DNA from: Paenibacillaceae bacterium ZCTH02-B3 | GTDB taxonomy: Bacteria > Bacillota > Bacilli > Paenibacillales > Paenibacillaceae | Assembly: GCA_002159065.1 (NCBI GenBank) | Contig: LZRV01000030.1 | Span: 1 to 38,435 of the forward strand | DNA: 38,435 bases | Direction of reading: 5' to 3' | Part shown: positions 1-38,435 of the stretch, in pieces | Layout: every line of letters begins with the position of its first letter | Position numbering within the stretch: the first letter of the stretch is position 1 | Made by a program: the position numbers and the translations under genes | Notes under the pieces: generated by a model | Seen by the model: only the letters and a program-made list of their open reading frames with translations | Databases searched by the model: none | What the model was told of the DNA's origin: nothing

Positions 1-1
1 C

Positions 2-874
2 CGACCACAACGCGAGTTGCGCGAACTCATTCGCTACCGCCGCAGCCTCATGGACGAACGCGCCCGGGAGATTCAGCGCATCCAGAAAGTCCTGGAAGGC
101 GCCAACATCAAATTGTCTTCCGTCGCTTCGGATATCATGGGCAAATCCGGTCGGCTCATGATCGAAGCGATCATTGCAGGCGAAACGGATGCCGCTGTTC
201 TGTCGGAACTGGCGCAGCGAAGGCTGAAAGCCAAAAAAGCGGACTTGCAAAAAGCTTTGCACGGGCTCATCGGACCCCATCAACGTCTGATGCTCAAGAC
301 GCAGCTTCGCCACATCGACGAGCTGGACAAACTCATCGAACAAATCGATGCCGAAGTCAAGAAGCGGATGGACCCTTTTGAAGAAGACCTGGAGCGGTTG
401 GACACCATTCCCGGCGTTGGACGCAGGAGTGCGGAACAAATTCTGGCCGAAATCGGCACCGACATGGATCAGTTCCCCTCCGCCGCACATTTGTGTTCAT
501 GGGCGGGACTTGCTCCAGGGAACAATGAAAGTGCCGGGAAACGCAAATCGGGAAAGACAACCAAGGGAAACCAGAAATTAAGAACCGCCCTGATCGAATC
601 TGCCCGAGCAGCTGCCCGTTGCAAAGACACGTATCTTTCCAGCTTGTATCATCGCATCGCTGCCCGAAGGGGCGCCAATCGAGCGGCAGTAGCGGTGGCT
701 CATCGAATTTTGACGATTTGTTACCATCTCCTCAAGAACAAGCAAATCTATATTGAGCTTGGTCCTCATTATTACGAAGAGCGCAAGCGAACTCATGTGG
801 CAAGGCAAGCCATTCGCAAGTTGGAAATCCTGGGTTACAAGGTTGTCGTAGAGGAAATGGACCAAACTGCATAG
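2..874 (+). CDS. IS110-family transposase, 3' part (cut by window edge)
   Basis: The reading frame is open from base 2 with no upstream stop, so the N-terminus lies outside the window; about 290 residues are visible. A central alpha-helical region is followed by the Transposase_20 (IS116/IS110/IS902) domain. It has the helix-hairpin-helix-like stretch DTIPGVGRRSAEQILAEIG and the SAAHLCSWAGLAPGNNES segment that contains the catalytic serine region of this family. IS110 enzymes use an N-terminal RuvC-like DEDD domain, which is missing here only because of the window start. The C-terminus is complete and ends in a basic tail. Known IS110 elements are guided by a bridge RNA encoded in a non-coding end. 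Only 3' flank is visible and I cannot identify the RNA or the element boundary. The family assignment is confident; activity cannot be judged. Confidence 0.9.
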   Translation, partial: RPQRELRELIRYRRSLMDERAREIQRIQKVLEGANIKLSSVASDIMGKSGRLMIEAIIAGETDAAVLSELAQRRLKAKKADLQKALHGLIGPHQRLMLKTQLRHIDELDKLIEQIDAEVKKRMDPFEEDLERLDTIPGVGRRSAEQILAEIGTDMDQFPSAAHLCSWAGLAPGNNESAGKRKSGKTTKGNQKLRTALIESARAAARCKDTYLSSLYHRIAARRGANRAAVAVAHRILTICYHLLKNKQIYIELGPHYYEERKRTHVARQAIRKLEILGYKVVVEEMDQTA

Positions 875-1031
875 ACCAAATTACCATATTATTCCTCTAA
901 AGTAGTGACGATGTCCGGGTACCACCTTTTTTGTGCTTCTAAGCTACTTTAATTTTCGGGATAGAATTACACCCAAATTGAAATGTAAGCGTATACAAAA
1001 ACCCGGGTTGCCGCCGGATGGGAGACCACAC
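875..1031. other. Intergenic stretch after the transposase
   Basis: This stretch is AT-richer than its surroundings and contains no convincing gene. It should hold the right end of the IS110 element, but IS110 elements lack clear terminal inverted repeats and I see no duplicated target that would fix the boundary. Confidence 0.4.
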
Positions 1032-1387
1032 ATGGCCACCATCAAAGACATCGCCAGAAAGGCGGGTGTCTCCGTCGCCACCGTCTCCCATGTGATCCAC
1101 AACACGCGCCGGGCGCATGAAGACAAAAGGAGACGCGTGCTGGAAGCCATCCGGAACTCAACTGCGTTCCGAACGCCGCGGCGCGGAGACTGCGCATCCG
1201 GAAAAGCAACGCAATCATCCTGATCGTTTCCGAGATCGCCAATCCGTTCTATTCCGACCTGGCCCAAAGCCTGCGGGCAAGCGGCTTGAGCGGATACCCT
1301 TCCTTCAGGAGCGGTTCGATTCCGTCCCGATTTTCCGGCAGCGCGGAGGCAATGACAGCGTCGTCCGCCCGTCAGCCGCGCATTTGA
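1032..1387 (+). pseudogene. LacI-family regulator remnant (frameshifted and truncated)
   Basis: ATG at 1032 opens a textbook LacI helix-turn-helix: [20 protein letters not shown], then a hinge helix. Near 1155 the frame breaks. Restoring one G in the GG run (CGG GAA) gives the expected [16 protein letters not shown] and then [20 protein letters not shown], the start of the periplasmic-binding-like effector domain. After about position 1290 the similarity fades and the shifted frame stops at 1385-1387, so some 200 residues of the effector domain are missing. It lies just after the IS110 end and before allD, so it may once have controlled that gene. The frameshift could be a sequencing error, but the lost C-terminal domain argues for a true pseudogene. 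The 220 bases up to the next gene show no recognisable coding. Confidence 0.8.
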
Positions 1388-1616
1388 TGCTGTTCAGCCG
1401 GATGGCCGACCGGACCCTGGAACCGCGCGCCGTCATTCTTCCCGCGGGTCGCGCGCAAGACCTGCGGCGGTTCCGGCGCGACGGAAGATTGCGCCGGAAC
1501 CTGGGATCCCGGGACAGAGAAATGAAGACGACGGCAAGCAAATCCCATCGACGGCGGCGCGAAGGAATGAACGGTGAGACAACGGACACGCGGGAACTTC
1601 ATGGAGGATGGATCGG

Positions 1617-2633
1617 ATGGAACTCGTGCGGGTGGCTTCGGATGAGCTGCGGGATTGGTGCGCGCGCAAACTGACCGGCGCCGGAGTGCCCGAAGACCAT
1701 GCGAAAATCACCGCCGATGTGCTGGTCCATGCCAATCTGAGGGGCGTGGATTCCCACGGCGTTTTGCGGATGGAGCATTATGTAAACAAAATCGCCGCCG
1801 GAGGCATCAACCCCGTGCCGCAGATCGGCGTGAGCCGCACCGGCCCGGTCACCGCCATCGTCGACGGCGACGACGGCCTCGGACACGTGACGGCCTGCCG
1901 GGCCATGGAAACGGCGCTGGATCTGGCGGAAAAGCACGGGGTCGGCGTGGTCGGAGCGGTGAACAGCAGCCACTGCGGAGCGCTGTCCTACTTCGCGGAA
2001 ATGGCCACGGCACGGAACATGATCGGCGTCGTCATGTCCAACACGGACAAGGCGGCGGTGCCCTATGGCGGTCGGGAGCCGTTTTTCGGCACCAATCCGA
2101 TGGCCTTCGGCTTCCCGGCGCGCAAGCATCCGCCCGTCATCCTCGACATGGCCACCACGACGGTGGCGTTCGGCAAGATTCTCGACCACAAGCTGAAAGG
2201 CAGGCCGATTCCGCCGGACTGGGGGGTGGACCGCGAGGGCGAAAGCGTGACGGATCCGGACAAGGTCTACGCCATGCGGCATTTCGGCGGAGCGAAGGGG
2301 TACGGCCTGGCGCTGGCGGTGGACGTGCTGTCGTACGTGCTGTTCGGCGCCGCTTTCGGCCCCCATGTGGAGGCGATGTATGCGGAAGATCTGAGCCGGA
2401 AACGCAAACTGGCGCAGTTTTTCATGGCCTTGAATCCGTCGTTTTTCACCGAAACGGACGCTTTCCTGGACACCATGGACCGGATGATCGACGAAATCCA
2501 CGCCGCGCCGCCCGCCAGGGGGTTCGACCGGGTGCTCGTCCCCGGCGAGCTGGAAAACCTCACGAAAGAGCGGCGGCTGAGGGAAGGCATTCCGCTGCCG
2601 GAAGCCATCGTGCGGTATTTGCGGGGGCATTGA
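1617..2633 (+). CDS. allD: AllD-like ureidoglycolate dehydrogenase (Ldh2/malate-lactate dehydrogenase family)
   Basis: This is a 338-residue NAD(P)-dependent oxidoreductase of the Ldh2 (type 2 malate/L-lactate/sulfolactate dehydrogenase) superfamily. Visible landmarks are the ARGxxSHG-type motif RGVDSHGVLRMEHY (about residues 43-56), GGREPFFGTNPMAFGFPA, the DMATTTVAFGKI segment and the GAKGYGLALAVDVLSYVL helix. Recalled E. coli AllD matches along its length, including FMALNPSFF near the end, so ureidoglycolate dehydrogenase (ureidoglycolate to oxalurate, cytoplasmic) is the best name. Start: GGAGG at 1603-1607 lies 9 nt before ATG 1617, while the in-frame ATG at 1608 abuts the ribosome site. 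No other allantoin genes are nearby, so the substrate is uncertain; malate, sulfolactate or another 2-hydroxy acid remain possible. Confidence 0.75.
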   Translation: MELVRVASDELRDWCARKLTGAGVPEDHAKITADVLVHANLRGVDSHGVLRMEHYVNKIAAGGINPVPQIGVSRTGPVTAIVDGDDGLGHVTACRAMETALDLAEKHGVGVVGAVNSSHCGALSYFAEMATARNMIGVVMSNTDKAAVPYGGREPFFGTNPMAFGFPARKHPPVILDMATTTVAFGKILDHKLKGRPIPPDWGVDREGESVTDPDKVYAMRHFGGAKGYGLALAVDVLSYVLFGAAFGPHVEAMYAEDLSRKRKLAQFFMALNPSFFTETDAFLDTMDRMIDEIHAAPPARGFDRVLVPGELENLTKERRLREGIPLPEAIVRYLRGH

Positions 2634-2816
2634 GCCGTCCCGCGCCGCGCAAGCGCGGCCGGCACGCGTCGCGCCGGCGGGCGCCACCCTTTGCTCAGCC
2701 ATTCCGCATCGCCGCTCGCGCGCAGAAATCCTGTGCCGCACCGGGACCTGCTTGCCGCCACCTGTGCCGCTCGGCCGCCCGCGCGGCGCTTCCGCGCTCC
2801 GCCTGCAACCGGCCGG
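2634..2816. other. Convergent intergenic region with GC hairpin
   Basis: This region separates the 3' ends of allD (plus) and copA (minus). A short hairpin with arms GCCGCGC/GCGCGGC at 2644-2659 follows allD but lacks a T-tract, so it is at most a weak terminator. Nothing else is recognisable. Confidence 0.4.
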
Positions 2817-5156
<2,340 letters not shown>

Positions 5157-5185
5157 GTCCAGCGCCCCCTGTTTCCTCCGTTGCC

Positions 5186-5239
5186 TTCCCGATTCGTCGG
5201 CTTCCCGATTCGTCGGCTTCCCGGTTCATCGGCTTCCCG
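5186..5239. repeat. Tandem 16-bp repeat, about 3.4 copies
   Basis: Units of 16 bp start at 5186, 5202 and 5218 with a partial fourth at 5234. The plus-strand unit is TTCCCGATTCGTCGGC; the first two are identical and the third differs at two positions. It lies just upstream of copA, covering its probable leader. It shares the period and the CCCG core with the array at 5454-5549. Confidence 0.9.
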
Positions 5240-5256
5240 GGCACCGCGGCTTGCTT

Positions 5257-5437
5257 GCGACAAAAATGCCATTATTTTCCCGTTTTCATGACCGTTTGGA
5301 CAAAACAGCGACATTCATGCCATTATTTTCGAGCTGCTTTTCATGGATCGCACAAATTTTTCCAAATTAATGGCACAGAGTGCCATTCTTTCGGCCGAAA
5401 CCCCGTTTTCATGCGAAAACAATGGCACTTTTGTCGC
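5257..5437. repeat. Three dispersed copies of a 23-bp motif plus a related palindrome
   Basis: Two direct copies (5257-5279 and 5308-5330) and one inverted copy (5415-5437) share the pattern GCGACA-N3-RTGCCATTRTTTTC. The first and third are identical at 21 of 23 positions. Between them, 5369-5387 is a perfect palindrome, AATGGCACAGAGTGCCATT, built from the same GTGCCATT core. The direct copies are followed by a TTTTCATG block, as is the plus-strand sequence beside the inverted copy. No ORF uses this region. It could be a degenerate mobile repeat or a set of protein-binding sites in the copZ-copA gap. Confidence 0.8.
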
Positions 5438-5453
5438 TGTCCCGATTCCGTCA

Positions 5454-5549
5454 CGGCATCCCGTTGTCTCGGCATCCCGGCTGCTCGGCATCCCGGCTTC
5501 TCGGCATTCCGGCTTCTCAGCATCCCGGTGTTTCATCATCCCGGCGTCC
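5454..5549. repeat. Tandem 16-bp repeat, six copies
   Basis: Six consecutive 16-mers start at 5454, 5470, 5486, 5502, 5518 and 5534, with consensus CGGCATCCCGGCTTCT. Units 2-4 are nearly identical and units 5 and 6 diverge. The array ends about ten bases before the copZ stop codon, so it lies in the transcribed gap between copZ and copA. It is a minisatellite, not a CRISPR array, because there are no spacers. Confidence 0.9.
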
Positions 5550-5558
5550 GGCAGAGGA

Positions 5559-5765
5559 TCAGACCGAAACCACATCATACCCCTGATCCTCAATGGCCTG
5601 TTTCAGCTGATCCAGCGTCACTTTCGTTTCGTCGTACTCGATCGCCACGGTCCCGCCGGCCAGGTCGACGGTCGCCTTGGCTCCGGCCTGCCGCACCGCA
5701 TTTTCCACGGCGTTCTTGCAATGGTTGCAGGACATGCCTTTCACGTTCAGCGTCACGGTTTGCAT
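5559..5765 (-). CDS. copZ: Copper chaperone CopZ
   Basis: A 68-residue single heavy-metal-associated domain protein, the standard size for the cytoplasmic Cu(I) chaperone that hands copper to CopA and to CsoR. The GMSCNHC loop places the metal cysteines at residues 13 and 16, and the predicted order is the ferredoxin-like beta-alpha-beta-beta-alpha-beta fold, ending in GYDVVSV. A GAGGTGA ribosome site precedes ATG 5765. It lies 36 bp downstream of csoR on the same strand and about 400 bp upstream of copA, separated from it by minisatellite arrays. Co-transcription from the csoR promoter is likely; whether copA shares that transcript through the repeat region is not clear from sequence. Confidence 0.95.
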   Translation of the reverse strand: MQTVTLNVKGMSCNHCKNAVENAVRQAGAKATVDLAGGTVAIEYDETKVTLDQLKQAIEDQGYDVVSV

Positions 5766-5801
5766 GATGCGTTCACCTCGTTCGGTTGTTCATGGGGATG
5801 C

Positions 5802-6167
5802 TCATTTCAGAAGCTTGTTCACGGTGGTCAAGAGCTCGTCGACGACATCGAGGTCGCCTTCCCGGATCCGCTCCACCACGCAGCTCCTCATGTGCCCGGC
5901 CAAAAGCAGCTTGCCCACGCCGTTCAGGGCCGACTGCACGGCGGAGATCTGGTTGAGCACGTGGTCGCAGTACGTATCCTTTTCTATCATGCCCTTGATG
6001 CCGCGAATCTGGCCCTCGATACGGTTGAGCCGGGCGATCAGATCCGCCTTGAGCTTCTCGGGATGATGGCTTCGGCGATGATCGGGTCCGTCCGCGGACG
6101 GGACTTCCCCGTTCCCGGCGCCGTCGGGCGGCCGGATGTCCTCCATCGTTCCTTGCATGGCGTCCAC
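5802..6167 (-). CDS. csoR: Copper-sensing repressor CsoR
   Basis: The all-alpha CsoR/RcnR-fold repressor of the copper operon. The core from HHPEKLKADLIARLNRIEGQ onward is typical, and the Cu(I) ligand set is intact: C67, H92 and C96 counted from the chosen start (EKDTYCDH and GHMRSCVVER). GTG 6167 is preferred because AAAGGGG lies 8 nt upstream; ATGs at 6158 and 6146 are alternatives, and an upstream extension of the frame would overlap the promoter. The resulting 121 residues include a Pro/Gly/His-rich N-terminal tail of about 35 residues before the conserved core. Apo-CsoR should bind the palindrome at 6194-6210 and release it on Cu(I) binding, controlling csoR-copZ and probably copA. Confidence 0.93.
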   Translation of the reverse strand: MDAMQGTMEDIRPPDGAGNGEVPSADGPDHRRSHHPEKLKADLIARLNRIEGQIRGIKGMIEKDTYCDHVLNQISAVQSALNGVGKLLLAGHMRSCVVERIREGDLDVVDELLTTVNKLLK

Positions 6168-6188
6168 CGGATTCACCCCTTTGACTCT

Positions 6189-6217
6189 ATAGTATACCCC
6201 GGTACGGTATAAGTCAA
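6189..6217 (-). promoter_or_regulatory. csoR promoter with overlapping CsoR-type operator
   Basis: On the minus strand, -35 TTGACT (6212-6217) and -10 TACTAT (6189-6194) are 17 bp apart. The spacer holds the pseudo-palindrome ATACC-N7-GGTAT (6194-6210), the half-site type used by CsoR repressors, so a bound repressor would block RNA polymerase. The outer bases TTGACT...AGTCAA make the whole block at 6181-6217 nearly palindromic. Confidence 0.75.
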
Positions 6218-6430
6218 CGATCTGCCGCCAACCCAAGCCCATTGAAGTGCCCTGCCGCGCGCCTTCGCCCCTCTTTCGCACCGACTTCGTCCTCGTTCAA
6301 TCTCCGGCGGATGCTCTCCGTTCGGCGTTTCACCCTTTCGTTTTCCGTTCACAATGTTGCAACGTTTTCTTCCGCGCTCCATCTTGGAGCCGGTGCCCCC
6401 CACGCGTTAAAATGGACATGACGAACGCCA
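6218..6430. other. Divergent intergenic region between csoR and the rhodanese gene
   Basis: No gene seen. It should carry the plus-strand promoter for the rhodanese unit. A plausible pair is TTGGAG (6384-6389) and TAAAAT (6408-6413), 18 bp apart, just upstream of the operator at 6431. This promoter is an inference only. Confidence 0.35.
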
Positions 6431-6446
6431 ATACCCCACAGGGTAT
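6431..6446 (+). promoter_or_regulatory. CstR/CsoR-type operator upstream of rhodanese-CoADR
   Basis: ATACCCCACAGGGTAT is a perfect 6-4-6 inverted repeat (ATACC-N6-GGTAT) placed 33 bp before the rhodanese start. The same spacing occurs at 28180 and 35811 before other thiol/sulfur genes, while the copper csoR site has N7. By analogy with CstR-controlled sulfide genes I infer a persulfide-responsive repressor site. Confidence 0.7.
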
Positions 6447-6478
6447 ATCACAAAAAGTTCGACAGAGGGGGATCACCC

Positions 6479-6871
6479 ATGCGGTATATGTACTGGCTCC
6501 TCCTGGCGGCGGCGGTCGCCTGGCTGGCCTACGAATTGTTCGGCCCGATCCGCGGCGTCCGGAACGTCGGCCCTTCCCGCTTCGCGCGGGAATTGGCGGA
6601 CGCCGGCCCCGCCGGGCGGATGCTGATCGACGTGCGGGAACCCCACGAGTTTGCCCGGGGCCACATCCGGGGAGCGGTCAACATTCCGCTGTCCGAGCTG
6701 GCCTCGCGGATCGGGGAAATCCCGACGGACCGGAAAATTTTCCTCTATTGCCAAAGCGGCATGCGCAGCCGGCGGGCGGCGCGGATGCTCAGCAAGCGGG
6801 GATGCCGCGACATTGTCCATCTGAACGGCGGCCTTGCGGCCTGGCGCGGCGAGACGGTCAACCGGGACTGA
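6479..6871 (+). CDS. Membrane-anchored rhodanese-like sulfurtransferase
   Basis: A 130-residue single-domain rhodanese with an N-terminal membrane anchor (about residues 3-21, WLLLAAAVAWLAY). The sulfurtransferase domain carries the conserved IDVREPHEFARGHIRGAVNIP stretch and the active-site loop CQSGMRS, with the persulfide-forming cysteine at residue 91. Single-domain rhodaneses move sulfane sulfur between persulfides, thiosulfate and thiols; a membrane anchor would keep the domain at the cytoplasmic face. AGGGGG lies 7 nt before ATG 6479. It sits 15 bp upstream of the CoADR-rhodanese gene and behind an ATACC-N6-GGTAT operator, so a role in persulfide handling under CstR control is likely. 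The exact donor and acceptor are unknown. Confidence 0.88.
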   Translation: MRYMYWLLLAAAVAWLAYELFGPIRGVRNVGPSRFARELADAGPAGRMLIDVREPHEFARGHIRGAVNIPLSELASRIGEIPTDRKIFLYCQSGMRSRRAARMLSKRGCRDIVHLNGGLAAWRGETVNRD

Positions 6872-6886
6872 CGGAGGGAGAGAACC

Positions 6887-8604
6887 ATGGGCAAAAAAGC
6901 GGTCATCGTCGGCGGCGTCGCGGGGGGCGCGACGGCGGCGGCCCGGCTTCGGCGGCTGGATGAAGAGGCGGAAATCGTGATCCTGGAACGCGGCGATTAC
7001 ATTTCCTTCGCCAACTGCGGCCTGCCATATTACATCGGGGAAGAAATCCGGGAACGCGAAAAGCTGCTGCTGCAGACGCCGGAACGGATGAAGCGGCGTT
7101 TCAACATCGACGTGCGCGTGCGCAGCGAGGTCGTCCGCGTCGACCCGGCGCGCAAAACGGTCACCGTGCGGCGCCTCGGTCCGGAGAACGGCGGCGGCCC
7201 AGACACCTCCGCCGGAGATACCGGCGCGGAAACCGCCGGCATGGCCGCCGCGGCCGAATACGAGGAATCCTACGACGTGTTGCTTCTTTCGCCGGGCGCC
7301 CGGCCGCTCCGGCCGGCCATTCCGGGGATTGACAGCGAACGGGTGCTCACGCTCCGCAACATGGCCGACGCGGACCGCATCAAGGCGCGGGTCGACCGCG
7401 GGGGAGCGCGCTCGGCCGTCGTCATCGGCGGCGGTTTCATCGGCGTGGAAATGGCGGAAAACCTCCGCCGGCGCGGCCTGGACGTGACGCTGGCGGAAGC
7501 GGCGCCGCACATCCTGCCGCCCTTCGACGACGACATGGTGCCGCTGGCCGAACAGGAACTCGCGGCCAACGGCGTGCGCCTCATCCTGGGGAACGGCGTC
7601 GCCTCTTTCGCGGACACTGCGGACGGCCTTCGCGTCACGCTGCAGAACGGCGACGTCCTTGAAGCCGATCTCGCCATCCTCGCCATCGGGGTAAAGCCCG
7701 ACACGGCTTTCCTGGAAGGCAGCGGCATCGCTCTCGGCCCCCGCGGGCACATCCTGGTGAACGAACGCATGCAAACGAATATCCCGGACATTTACGCCGT
7801 CGGCGACGCGGTGGAGGTCACCGACATCGTAAGCGGCGCGAAATCCGCGGTCCCGCTCGCCGGTCCCGCCAACCAGCAGGGCCGGATCGCGGCGGACAAC
7901 ATCTGCGGCATTCCTTCCGTATACAAAGGCGCCCAAGGCACGGCCATCGTGCGGGTGTTCGGGCTGACCGCCGCCTGCACGGGACTTAACGAACGGTCCC
8001 TCGCCCGTCTGGACATCCCGTACCGGGCGGTGCACCTGCATGCCGCCTCCCATGCCGGCTATTTTCCCGGCGCGTGCCCGATTTCCCTCAAATTGCTCTT
8101 TGACGACAACGGGCGCATCCTGGGCGCCCAGGCGCTGGGACGGGACGGCGCGGACAAGCGCATCGACGTCATCGCCGCGGCCATCCGGCTGGGCGGCACC
8201 GCGTGCGACCTCGCCGGGCTGGAGCTGGCCTACGCTCCGCCGTATTCGTCCGCGAAAGACCCGGTCAACATGGCCGGCTTCCTCGCCCAGAACGTGCTGA
8301 ACGGCCTGCTGCAAGTGGTGACGGTGCGGGATCTCGACGCCTTCGACCCTTCCCGCGCCGTTCTGCTGGACGTGCGCACCGCCGCGGAGCACGCCGCCGG
8401 CCCATACCGGGCAGCCTCCACATCCCGATGGACGAGCTGCGGGACCGCCTGCATGAACTGCCGCGCGACAGGGAAATCTGGGTCTACTGCCAGGTCGGCC
8501 AGCGCGCCTACTACGCCGCCCGCGTGCTGGCCCAGAAAGGTTTCAGCGCAAAGAACCTTTCCGGCGGCTACCGCACCTATACCATCGCCAAATGGAAGCC
8601 TTGA
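6887..8604 (+). CDS. CoA-disulfide/persulfide reductase with C-terminal rhodanese domain (one frameshift)
   Basis: A FAD-dependent pyridine nucleotide-disulfide oxidoreductase of the CoADR-RHD type: FAD motif GGVAGGATAAARLRRL, the single-cysteine active site SFANCGLPYY (C44), a second nucleotide site VVIGGGFIGVEMAENL, YAVGDAVEV, and the dimerisation segment AYAPPYSSAKDPVNMAG. A rhodanese domain follows, with WVYCQVGQRAYYA (cysteine near residue 535). The frame is broken at 8402-8403, where GGC CC-ATA lacks one C; restoring it gives the expected EHAAGPIPGSLHIPMDE and a product of about 572 residues. Without correction the protein runs to 8692 and loses the rhodanese domain. The enzyme reduces CoA disulfide or CoA persulfide with NAD(P)H. 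It pairs with the upstream rhodanese in a likely sulfide/persulfide detoxification operon. An alanine/glycine-rich insertion occupies about residues 102-122. Confidence 0.88.
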
Positions 8605-8609
8605 CGCCA

Positions 8610-8640
8610 AAAGCCCGCCTGAACAGGCGGGCTTTCCAGC
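8610..8640 (+). terminator. Terminator after the CoADR gene
   Basis: Perfect 11-bp stem AAAGCCCGCCT / AGGCGGGCTTT around a GAAC loop, 5 bp after the CoADR-rhodanese stop. The T-rich tail is short (TTT), with a further T run a little later. Confidence 0.75.
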
Positions 8641-8662
8641 CGGCTTTTTTGCAGGCCGCCGA

Positions 8663-8800
8663 TCAATCCGTCTCCCCGGGCTTCTTCCGTGAGCCGGACG
8701 GCTTGGAATCGGCCAGCTCCTGATACTGCAGTTCCAGGTCGCGGATGAAGGCTTCGATTTCTTCCGGCGTCAGAATCTCTCTTTCCTTTTTGTCTTCCAT
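8663..8800 (-). CDS. Small acidic/charged protein, 45 residues, unknown function
   Basis: A short ORF starting MEDKKEREILTPEEIEAF and ending SRKKPGETD. A very good ribosome site, GGGGAGGAG, lies 6-7 nt before ATG 8800, which is the main reason to accept it. The middle (about residues 10-30) is predicted amphipathic helix or coiled coil and the tail is Ser/Lys/Pro-rich and probably disordered. No signal peptide or metal motif is visible. It converges on the CoADR terminator and is transcribed away from the recombinase cassette. I do not recognise a family; short proteins of this composition are common in Bacillales and often uncharacterised. Confidence 0.6.
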   Translation of the reverse strand: MEDKKEREILTPEEIEAFIRDLELQYQELADSKPSGSRKKPGETD

Positions 8801-8851
8801 CTTTTTCTCCTCCCCTTCATTCGACAAAGCGAAAAACTACTCTTCTTCCCC

Positions 8852-8881
8852 ATCCCGGCCGCCGGTCGGCGGGATTTTTTT
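8852..8881 (+). terminator. Hairpin with T-tract
   Basis: ATCCCG/CGGGAT outer stem with an inner CCG/CGG pair, followed by seven T. It has rho-independent form on the plus strand but no plus-strand gene lies immediately upstream. It may be a second stop for the CoADR transcript, shielding the recombinase cassette. Confidence 0.5.
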
Positions 8882-8991
8882 CACGCATTTTTCACATTAT
8901 ATGCGGCAAATATATGTTATACGTAATAGTAAATATTGACATTGCCACCTCCCGATGTTGAAAAATGGCCGTAAATACGGCATTTTCGATC
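8882..8991. other. AT-rich leader of the recombinase cassette
   Basis: The sharp drop in GC begins here. It contains a hairpin CCGTA-AA-TACGG around 8969-8981, flanked by AAAATG/CATTTT, and several alternating AT stretches. No gene seen. Probably part of the acquired recombinase segment. Confidence 0.45.
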
Positions 8992-9015
8992 TTACAAAAT
9001 GAATGTTTTGTAAAA
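8992..9015. repeat. Candidate recombination site 1 (left, inverted relative to site 2)
   Basis: TTACAAAA-TGAATG-TTTTGTAA followed by AA. Two 8-bp inverted arms around a 6-bp asymmetric spacer is the architecture of a tyrosine-recombinase core site. All 24 bases recur as the reverse complement at 9727-9750, on the other side of the recombinase gene. Confidence 0.7.
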
Positions 9016-9067
9016 TTGTGGTTTCCATGTTATAGGCAATATATCCATTATATAGAGGGTGAACCTG

Positions 9068-9631
9068 ATGGTGGCCAGAAGAGGAGCCAATGCGGTCGAG
9101 CCCATCCGGGATCTGTCGAAGATCCGGGAAGTGAAAAACTATTTGCGGCAGCGATCGTATCGCGACTATTTCCTGTTCACCTTCGGCATCAATTCCGGTT
9201 TGCGAATCAGCGATATCCTGCCGCTGCGCGTGAAGGACGTAAGAGGGGTCAAATATTTGCGGATCAAGGAAAAGAAAACGGGCAACATCCGCAGGGTCAT
9301 CATCACGAACGCGCTGAAGCGGGAAATCGAGTTCTATACGGCCGGCATGGCCGACTCCGACTATTTGTTTCCCTCGAAACGGGGCAACAAGCCCATCAGC
9401 CGCATGCAGGCCTGGCACATCATCAACAACGCGGCCCAGGCCTGCGGCATCGACGGACCCATCGGCACCCATACGCTGCGCAAAACGTTCGGCTACCATT
9501 TCTATCAGCAAACCAAGGACGTGGCGATGCTGCAGGAAATCTTCGGCCATTCCAGTCCTTCCATCACGCTGCGATACATCGGCATCAACGGGGAAATGAT
9601 CGACCGGGCGCTGGAAAATTTCTCATTATGA
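9068..9631 (+). CDS. Minimal tyrosine recombinase/integrase
   Basis: A 187-residue phage-integrase-family protein with the complete catalytic set: R46 (NSGLRISD), K70 (KEKKTGN), H135 and R138 (HTLRKTFG), H161 (GHSS) and nucleophile Y170 (LRYIG). Most integrases have about 100 residues of N-terminal core-binding domain; here only about 35 residues precede the catalytic fold, so it is a near-minimal enzyme. Short recombinases of this size occur alone in many Bacillales genomes, usually without known function. AGAGGGTG lies 6 nt before ATG 9068; a GTG at 9059 is in frame but overlaps that site. It is flanked by inverted copies of one 24-bp site, so it could invert its own gene. No cargo gene lies within the bracket. 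Confidence 0.92.
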   Translation: MVARRGANAVEPIRDLSKIREVKNYLRQRSYRDYFLFTFGINSGLRISDILPLRVKDVRGVKYLRIKEKKTGNIRRVIITNALKREIEFYTAGMADSDYLFPSKRGNKPISRMQAWHIINNAAQACGIDGPIGTHTLRKTFGYHFYQQTKDVAMLQEIFGHSSPSITLRYIGINGEMIDRALENFSL

Positions 9632-9719
9632 TCCTTTACATCATTGTAAAGTTATCCTATAATCTCACCTGAAATTATTCATAAAATGTTCACATGTTTG
9701 TTCAAGAGCCATTATGATG

Positions 9720-9759
9720 AAGCCCGTTTTACAAAACATTCATTTTGTAAAACGGGCTT
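9720..9759. repeat. Candidate recombination site 2 within a 17-bp-arm palindrome
   Basis: Perfect inverted repeat with 17-bp arms (9720-9736 and 9743-9759) around spacer CATTCA. The inner 24 bp (9727-9750) are the exact reverse complement of site 1. The outer GCCCG/CGGGC pairs extend it into a strong hairpin that could also terminate transcription, but no T-tract follows on either strand. Confidence 0.75.
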
Positions 9760-9869
9760 GTTGCGTTTCGGATTAGAATAATTTTTAGATTTTTATATAT
9801 ACAAATATAGCAAATTTTCATGACGCTTAAAATTCCATGTATGGGATTCGCAGGATACGGTTGGCAGCC
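9760..9869. other. AT-rich tail of the recombinase segment
   Basis: The low-GC sequence continues to about 9830 and then returns to normal composition. No gene or further copy of the 24-bp site is seen. Confidence 0.4.
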
Positions 9870-9911
9870 CGAAAAAAAACGAGAGCCCGTCATTCAAGCC
9901 CGGCTCTCGTT
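9870..9911 (-). terminator. Terminator of the peptide-transport operon
   Basis: Read on the minus strand: AACGAGAGCC / GGCTCTCGTT, a 10-bp stem with a 14-nt loop, followed by a run of eight T. It lies downstream of the last ABC gene and should end that operon. Confidence 0.8.
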
Positions 9912-10245
9912 CTGTCGACAAACTCGCTCAATTCGCAACGGACTTACAGTCCGTCGCAAGGCAAAAAAGCGTGTTTGCCATTCCGGCGGACATCCGGTTC
10001 GCTGCAACGCGTCCGCCCCGCTGGTAAGCGGTTTCAACAAGGCCCGGCGCCTGCTGACAAACCGCGTTTCCGCCGATTTTTCCCGCGTCGCTTTCGCCCA
10101 CCTCCTGCGAACCTTTTGTCCGTTTAACGTTCAGGAGGCAAAGTTGCAGGACAAACTCCCCGCTGCAAACGTCTCAGGCGGATGAATGCTTCAGCCTCCC
10201 CGCCTTGATGTATGGCCGGACGTCCATTTCCGGAGGGAAAATCCG
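9912..10245. other. Non-coding 3' region of the peptide operon
   Basis: No convincing gene on either strand. An imperfect hairpin (TTCGCAACGGACT / AGTCCGTCGCAA, 9932-9959) is present. The sequence keeps the high GC of the operon, so it is probably a long 3' untranslated region or decayed sequence. Confidence 0.4.
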
Positions 10246-11262
10246 TCAGGTTCCGTAAAGATGGCAGGCGACCAGGCACCCCGGGGAAACTTCCTGCAGC
10301 CTGGGTTCCACGGACTTGCACACGTCCATTGCTTTCGGGCATCTCGAATGAAAACGGCATCCCTTTGGAGGATTGGAGGGACTGGGCAGTTCCCCCTTCA
10401 GGATGATGCGCTCCCTTTGCCGCACAGGTTTCGGATCCGGGACCGGAATGGCCGAGATGAGCGCCTGCGTGTAAGGATGCAACGGGTTCCGGTACAACTG
10501 TTCCTTCGTCGTCAATTCAACGATCCTGCCCAAGTACATCACGCCGACCCGGTCGCTGATGTGCTTGACGACACTGAGGTTGTGCGAAATGAACACATAC
10601 GTGAGCCGGTACTCCTCCTGCAGATCCTTCATCAGATTGAGGATCTGGGACTGGATGGAGACGTCCAGAGCGGAAACCGGTTCATCGGCGATGATCAGCT
10701 TGGGCCTGAGCGCCAGCGCCCGGGCGATGGCGATACGCTGTTTCTGTCCCCCGCTGAACTCGGAAGGCCGCCGATGCAGATGCGACGAATTGAGTCCCAC
10801 GCTTTCCAAGAGCTCCACCACTTTTTCCAGCCGCTCTTTCCTCGACGAATGCAGACCGTGGATCAACATCGGCTCCTCGATGATCCTTTGGACCGTATGG
10901 CGGGGATTGAGCGACGCGTTCGGATCCTGAAACACCATCCGCATCTCTTTCCGCCGGCGTCTCAATTCTTCGGGGTCCAGACGAAGCAGCGATTCGCCTT
11001 CAAACACCACATCCCCTTCCGTCGGCGGCGCGAGCATGAGCAGCACCCGTCCCAGGGTCGATTTGCCGCAGCCCGATTCCCCCACAAATCCCAGGGTTTC
11101 GCCCCGGTATACCGTCAGGGAAACATCATCCACCGCTCTTACGTGGCCAACGGTTTTTCTGAGGAATCCCTTTTGGATCGGAAAGTACTTTTTGACGTTT
11201 TTGGCTTCAAGCAAGATTTCCCTTCCCGGTGGAAGGACTTCCCGCATTTTTTCCATACCCAT
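10246..11262 (-). CDS. Oligopeptide ABC transporter ATP-binding protein (OppF/DppF type)
   Basis: A 338-residue ATPase that energises a cytoplasmic-membrane peptide importer. Walker A is GESGCGKST, the signature is [15 protein letters not shown], Walker B is [12 protein letters not shown], and the C-terminal oligopeptide domain has [17 protein letters not shown], whose cysteines in OppF/DppF relatives bind an iron-sulfur cluster. The N-terminal linker before [12 protein letters not shown] is longer than usual. AAAAGGGAAG precedes the start. It is the last gene of the minus-strand operon, about 45 bp after the OppD-like partner; the pair forms the ATPase heterodimer of permeases at 13.3-15.1 kb. 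Confidence 0.93.
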
Positions 11263-11307
11263 CGCTTCCCTTTTGCTGCAAGCTGCAGTTGAATGATCCG
11301 TACCTGG

Positions 11308-12273
11308 CTATTGGTTCATCCAGCAGGCCGCCAGGTGTCCCCGTCCGACAGGCGCAAGAGGCGGCGCTTCCTCGAAACACCTCGCGCTTGCATGTTCGCA
11401 GCGCGGCGCAAACGCGCATCCCCTGGGCATATCTTTCGGAGTCGGCACGTTGCCGGGAATGCTGTACAGACGTTTGGTTTCCTGATCCAGCTGCGGAATG
11501 GAACGCATAAGTCCCGCGGTGTAGGGATGTTTGGGATTCCGGAACAATTCGCGGACGTCCGCTTCCTCCACGATTTTGCCGGCGTACATGACCATCACGC
11601 GTTCGCACATATCCGCCACCACGCCCAAATCATGGGAAATCATGAGCAGGGACATGTTCAGTTCATCCTTCAGCCGCCGGATCAGATCCAGAATTTGCGC
11701 CTGAATGGTCACGTCCAGGGCGGTGGTGGGTTCATCGGCGATCAGCAGCTTGGGGCCGCAGGCAATGGCCATGGCGATCATGACCCGTTGCCGCATGCCG
11801 CCGGACAGCTGATGGGGATAGCTCTGTGCAACTTCCTCCGGCCTGGAAATGCCGGCTTCCCCGAGCAATTCGACGGATTTCCGGAACGCCTCTTTCCTGC
11901 CCGCTTTTTTGTGAATTTGCAGCACTTCCCCGATCTGGTCGCCGATCTTGATCAGGGGGTTGAGGGACGTCATCGGTTCCTGAAAGATCATGGAAATCTG
12001 GTTGCCCCGGTGTTTGGTCATTTCCTTTTCCGGGAGCTCCAGCAGGTTTTTCCCCTCGAACAGAACTTCCCCCTGCACGATTTCCCCGGGCGGCGTCGGT
12101 ACAAGGCGCATGATGGTGAGCGAGGTGACGCTTTTGCCGCAGCCGCTTTCCCCGACCAGGGCCACGCTTTCCCCCCGGCCGATGGAAAAACGGATGCCGT
12201 CCACGGATTTGACCAGCCCCTGGTCGGTGTGAAAATAAACTTTCAGGTCCTTGACCTCCAGCAGCGGATTCAT
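11308..12273 (-). CDS. Oligopeptide ABC transporter ATP-binding protein (OppD/DppD type)
   Basis: A 321-residue partner ATPase: Walker [10 protein letters not shown], signature [15 protein letters not shown], Walker [13 protein letters not shown], and the C-terminal cysteine-containing segment [16 protein letters not shown]. The start is ATG 12273, with AAGGGGAA upstream; it overlaps the stop of the preceding serine-hydrolase gene by 4 bp (ATGA), so translation is coupled. That overlap places the hydrolase firmly inside the transporter operon. Substrate specificity cannot be read from the ATPase. Confidence 0.93.
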
Positions 12274-13286
12274 CTGACGTTCCCCTTTATGTGCGCATGA
12301 AGCCAGGAATGCAGCCTCCTGCGGACTTCCCTGATTTTTTCGTTGGCTCTCGTGGGATAGACTCGGTTGGTCAGCAGCACGGACACCAGTCTCAGTTCGG
12401 GCACCAGAAAAATCGACGTTCCGGTGAAGCCGGTATGGGAAAACGCGTCCCAATCCCATTCGCCAAACTCCGGATCGTTGACGACGAACGCGCAGCTGCG
12501 GCTTTGGTTCATGCCCGCCGTCTGGTTGGAAAAAAGCCCGCGCCGGTACGGTTCCGCCAACGGATTGGCGTCCCCCAGCAGCATCCGGCCAAAGGCGCAG
12601 ACGTCCTCCACATCCGCAAACAGGCCGGTGTGCCCGCACACGCCGCCCAGCACGTAGGCGTTGTCGTCGTGCACTTCGCCGACCAGCAACCGTCCGCGGA
12701 ATTCGCTGTACTCCGTCGGACAGATGCCCGTTCTGTCTTCGGGGTTGAAGCCGATGACGCGCAGACCGAAGGGCTCGAAAATTTCCTTTTTCATGAACGA
12801 AGCCAGATCCGTTCGCGCAACCTTCTCCACGAGATACCCGAGAACCTGATACCCGATGCTGGTGTAAGCCACTTGTGTCCCCGGTCTGGACGCGAGGGGA
12901 TGGGAAAACAGGATATCATACAATTCCCGGTGTGTGGAGTATTGTTTGTGCAGTTCCGGGTTGGAAACGAATCCCGCGGTATGAAGCAGGCATTGCCTGA
13001 CGGTGATGGACCTTTTCTCCGGCGTGTCCATTTCTTCCAGATACCGCGACACCGGGTCGTCCAGAGAAATCAACCCTCTGCTCGCCAGAAGGAGCACGGC
13101 GAAACTGGTGAAGGGCTTGGACACCGAAGCCAGATCGAAACGGGTTTCAAAATTGACGGGTTCATCGGATTCATATGTCAGTGTGCCGACTTTTTCCTCG
13201 ATGACAAGTTCGTCTTCCCGGTACACCCGCCAAACGGCGCAGGGAAACGCCCTCTCCCGAACCGCTTGTTCCAGAATGGTGGGCAT
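12270..13286 (-). CDS. Serine hydrolase of the beta-lactamase/D-peptidase fold
   Basis: A 338-residue class C beta-lactamase-like (PF00144) protein without a signal peptide, so probably cytoplasmic. The nucleophile motif is S54-V-S-K57 in DLASVSKPFTS, and the third motif is HTG in SHTGFTGTS, replacing KTG as in esterase and D-aminopeptidase branches. The middle tyrosine motif is probably AYTSIGY rather than YxN. Family members include esterases, D-aminopeptidases and amidases; the reaction here is unknown. It sits between the OppC-like permease (20-bp gap) and OppD-like ATPase (4-bp overlap), so it likely hydrolyses the imported compound, perhaps a D-amino-acid or acyl-containing peptide. Confidence 0.88.
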   Translation of the reverse strand: MPTILEQAVRERAFPCAVWRVYREDELVIEEKVGTLTYESDEPVNFETRFDLASVSKPFTSFAVLLLASRGLISLDDPVSRYLEEMDTPEKRSITVRQCLLHTAGFVSNPELHKQYSTHRELYDILFSHPLASRPGTQVAYTSIGYQVLGYLVEKVARTDLASFMKKEIFEPFGLRVIGFNPEDRTGICPTEYSEFRGRLLVGEVHDDNAYVLGGVCGHTGLFADVEDVCAFGRMLLGDANPLAEPYRRGLFSNQTAGMNQSRSCAFVVNDPEFGEWDWDAFSHTGFTGTSIFLVPELRLVSVLLTNRVYPTRANEKIREVRRRLHSWLHAHIKGNVR

Positions 13287-13306
13287 GATCTTTCCTCCAT
13301 CCGGGC

Positions 13307-14173
13307 TTATTTCACTTTCTCATACCGGCGCGACACCCAGTCGCCGACGATGACGCCGGCAAACACGACGCTGGTGATCGCCGCCGCGGGAAACACGATC
13401 GGCCACCAGGCGTTGTAAATGAGCTGCTGCCCTTCCTTCAACATCCCGCCCCAGCTCGGGATGTCCAACGGCACCCCCAGCCCGAGAAAACTGAGGCCCG
13501 CTTCCTGAATCATGAACATGGGCATTTGAACGGTAGCCAATGCGACGGAACTTGAAATCACGTTTGGCAGGATGTGCACGAACAGAATCCGGCTGTTCTT
13601 CGCCCCCAGCGACCGGGTTGCTTCGATCAGTACGCTTTCCTTCAGAGAAAGCACCTGGGAACGGACGACGCGGGCATATTCGATCCATCCGCCTATGGCG
13701 AGCACGATGATGACGTTGGTGACGGATGCGCCTCCCAGGGCGGCGACCAGGGCAATGGCCAGGATAATGCTCGGAAACGCCATCTGAACGTCCGCGATTC
13801 GCATGAACAGCTGATCCAGACGCCTGTAATACCCCGAAACGATGCCGACCAGGATGCCCAGACCCATCGCCAGCAACGTCGCCGTGAACGCGATGCCGAG
13901 CGAAGTTCTGGCGCCGAATATGATGCGGCTCAGGATGTCACGGCCCTGCATGTCGGTACCCAGAGGAAACTTTTCGTTTCCCCCCTCCAGATAACCGGGG
14001 GGCGTCAGGCTGTCCATCAGGCTCCCCCGATTCGGATCGTTCAGGGGAAGCCACTGGGCGCACACTGAAACGAGAATGACTCCAAGGAGGTATACAATCG
14101 CCGCCGAAACCACGACGTTGTTGCGGACAAATTTCAATGCTTTGCTTTTCAGGATGCCAGCCCTCAGTTCCAA
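13307..14173 (-). CDS. Peptide ABC transporter permease (OppC/DppC type)
   Basis: A membrane permease of about 288 residues with the N-terminal OppC domain, an LGTDMQGRDILSRIIFGARTSL segment typical of DppC/OppC, and the inner-membrane coupling motif EATRSLGAKNSRILFVHILPN (EAA loop). Five to six transmembrane helices. TTG 14173 is preferred because GGGAGGG lies 8 nt upstream; a TTG at 14203 would overlap the end of the OppB-like gene. It forms the channel with the OppB-like permease immediately upstream. Confident for family, not for substrate. Confidence 0.9.
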   Translation of the reverse strand: MELRAGILKSKALKFVRNNVVVSAAIVYLLGVILVSVCAQWLPLNDPNRGSLMDSLTPPGYLEGGNEKFPLGTDMQGRDILSRIIFGARTSLGIAFTATLLAMGLGILVGIVSGYYRRLDQLFMRIADVQMAFPSIILAIALVAALGGASVTNVIIVLAIGGWIEYARVVRSQVLSLKESVLIEATRSLGAKNSRILFVHILPNVISSSVALATVQMPMFMIQEAGLSFLGLGVPLDIPSWGGMLKEGQQLIYNAWWPIVFPAAAITSVVFAGVIVGDWVSRRYEKVK

Positions 14174-14199
14174 CCCGTCGTCCCTCCCTTCCCATCGGC

Positions 14200-15117
14200 T
14201 CAATACCGGATCCTCGGGTCAATCACGGCGTACAGCACATCGACGATCAGATTGATGGCCATGATAAAGAACGCGCTTAGCAAAATGCCCGCCTGGACGA
14301 CCGGATAGTCGCGATTGTCGATCGCCTGCACCATGGCCTGCCCCAACCCGGGCCATCCGAAAACGGTCTCGGTGATCACCGAACCGCCGAGCAAAATGCC
14401 CATCTGCATGCCCACAATCGTGATAAAAGGGATAAGCGCGTTCCGAAAGACGTGAAAAAACATGATCTTCGCCCGCGTCTGGCCCTTGGCCTTGGCCGTG
14501 CGGACGAAATCCAGGTTCATCACGGAGGCGAGCGACGTCCTGAGCAGACGGATGATTTGCGGAGCGCCGAACAGGGCCAGCACGATGGAGGGCATGATCA
14601 GGCTTTTGATGCCCTGGTCGTTCCCCGAAGCCGGAAGCCAGTGCAGCTGAACGGAAAACAGCAGAATCAGGAGGATCGCCAGGACAAACCCGGGAATCGC
14701 CTGCCCAAGGAACGTGACGGCAATATAGGCGGACTTGACCCATTTATTGTTGTACATCACGGACAGCACCGCGATGGGGACTGCAATGATCAGCATGAGG
14801 ATGATGGCCGCGATCATCATCTCGGCGGTAGCCGGCACCCGCTCCAGGACCACCTCGAGCGCCGGCTGCTGATAGCGGAAGGAATAACCGAAATCCCCCC
14901 GCAACAGCCCAAGCAGAAAATCGCCATACTGGACGATCAGGGGACGGTCAAACCCCATCTGCTTGCGGAAAGCTTCTCTTTCCTCGGGCAGCACGTCGTC
15001 GGGCAGCAGCAGATTGGTGGGATCCCCCGTGAGATACAGCATGAAAAAGGCGACGACGGAGGCCCCCAGCAAACTGATGACCATGATGACAAGTCTGCGT
15101 GCGATATAGGCAGCCAC
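14200..15117 (-). CDS. Peptide ABC transporter permease (OppB/DppB type)
   Basis: A 305-residue permease beginning AAYIARRLVIMVISLLGASV, with the characteristic LTGDPTNLLLPDD loop after helix 1 and the EAA motif region VRTAKAKGQTRAKIMFFHVF. It ends PRIRY, as typical DppB proteins do. GTG 15117 is preceded by AAAGGAGAGGG. It is separated from the binding-protein gene by 78 bp containing a strong hairpin, which probably lowers permease expression relative to the binding protein. Confidence 0.93.
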   Translation of the reverse strand: MAAYIARRLVIMVISLLGASVVAFFMLYLTGDPTNLLLPDDVLPEEREAFRKQMGFDRPLIVQYGDFLLGLLRGDFGYSFRYQQPALEVVLERVPATAEMMIAAIILMLIIAVPIAVLSVMYNNKWVKSAYIAVTFLGQAIPGFVLAILLILLFSVQLHWLPASGNDQGIKSLIMPSIVLALFGAPQIIRLLRTSLASVMNLDFVRTAKAKGQTRAKIMFFHVFRNALIPFITIVGMQMGILLGGSVITETVFGWPGLGQAMVQAIDNRDYPVVQAGILLSAFFIMAINLIVDVLYAVIDPRIRY

Positions 15118-15148
15118 GCGGACCCTCTCCTTTGGCTTCCGCAGGCGT

Positions 15149-15179
15149 AATCACCGGCGGGTGTTCCCCGCCGGTGATT
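15149..15179 (-). promoter_or_regulatory. Hairpin between binding-protein and permease genes
   Basis: A perfect 13-bp stem AATCACCGGCGGG / CCCGCCGGTGATT with a 5-nt loop and no T-tract. Hairpins at this position in ABC operons commonly stabilise the upstream binding-protein mRNA or cause partial termination; that role is inferred. Confidence 0.65.
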
Positions 15180-15195
15180 GGCCATGCCGCATGTC

Positions 15196-16793
15196 TTATT
15201 GGATGGATGCGGTCTTCATTTCCAGCAGCTGATCGTAAGGCACGTTCCAGGTGACGTTCTTGCTGACGCCGTACAGGTCGTTGCCCTGGAACAGGTACAC
15301 CCACGGAGCGTCTTCGTGCAGGATTTTCAGGATCTCGTGCAACGCTTTCTTCCGCTGCTCCACGTCCGTCATTTGCTTCATGTCGTTGATCTTTTGGTCA
15401 AGCTCGTCGCTGAAGTACTTGGCGCGGGGCATCCCTGTGACGAAGAAGGTGCTGATCAGCGTGGTCGGGTCGCCCTGCCAGACGGAATAGCCGGAATTCC
15501 ACAGGGGAGCCAGCTGTCCCGACTGATACTTGTCCTCGAATTCCGCAGCAGGCAGCGGTTTCAGGTTCACCTTGATGCCGACATCCGCCAGCATTTGCAC
15601 GATGGCCTGGGCGATGTCGGTGTAGATACCAGGCTGTGTGTTCATTTCGATTTCGAACCCATTGGGATAGCCCGCCTCGGCCAGCAATTGCTTCGCCTTT
15701 TGCGGATCATACGGATACGGTTTGAGATCCACGTCGGCGCCAAAGTTGGACGTCGCGATCGGCGCGGCGATCTGGACGGCGTACCCGCCCATGAGCTTGT
15801 CGATGAGCAGCTGGGTATCGACAGCGTAGCTGATGGCCTGGCGAACCCGCTTGTCCTGGGTCGGGCCCGACGTGTAGGCGGTAGACAGATAATAGATTCG
15901 GATGCCCTCCGCCTTGTCGAGGCGCAAGTTGGGATTAGATTCAATGGAATTGATGGCCGTTGCAGGCACGCTGTTGATCACGTCCACGTCTCCGCTGAGC
16001 AAGGCGGCCACGCGCGCTTGGGCGTCGTGAATGAACTTGAATTCGACCTCCGCCGCTTTCGGAGCGCCCCCCAATAATCGGGATTGGCCTTCAGCTTCAG
16101 GCTGCCGTCCTTGACCCAGCTTTCGAAGATGAAGGGGCCTGTACCCACCGGATTGCTGTGGAAATATTCTTCCCCTTTTTCCTGGATATAGTTGGGCGGC
16201 ACCATCATCCCCGCGAACAGGGCCAGCTTGTCCGGCACATAGGGATCGACGGTGCTCGTGTGAATTCGCACGGTATGCGAATCCACGACTTCGACGGATT
16301 CAAACGACCTCAGTTCCTGGATGGGCGATTTGCTGCCTTCCTTGAATACGCGTTCAAGACTGAATTTAACGGATTCCGCGTTGAATTCCTCGCCGTTGTG
16401 GAATTTCACGCCTTCCCGCAGCTTGAATTCCCATGTCTTGTCCCCGACGATCTCCCAGGAAACGGCCAGAGACGGCTGCAGTTTCCCGGTGGCATCCCGA
16501 CGGACCAGCGGATCGAAAATATTGATCAGGACTGCCATGTCCGCCGGCGATCCCGTCATGTGCGGGTCACCCGTGCTCAGGCTGCTTCCCACGCCGACCC
16601 GGATCACCTTGCCAGCGCCGTCGCCCCCCGTCTGTCCCGTCTGGCCGCCCGGGCTGCTCGTCTGCTGGCCGCCGGACTGGCCGCCGGAACTGTCGTTGCT
16701 TCCCTTGGAACCGACGCAGCCCGTAAGGACCAGCAGGATGGACAACACCAGCAGGACGACTTTCCACTTGCCGTTTTTCTTGATGCCCAACAT
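15196..16793 (-). CDS. Peptide-binding lipoprotein (SBP family 5), single frameshift
   Basis: The extracellular substrate receptor of the ABC importer. The N-terminus is a lipoprotein signal with lipobox LVLTGC, followed by a Gly/Ser/Gln linker and the SBP_bac_5 fold (RVGVGSSLSTGDPHMTG, LAVSWEIVGDKTWEFKLREGVKFH). At 16067-16072 the frame breaks in a run of six C (G on the coding strand). With seven, the text reads NPDYWGGAPKAAEVEFKFI as expected, and the protein continues to ASIQ for a total of about 532 residues, normal for DppA/OppA. As written, the gene would give a 271-residue N-terminal fragment. Single-base loss in a homopolymer may be a sequencing error; if real, the transporter has no receptor of its own. 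ATG 16793 follows GGGGAG. Confidence 0.88.
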
Positions 16794-16838
16794 GTTTTGT
16801 CTCCCCTTGCTGTTTTTTAATTTTTTAAATGGGCTGCA

Positions 16839-17987
16839 CTACAGGGTGCTTCCCACTCTTGCCAGGGCGAATTCCTTGTGGCCGGCCAGTTCCGATTTCG
16901 TCGGCTCGCCGTTCGCCACTTCGATCATTTTCATCAGCAGCTCTTCGCCGACTTCCGAAATGGGCAGGCCTTCGTCGATGATCTTGCCGGCGTTGATGTC
17001 CATGTCTTCGTTCATCCATTCGTAGGTCTTGGAGTTCGAGCAGACCTTGATCACGGGCGAGAGCGTGCATCCGACAGGGGATCCCCGCCCCGTGGTGAAC
17101 AGGATCATCTGCGCGCCGCCCGCCGTCTGGCCGGAGATGGTAATGATGTCGAAACCGGGCGTGTCCATAATCCACAGGCCTTTGCCGGTGATTTCGTCGG
17201 CAAAGTCAAGCACGCCCTGGATGGGACGGCTGCCGCCTTTCTTGATGCCGCCCAGCGATTTCTCGATCAGCGTGGTCAGCCCGCCCTTGATGTTGCCGGG
17301 GCTGAGCTCTCCGTCCGCAAGGGTCTCGCCGAGGCGTGAGGATTCCTGCCACATGGTGTTCAGAATCTCGTCGAATTTTTTTCTGCCTTCTTCGGTCACG
17401 ATCCGCTCCCGCAGATACCGGTCCCCGCCAAAGAATCCCGGTGTTTCGGACAGGATGACCGTCCCGCCCAGATCGACCAGGCGGTCGGAGACATACCCCA
17501 GCACGGGGTTTGCCGTCAGGCCGGAGAAGGTGTCGGAACCGCCGCATTTCAGGCCGATGATGAGATGGCTGATGTCGACCGGTTCACGTTTTTGCTTCTC
17601 CAGTTCCTTTTGCATTTCTCGGACGATGGCAACGCCTTTTTCGACGGCCTTGGTCGTCCCGCCGCACTCCTGGATGGTAATGTACTCCACCCGTTTGCCC
17701 TTGATGTGTTCGGCCAGCAGCGTCGGCTGGACCGTTTCGCACCCCAGGCCGACGATGAGCACTGCGCCGATATTCGGGTTGTTCCCGGCGCCGATCAGCG
17801 TCTTTTTGGTGAGTTCCTGATCTACGCCGAGCTGCAGGCATCCCTGCTGATGGGTGATGGGATTCGCGCCGGTCTGGGCGCTGATTTTTTCCACGACCGT
17901 GTTGGCGCAGCCCACCGAAGACATGACCAGCACGTGGTTCCGGATGCCGACTTTGCCGTTTTCCCTCACGTAGCCGTTAAATTTCAT
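16839..17987 (-). CDS. UxaA/GarD-family dehydratase, large subunit
   Basis: A 382-residue C-terminal domain of the altronate/galactarate dehydratase family. Landmarks are GYVRENGKVGIRNHVLVMSS, NPNIGAVLIVGLGCE, IGLKCGGSDTFSGLTANP, LSETPGFFGGDRYL and TTGRGSPVG. These iron-dependent enzymes remove water (or sulfite, in sulfolactate sulfo-lyase SuyB) from 2-hydroxy acids. In altronate dehydratase the SAF and catalytic domains are fused; here they are separate genes, as in SuyAB. The KCGGSDTFSG and SETP motifs look closer to UxaA/GarD than to SuyB. The start overlaps the small-subunit stop by 4 bp. The substrate is unknown; its place in a peptide-uptake operon suggests a hydroxy acid released from the imported compound. 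Confidence 0.85.
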   Translation of the reverse strand: MKFNGYVRENGKVGIRNHVLVMSSVGCANTVVEKISAQTGANPITHQQGCLQLGVDQELTKKTLIGAGNNPNIGAVLIVGLGCETVQPTLLAEHIKGKRVEYITIQECGGTTKAVEKGVAIVREMQKELEKQKREPVDISHLIIGLKCGGSDTFSGLTANPVLGYVSDRLVDLGGTVILSETPGFFGGDRYLRERIVTEEGRKKFDEILNTMWQESSRLGETLADGELSPGNIKGGLTTLIEKSLGGIKKGGSRPIQGVLDFADEITGKGLWIMDTPGFDIITISGQTAGGAQMILFTTGRGSPVGCTLSPVIKVCSNSKTYEWMNEDMDINAGKIIDEGLPISEVGEELLMKMIEVANGEPTKSELAGHKEFALARVGSTL

Positions 17988-18274
17988 CCTTTTTTTCGCG
18001 CCTCCACTTGTTCGACAAGAATGTCGATGATGTTGTGGACGTGGACATGCTCGCCGGCTTTGATGTCGTGCCTGGCCAGGCAGATGACTTCGCCGTACTT
18101 GATGACGGGTTCGTTCGCCCTGATATCCCGGATGGCCACCTTGTGCCCTTTGGGGATGGGTTCGAGCAGCAGGATTTTTTGCTTCAGATTGGTTTCAATG
18201 ATTTCGCCCTTTTCCGCGTCCCGCACGGCTGTCGCCACGTTGTCCTTTTCGTCGATGACCACAAAATATCGCAT
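17984..18274 (-). CDS. UxaA/GarD-family dehydratase, small SAF-domain subunit
   Basis: A 96-residue SAF-domain protein: VVIDEKDNVATAVRDAEKGE, PIPKGHKVAIRDIRANEPVIKYG and the histidine-rich AGEHVHVHN near the end, the standard small-subunit signature of altronate dehydratase-type and sulfolactate sulfo-lyase-type enzymes. It should form a complex with the large subunit, to which it is translationally coupled (ATGA at 17984-17987). GGGAGG precedes ATG 18274. It lies 58 bp after the M19 peptidase homologue. Confidence 0.87.
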   Translation of the reverse strand: MRYFVVIDEKDNVATAVRDAEKGEIIETNLKQKILLLEPIPKGHKVAIRDIRANEPVIKYGEVICLARHDIKAGEHVHVHNIIDILVEQVEARKKG

Positions 18275-18332
18275 CCGTGTCTGATTCCTCCCTGTGGGAA
18301 GCCCGCCTGGCGTCCCGGACGTGATCTGACGG

Positions 18333-19385
18333 CTAACCGATGACGTCCCGAATGACTCTCAGCAGGTTGCCTCCCATGATTTTTTTGACCGCTTCTTCGT
18401 CGTAGCCCCTGGTGAACAGTTCCCGGGTGATCACGTGCATTTTTTCAAGATTTTCCAGTCCCTTGAGCTCCATGTCGGAATATTCAATCTTTGAGCGTTC
18501 ATAAAAATGGACGGCATCCTGGGGAGAGTGCACGATGATGTTCAGGCCGATGCCGACCGCTTCGATCCCCGCCAGGTTCACGCAATAATCGATATGCCTC
18601 ATGAACGCCTCGAGGGAAGGCTTGTCGCTGACATGCGCCGGGTAGCAGGTGATGCCGATGACACCCCCGCGCTCGGCCAGGGTTCTGATCTGTTCGTCCG
18701 TCAGATTCCGGCGATGGGGATAGCAGCCGCTGGCGTTGGAGTGGGACGCGATCACCGGATTTTTTGTCACGTCAAAGACATCCTTGATGGTTTGCGGAGA
18801 TGACTGGGTGATGTCGATCAACATCCCCAGGGAGTCCATTTCTTCAATCAGGTTTTTTCCGAATTCTGACAGACCCCCGTTGCGCGACTCCCCAACGCCA
18901 TCCGCGGCGGGGTTGGCCTTGAACCAGGTCAGGATGACGGAGCGGAGTCCCAGGCGGTAAAAGTTTCGCAGCAACGACAGGTCTTCCTGGATCGGCCCCG
19001 CGCCTTCGATGGTGAACATGAAGGCCACTTTGCCGTCCTTCTTGGCCTGGAGAATTTCGTCCGCGGTGAGGCACAAGACCCCGCCGCTGTTCTCGTTAAT
19101 GATTTCGTCATAGGCATGGTCGATGGAGCGGAACGTGCCCAGGGTGAGATCCCGGTCCTGGGTGAACATGATGTCGTCTCCGCCGACGGTGTAAAACTCG
19201 AAATCCACGGCGCCTTCCTTCATGCGGGGAACATGGACGTCCCGGATGAGGCCCTTCACGCCGTGCCGCTCCCGCGCCTTGGCCACTTCGATGGCGTAGT
19301 CTCCGTGCATGTTAGCGACAAAAATGGACCGGTGAAATGCCATGACTTCTTCCGGCGACATCGTCTTTCTCATTTGCGACCCCAT
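18333..19385 (-). CDS. M19 (membrane/renal dipeptidase) family protein with altered active site
   Basis: A 350-residue TIM-barrel metallohydrolase of peptidase family M19, which includes renal dipeptidase and bacterial L/D-dipeptidases. Metal-site motifs are recognisable: HGD in VANMHGDYAI, the bridging Glu in FTIEGAGPI, His in ASHSNASG and HRRNLTDEQ. The usual GxDFDG motif carrying a conserved Asp near the C-terminal end of the barrel reads GIGLNIIVHS here, so that Asp appears replaced. No signal peptide or lipobox is present, so it is cytoplasmic. AAAGGAGA lies 7 nt before ATG 19385. It is the first structural gene after the LacI regulator. It may be a dipeptidase with changed chemistry, or may act on another amide. 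Confidence 0.85.
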   Translation of the reverse strand: MGSQMRKTMSPEEVMAFHRSIFVANMHGDYAIEVAKARERHGVKGLIRDVHVPRMKEGAVDFEFYTVGGDDIMFTQDRDLTLGTFRSIDHAYDEIINENSGGVLCLTADEILQAKKDGKVAFMFTIEGAGPIQEDLSLLRNFYRLGLRSVILTWFKANPAADGVGESRNGGLSEFGKNLIEEMDSLGMLIDITQSSPQTIKDVFDVTKNPVIASHSNASGCYPHRRNLTDEQIRTLAERGGVIGITCYPAHVSDKPSLEAFMRHIDYCVNLAGIEAVGIGLNIIVHSPQDAVHFYERSKIEYSDMELKGLENLEKMHVITRELFTRGYDEEAVKKIMGGNLLRVIRDVIG

Positions 19386-19443
19386 GACACGTCTCCTTTT
19401 GAAGTGAAATTGTGGCGGTTGGCCTGAGATTCGCCCTTCCCGT

Positions 19444-20475
19444 TCAGCTTCTTCCGCCGGCGCCGCAGGAATCTCGCACGACCAGCCGGGTGGAGAATAC
19501 CAGACGATAGGTGTCGATGTCCTCCTTGGCCACGCCGTTTCGGCGCTGCTGGATAAGTTCCATCAACCGGCGTGCGCCGTGGTTCCCCAGCTTCCGCTGG
19601 AAAACATCTATCGTGGTCAGGGAAGGGGATATATATTTGCCGGTGGGGCTGTTGCCGAAACCGACGACCGCCATTTCTTCCGGAACGGACAGCCCGTGAT
19701 CCTGAAGGCCTTTGATGACTCCGATGGCGATCGGGTCGTCCGCCGCGAAGAGGGCTGTCGGGCGATTTTTTAGCGAAATCAGTTGTTTGGCCAGCTCGTA
19801 TCCGCTTTCAACTTTGAACTCGCTGCTCGTGATCCAGGCGTCCCGGATGTCCAGCCCAAAATCGGAAAGGGCTTGCTTGAAGCCTTCCATTTTGCTGTGG
19901 CTCGACCGGGTGGCGGCCGGGCCGTTGATGAAACCGATATTGCGATGTCCCAGCTTTAGCAGATGCGTCACGGCCTGGTACGCGCCCGCCTGGTTGTCGG
20001 CCACGACGGAATGGAGGGGAACTTTCGTCGTAAAGGTGCCAATTGTCAAGACGGGATAATCGCACTGGGCCAATTCCACGATGAACTCTTCCGGAAACTG
20101 CCCGCCGATGAGCAGCAAGCCTTCCAGATTCTGGTTCAACAGTTCGGGCAACACGGAAACGTTCTGGAAGCTCTCAATCAGCAAGGAAAACCCTTCCTGC
20201 CGGATCTGTTCCTCCACCCCGACCAACACCTCTGAAATGTAGTAGTTGGGATCGGCGACGGTGCTGTGCCAGGGAAAAAGAACTCCTATTTTTTTACTAA
20301 AATTTTTATCTCTTTTTTGCAAATGATTTTCGATGGGATAGCCAAGCTCCTTCGCCAGAGATAAAATTTTTTCCCTGGTTTCGGGAGACACGCCTCCCTT
20401 GTTGTTCAAGGCGTTGGATACCGTACTAATGGAGACTCCCAATTGTTTGGCGAGCATTCCAATGGTAATCTTCAT
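19444..20475 (-). CDS. LacI-family regulator of the peptide/hydroxy-acid operon
   Basis: A 343-residue LacI/GalR regulator: helix-turn-helix MKITIGMLAKQLGVSISTVS, hinge helix, and a periplasmic-binding-like effector domain (IGVLFPWHSTVADPNYYI, RPTALFAADDPIAIGVIKGL, TTIDVFQRKLGNHGARRLMEL). ATG 20475 is chosen because GAGGAGAG lies just upstream; an in-frame ATG at 20499 would sit before that site. It is the first gene of the minus-strand unit, 58 bp upstream of the M19 gene, so it most likely senses the imported substrate or a metabolite and controls the whole operon. Its coding sequence contains one arm of a perfect 20-bp inverted repeat (20290-20309) whose partner lies upstream of the gene. 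Confidence 0.9.
   Translation of the reverse strand: MKITIGMLAKQLGVSISTVSNALNNKGGVSPETREKILSLAKELGYPIENHLQKRDKNFSKKIGVLFPWHSTVADPNYYISEVLVGVEEQIRQEGFSLLIESFQNVSVLPELLNQNLEGLLLIGGQFPEEFIVELAQCDYPVLTIGTFTTKVPLHSVVADNQAGAYQAVTHLLKLGHRNIGFINGPAATRSSHSKMEGFKQALSDFGLDIRDAWITSSEFKVESGYELAKQLISLKNRPTALFAADDPIAIGVIKGLQDHGLSVPEEMAVVGFGNSPTGKYISPSLTTIDVFQRKLGNHGARRLMELIQQRRNGVAKEDIDTYRLVFSTRLVVRDSCGAGGRS
20290..20309. repeat. Left arm of a perfect 20-bp inverted repeat (within lacI)
   Basis: An AT-only-but-one-pair 20-mer (TTTTTTACTAAAATTTTTAT) lies in the LacI coding region, just after the DNA-binding domain. Its exact reverse complement occurs at 20595-20614. Such AT-rich 20-mers should not match by chance twice in a high-GC region. 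Confidence 0.8.
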
Positions 20476-20736
20476 ACTTCTCTCCTCTTCGTCGTTCAAC
20501 TAAAAAGTATCGAAAAACAAGAAAAAAATCAAGGTTTTTTATTTCCGATTTTATATTGATTTTTCCTTTTCATTTTCTTCGTCACTCTCCACAAATAAAA
20601 ATTTTAGTAAAAAATTCAGGTTGAAGAAAAAAACCAGGTTGCGACCATCCGTAACGACGCTGCGGGAAACCAACGGCGATTGGATACATTCCAGCACGCC
20701 GCCGCTTGCGAAATGGAAACTTCCCACCCCCCGGCC
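20476..20736. other. AT-rich control region upstream of lacI
   Basis: An intergenic stretch between the ABC exporter 3' end and lacI, both on the minus strand. It is strongly AT-rich and holds a candidate promoter (minus strand TTGATT ... GATACT, about 20506-20532, short spacer) and the second 20-bp repeat arm at 20595-20614. No gene seen. Confidence 0.45.
20595..20614. repeat. Right arm of the 20-bp inverted repeat (upstream of lacI)
   Basis: The exact reverse complement of 20290-20309, 120 bp before the lacI start. The two arms could be auto-regulatory operators allowing looping (305 bp centre to centre), but neither is itself palindromic, so this differs from a classical LacI site. Confidence 0.75.
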
Positions 20737-22455
20737 TCAGCCGAACTGCAGCGCGTGCATTTTGGCGAACAGGCCGTTCTCCCGGGCCAAGAGTTCGTCG
20801 TGCGTGCCCTCCTCCGCGATGCCGTCTTCCGTGACCACCAGAATCCGGTCCGCGTTCCGGATCGTCCCCAGCCGGTGGGCGATCACGATGGTGGTGCGCC
20901 CCTTCGAGAGCTCCTCCAGCGCCTGCTGGATCGCCCGCTCGTTTTCGCTGTCCAGCGCGGAGGTCGCTTCGTCCAGGATGAGGATCGGCGGATTTTTCAA
21001 AAACATCCGGGCGATCGCCAGCCGCTGCCGCTGGCCTCCCGACAGCTTCAGCCCCCGTTCCCCGATCTCCGTCTCGTAACCGTCCGGCAAAGACGCAATA
21101 AATTCCGCCAGATTCGCCCTCCGCGCCGCCTCCTCGATTTCCTCCGGCGTCGCGTCCAGCTTGCCGTAGGCGATGTTTTCCCGGATGGTGCCCGAAAAAA
21201 GGAACGTATCCTGCTGCACGACGCCGATCTGGGCGCGCAGGGACGCCTTGGTCATGTCGCGGATGTCGATGCCGTCGATGGTAATCGATCCCTCGTCCAC
21301 ATCGTAGAAGCGGGGGATCAGGGAGCAGATCGTCGTTTTCCCCGCGCCGGACGGCCCGACCAGCGCCACCGTGGTTCCCGCCTTGACGCGGAACGACAGG
21401 TTTTTCAGGATTTTGCGGTCTTTTTCGTATCCAAACGTCACATTGCGAAAGCAGATGTCCCCCTTCAGGGGAGGCGCCTCGATCGCTCCGGGACGGTCCT
21501 GCACGTCGGGCTCGGTGTTGAGCAGTTCCACGAACCGTTTGAAGCCCGCCATGCCTTTCGGATAGATTTCCAGGATGGCGCTGATTTTCTCGATCGGCCG
21601 GAACAGAATGTTCAAATACAGAAGAAACGCCACCAGATCGCCGTAGGACAGCGACCCGGAGTAGCTCAGCCAGGCGCCGTAGACCAGGATGGCGATGGTC
21701 ATCACCCGGGTGGCGATGTACATGCTGGACATGTTCCAGCCCATCACCTTGTAGGCGGTAAGTTTGGCTTGGCGGAAAAACTGGTTGTCTTTTTCAAAAC
21801 GCTTGATTTCGTACGCTTCGTTGGTGAACGCCTGCACCACCCGCGCCCCCGCCACGGCGTCCTCGATCCGCGCGTTCACGTCCCCGATGTGGCCGTACAT
21901 CCTTTTCCACGCGTCGTTCATCCTGCGGTTGCAGTACGAAATGAGCCACACGAGGAACGGCACGACGACGATGGCCACCAAAGCCAGCGGCACGTTGATG
22001 GTGAGCATCACCCAGAACGCGCCAGCAAAGGTCATGACGGCGATGAACAGATCCTCCGGCCCGTGGTGGGCCAGCTCGCCGATGTCGAACAGGTCGTTGG
22101 TGATGCGGCTCATGATGTTTCCGGTCTTGTGGTTGTCGAAAAAGCGGAAAGACTGCCGCTGTACGTGGGTGAACAGCTCGCGGCGCATGTCCGTTTCGAT
22201 GTTGATGCCCAGCTTGTGCCCCCAATAGTTCACCACGAACTGCATGGCGCTGCTCAGCACGTATAACGCCAGCAGCCCGGCGCTGACCGCCACGACGGCG
22301 CTCCAGTTCCGCTGCGGCAACAGTTCGTCGATGAACCACGCCACGGCCAGCGGAAAACCCAGTTCGAGAATCCCCACGAGGACGGCGCAGGCAAAATCGA
22401 TGAAAAACAGCTTTCGATAAGGCCGGTAGTAACGGAAAAAACGCCGGATCAACAT
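20737..22455 (-). CDS. Multidrug/lipid-type ABC exporter (BmrA/LmrA/MsbA-like half transporter)
   Basis: A 572-residue half-size exporter: six transmembrane helices in residues 1-310 (ABC_membrane), then the nucleotide-binding domain with Walker A GPSGAGKTT, Q-loop VVQQDTFLFSGTIRENI, signature LSGGQRQR, Walker B ILILDEATSALD and H-loop IAHRLGTI. It functions as a homodimer or with a partner; none is adjacent, so a homodimer is likely. Substrates of this family are drugs, lipids or peptides and cannot be predicted. GGGGAG lies 7 nt before ATG 22455. It is transcribed divergently from the truncated DUF1700-like/DUF4097 pair. Confidence 0.93.
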   Translation of the reverse strand: MLIRRFFRYYRPYRKLFFIDFACAVLVGILELGFPLAVAWFIDELLPQRNWSAVVAVSAGLLALYVLSSAMQFVVNYWGHKLGINIETDMRRELFTHVQRQSFRFFDNHKTGNIMSRITNDLFDIGELAHHGPEDLFIAVMTFAGAFWVMLTINVPLALVAIVVVPFLVWLISYCNRRMNDAWKRMYGHIGDVNARIEDAVAGARVVQAFTNEAYEIKRFEKDNQFFRQAKLTAYKVMGWNMSSMYIATRVMTIAILVYGAWLSYSGSLSYGDLVAFLLYLNILFRPIEKISAILEIYPKGMAGFKRFVELLNTEPDVQDRPGAIEAPPLKGDICFRNVTFGYEKDRKILKNLSFRVKAGTTVALVGPSGAGKTTICSLIPRFYDVDEGSITIDGIDIRDMTKASLRAQIGVVQQDTFLFSGTIRENIAYGKLDATPEEIEEAARRANLAEFIASLPDGYETEIGERGLKLSGGQRQRLAIARMFLKNPPILILDEATSALDSENERAIQQALEELSKGRTTIVIAHRLGTIRNADRILVVTEDGIAEEGTHDELLARENGLFAKMHALQFG

Positions 22456-22588
22456 GCCGTACTCCCCTTCTGTCCACGGAAACGAACATGTTGCGCCACG
22501 GATCCCGAAGGATTCGTGGCGGGCTCAACATCGTACCATTCATATCCGGCCGTGTCAAGGCGGGTCAGAGCGGCGCCCCGGCGGCGCG

Positions 22589-22894
22589 GTGTTCGCCGGG
22601 GTCGGACTCGGCGTGATTCAAGTGCTGGCGCTGCTCGTTCCCTTTTTGTGCGGGCTGCTGGTGCTGGCGGGACTGTTCGCGGCGTCGGTGTATCTGATGG
22701 CGTCGCCGGTGCTGTTGCTCATCCAGGACGGGTGGACGGCCAAATTCTTCCGGATGCTGCCGCTTCTGGCCGGACTGGTCGGCGTCGGGCTGATCCTGTG
22801 GGTGGCGGCGGTGAAGGGAACCTTGCTGCTTCGAAAATGGATGCTGGCGATTCTGCAAAGGAACGTCGAATCGATAAGGAGGAAACTGGCATGA
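22589..22894 (+). pseudogene. DUF1700-like membrane protein, N-terminally truncated
   Basis: About 100 residues beginning VFAGVGLGVIQVLALLVPFL, with two to three transmembrane segments and a basic C-terminus (ESIRRKLA). This matches the C-terminal membrane half of DUF1700/HAAS-type proteins that usually sit between a PadR regulator and a DUF4097 protein. The N-terminal helical domain of about 80 residues is absent, the upstream sequence is non-coding and no ribosome site precedes the GTG at 22589, so the gene looks like a remnant. Its stop overlaps the next start by 4 bp (ATGA at 22891), preserving the ancestral coupling. Confidence 0.6.
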
Positions 22895-23718
22895 GGCTGC
22901 CGCAAGGGTTGCTCCCCCGAAGCCGTAGCGGCTGGACGGTCGCGGTCGGACTCGCGCTGATCGCGGTCTCCGCCGCCGGACTTTCGATCCAATACGCGCT
23001 GGGCGCGTCTCCTTTCAACACCGTGGCCATCGACGAAGAACAATCGGCGGCGGCCGACGGCGTCACCCGGATCGAGGTGTTCTCCAACATCGGCGATGTC
23101 CGCGTCGTGACCGGAGGAGACGCGATCCGGGCGAAAATGACGGGCAAGGCCGAATGGTCGCGCCGGGACGAATTCCGGCTCACGGTCTCCGAACGGGACG
23201 GCCGGGTCATCATCAAGGCTTCCCGGGAACGCAAACGCCGGCTGGTTACCGTCGATCCCGGCCACTACAAGCTTCTGGTGGAAATCCCGGATCGCCCGTA
23301 CGAACGGGTGGAGATTGCCACGGTGGCGGCGGATGTCGAAGTGGCGGACGTCAGGGCGGCGCAGCTGATGATCCGCGCCGAACACGGCGACATCGAGACG
23401 TCCCGGCTCGCCGGAAGCATCACGGCCCGGACCGTGACGGGCGATATCCGGCTGGGCGTCCGGAACATCACGGAAGACATTGAGGCCGAGACGGTGATGG
23501 GCGACATCCTGCTCATCCCGGACGAAACGCCGGCGGCGCTCGCCCTCGACCTGAAAACGCTGATGGGCGACGAAAAGGTGCGGCTCCCCGGCACGGCGCT
23601 CGGCGCGCGCGGCGAAGGAACGCCGACGGTGAAGCTCACCGCGGAGATTGGCGATCTCGCCGTTCTGGCGGCTAATGCCCCGGCTCCCGCCAACGCCTCC
23701 GGACCGGACGGCGACTGA
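22891..23718 (+). CDS. DUF4097-family envelope protein
   Basis: A 275-residue protein with an N-terminal membrane anchor (about residues 14-34) and a right-handed beta-helix-like DUF4097 (adhesin-type) domain. The domain is marked by repeating GDI/GDV turns: NIGDVRVVTG, EHGDIETSRL, VTGDIRLGV, VMGDILLIP and IGDLAVLA. Such proteins are exported, membrane-tethered and often belong to PadR/DUF1700 stress or envelope operons; the molecular role is unknown. AAGGAGG lies 9 nt before ATG 22891. A strong hairpin terminator overlaps the stop codon. Confidence 0.85.
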   Translation: MRLPQGLLPRSRSGWTVAVGLALIAVSAAGLSIQYALGASPFNTVAIDEEQSAAADGVTRIEVFSNIGDVRVVTGGDAIRAKMTGKAEWSRRDEFRLTVSERDGRVIIKASRERKRRLVTVDPGHYKLLVEIPDRPYERVEIATVAADVEVADVRAAQLMIRAEHGDIETSRLAGSITARTVTGDIRLGVRNITEDIEAETVMGDILLIPDETPAALALDLKTLMGDEKVRLPGTALGARGEGTPTVKLTAEIGDLAVLAANAPAPANASGPDGD

Positions 23719-23738
23719 GGTGGTCTCAGTCGCCTTTT
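23710..23738 (+). terminator. Terminator overlapping the DUF4097 stop codon
   Basis: GGCGACTGAG / CTCAGTCGCC, a 10-bp stem with a 5-nt loop followed by TTTT. The TGA stop lies inside the left arm. Confidence 0.8.
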
Positions 23739-23758
23739 GCCCGCATGATTTTGCCCGC

Positions 23759-23968
23759 TTATCCTTCCCAGCGTCCGCCGCCCCGGGAAGACTGCAGATT
23801 GTCGTTCAGCCGCCGCAGTTCCTGATGGATCCCTTCAAGATGGTCGGCCACCCGGGACCTGCTGATCGCTTCCCTGATGACCAGATAGAAGATAAACAGG
23901 ACAAGGGCCGTCAATCCGACGTAAAGGACAATCAGAAAGAAAAACGAAAAAATCGCCGCGCCGGCCAT
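23759..23968 (-). CDS. Small single-pass membrane protein
   Basis: 69 residues: a long hydrophobic segment at about 4-32 (AAIFSFFFLIVLYVGLTALV onward), then a charged amphipathic helix (ADHLEGIHQELRRLNDNLQS) and a Gly/Arg tail. AAAGAGGTG precedes ATG 23968. The layout, with a membrane anchor plus a short cytoplasmic coiled coil, is common in small Bacillales proteins without assigned function. It is transcribed towards the DUF4097 terminator. I do not recognise a named family. Confidence 0.7.
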   Translation of the reverse strand: MAGAAIFSFFFLIVLYVGLTALVLFIFYLVIREAISRSRVADHLEGIHQELRRLNDNLQSSRGGGRWEG

Positions 23969-24074
23969 TTCCGCACCTCTTTCTTTTTTTGATTCCGGGG
24001 TTTGCTCCTTATACAGTAATACGGCTTAAAGTCCTTTTCGTTGCCCGCTATTTCCAATCGACACCCGGCGGGTG

Positions 24075-24080
24075 TATAAT
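24075..24080 (+). promoter_or_regulatory. -10 element of the MATE gene
   Basis: A perfect TATAAT, 60 bp before the MATE start, with TG directly in front. The -35 region at 17 bp distance (TTCCAA) is poor, so the promoter may depend on the TG or an activator. Confidence 0.5.
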
Positions 24081-24140
24081 AGCGGGAGCAAGTCCGGCGC
24101 ACGCGCCGGCGGAGCAGGAGCAAAGGAGACCTTCACCGCC

Positions 24141-25547
24141 ATGTCGACTCCGAAGTCCGGAGAAGCCCGGCCCATCCTCACGGAAGGGCCGATCGCCAAG
24201 ACGCTGTTTTTCTTCTCGATTCCGATTTTGCTGGGCAACGTGCTCCAGACGCTGAACGGTTCCATCAACGCGATCTGGGTCGGCAAACTGCTCGGCGAAA
24301 CCGCCCTGGCCGCGACGTCCAACGCCAACCTCCTCATGTTTTTTCTGATCAGCCTCATCTTCGGCATATCCATGGCCGCGGTGATCCTGATCGGACAAAA
24401 CCTGGGGGCCCGGCGCGTTGCCGAAGCCAAGGAGGTCGTCGGCACCAGCGTAAGCTTTTTTACGATCCTGTCCGTCATCACCGGGGCGCTCGGCATTCTC
24501 TTTTCCCCGGTCATCCTCGACTGGCTCAACACGCCGCCGGACGCCATGGCGATGGCCGACATTTACACGCGGATCATGTTCGCGGGCGTGCCGTTCATGT
24601 TCGGCTTCCAGCTTTTCATGGCCGTGCTGCGGGGCGCCGGCGACTCGAGAACGCCGTTTTATTTTCTGCTGCTTTCCTGCGTGCTCGATGTCGGGCTCAA
24701 CCCGCTGCTGATTCTGGGGCTCGGCCCGTTCCCGAAAATGGGCATCGCCGGCTCGGCAACGGCCACGCTCATCGCCCAGGCCGTCAGTTTCGCGCTGCTC
24801 ATCGCGTACGTGTACGCCCGGCGCTATTTCCTGCGGCTGACGCGCGGCGAGTTTCACCTGCTCCGCATGAAATGGCCAATCGTCCGGATCATGATCCGGA
24901 AAGGATTGCCGATGGGACTCAACATGGTGATCGTCTCACTGAGCAACCTGCTTCTCCTTCATCTCGTCAACGCCTATGGTTCCGAAGCGACCGCGGCCTT
25001 CGGCGTATCCGGCCAGATCATGAGCTACATCCAGATGCCCGCCCTGGCCATCGGCGGCGCGGTCACGTCGATGGCGGCGCAAAACATCGGCGCGGGCCTG
25101 TGGAGCCGCGTCTCCCGCGTCACCTGGACCGGCGTGGGCTTCAACGTGCTGCTGACCGGCGCGCTTGTCATCATCCTCTACCTTTTGAACCGCGAGGCGG
25201 TCTCCCTGTTCCTTCCAGAGGACGGCGCCGCCATCGCCCTTGCCATGCATATCAATGATTTGACGCTGTGGTCATTCATCCTGTTCGGCATCTTCAACGT
25301 CGTCGCCGGCGTCGTCCGCGCGGCGGGCGCCGTCATGGTGCCGCTCGCGGTGACCTTTGTCGCCCTGATGATCGTCCGCATCCCGCTCGCCGCCGTGCTG
25401 AGCGATCTGTACGGCTTCGACGCGATGTGGTGGAGCTTCCCGATCAGCTTCGCCGCGGCCGCCGTGCTGAATCTGCTCTATTACTGGTACGGGGGATGGC
25501 GCAAAACGGAACTCATTCGGGCCATGGGCGAATCGGGGGCAAATTAA
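24141..25547 (+). CDS. MATE-family multidrug/cation antiporter
   Basis: A 468-residue polytopic membrane protein with twelve predicted helices in two homologous halves. The N-terminal half has FSIPILLGNVLQTLNGSINAIWVGKL and IGQNLGARR; the repeat in the second half is RKGLPMGLNMVIVSLSNLLL and AAQNIGAG. This is the DinF/NorM-type MATE signature: proton- or sodium-driven export of organic cations or drugs. AAAGGAGA lies 12 nt before ATG 24141; longer readings upstream overlap the promoter. It stands alone, ending in a hairpin shared with the convergent gene. The family is secure, the substrate unknown. Confidence 0.93.
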   Translation: MSTPKSGEARPILTEGPIAKTLFFFSIPILLGNVLQTLNGSINAIWVGKLLGETALAATSNANLLMFFLISLIFGISMAAVILIGQNLGARRVAEAKEVVGTSVSFFTILSVITGALGILFSPVILDWLNTPPDAMAMADIYTRIMFAGVPFMFGFQLFMAVLRGAGDSRTPFYFLLLSCVLDVGLNPLLILGLGPFPKMGIAGSATATLIAQAVSFALLIAYVYARRYFLRLTRGEFHLLRMKWPIVRIMIRKGLPMGLNMVIVSLSNLLLLHLVNAYGSEATAAFGVSGQIMSYIQMPALAIGGAVTSMAAQNIGAGLWSRVSRVTWTGVGFNVLLTGALVIILYLLNREAVSLFLPEDGAAIALAMHINDLTLWSFILFGIFNVVAGVVRAAGAVMVPLAVTFVALMIVRIPLAAVLSDLYGFDAMWWSFPISFAAAAVLNLLYYWYGGWRKTELIRAMGESGAN

Positions 25548-25566
25548 AAAAGGCCCCTTTCGGGCC
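25546..25566 (-). terminator. Terminator between the MATE gene and the SRPBCC remnant
   Basis: On the minus strand GGCCC-GAAAG-GGGCC followed by six T. It would end transcription from the SRPBCC remnant and may also act weakly on the MATE transcript. Confidence 0.6.
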
Positions 25567-25602
25567 CGATCCGCTTGCGCCTGAGCCGGTGAAACGCGCG
25601 TT

Positions 25603-25904
25603 CTACCGGACTGCCTGCGTTGTCAAAAACTCCTCCATATTCTTCAGTTCCCGCTTGTAGATTGACCGGATCGTCGAAGACACGGCGAAGCGTTCCACCC
25701 ATCCGGCCAACCCGGGCGGGAGCCCATCACGTTCATCGTCAGGCGGAAAACCGTCCCTTCCCCTTTGCCGCCTTCCAGCACCTCCAGCTTTTCAAATTCT
25801 TTGGGCAAAATGCGGCGGTGTTCGTCCATGTCGACGATCAGGTTGTAAACCCGATCCGCCGCCACGGGGAACCGGTGTTCCACCGCCACCTCATAGAAGC
25901 TCAC
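25603..25904 (-). pseudogene. SRPBCC (polyketide cyclase-like) protein, internally deleted and frameshifted
   Basis: GTG 25904, behind GGGGAGGGG, opens SFYEVAVEHRFPVAADRVYN, the first strand and helix of the SRPBCC (START-like) fold, and continues to FRLTMNVMGS. A different frame then gives LAGWVERFAVSSTIRSIYKR and EEFLTTQAVR, matching the C-terminal helix of the same family. One G is missing at the junction, and about 45 residues of central beta-sheet are absent, so the ligand cavity cannot form. Loss of that block is unlikely to be a sequencing artefact; I call it a pseudogene. Family members bind or modify small hydrophobic ligands. Confidence 0.65.
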
Positions 25905-26194
25905 TTGGCTTCCCCTCCCCAAGTGGTGCCTTTCGCACCCGTGATATAGGTTTCGATCGACGACCAAATCGCGGACGCCAGATCATACCGCTGGTAATCA
26001 CCCTATGACCATCACATCTTATGCCGACAGGTTGGGATAGAAATGGAAGGGTTTCGCGGTGTTGACGGCGGTTTCGCTGCTTCTGCCACTATCGACGATT
26101 GGGGGGGATGACTGGGCCTTCCTTTTCCGCTGAAACACAAAAAGGTCCTGGGCTATTCCGTGGGCTATGCCGAACGGATAGCCGGACGACTGGT
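25905..26194. other. Intergenic region with unassigned coding-like fragment
   Basis: The minus strand contains a short open stretch ending at 26019 whose tail (TAKPFHFYPNLSA) reads like a protein C-terminus, perhaps from a transposase or other lost gene. I cannot assign it. There is no ribosome site or complete domain. Confidence 0.3.
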
Positions 26195-26830
26195 CTAACC
26201 TGTGATTTTCAGGCACGGCCCGTGTCCGGTGGCGACAAACCGGGGGCGCAGCCGCAGCAGGTTTTTCTTGAGCTCCTTCCATTTCTCCTTGTCCGGCGCC
26301 TGCTCGATCCGATCCGCCACGTCCTGCCAATCGGCCTCGATCACGGCGCCGTGCGCCCTCCCGGAACGAAAGATCAGATCGCCGCAGAACAGGATGCCGC
26401 GCCTCGCCTCGTAACCGATCAGCCCGTCCCGCAGATGCACTTCGGACGGAAAGGCGAAGAACTCAAGCTCGAAACCGCCGGCAACCAGCCTTTCCCAGGG
26501 CCTCTTGACAAGAAATTCGTCCGTGATCCCAAAGCCGGCCAATTCCCGCGACGACACTTCCGAACAGACCGGCCGGGCTCCGGGAAAATGCTTCAAGATG
26601 AGCGGCAGTCCGCCGCACTCGTCGGATTCGAAATGCGAAAAGAAAACATACCGGACCGCCCGGCCGCCAAGGACGCGTTTCAGCTGCGGGATGAGTCCTT
26701 CCGCGTGCAGCGCGTTGCCCGTATGGACGAGCAGCGGTTCGTCCGCAAGCAGCAGATACTGGTGGCAGGTCAGATCGTACCGCGGATCGTACGCGCTGAA
26801 TTGATACAGATCGTCGAAAATGTTCAGCAA
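26195..26830 (-). CDS. ODP/flavodiiron-type metallo-beta-lactamase-fold protein
   Basis: About 211 residues forming a single metallo-beta-lactamase domain of the flavodiiron (ODP) branch. The diiron motif H-x-E-x-D-E is in FFSHFESDECGGL; the third histidine is in PSEVHLRDGL, the bridging Asp in ILFCGDLIF and the last His in VATGHGPC. No flavodoxin or rubredoxin domain follows, so it is a stand-alone ODP as in some oxygen- or NO-related sensors and oxidoreductases. It is not the ETHE1/persulfide-dioxygenase branch, which has HxHxDH. TTG 26830 is preferred because GGGAGGGG lies 6-9 nt upstream; a GTG at 26851 precedes that site. It is the last gene of a three-gene operon with TlpA- and Lgt-like proteins. 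Its role in thiol or oxygen response is inferred. Confidence 0.82.
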   Translation of the reverse strand: MLNIFDDLYQFSAYDPRYDLTCHQYLLLADEPLLVHTGNALHAEGLIPQLKRVLGGRAVRYVFFSHFESDECGGLPLILKHFPGARPVCSEVSSRELAGFGITDEFLVKRPWERLVAGGFELEFFAFPSEVHLRDGLIGYEARRGILFCGDLIFRSGRAHGAVIEADWQDVADRIEQAPDKEKWKELKKNLLRLRPRFVATGHGPCLKITG

Positions 26831-26857
26831 AGGATCGCCCCCTCCCGGCACCGCGTC

Positions 26858-27421
26858 CTATTGGATCCGGGAAACCGCTTCTTTCATTTTGTCATATTGC
26901 ATCGGTCCGTGGAAGATTTCCCGGATGACGCCGCCGGCGTCCAGCAGAAAAGTCGTGGGATAGGAGACGACCTTGTAGGCGTTCATGACGGCTCCTTCTT
27001 CGTCCAGAACGACGGGAAACGTCAGTTGCCGCTCGTTTGCGAACTCCCGCACACGGTCCGCGTTTTTCTCGGTGGGCGTCAGATTGACCCCCAGGATCAC
27101 CACATCCCGCGACCGGTAATCCTCATAAAATTTTTGCAGGTGGGGCATTTCCGCCCGGCACGGAGGACACCACGTCGCCCAGAAATTGACCAGCACCGTC
27201 TTCCCCCTGAAATCGGACAGACGGATCGTATTCCCCTGCAAGTCCTCCAGCGCAAAATCGGGGGCAAGCCGCCCTTTCCGGATGCCCGTTTCCAGGCCGG
27301 TAACCGCCGCTTCCGCCGCCGGTCCGGCATCCGGGGAAGCCCCGCGGAGATATTCATATGTCCCGTAAACGACAAGGCCGATCAAAACAAGAAGCGCGAT
27401 CAGGTTATGTTTCATCCGCAC
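26858..27421 (-). CDS. TlpA/ResA-type membrane-anchored thiol-disulfide oxidoreductase
   Basis: A 187-residue thioredoxin-fold protein facing the outside of the membrane. There is an uncleaved anchor at about residues 7-20 (LIALLVLIGLVVYG), a linker, then the AhpC/TSA-redoxin domain with the redox motif WCPPC (C85/C88), the central insertion typical of TlpA/ResA, and cis-Pro in SYPTTFLLD. These proteins reduce disulfides, for example in cytochrome c maturation, or donate electrons to exported thiols. GGGGAGG precedes GTG 27421, with ATG 27415 as an alternative. The start overlaps the stop of the Lgt-like gene by 17 bp. The operon begins behind an ATACC-N6-GGTAT operator shared with rhodanese-CoADR and thioredoxin-cstR. 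Confidence 0.9.
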   Translation of the reverse strand: MRMKHNLIALLVLIGLVVYGTYEYLRGASPDAGPAAEAAVTGLETGIRKGRLAPDFALEDLQGNTIRLSDFRGKTVLVNFWATWCPPCRAEMPHLQKFYEDYRSRDVVILGVNLTPTEKNADRVREFANERQLTFPVVLDEEGAVMNAYKVVSYPTTFLLDAGGVIREIFHGPMQYDKMKEAVSRIQ

Positions 27422-28094
27422 GGAATCCTCCCCGGTTCCTTTTCCCGTCCAGCCAGGCCCAGCCGGTCAGCGCCGCGGCGGCGAGCAGAAAGAGGAGCTG
27501 CTGTTTGCCGAATGCCAACAGCCACACCGGCCGGTCCGGAACGAGAAACCACAGCAAGGCGTGTCCCAGCGAAAACCAGACGGCGTGGACGACACCCGTG
27601 GTCGCACCGGTCTTCCTTGACGAAAACCAAAGCGACGCCAGCAAAACCGCCGTGAACCCGGCGCTGGCCGCGTGAAACAAGGCCGGTTCCTCTCCCGCCG
27701 AAACCAGCAGAATCTCGCGGGCCGACCAGCCCGCGAAAGCGAAGGCGGCGAAATGCCCGAATGCCGTTTTGTACGGCATGCGATGTTTGCGGACTTTGAG
27801 GGCCGAATATCCCGCGGCCGCAAGGGCTGCCAGCCATCTGCCGCGTTCTCCGCCGTCAAAATAGAGCAGCGAGACCGGCTGCCGCACGGCTTCAACCGGG
27901 TGGACGAGCAAATAGCTCGCTTTCCAGACGATCAGCCACAGCCAGAACGCGTTGGACGCGCAAGACAGGATCCACTCCCGCTCCGGGGCGCTTCGCAGCC
28001 GGAACCGCAACGCCAGCCAGCCGGCCGCGCCAAACAGGAGATACGAGACCAATGGTCCGTTCAGGACCAGGGAACCGATCCGAAGGCCGTCCAA
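27405..28094 (-). CDS. Polytopic membrane protein resembling Lgt without its catalytic residues
   Basis: A 229-residue protein with about six to seven transmembrane helices. LNGPLVSYLLFGAAGWLAL resembles the first helix of prolipoprotein diacylglyceryl transferase, and HPVEAVRQPVSLLYFDGGERG resembles the Lgt segment NPxE...W.GGxxxHGG. The conserved His of Lgt is replaced here and the RxGNFxNxE motif is missing, so transferase activity is doubtful. It is translationally overlapped with the TlpA-like gene, which suggests a redox or anchoring partner for it. TTG 28094 lies 7 nt after AAGGAGG. The Lgt relationship is my reading of partial motifs; a novel membrane partner of TlpA is equally possible. 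Confidence 0.7.
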   Translation of the reverse strand: MDGLRIGSLVLNGPLVSYLLFGAAGWLALRFRLRSAPEREWILSCASNAFWLWLIVWKASYLLVHPVEAVRQPVSLLYFDGGERGRWLAALAAAGYSALKVRKHRMPYKTAFGHFAAFAFAGWSAREILLVSAGEEPALFHAASAGFTAVLLASLWFSSRKTGATTGVVHAVWFSLGHALLWFLVPDRPVWLLAFGKQQLLFLLAAAALTGWAWLDGKRNRGGFRADET

Positions 28095-28179
28095 ATCGCC
28101 GCCTCCTTGCCGATGCCGTTCAAATCACGGGTTCGCAACTTGCCGATCCGCACTTCATGGATCAACATTTTTTATACAT

Positions 28180-28199
28180 ATACCAGTATGGGTATTATA
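28180..28199 (-). promoter_or_regulatory. CstR-type operator and -10 of the Lgt-like/TlpA/MBL operon
   Basis: ATACC-AGTATG-GGTAT at 28180-28195, with a minus-strand TATAAT at 28194-28199 overlapping its edge. The flanking text is almost the same as at 35803-35835 before thioredoxin (ATACATATACC ... GGTATTATAC), so the two promoters look duplicated. The -35 is poor (T-rich). Confidence 0.7.
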
Positions 28200-28544
28200 C
28201 CTGATTTGCTCCCACAAAAAAAGCTTCCGATTGTCCGGACATGGTGCCGTTGGCAGGCCGGCATCGGGCCTTCCCTCTCCTTTTCGGGTGACGAATTTGA
28301 ATTTTTCATCCTCTCCGGTTGGTTTTGTAAACACTTTCAACATCGTTTCCTATACGATATGGGAGGAATTGGGAGGATTTTTGCGTATCGGTCAGGTAAT
28401 CCCGCCTTAGTCCAAGTGAGTCAAGATGAGCCCAAATAAAGCAGACTGACGCCATGTGAGCTTCAACCGGATCTCATGTTACACTAACAACGTGGTTTTC
28501 ATGAAAACCTCCAATTTTTCAAAAAAAGGAGTTGGGAGAGCGTA
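28200..28544. other. Divergent intergenic region before ehuB
   Basis: No gene seen. It should hold the ehuB promoter; TACACT at 28480-28485 is a possible -10 with only a weak -35. A short plus-strand open stretch at 28361-28438 has no ribosome site worth trusting. It may also carry an osmotic-stress promoter element that I cannot identify. Confidence 0.35.
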
Positions 28545-29483
28545 ATGAAAAAATGGCTGTTGCCCGTGCTGAACGTTCTGCTGACGGTGGTCGTCATCGG
28601 ATGCGCCGCGGAGACGGGCAAATCCGGGAACGCGGACGCAAACAACGGCGGAATCACGGGAAGCCGGAACGCGAACGAGACGGGGATCGGCGGTGAATCC
28701 TCGACCCTGGATGCGGCACGGGAAGCCGGGGTCATCAAGGTCGGCTTTGCCAATGAGAAGCCTTATGCATATGAGGATCAGAACGAGAATCTGACCGGAT
28801 TTTCCGTTGAAATCGCGAGAAACGTTTTGCGGAAGCTGGGAATCGAAAAAATGGAAGGCGAATTGGTCGATTTCGGACAACTGATCACCGGGCTTAACGC
28901 CGGACGGTACGACATGATTACGGCCGGAATGTACATCACCCCGGAGCGCTGCGCGCAGGTAATCTTCGCGGAACCGGAATATCGCATGGGCGAGGCGCTG
29001 GCCGTGATCAAGGGGAATCCGAAGAATCTGCACAGCTACGAAGATGTGGCGGCGACCGGCGCGAAAATCGCCGTCATGGCGGGTGCGATCGAGATTGATT
29101 TGCTGATGGCCGCCGGCGTGAGCAAGGAACAGATTCTCGAAGTGAAGGACCAGCCGGCCGCCGTGAACGCCTTGCAGACCGGTCAGGTGGACGGGATTAC
29201 CATGACGGCGGCGTCGCTGATCTCGATGCTGGAATCCGCCCGTGACGATAATCTGGAGCGGGTCATGGATTTCGAGCAGCCGAAGGTGGACGGCGAAGAA
29301 CAATGGGGTTACGGAGCCGCCGTGTTCCGCAAAGACGACACCGCCTTCCGCGATGCGTTCAACGCAGAACTGAAAAAAGTGAAAGAGAGCAGCGAATGGC
29401 ACACGATTGCCGAGCCGTTCGGCTTCACGGAGAATGAACATCCCGGTGATGTCACGGCCGCAGCGCTTTGTGCCGCGCCCTGA
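28545..29483 (+). CDS. ehuB: Ectoine/hydroxyectoine-binding lipoprotein EhuB
   Basis: A 312-residue family 3 (polar amino acid type) solute-binding protein. A short signal peptide ends in a probable lipobox VVIGC (Cys near residue 20), followed by an Asn/Gly-rich linker and the SBP fold: AGVIKVGFANEKPYAYEDQN, LTGFSVEIARNVLRKLGI, GRYDMITAGMYITPERC, DQPAAVNALQTGQVDG. EhuB captures ectoine and hydroxyectoine with high affinity outside the cell. The name is supported by the immediately following ehuC-ehuD-ehuA and ectABCD genes. GGGAG lies 6 nt before ATG 28545. A 10-bp hairpin separates it from ehuC. Confidence 0.92.
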   Translation: MKKWLLPVLNVLLTVVVIGCAAETGKSGNADANNGGITGSRNANETGIGGESSTLDAAREAGVIKVGFANEKPYAYEDQNENLTGFSVEIARNVLRKLGIEKMEGELVDFGQLITGLNAGRYDMITAGMYITPERCAQVIFAEPEYRMGEALAVIKGNPKNLHSYEDVAATGAKIAVMAGAIEIDLLMAAGVSKEQILEVKDQPAAVNALQTGQVDGITMTAASLISMLESARDDNLERVMDFEQPKVDGEEQWGYGAAVFRKDDTAFRDAFNAELKKVKESSEWHTIAEPFGFTENEHPGDVTAAALCAAP

Positions 29484-29545
29484 TGGCGCACATGAGCTGA
29501 ATTCGGCCGAATCGCACGGCTTTGGCCGCCGATCCGCACGCGTGC

Positions 29546-29570
29546 CGGTTCCCCCCTCACGGGGGAACCG
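29546..29570 (+). promoter_or_regulatory. Hairpin between ehuB and ehuC
   Basis: A perfect 10-bp stem CGGTTCCCCC / GGGGGAACCG with a 5-nt loop and no T-tract, 30 bp before ehuC. It has the same position and form as the hairpin after the peptide-binding protein at 15149; it probably tunes the ratio of binding protein to permease. Confidence 0.65.
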
Positions 29571-29599
29571 CACCATTGCACACAGGGAGAGGGGGCGGG

Positions 29600-30256
29600 A
29601 TGATCGAGGTTTATTTCGAAAAGATCGTGCCGCTGATGCTAAGAGGCGTTCCGATGACGGTGCTGCTGATGCTCTATGGAACGCTGCTGGCGGCCGTGTT
29701 GTCTTTCGTCTTCGGCCTGGCAAGATTATCCCGGTTCGCCGCCGTTCGCGGCACCGCGAGCGTGCTGGTCGAACTGATCCGGGGCACCTCGTTGATCGTG
29801 CAATTGTTCTGGATCTATTACGCCCTGCCGCATCTCGGCGTCGAACTGCCGAAACTGCCCGCCGCGGTCATTGCGATCGGTGTCAATTACGGCGCATACG
29901 GCTCCGAGATTGTGCGCAGCGCGATTCTGGCCGTCCCCAGGGAACAAAGGGAAGCGGCGATCGCGCTGAATTTCAACAGTTACCAGCGCATGCGCCATAT
30001 CATCGTTCCGCAGGCCTTGCCACGCATGCTGCCTCCTTTCGGCAACCTTCAGGTCGAATTGCTCAAGGGCACCGCCTTGGCCTACTTTATCGGACTTGGG
30101 GAAGTCTTTTACCGAACGATGACGCAGCTGAACTATTATCTGTACTTACTGGTGCCGATCTTCACGGGGCTTCTCGTCATCTATTTTGCCCTGTCCCAGC
30201 TGGTGCTGCTCTTGTACCGCTGGGCGGAGAGGCGACTTGCGGCGGGGAGGATGTGA
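29600..30256 (+). CDS. ehuC: Ectoine ABC transporter permease EhuC
   Basis: A 218-residue HisM/GlnP-type permease. It has VPMTVLLMLYGTLLAAVLSF near the N-terminus, the RGTSLIVQLFWIYYALP segment of amino-acid permeases, and the EAA coupling loop EQREAAIALNFNSYQRMRHI. About five transmembrane helices. ATG 29600 follows a purine-rich GAGAGGGGGCGGG site; longer readings upstream run into the hairpin. It pairs with EhuD, whose start lies 3 bp after this stop. Confidence 0.9.
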   Translation: MIEVYFEKIVPLMLRGVPMTVLLMLYGTLLAAVLSFVFGLARLSRFAAVRGTASVLVELIRGTSLIVQLFWIYYALPHLGVELPKLPAAVIAIGVNYGAYGSEIVRSAILAVPREQREAAIALNFNSYQRMRHIIVPQALPRMLPPFGNLQVELLKGTALAYFIGLGEVFYRTMTQLNYYLYLLVPIFTGLLVIYFALSQLVLLLYRWAERRLAAGRM

Positions 30257-30259
30257 CGG

Positions 30260-30964
30260 ATGAACGAACTGATTCCCGCGCTGCTTCGCGGATTGTGGAT
30301 TACCGTCCAGGCGACGTTCGGCGCCTTCGCGCTGGCGTGCGCGCTCGGGCTGATCCTTGCCATTTTGCGCAGGGCGCGCATCAAGTGGGTCTCCGTGCCG
30401 ATGGTCTGGCTGATTGAATTCATCCGCACGACCCCGCTCGTGGTTCAGGCGGTCTTCATGTGGATGGCGCTCCCGCGGCTGATCGGAATGCCGTTGTCGG
30501 CGCTCACCGTCGGGATTCTGTCCCTCGGTCTGCATTACAGCGCATACCTGTCCGAAGTCTACCGTTCCGGCATTGAAGGCGTGCCCCGAGGACAATGGGA
30601 GGCGGCCGTTGCGCTGAATTTCAGTCCGGCACAGAAGTGGCTGCGCATCATCTTGCCGCAGGCCATTCCGCCGGTATTGCCGGTGATGGGCAATTACCTG
30701 ATTGTCATGTTCAAGGAAGTGCCCGTGCTCATGGCCATCACACTGGGCGAAATGTTGCTTGCGGCCAACAGTTACATTGCCTCGACGTTCGCGGACGGCA
30801 TTGTGCCTTACAGTCTTGTGGCGCTGTTCTTCCTCGCCGTCAGCTACCCTTCGTCGCTTCTTGTCCGCCTGATGGAACGCCGTTTGAACCGGCAGCGCGG
30901 GACGCAATATGGAAATCGGATTCGAAATCGTCGAAGTCGGATCCGTGGTGAACGAACCGTATGA
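30260..30964 (+). CDS. ehuD: Ectoine ABC transporter permease EhuD
   Basis: A 234-residue second permease of the same family: LLRGLWITVQATFGAFALAC, the EFIRTTPLVVQAVFMWMALP segment and the EAA loop GQWEAAVALNFSPAQKWLRII. The C-terminal tail (residues about 215-234) is unusually basic, rich in Arg and Asn. It forms the membrane channel with EhuC. Its end overlaps the ribosome site of ehuA. Confidence 0.9.
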   Translation: MNELIPALLRGLWITVQATFGAFALACALGLILAILRRARIKWVSVPMVWLIEFIRTTPLVVQAVFMWMALPRLIGMPLSALTVGILSLGLHYSAYLSEVYRSGIEGVPRGQWEAAVALNFSPAQKWLRIILPQAIPPVLPVMGNYLIVMFKEVPVLMAITLGEMLLAANSYIASTFADGIVPYSLVALFFLAVSYPSSLLVRLMERRLNRQRGTQYGNRIRNRRSRIRGERTV

Positions 30965-30977
30965 AGGAGGCGGCAAG

Positions 30978-31817
30978 TTGAGCATGCACATGCACGCGGT
31001 ACCGCTTGCGGAAACGGCGGCGGAGCGCGGTTCCGTGCGGCCGATGGTCCGTTTCCGCAATATACGCAAATCGTTCGGGGAACTGGAAGTGCTGAAGGGA
31101 GTCGATCTTGACATCCTGCCCGGCGAGAAAGTGGCGGTCATCGGACCGAGCGGCTCCGGCAAGACAACGCTGGGGAGACTGTTGATGACGCTGGAGGAGC
31201 CGACTTCGGGCACGATTGAAGTGGACGGCGAATACCTGTGGCATATGGAGAAGCGCGGGAAACTCGTACGCGCCGACGAGAAGCATCTTCATCGGATGCG
31301 CTCAAAGATCGGCATGGTATTCCAGCATTTCAACCTGTTCCCGCATATGACGATCCTGCGCAACGTCACCGAAGCGCCGATCCGCGTCCTCCGCATGCGG
31401 CGGAATGAGGCGGAACGATTGGCCCTCGAGATGCTGGACAAAGTCGGACTGGCCGACAAGCGGGACAATTACCCGTCGCAGTTGTCGGGCGGCGAGAAAC
31501 AGCGCGTGGCGATCGCCCGGGCATTGGTCATGAAACCGCAAGTCATGATTTTCGATGAAGTAACCTCCGCGCTCGATCCCGAGCTCGTCGGCGAAGTGCT
31601 CGCCGTCATCAAAGAGATCGCCGCGGACGGGAAGATGACGATGCTGCTCATCACCCATGAAATGGAGTTCGCGCGGGATGTGGCCGACCGGGTGATCTTC
31701 ATTGCGGATGGCCGCATCGTTGAACAGGGTCCGCCGAGCCGCATATTCACGCAGCCGGAAAGTGAAAGGCTGCAATCGTTCCTGGGCAGGTTCCGCGCTT
31801 ATCGGGCCGGGCGTTGA
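30978..31817 (+). CDS. ehuA: Ectoine ABC transporter ATP-binding protein EhuA
   Basis: A 279-residue polar-amino-acid-type ATPase: Walker A GPSGSGKTT, Q-loop MVFQHFNLFPHMT, signature LSGGEKQRVAIARAL, Walker B VMIFDEVTSALDPE and LLITHEMEFARDVADRV. TTG 30978 lies exactly 7 nt after AAGGAGG (30964-30970), which itself overlaps the ehuD stop; an ATG two codons later is the alternative. It drives import through EhuCD from EhuB. In several bacteria ehu genes are salt-induced together with ect genes or serve catabolism; here the biosynthetic genes follow directly. Confidence 0.92.
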   Translation: MSMHMHAVPLAETAAERGSVRPMVRFRNIRKSFGELEVLKGVDLDILPGEKVAVIGPSGSGKTTLGRLLMTLEEPTSGTIEVDGEYLWHMEKRGKLVRADEKHLHRMRSKIGMVFQHFNLFPHMTILRNVTEAPIRVLRMRRNEAERLALEMLDKVGLADKRDNYPSQLSGGEKQRVAIARALVMKPQVMIFDEVTSALDPELVGEVLAVIKEIAADGKMTMLLITHEMEFARDVADRVIFIADGRIVEQGPPSRIFTQPESERLQSFLGRFRAYRAGR

Positions 31818-31923
31818 CTTTCGGCGTCCCATATGAACGGACCGGCCGACATCCCTCCGGATGCCGGAGTGGCAGGCGTTGCGGCCAGATATCAAAGTAT
31901 TCCGATGCGAAAGGAGGTGAAAA

Positions 31924-32421
31924 ATGTCGCGCGAGAGCGATCAGCTGATCATCCGAAAAACGGAAGCGAGGGACGGGCCCCGCGCATGGCAATTGGTGAA
32001 GGACACCGGCGTGTTGGATCTGAACTCCGCCTATGCCTACATCGTGTTGTGCGATTACTTTTCCGATACGTGCGCGATCGCAGAGGAGGCGGGCAAGGCG
32101 GTCGGGTTCGTCTCGGCCTTCCGCGATCCCCGCGATCCGAGCGTGCTGTTTATCTGGCAGGTGGCGGTGGACGCCGCCCGGCGCGGGGAAGGCATCGCCT
32201 ATCGCATGATTCGGCATGTGCTGCGGCGCGCATCATGCCGCGGCGTGCGCACAATTGAATTGACCATAGCCCCGACAAATCGGGCTTCGCAAGGGTTGTT
32301 CCGCAAATTGGCGAGAGCGTTGGGGTGTGACGTGCAAGTCGGAAGAGGATACGAGGCCGCCATGTTCCCGGGAGACGCCCACGAAGACGAGGATTTCTAT
32401 CGCATCGGTCCGCTGCCTTGA
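31924..32421 (+). CDS. ectA: L-2,4-diaminobutyrate acetyltransferase EctA
   Basis: A 165-residue GNAT-fold enzyme that acetylates L-2,4-diaminobutyrate to N-gamma-acetyl-DABA with acetyl-CoA, the second step of ectoine synthesis. LVKDTGVLDLNSAYAYIVLC is the EctA signature near the N-terminus; FIWQVAVDAARRGEGIAYRM is the acetyl-CoA binding loop, and TIAPTNRASQGLFRKLA follows. AAAGGAGG lies 7 nt before ATG 31924. It begins about 106 bp after ehuA, so the biosynthetic genes may use read-through or a weak own promoter. Confidence 0.95.
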   Translation: MSRESDQLIIRKTEARDGPRAWQLVKDTGVLDLNSAYAYIVLCDYFSDTCAIAEEAGKAVGFVSAFRDPRDPSVLFIWQVAVDAARRGEGIAYRMIRHVLRRASCRGVRTIELTIAPTNRASQGLFRKLARALGCDVQVGRGYEAAMFPGDAHEDEDFYRIGPLP

Positions 32422-32475
32422 CATGACGGAGGTCTGCCGGAGTCCGTCCGAAATCATACGGAGGAGGAATCCGTT

Positions 32476-33753
32476 TTGATCAATGCCCAAGCCAAGGTGA
32501 AACCCAGTTTGCATGTCTTCGAAACGCTGGAGTCGGAGGTGCGCAGCTATTGCCGCAGGTTCGCCACGGTGTTCAGCAGGGCGAAGGATTACAAGCTGTG
32601 GGATACGGCGGGCAATGAGTACATCGATTTTTTTGCCGGTGCCGGTTCCTTGAATTACGGCCATAACAATGAAAAGATCAAGCGAAAACTTGTCGACTAT
32701 CTGCTGAATGACGGCATTACCCACAGTTTGGACATGGCGACGCAGGCCAAAGAGACGTTCCTGCGGGAGTTTCACCGGATCATCCTTGCCCCTCGCGGAC
32801 TGAATTACAAAATCATGTTTCCGGGGCCGACAGGAACGAATGCCGTAGAGAGCGCGCTGAAGATCGCGCGCAAAGTCACGGGACGCAAGACGATCATCAG
32901 CTTTACCAACGCCTTTCATGGAATGACGGCCGGCTCGCTGGCCGTTACCGGCAACAAATTCAAGCGGCAAGGCGCCGGCATGCCGCTCGATCATGCCGTA
33001 TTCATGCCGTATGACAATTATTTCGGCGAGGAAGTGGACACGGCGGAATATATGAAGAAGCTGATCGATGACAGCGGCAGCGGCGTCGAACTCCCCGCCG
33101 CGGTGATTCTGGAAACCGTCCAGGGGGAGGGCGGCCTGAATGTCGCCAGCTTCGCCTGGCTAAGGAAAATTGAACATATCTGCCGCGAGCGCGGCATTCT
33201 GCTCATTGTCGACGACGTGCAAATGGGGTGCGGTCGCACCGGAACGTTCTTCAGCTTCGAACCGGCAGGAATCTGTCCGGACATCGTATGCCTGTCGAAG
33301 TCGATCGGCGGCATGGGTCTGCCGTTCGCGCTGACGCTGCTCAAGCCGGAGCTGGACGTCTGGGAACCGGGCGAGCATAACGGCACGTTCCGCGGCAACA
33401 ATCTCGCGTTTGTCGCTGCGACCGCCGCGCTGGATTACTGGCGGGACGATTCGTTCAGCCGCGAAATCGCCGCCAAGAGTGAGATGATTCGCTCCGCGCT
33501 GCGGGAAATGGCGGAGAAGCATGCTGTGCTGAAAGGAACCGTTCGCGGCCGCGGACTCATCCAGGGGCTGCACTTCCCGGATGCGGGAGTGGCGGAAGCG
33601 GTGTGCGGGGAGGCGTTCAGGCGCAGGCTGATCATGGAAACGTCCGGCGCGGACAACGAGGTTGCGAAGATTATGCCGCCGCTTACGATCGACAGGGATG
33701 GATTGAAGCAAGGGCTTGCCATTCTGGATGAGAGCCTTGCGGTTGTAAGCTGA
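32476..33753 (+). CDS. ectB: L-2,4-diaminobutyrate transaminase EctB
   Basis: A 425-residue class III (PLP-dependent) aminotransferase, converting aspartate-semialdehyde and glutamate to DABA, the first ectoine-specific step. Landmarks: [76 protein letters not shown] and the PLP lysine in [14 protein letters not shown] 32476 is used, with GGAGGAGG about 8 nt upstream. It lies 54 bp after ectA. No dedicated aspartokinase (ask_ect) is present in the cluster, so the precursor must come from general aspartate metabolism. Confidence 0.95.
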
Positions 33754-33773
33754 TTTCATGCGCAAAAATGGAC

Positions 33774-33784
33774 GGGGGGGGGGG
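33774..33784 (+). repeat. Run of eleven G upstream of ectC
   Basis: An uninterrupted G11 tract ends 9 bp before the ectC start and occupies the place of its Shine-Dalgarno sequence. Such tracts slip during replication, so length variation would change ribosome-site spacing. It could equally be a base-calling inaccuracy. Confidence 0.8.
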
Positions 33785-33793
33785 ACAGAGCAT

Positions 33794-34192
33794 ATGATTG
33801 TCAAAAAATTGCAGGACATTATCGGAACCGCGGACGACGTGCGGACCGACACATGGGCAAGCCGCCGGTTGCTGCTGCGCAAGGATGGGATGGGCTTCTC
33901 GCTGCACGATACGATCATCTACGCGGGAACGGAAACCCGCATCTGGTACAAGCATCATCTGGAGGCGGTCTACTGCATTGAAGGGAAAGGCGAAATCGAA
34001 TTGGTGGACACCGGCGAAGTCATTCCGATCGAACCCGGCACGTTGTACGCTCTGGACGGGCACGAGAAACATCTTCTGCGGGCCGAACGGGACATGCGCA
34101 TGATCTGTGTCTTCAATCCGCCGGTGACGGGACGGGAAGTGCATGACGAAAGCGGCGTGTACCCGCTGCTGGAGGAGGTGGGCGGCCGATGA
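33794..34192 (+). CDS. ectC: L-ectoine synthase EctC
   Basis: A 132-residue cupin that cyclises N-gamma-acetyl-DABA to ectoine by water elimination. Family landmarks: MIVKKLQDIIGTADDVRTD, W-ASRRLLLRKDGMGFSLHD, RIWYKHHLEAVYCIEGKGE (metal-binding cupin strand), IEPGTLYALDGHEKHLLRA and ICVFNPPVTGREVHDESGVYP. ATG 33794 gives the canonical N-terminus; the upstream region is the G11 tract. The stop overlaps the ectD start by 4 bp. Confidence 0.95.
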   Translation: MIVKKLQDIIGTADDVRTDTWASRRLLLRKDGMGFSLHDTIIYAGTETRIWYKHHLEAVYCIEGKGEIELVDTGEVIPIEPGTLYALDGHEKHLLRAERDMRMICVFNPPVTGREVHDESGVYPLLEEVGGR

Positions 34193-35064
34193 CGATCGAC
34201 CTTTATCCTTCGCGTGTGAAAAGCCGGCCGGAAATTTTGGAGCGGCAGGACCCGGTCGTCTACCCGGGCTGCGAAGACAAGGGGCCGTTGACGCGCGAAC
34301 AGCTGAATTTCTATGAGAAGAACGGGTACTTGTTTCTGGAAAAATTCTTTGAAGACGAGGAAATCCGGCATTTCCGGGATGAAATGAAGCGGATTTGGCG
34401 GCAATGCCGGGGAAGCGACGCTCCGGAGGTGATCAAGGAGCCGGACAGCGACGAAGTGCGCTCTGTGTTCGCCGTTCACCGCGACTACGAAGCGTTCCGC
34501 AAGCTGGCCCGGCACGACAAGCTGGTGGCCGCCGTCCGGCAGATTCTTGGCAGCGACGTGTATATCCATCAATCGCGCATCAATTTTAAACCCGGATTCA
34601 CCGGAAAGGAATTCTATTGGCACTCCGATTTCGAGACGTGGCATGTGGAGGACGGCATGCCGCGGATGCGCGCGCTGAGCTGTTCGATCGCGCTTGAACC
34701 GAATTATCCATATAACGGGCCGCTGATGGTCATCCCCGGTTCGCACAAGAAGTTTGTCTCATGCGTCGGGGAGGCGCCGGAAGACCACTACAAATATTCG
34801 CTGCGCAAGCAAGTCTACGGGACGCCGGATGACGAGAGCATGAGGCGGCTGGTCGAGGAGAGCGCCATCGAAATGCCGACTGGCGGCATCGGCTCGATGC
34901 TGCTGTTCGACTGCAACATCATGCACGGTTCGAACAGCAACATCACGCCGTATCCGCGCAGCAACATCTTCCTGGTGTTCAACAGCGTGGAGAACAAGTT
35001 GGTCGAGCCGTTCTCCGGGAAGAAGCCGCGGCCGGAATATCTCGCCCATCGGGAATACGTGTAA
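34189..35064 (+). CDS. ectD: Ectoine hydroxylase EctD
   Basis: A 291-residue Fe(II)/2-oxoglutarate-dependent dioxygenase that converts ectoine to 5-hydroxyectoine. The iron triad is H145, D147 (FYWHSDFETWH) and H246 (NIMHGSN), matching the spacing known in EctD. RINFKPGFTGKEFYWHSDFE is the diagnostic EctD stretch. The C-terminal segment is also present, so the protein is complete. Its start is coupled to ectC through ATGA at 34189-34192. Presence of ectD means the strain can make hydroxyectoine, associated with heat and desiccation tolerance. Confidence 0.95.
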   Translation: MTIDLYPSRVKSRPEILERQDPVVYPGCEDKGPLTREQLNFYEKNGYLFLEKFFEDEEIRHFRDEMKRIWRQCRGSDAPEVIKEPDSDEVRSVFAVHRDYEAFRKLARHDKLVAAVRQILGSDVYIHQSRINFKPGFTGKEFYWHSDFETWHVEDGMPRMRALSCSIALEPNYPYNGPLMVIPGSHKKFVSCVGEAPEDHYKYSLRKQVYGTPDDESMRRLVEESAIEMPTGGIGSMLLFDCNIMHGSNSNITPYPRSNIFLVFNSVENKLVEPFSGKKPRPEYLAHREYV

Positions 35065-35082
35065 CGGATACGGCTCCGGGAT

Positions 35083-35135
35083 CCGGAAGTCGTCGACTAC
35101 GGGACGTTTGAACCCGTCCACTCGACGACTTCCGG
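35083..35135. terminator. Long hairpin at the end of the ectoine cluster
   Basis: A 14-bp perfect outer stem (CCGGAAGTCGTCGA / TCGACGACTTCCGG), with an inner ACGGG/CCCGT stem. There is no T-tract on either strand. It lies between convergent ectD and cstR, so it may insulate both transcripts or stabilise their 3' ends. Confidence 0.6.
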
Positions 35136-35168
35136 GTTCCCGATCATTTCGACGACAATTCACCATGC

Positions 35169-35429
35169 CTATCTGCTTTTGATCAACAATTCGACGGCTT
35201 CCTGCACGAGTCTGCCGGTCTCGTTGCCGGCCGCCCTCTCCTCCAGGATGCACCGCTCCAGATTGACCGCGACGATATGGGCGATGGCCCTGTCCACCGC
35301 GTTGCGGACGGCCGCGAGCTGACTGACCACATCCTTGCAGGCTTTCCCCTGCTCCATCATGTTCAGGACGCCCCGGACCTGTCCTTCCACGCGGAGAAGC
35401 CTTTTTTTGATGGCATCGTCGTATTTCAT
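35169..35429 (-). CDS. cstR: Persulfide-sensing repressor CstR (CsoR family)
   Basis: An 86-residue CsoR/RcnR-fold regulator. Cys31 (GKACKDV) and Cys60 (NLERCIL) fall at the two dithiol positions known for Staphylococcus CstR. The copper-ligand His of CsoR, in its GHMRSC context, is absent: the residue before the second Cys is NLE. The fold starts MKYDDAIKKRLLRVEGQ and ends VQEAVELLIKSR, closely like recalled CstR. ATG 35429 is preferred, with GGGGAGA upstream. CstR is released from DNA when persulfides crosslink its two cysteines. It lies 23 bp downstream of thioredoxin in one operon with an ATACC-N6-GGTAT operator, and probably also controls the rhodanese-CoADR and Lgt-like/TlpA/MBL operons. 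Confidence 0.88.
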   Translation of the reverse strand: MKYDDAIKKRLLRVEGQVRGVLNMMEQGKACKDVVSQLAAVRNAVDRAIAHIVAVNLERCILEERAAGNETGRLVQEAVELLIKSR

Positions 35430-35452
35430 CGGTTTTCCGTCTCTCCCCACAA

Positions 35453-35773
35453 TCAACCCGCGTATTGCAGGATCGCGGATTTCAGCTTCTGGAGCGGCTG
35501 GACTCCGACAAAGGTTGCGATTTCGATCCCGCCGACAAACAGCTTCATGGTCGGGATGCCCCGGATTTGATGCCTGACGGCGGCAAAGGGATTTTCATCC
35601 ACGTTGATTTTCGCGATGACCGCTTCATTTTCCACTTCCCGGGCCAATTGGTCCAGAATCGGTCCCATCATGCGGCAGGGACCGCACCAGGGAGCCCAGA
35701 AATCCACCAGCACCACCCTGTTGTCCCTGATGATTTGATCCAGTGTGCTGTCCGTCGCCGTAATGGTCGCCAT
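35453..35773 (-). CDS. Thioredoxin
   Basis: A 106-residue cytoplasmic thioredoxin with the classical WCGPC site (C30/C33, DFWAPWCGPCRMMGP), cis-Pro in GIPTMKLFVGG, and normal length. GGAGGGG lies 6 nt before ATG 35773; longer readings would start within the promoter. As the first gene of the cstR operon it probably serves to reduce protein persulfides or disulfides formed during sulfide stress, in addition to any housekeeping role. Another general trxA may exist elsewhere. Confidence 0.93.
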   Translation of the reverse strand: MATITATDSTLDQIIRDNRVVLVDFWAPWCGPCRMMGPILDQLAREVENEAVIAKINVDENPFAAVRHQIRGIPTMKLFVGGIEIATFVGVQPLQKLKSAILQYAG

Positions 35774-35810
35774 GAAAAACCCCTCCTTGCATGCGCCTTT
35801 CTTAATACAT

Positions 35811-35853
35811 ATACCCGTATAGGTATTATACACGATCTTCGCCCTTGTGTCAT
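35811..35853 (-). promoter_or_regulatory. Thioredoxin-cstR promoter with CstR-type operator
   Basis: On the minus strand -35 ATGACA (35848-35853) and -10 TATAAT (35825-35830) are 17 bp apart. Immediately downstream, touching the -10, lies ATACC-CGTATA-GGTAT (35811-35826). This implies auto-repression by CstR. Confidence 0.75.
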
Positions 35854-35987
35854 TTTCCAACAAAAAAAGGACTGCTTCAATGAGCATTCCTCTTCTTTCG
35901 TTTTACCCCATGACTTTGCCTTGTGATCAATATTGTTTGATGGTGAATGGTTCAGTTTCCGAGTACCAGTTTCCGGTTGCCGTTCCA
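35854..35987. other. AT-rich intergenic stretch
   Basis: No gene seen. Base composition already resembles the restriction-enzyme remnant to its right, so it may belong to the same acquired piece. Confidence 0.35.
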
Positions 35988-36308
35988 TTAAGACGAATCG
36001 GGATCGGGGGCGAATAACTTGGAGTTTGCTTCAATAAATTCTCTAATTTTCTGAACAATTTCGTCATATGCTTCAGTTCTGTTTTTTAACTTCAACGCCC
36101 AATTTCTACCGGGATGAAGCACATCCCGCCTCGAACGTTGTTGATTATAGCGGCCACTGCCCGGATCATGGTTCCCGAAACCGTCCACGATTTTATTCCA
36201 AATTGGCGAATACATTTCAATAAGCAGTGATTCACCCAACGGAATCCAGATATCATCTAACACGATATAACAATCTAACAGTTTGACAACGCGAATATAT
36301 TTTCGCAT
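35988..36308 (-). pseudogene. C-terminal fragment of an Eco29kI-like type II restriction endonuclease
   Basis: About 106 residues with DDIWIPLGESLLIEMYSPIW, NKIVDGFGNHDPGSGRYNQQ and RRDVLHPGRNWALKLKN. These are the conserved C-terminal half of the Eco29kI family (a GIY-YIG-fold nuclease cutting CCGCGG in the type enzyme). The glutamate of the GIY-YIG active site (LGESLLIE) is present, but the N-terminal part with the GIY-YIG strands is missing. Only about 60 bp separate the fragment from tRNA-Leu. The partner methyltransferase is not in the window. It is AT-richer than the surrounding genes. An inactive remnant of an acquired restriction system beside the tRNA array is most likely. Confidence 0.75.
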
Positions 36309-36369
36309 CTAATTATAACCGCATAAAGAACAGCCGCTTTGGTTGCAAGGGCTTTTATTGTCGATGAAG
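36309..36369. other. Junction between the tRNA array and the restriction remnant
   Basis: A 60-bp AT-rich spacer with no gene. It marks the 3' end of the tRNA transcript; no clear terminator is seen, so the original one may have been displaced by the insertion. Confidence 0.35.
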
Positions 36370-36457
36370 TGGTGCCGGTGATAGGAGTCGAACCTACACG
36401 GGGGGTTGCCCCACGCGATTTTGAGTCGCGCGCGTCTGCCAATTCCGCCACACCGGC
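36370..36457 (-). tRNA. tRNA-Leu (anticodon CAA)
   Basis: 88 nt including encoded CCA. GCCGGTG/CACCGGC acceptor, class II long variable arm, loop CT-CAA-AA. Last tRNA of the array. Confidence 0.95.
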
Positions 36458-36462
36458 GTAAG

Positions 36463-36539
36463 TGGCGCGCCCTAAGAGATTCGAACTCCCGACCTTTTGA
36501 TTCGTAGTCAAACGCTCTATCCAACTGAGCTAAGGGCGC
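36463..36539 (-). tRNA. tRNA-Arg (anticodon ACG)
   Basis: 77 nt with encoded CCA; acceptor GCGCCCT/AGGGCGC, loop CT-ACG-AA. The A34 should be edited to inosine by TadA. Confidence 0.96.
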
Positions 36540-36550
36540 GCAATAAAAAA

Positions 36551-36624
36551 TGGAGGCGCCACCCAGATTCGAACTGGGGATAAGGCTTTTGCAGAGCCCT
36601 GCCTTACCACTTGGCTATGGCGCC
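36551..36624 (-). tRNA. tRNA-Cys (anticodon GCA)
   Basis: 74 nt with encoded CCA; acceptor GGCGCCA/TGGCGCC, loop CT-GCA-AA. Confidence 0.95.
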
Positions 36625-36657
36625 GAATCAAACGCAAATTGGAATATGAATACAAAA

Positions 36658-36732
36658 TGGAGCGGACGACGGGACTCGAACCCGCGACCCTCGCCTTGGC
36701 AAGGCGATGCTCTACCACTGAGCCACGTCCGC
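36658..36732 (-). tRNA. tRNA-Gly (anticodon GCC)
   Basis: 75 nt with encoded CCA; acceptor GCGGACG/CGTCCGC, loop TT-GCC-AA. Confidence 0.96.
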
Positions 36733-36740
36733 ATGCGAGT

Positions 36741-36815
36741 TGGCTGGGGATCCAGGATTCGAACCTGGGAATGACGGAGTCAAAGTCCGTTGCCTTACCG
36801 CTTGGCTAATCCCCA
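36741..36815 (-). tRNA. tRNA-Gln (anticodon TTG)
   Basis: 75 nt with encoded CCA; acceptor TGGGGAT/ATCCCCA, loop CT-TTG-AC. Confidence 0.95.
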
Positions 36816-36831
36816 ATGAAGAAGGAGAAAA

Positions 36832-36909
36832 TGGGGCGATCGATGGGATTCGAACCCACGAATGCCGGAGCCACAATCCGGTGCGTTAGACCACTTCGCC
36901 ACGACCGCC
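36832..36909 (-). tRNA. tRNA-His (anticodon GTG)
   Basis: 78 nt counting the extra G at position -1 that pairs with C73, the tRNA-His identity element; encoded CCA; loop TT-GTG-GC. Confidence 0.95.
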
Positions 36910-36920
36910 GCGATAAGGAT

Positions 36921-36994
36921 TGGCAGGGGCAGCAGGAGTCGAACCCACACTAACGGTTTTGGAGACCGCTGTTCTACCATTAAACTATGCCCCT
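36921..36994 (-). tRNA. tRNA-Trp (anticodon CCA)
   Basis: 74 nt with encoded CCA; acceptor AGGGGCA/TGCCCCT, discriminator G, loop CT-CCA-AA. Confidence 0.95.
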
Positions 36995-37002
36995 GCGGAA
37001 GA

Positions 37003-37088
37003 TGGTGGAGGGTGATGGATTCGAACCACCGAACCCGAATGGGAGCTGATTTACAGTCAGCCGCGTTTGACCACTTCGCTAACCCTCC
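37003..37088 (-). tRNA. tRNA-Tyr (anticodon GTA)
   Basis: 86 nt with encoded CCA; class II variable arm as in bacterial tRNA-Tyr, loop CT-GTA-AA. Confidence 0.95.
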
Positions 37089-37104
37089 ACGATGCGGAAA
37101 CACC

Positions 37105-37180
37105 TGGTGCCGGCGAGAGGACTTGAACCCCCAACCCACTGATTACAAATCAGTTGCTCTGCCCATTGAGCTACGCCGGC
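37105..37180 (-). tRNA. tRNA-Thr (anticodon TGT)
   Basis: 76 nt with encoded CCA; acceptor GCCGGCG/CGCCGGC, loop TT-TGT-AA. Confidence 0.96.
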
Positions 37181-37204
37181 AGACGATGTCCAAAGTCCGG
37201 AGCG

Positions 37205-37280
<76 letters not shown>

Positions 37281-37292
37281 GGCACGGTGAAA

Positions 37293-37369
37293 TGGCGGAG
37301 CTGACGGGATTCGAACCCGCGATCTCCAGCGTGACAGGCTGGCGTGCTAGGCCTCTGCACCACAGCTCC
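37293..37369 (-). tRNA. tRNA-Asp (anticodon GTC)
   Basis: 77 nt with encoded CCA; acceptor GGAGCTG/CAGCTCC with discriminator G, loop CT-GTC-AC. Confidence 0.95.
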
Positions 37370-37402
37370 GTGTGGCCGGAAAAGCTCCGGGAAAAAGCAT
37401 GG

Positions 37403-37486
<84 letters not shown>

Positions 37487-37523
37487 GCGAAAAGGGGCGC
37501 TTTCCCCGGAATGTTGGAAGAAG

Positions 37524-37598
37524 TGGTGACCCGTAGGGGATTCGAACCCCTGTTACCTCCGTGAAAGGGAGGTGTCTTAACCACTTGACCAACGGGCC
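37524..37598 (-). tRNA. tRNA-Glu (anticodon TTC)
   Basis: 75 nt with encoded CCA; acceptor GGCCCGT/ACGGGTC, loop CT-TTC-AC. Confidence 0.95.
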
Positions 37599-37605
37599 AC
37601 GTTGC

Positions 37606-37700
37606 TGGCGGAGAGAGAGGGATTCGAACCCTCGAGACGCGTTTTGGCGCGTCTACACGATTTCCAGTCGTGCTCCTTCGACCAACTCGGACATCTCTCC
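37606..37700 (-). tRNA. tRNA-Ser (anticodon GGA)
   Basis: About 95 nt with encoded CCA; acceptor GGAGAGA/TCTCTCC, long variable arm, loop CT-GGA-AA. Confidence 0.95.
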
Positions 37701-37705
37701 GCGGT

Positions 37706-37781
37706 TGGCTCCCCGAACAGGACTCGAACCTGTGACTCCTCGGTTAACAGCCGAGTGCTCTACCAGCTGAGCTATCGGGGA
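37706..37781 (-). tRNA. tRNA-Asn (anticodon GTT)
   Basis: 76 nt with encoded CCA; acceptor TCCCCGA/TCGGGGA, loop CT-GTT-AA. Followed upstream by an unusually long (about 165 bp) GC-rich spacer to tRNA-Ala. Confidence 0.96.
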
Positions 37782-37947
37782 ACGGCGTTGCCGACGTCCG
37801 GCTTGTCGGAGCGAAGGGCTTGCGGCGCGGCCGGCGGCCTTGCGGAACCCTTCCGGACGCGCGCAGGAAATCCCGCATGATTTCCGCCGCTTCCGCCGCC
37901 GGACGCGGCGTTCTTTCCGCGCAAGGTGCGGTTTGTTGGTAAGAGAA

Positions 37948-38023
37948 TGGTGGAGCCAAGCGGAATCGAACCGCCGACCTCCTGCTTGCGGGGCAGGCGC
38001 TCTCCCAGCTGAGCTATGGCCCC
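37948..38023 (-). tRNA. tRNA-Ala (anticodon CGC, unusual C33)
   Basis: 76 nt with encoded CCA; acceptor GGGGCCA/TGGCTCC with one G-U pair. The anticodon stem CCTGC/GCAGG encloses CC-CGC-AA, so position 33, almost always U, is C, and the anticodon reads CGC. A TGC-type tRNA-Ala would have CT-TGC-AA here; the two differ by two adjacent T-to-C changes. The rest of the molecule is normal. Confidence 0.85.
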
Positions 38024-38050
38024 ATGCCTTGCCTTGCGCGGTTGCGATGA

Positions 38051-38127
<77 letters not shown>

Positions 38128-38174
38128 TTGAAGCGGATCTGCTGCCGCACCCCTCATCGGGGTCGGGCGACCCG

Positions 38175-38291
38175 GCTTGGCGGCGTCCTGCTCTCCCAGG
38201 ACCTCCCGGTCCAAGTACCATCGGCGCTGGAGGGCTTAACGGCCGTGTTCGGAATGGGAACGGGTGTTTCCCCTCCGCCATCGCCACCAAA
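38175..38291 (-). rRNA. rrf: 5S ribosomal RNA
   Basis: About 117 nt. Minus-strand text shows TTTGGTGGCGATGGCGGAGG at the 5' end, the conserved ACACCCGTTCCCATTCCGAA, GATGGTACTTGG and the closing stem CGCCGCCAAG. It lies only about 70 bp from the 16S 3' end, the place where the 16S-23S spacer would normally begin. Confidence 0.93.

Positions 38292-38435
<144 letters not shown>

Follow-up and report, generated by a model that had tools for sequence, protein, structure and literature searches.

CstR of Staphylococcus aureus is a CsoR-family repressor with two sensing cysteines and rhodanese-type targets; according to the available text of the report, it likely has direct control of a single operon, and the cst regulon comprises tauE, cstR, cstA, cstB, and sqr (PMC5480029). 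In Enterococcus faecalis, the CstR targets given in the accessible part of the source include RhdA, RhdB, and a CoA persulfide reductase (PMC9405070), and YrkD of Bacillus licheniformis is described, in the excerpt at hand, as a CstR-type repressor that is released by elemental sulfur and belongs to a single cluster of 11 genes, among them sqr, pdo, and NreBC (PMC9918477). TTHA1953, a CstR-like repressor of Thermus thermophilus, acts on targets distant from its own gene, among them the thioredoxin SoxW (113-fold in the mutant) and an uncharacterized membrane protein; as far as the available text goes, it controls Sox oxidation and its binding motif is TACNNTACNNNNGTANNGTA (PMC10318464). Copper CsoR operators have TAC...GTA arms and G tracts like those of the sites considered here, but their center is one base pair longer, the published TAC-X9-GTA being equivalent to N7 (PMC3902906, excerpt).

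We analyzed a window of 38,435 nucleotides from Paenibacillaceae bacterium ZCTH02-B3, in which the palindrome ATACC-N6-GGTAT stands before a rhodanese-CoADR operon, an Lgt-fold-TlpA-ODP operon, and a thioredoxin-cstR operon (cf. Table 1). Our main reading, to which we assign a probability of roughly 80%, is that the three palindromes are the predicted operators of CstR, a persulfide sensor that the last of these operons encodes; they are likely joined by a fourth one, which precedes a stand-alone rhodanese gene elsewhere in the genome. Judged from sequence, this is a known kind of CstR regulon, spread over four places, because N6 is the spacing of CstR sites, including those of nine plasmid-borne cstR loci. 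The regulon resembles that of E. faecalis in placing rhodaneses and a CoADR-type flavoprotein under predicted CstR control, although envelope thioredoxin, Lgt-fold, and ODP genes are not mentioned for the E. faecalis CstR in the accessible part of the source (PMC9405070). It differs from the likely single operon of S. aureus in having four scattered units and in the presence of thioredoxin, TlpA, Lgt-fold, and ODP genes (PMC5480029, available text). Our search for SQR found no convincing one, whereas the S. aureus regulon has sqr.

Table 1. Predicted operators and genes of the three operons, with the copper CsoR site for contrast
Feature	Position	Strand	Remarks
ATACC-N7-GGTAT, predicted copper CsoR operator (contrast, outside the regulon)	6194..6210	-	within csoR-copZ-copA promoter
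ATACC-N6-GGTAT, predicted CstR operator	6431..6446	+	exact; N6 is the CstR-locus spacing
Membrane-anchored single-domain rhodanese, Cys in CQSGMRS	6479..6871	+	PF00581, 1.8e-22; anchor read by eye
CoA-disulfide reductase-type flavoprotein (CoADR)	6887..8692	+	TIGR03385, 7.6e-146, best match
Stand-alone ODP protein (flavodiiron-type metallo-beta-lactamase fold)	26195..26851	-	PF19583, 1.6e-8, over cut-off
TlpA/ResA-type thiol oxidoreductase, WCPPC, N-terminal anchor-like segment	26858..27421	-	PF00578, 8.6e-36
Lgt-fold membrane protein without Lgt signature motif	27405..28094	-	placed by fold
ATACC-N6-GGTAT, predicted CstR operator	28180..28195	-	exact; TATAAT overlaps first half
cstR, CsoR-family repressor	35169..35456	-	PF02583, 2.6e-20; 4-bp overlap with thioredoxin gene
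Thioredoxin, WCGPC	35453..35773	-	TIGR01068, 6.3e-31, above cut-off
ATACC-N6-GGTAT, predicted CstR operator	35811..35826	-	exact; overlaps -10 of promoter-like site

Occurrence of the palindrome in the window and the genome

An earlier note on this DNA had placed the three ATACC-N6-GGTAT sites, and all of them proved exact and the only such copies in the window, while no copy arose in 100 dinucleotide shuffles of the window. The genome-wide scan that the note had proposed revealed five exact sites in 3.12 Mb and none of the reversed pattern. Sulfur/thiol genes lie 28-85 bp downstream of four of the five, namely the window's three operons and, on a different contig, the stand-alone rhodanese. 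The fifth site (L004) follows a spore lipoprotein gene, showed no connection with sulfur, and looks like background. In 59 family genomes, N6 sites totaled 404 and the reversed pattern 222, an excess of less than twofold, which means that an isolated site in a larger genome may be due to chance. These two observations would suit a common promoter sequence that recurs by chance; set against the empty shuffles, the specificity of the spacing relative to ten others (see below), and the position of four of the five sites, such an origin of the whole pattern is hardly credible. The two exact sites that lie outside the window, and a site with a 7-bp center belonging to csoR itself, lay beyond the view of the earlier note.

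Half-site spacing in CstR and copper CsoR loci

The spacing of the half-sites was compared, for centers of N2 to N12, between 30 loci returned for CstR relatives and 30 returned for CsoR relatives, whose sensing columns read Cys-Asn-Cys (30/30) and Cys-His-Cys (30/30), respectively. Exact sites numbered 12 in the CstR loci, spread over 11 of them; every one had N6, and none had any other spacing from 2 to 12. Among the 33 exact sites of the CsoR loci, 29 had N7 (in 17 loci), and the remainder were one each of N5, N6, N8, and N12, the N6 one being the window's 6431 site. When up to one mismatch was allowed, the CstR loci showed 30 N6 sites in 23 of the 30 loci, no N7 site, nine N11 sites, seven N12 sites, and zero to three at each other spacing (seven loci were without an N6 site even then), whereas the CsoR loci showed 39 N7 sites in 20 of the 30 loci and two N6 sites. 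Nine plasmid-borne cstR loci of other Bacilli (9 of 50 listed) carried 15 exact N6 sites, at least one in each locus, and the same type of check found no exact N7 site in these nine. On Staphylococcus pasteuri and Staphylococcus saprophyticus plasmids, N6 palindromes lie between cstR and its divergent neighbor, and in a plasmid record of B. licheniformis the CstR match is preceded by an N6 site with one mismatch and followed by two exact ones. Exact N6 sites were also present in relatives before CoADR, thioredoxin, cstR, TusA-rhodanese, and rhodanese genes. The proposal of dispersed CstR-type sites is thus supported by N6 spacing and gene context, both in the family and in the plasmid-borne loci. 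The 1-bp difference offers a simple way of assigning CstR and CsoR targets in Bacilli from sequence only, and it makes the assignment of adjoining copper and sulfur genes testable.

The 6431 site and the adjoining csoR

The csoR-copZ-copA genes are the divergent neighbor of the 6431 site, and the CsoR they encode has Cys-His-Cys at the sensing columns. This proximity, and the TAC...GTA arms common to CsoR and CstR sites (PMC3902906, excerpt), would suit a copper CsoR operator serving csoR-copZ-copA or a copper-induced rhodanese operon, in which case only two window operons would be CstR targets. We consider this quite unlikely, as the center at 6431 is N6 and not the N7 of TAC-X9-GTA, the rhodanese ATG (6479) is 32 bp away, and csoR has its own N7 site, which lies in a promoter-like TTGACT-17-TACTAT (6217-6189). 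Furthermore, the other 29 CsoR loci have no exact N6 site and one with a single mismatch (L123), and in a relative (L067) CoADR is immediately preceded by an exact N6 site, and no csoR was seen across the 12.6 kb of this locus, leaving aside a cross-match to its CstR. Since the window's own csoR promoter carries N7, the 6431 site is most likely a CstR site despite the adjoining csoR.

With regard to gene identities, the rhodanese, CoADR, TlpA, ODP/metallo-beta-lactamase, thioredoxin, and CsoR-family assignments of the earlier note were recovered with Pfam/NCBIfam, and the Lgt-like one by fold. CoADR scored 486 bits against TIGR03385, below the NCBIfam cut-off of 579, and the C-terminal rhodanese part claimed for it is out of frame in this assembly, an alternative frame being present at 8203-8604.

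The thioredoxin-cstR operon and a second CstR-like gene

The window's CstR combines a CsoR-family domain, two sensing cysteines without the copper-binding His of CsoR, which is replaced by Asn (Cys-Asn-Cys), and a nearby N6 operator-type site. Its best PDB match was 7mq1/7mq2, whose deposited name is csoR; a figure legend within the available text of PMC9774590 refers to 7MQ2 as CstR. The 35811 site lies 37 bp before the thioredoxin ATG (35773), and the promoter-like site that it overlaps reads ATGACA-17-TATAAT (35853-35825, 11/12 match).

Some of the sites might be regulated by a second CstR-like protein, encoded on contig C57, instead of the window's CstR. It shows 78% identity over about 50 residues of its first part (tblastn), its open piece matches PF02583, and a functional product could bind these N6 sites; but its reading frame is split over two frames in this assembly, and the contig's first 9 kb, where its gene lies, yielded no N6 site even when one mismatch was allowed. 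The odds of such a role appear poor, and the window's CstR is the preferred regulator.

The operon encoding Lgt-fold, TlpA, and ODP proteins

The 28180 site lies 85 bp before the TTG start (28094) of the Lgt-like gene. The encoded protein matched no Pfam/NCBIfam family, PF01790 included, and was assigned the prolipoprotein diacylglyceryl transferase (Lgt) fold. It does not contain the Lgt signature, which we take to be GRxGNFxNxExxG; the motif alone is a soft test, because only one of two PF01790 proteins of related loci shows all of it. When aligned to the flavodiiron protein 1ycf, the ODP protein keeps H-x-E-x-D, H, and D, presumably diiron ligands, and was classed as an ODP domain with diiron ligand residues; its last His (in TGHGP) falls outside the aligned stretch. 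No flavodoxin match was found in its 218 residues with Pfam, and it does not qualify as a full flavodiiron protein.

In 24 related loci, the Lgt-like gene occurs with TlpA, mostly with CcdA, and often near rhodanese genes; one exact N6 site was found within an Lgt-like coding region (L159). CstR control of the operon is not conserved, because the 300 bp before the Lgt-like gene contain no N6 site (up to one mismatch) in any of the 24 loci (94 bp covered in L047). A different conserved box occurs at -53 to -68 in 12 of them. Both facts fit a 28180 site that is CstR-type by ancestry or chance, the operon being run by another factor as it seemingly is in relatives. This explanation is improbable, since the window lacks the box of the relatives, the N6 site and a TATAAT overlap in the same way as at the thioredoxin-cstR promoter, and by our estimate no more than about one exact site is expected per genome, while this one stands 85 bp before a thiol operon. 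CstR-type control is thus preferred for the 28180 operon, which is without a CcdA gene and with a diiron ODP gene.

The inclusion of these genes had been called an unusual extension of CstR control. What appears unusual is the direct CstR-type control and the added ODP; a link of thioredoxin and Lgt-like genes to CstR is not unprecedented, because a CstR-like repressor controls SoxW in Thermus (PMC10318464, available text) and some of the Paenibacillus and Brevibacillus loci have Lgt-like/CcdA/TlpA modules in the neighborhood of rhodanese or cst genes.

Proposed mechanism

Given that the same palindrome precedes four sulfur-handling units, the Lgt-fold, TlpA, and ODP proteins are likely switched on together with a sulfide defense of known type. 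Reduced CstR would occupy the sites and obstruct RNA polymerase; at two of the sites, the palindrome overlaps a TATAAT. After oxidation of sulfide to persulfide or polysulfide, sulfur would bridge the two CstR cysteines, as in S. aureus CstR, and the bridged repressor would leave the DNA, allowing all four units and cstR itself to be expressed. The rhodaneses would move sulfane sulfur, CoADR would reduce CoA persulfide, and thioredoxin would reduce protein persulfides in the cytosol, while TlpA may do so on the external face of the membrane, with a CcdA whose gene lies elsewhere as the source of electrons. The Lgt-fold protein could partner TlpA in the membrane, and the ODP protein might be an O2/NO- or sulfur-linked diiron protein; both roles are guesses. 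If the predicted regulon is real, CstR signaling would reach beyond the clearance of persulfide in the cytosol and include thiol chemistry at the membrane.

It is conceivable, though doubtful, that the CstR regulon captured an envelope redox operon (Lgt-fold, TlpA, and an O2-type diiron protein) as a persulfide-disposal arm both at and outside the membrane that replaces the missing SQR/CstB oxidation route, with a two-component-type promoter swapped for a CstR promoter, CcdA lost, and a Clostridium-like ODP gained.

Flanks shared by two sites

The flanks that the earlier note had reported as common to the 28180 and 35811 sites are real (TATAATACC...GGTATATGTAT, minus strand). Because similar flanks surround the site with one mismatch that precedes the yrkD-like gene in the B. 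licheniformis record, they may reflect a common promoter layout rather than a particular tie between these two sites.

The N6 palindrome and the genes behind it

The predicted operator of CstR, the persulfide-sensing repressor of the CsoR family (ATACC-N6-GGTAT, N6), occurs in exact form three times in the window, which is the entire contig C30 of a 3.12-Mb genome in 187 contigs; a match was found in 0 of 100 dinucleotide shuffles. The three palindromes that the earlier note had placed before sulfur/thiol operons are real, and the operon genes it named were recovered, the one exception being the gene for the CoA-disulfide reductase-type flavoprotein (CoADR, 6887-8692), whose C-terminal rhodanese portion is out of frame in the present assembly. 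Its rhodanese-like tail runs on in another frame (ORF 8203-8604), and the frameshift belongs either to the gene itself or to the assembly.

When each palindrome was scored once rather than per strand, the genome contained five exact N6 sites and none of the reversed control pattern. The proposed clustering of such sites at sulfur/thiol genes was borne out, four of the five marking sulfur genes. Around the fifth, C31:4864, none of 18 reference sulfur/copper proteins matched within about 1.5 kb or within a 9-kb stretch. With up to one mismatch, 34 N6 sites were counted versus 13 of the reversed pattern. The 18-protein set was also used to check all 29 one-mismatch N6 sites, of which one falls within a TlpA-like gene and none directly upstream of a sulfur gene from that set. 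Because these 29 sites spread over 30 one-letter variants, we estimate that about one exact site per genome would arise by chance, which fits the single odd site.

Exact N6 sites and the three CsoR-family genes of the genome
Feature	Location	Strand	Context
N6 site	6431	+	32 bp upstream of membrane rhodanese start codon
N6 site	28180	-	85 bp upstream of Lgt-like membrane protein start codon (Lgt-like-TlpA-ODP operon)
N6 site	35811	-	37 bp upstream of thioredoxin (trx) start codon
N6 site	C77:55218		28 bp upstream of rhodanese gene (102 aa)
N6 site	C31:4864		directly behind YhcN/YlaJ spore lipoprotein gene
csoR			adjoins copZ-copA
cstR	35169-35456		both sensing cysteines kept; Asn replaces copper His
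CstR-like gene	C57, locus L131 ~4700-5080		split over two frames; 78% identity over ~50 residues

On C57, the CstR-like gene and a pyruvate-phosphate-dikinase-type gene (PF01326) are convergent. The former is also divergent from, and upstream of, further ORFs, one of them with DUF2249 (PF10006).

Spacing separates CstR from CsoR loci

Copper CsoR sites are given as TAC-X9-GTA in PMC3902906, which corresponds to ATACC-N7-GGTAT (N7); spacings 2-12 were therefore all counted around CstR and CsoR relatives. Both sets came from the same 59 family genomes (37 with a CstR match, 58 with a CsoR match) and comprised 30 loci each among the matches listed, one locus in each set being from ZCTH02-B3 itself. 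The sensing columns read Cys-Asn-Cys in 30/30 CstR loci and Cys-His-Cys in 30/30 CsoR loci. Exact sites in the CstR loci numbered 12, spread over 11 of them and without exception N6; the CsoR loci held 29 N7 sites in 17 loci and one each of N5, N6, N8 and N12, the sole N6 being 6431. At up to one mismatch, the CstR loci gave 30 N6 (23 loci), no N7 and 0-9 of each other spacing (N11, 9; N12, 7), and the CsoR loci 39 N7 (20 loci), two N6 and 1-11 of each other spacing (N12, 11). In the csoR promoter of the window, an N7 site occupies 6194-6210, inside the promoter-like match TTGACT-17-TACTAT. Since N6 typifies CstR loci and N7 the csoR promoter, the 6431 site, although adjoining csoR, is, judged by its sequence, most likely of the CstR kind. 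In the neighboring copA, the encoded N-terminus (4990-5160) opens with repeated RDA/RDV-like residues, by eye simple-repeat DNA.

Plasmid records with a CstR match numbered 191, of which 50 were listed and nine, all Bacilli, examined; among the 41 others are four additional Staphylococcus records together with some from actinobacteria, Leuconostoc, Lactobacillus-type bacteria and Stenotrophomonas. Each of the nine had at least one exact N6 (15 altogether); N7 was absent in exact form and turned up twice at one mismatch, and a single exact N12 overlaps a near-N6 site. Two Staphylococcus records carry an annotated persulfide-sensing CstR with cstB and tauE, one also with cstA and sqr; in a B. 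licheniformis record the CstR match is unannotated. According to passages of PMC9918477, B. licheniformis YrkD binds two promoter regions, and binding is lost on mutating predicted sites or adding elemental sulfur; we infer that these sites, described there without their letters, are N6 sites. On a Mesobacillus foraminis plasmid (L172, 1-3829), a redoxin gene, OsmC, a two-component pair, CcdA and a 207-aa protein (35% Lgt-like match over 60 residues) adjoin a cst cluster, a Bacillaceae neighborhood similar to the Lgt-like/TlpA one.

Promoters, proposed mechanism and known systems

In the trx-cstR promoter, N6 overlaps the -10 of a promoter-like match (11/12), and at 28180 a TATAAT overlaps N6 in the same way by eye; at its threshold, promoter prediction gave nothing on the operon strand there and one match on the opposite strand. 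It likewise returned no sigma-70-like match on the rhodanese strand at 6431. Given the 4-bp overlap between trx and cstR, cstR would regulate itself. By analogy with published work on CstR (PMC5480029, PMC9774590), CstR on N6 would block polymerase and repress, and a sulfur bridge between its two sensing cysteines would release it from DNA. In S. aureus, protein persulfides can be reduced by two thioredoxin-like proteins (PMC6196236); TlpA would act on them outside.

The predicted rhodanese/CoADR targets resemble those of Enterococcus CstR, known with rhodaneses and a CoA persulfide reductase (PMC9405070), and the thioredoxin site recalls the Thermus CstR-like repressor, whose distant targets include the thioredoxin SoxW (PMC10318464). 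For an Lgt-like-TlpA-ODP operon with CstR, no description was found in the open-access literature on CstR with TlpA, CcdA, flavodiiron or Lgt. Among 24 loci of relatives with the Lgt-like gene, a CTT[TA]ATCA-type box, possibly a response-regulator site, is conserved in 12 at -53 to -68 upstream of it, and two loci have Lgt genes (PF01790; L050 261-1208, L057 87-893) less than 6 kb away.

Adjoining trx-cstR is an ectoine/hydroxyectoine cluster (31924-35064) of consecutive GNAT acetyltransferase, class-III aminotransferase, ectoine synthase (PF06339) and PhyH dioxygenase genes. An IS110-family transposase (PF02371; 17-874) stands at the contig start, and 17 tRNA genes lie in tandem at 36370-38127 (-).
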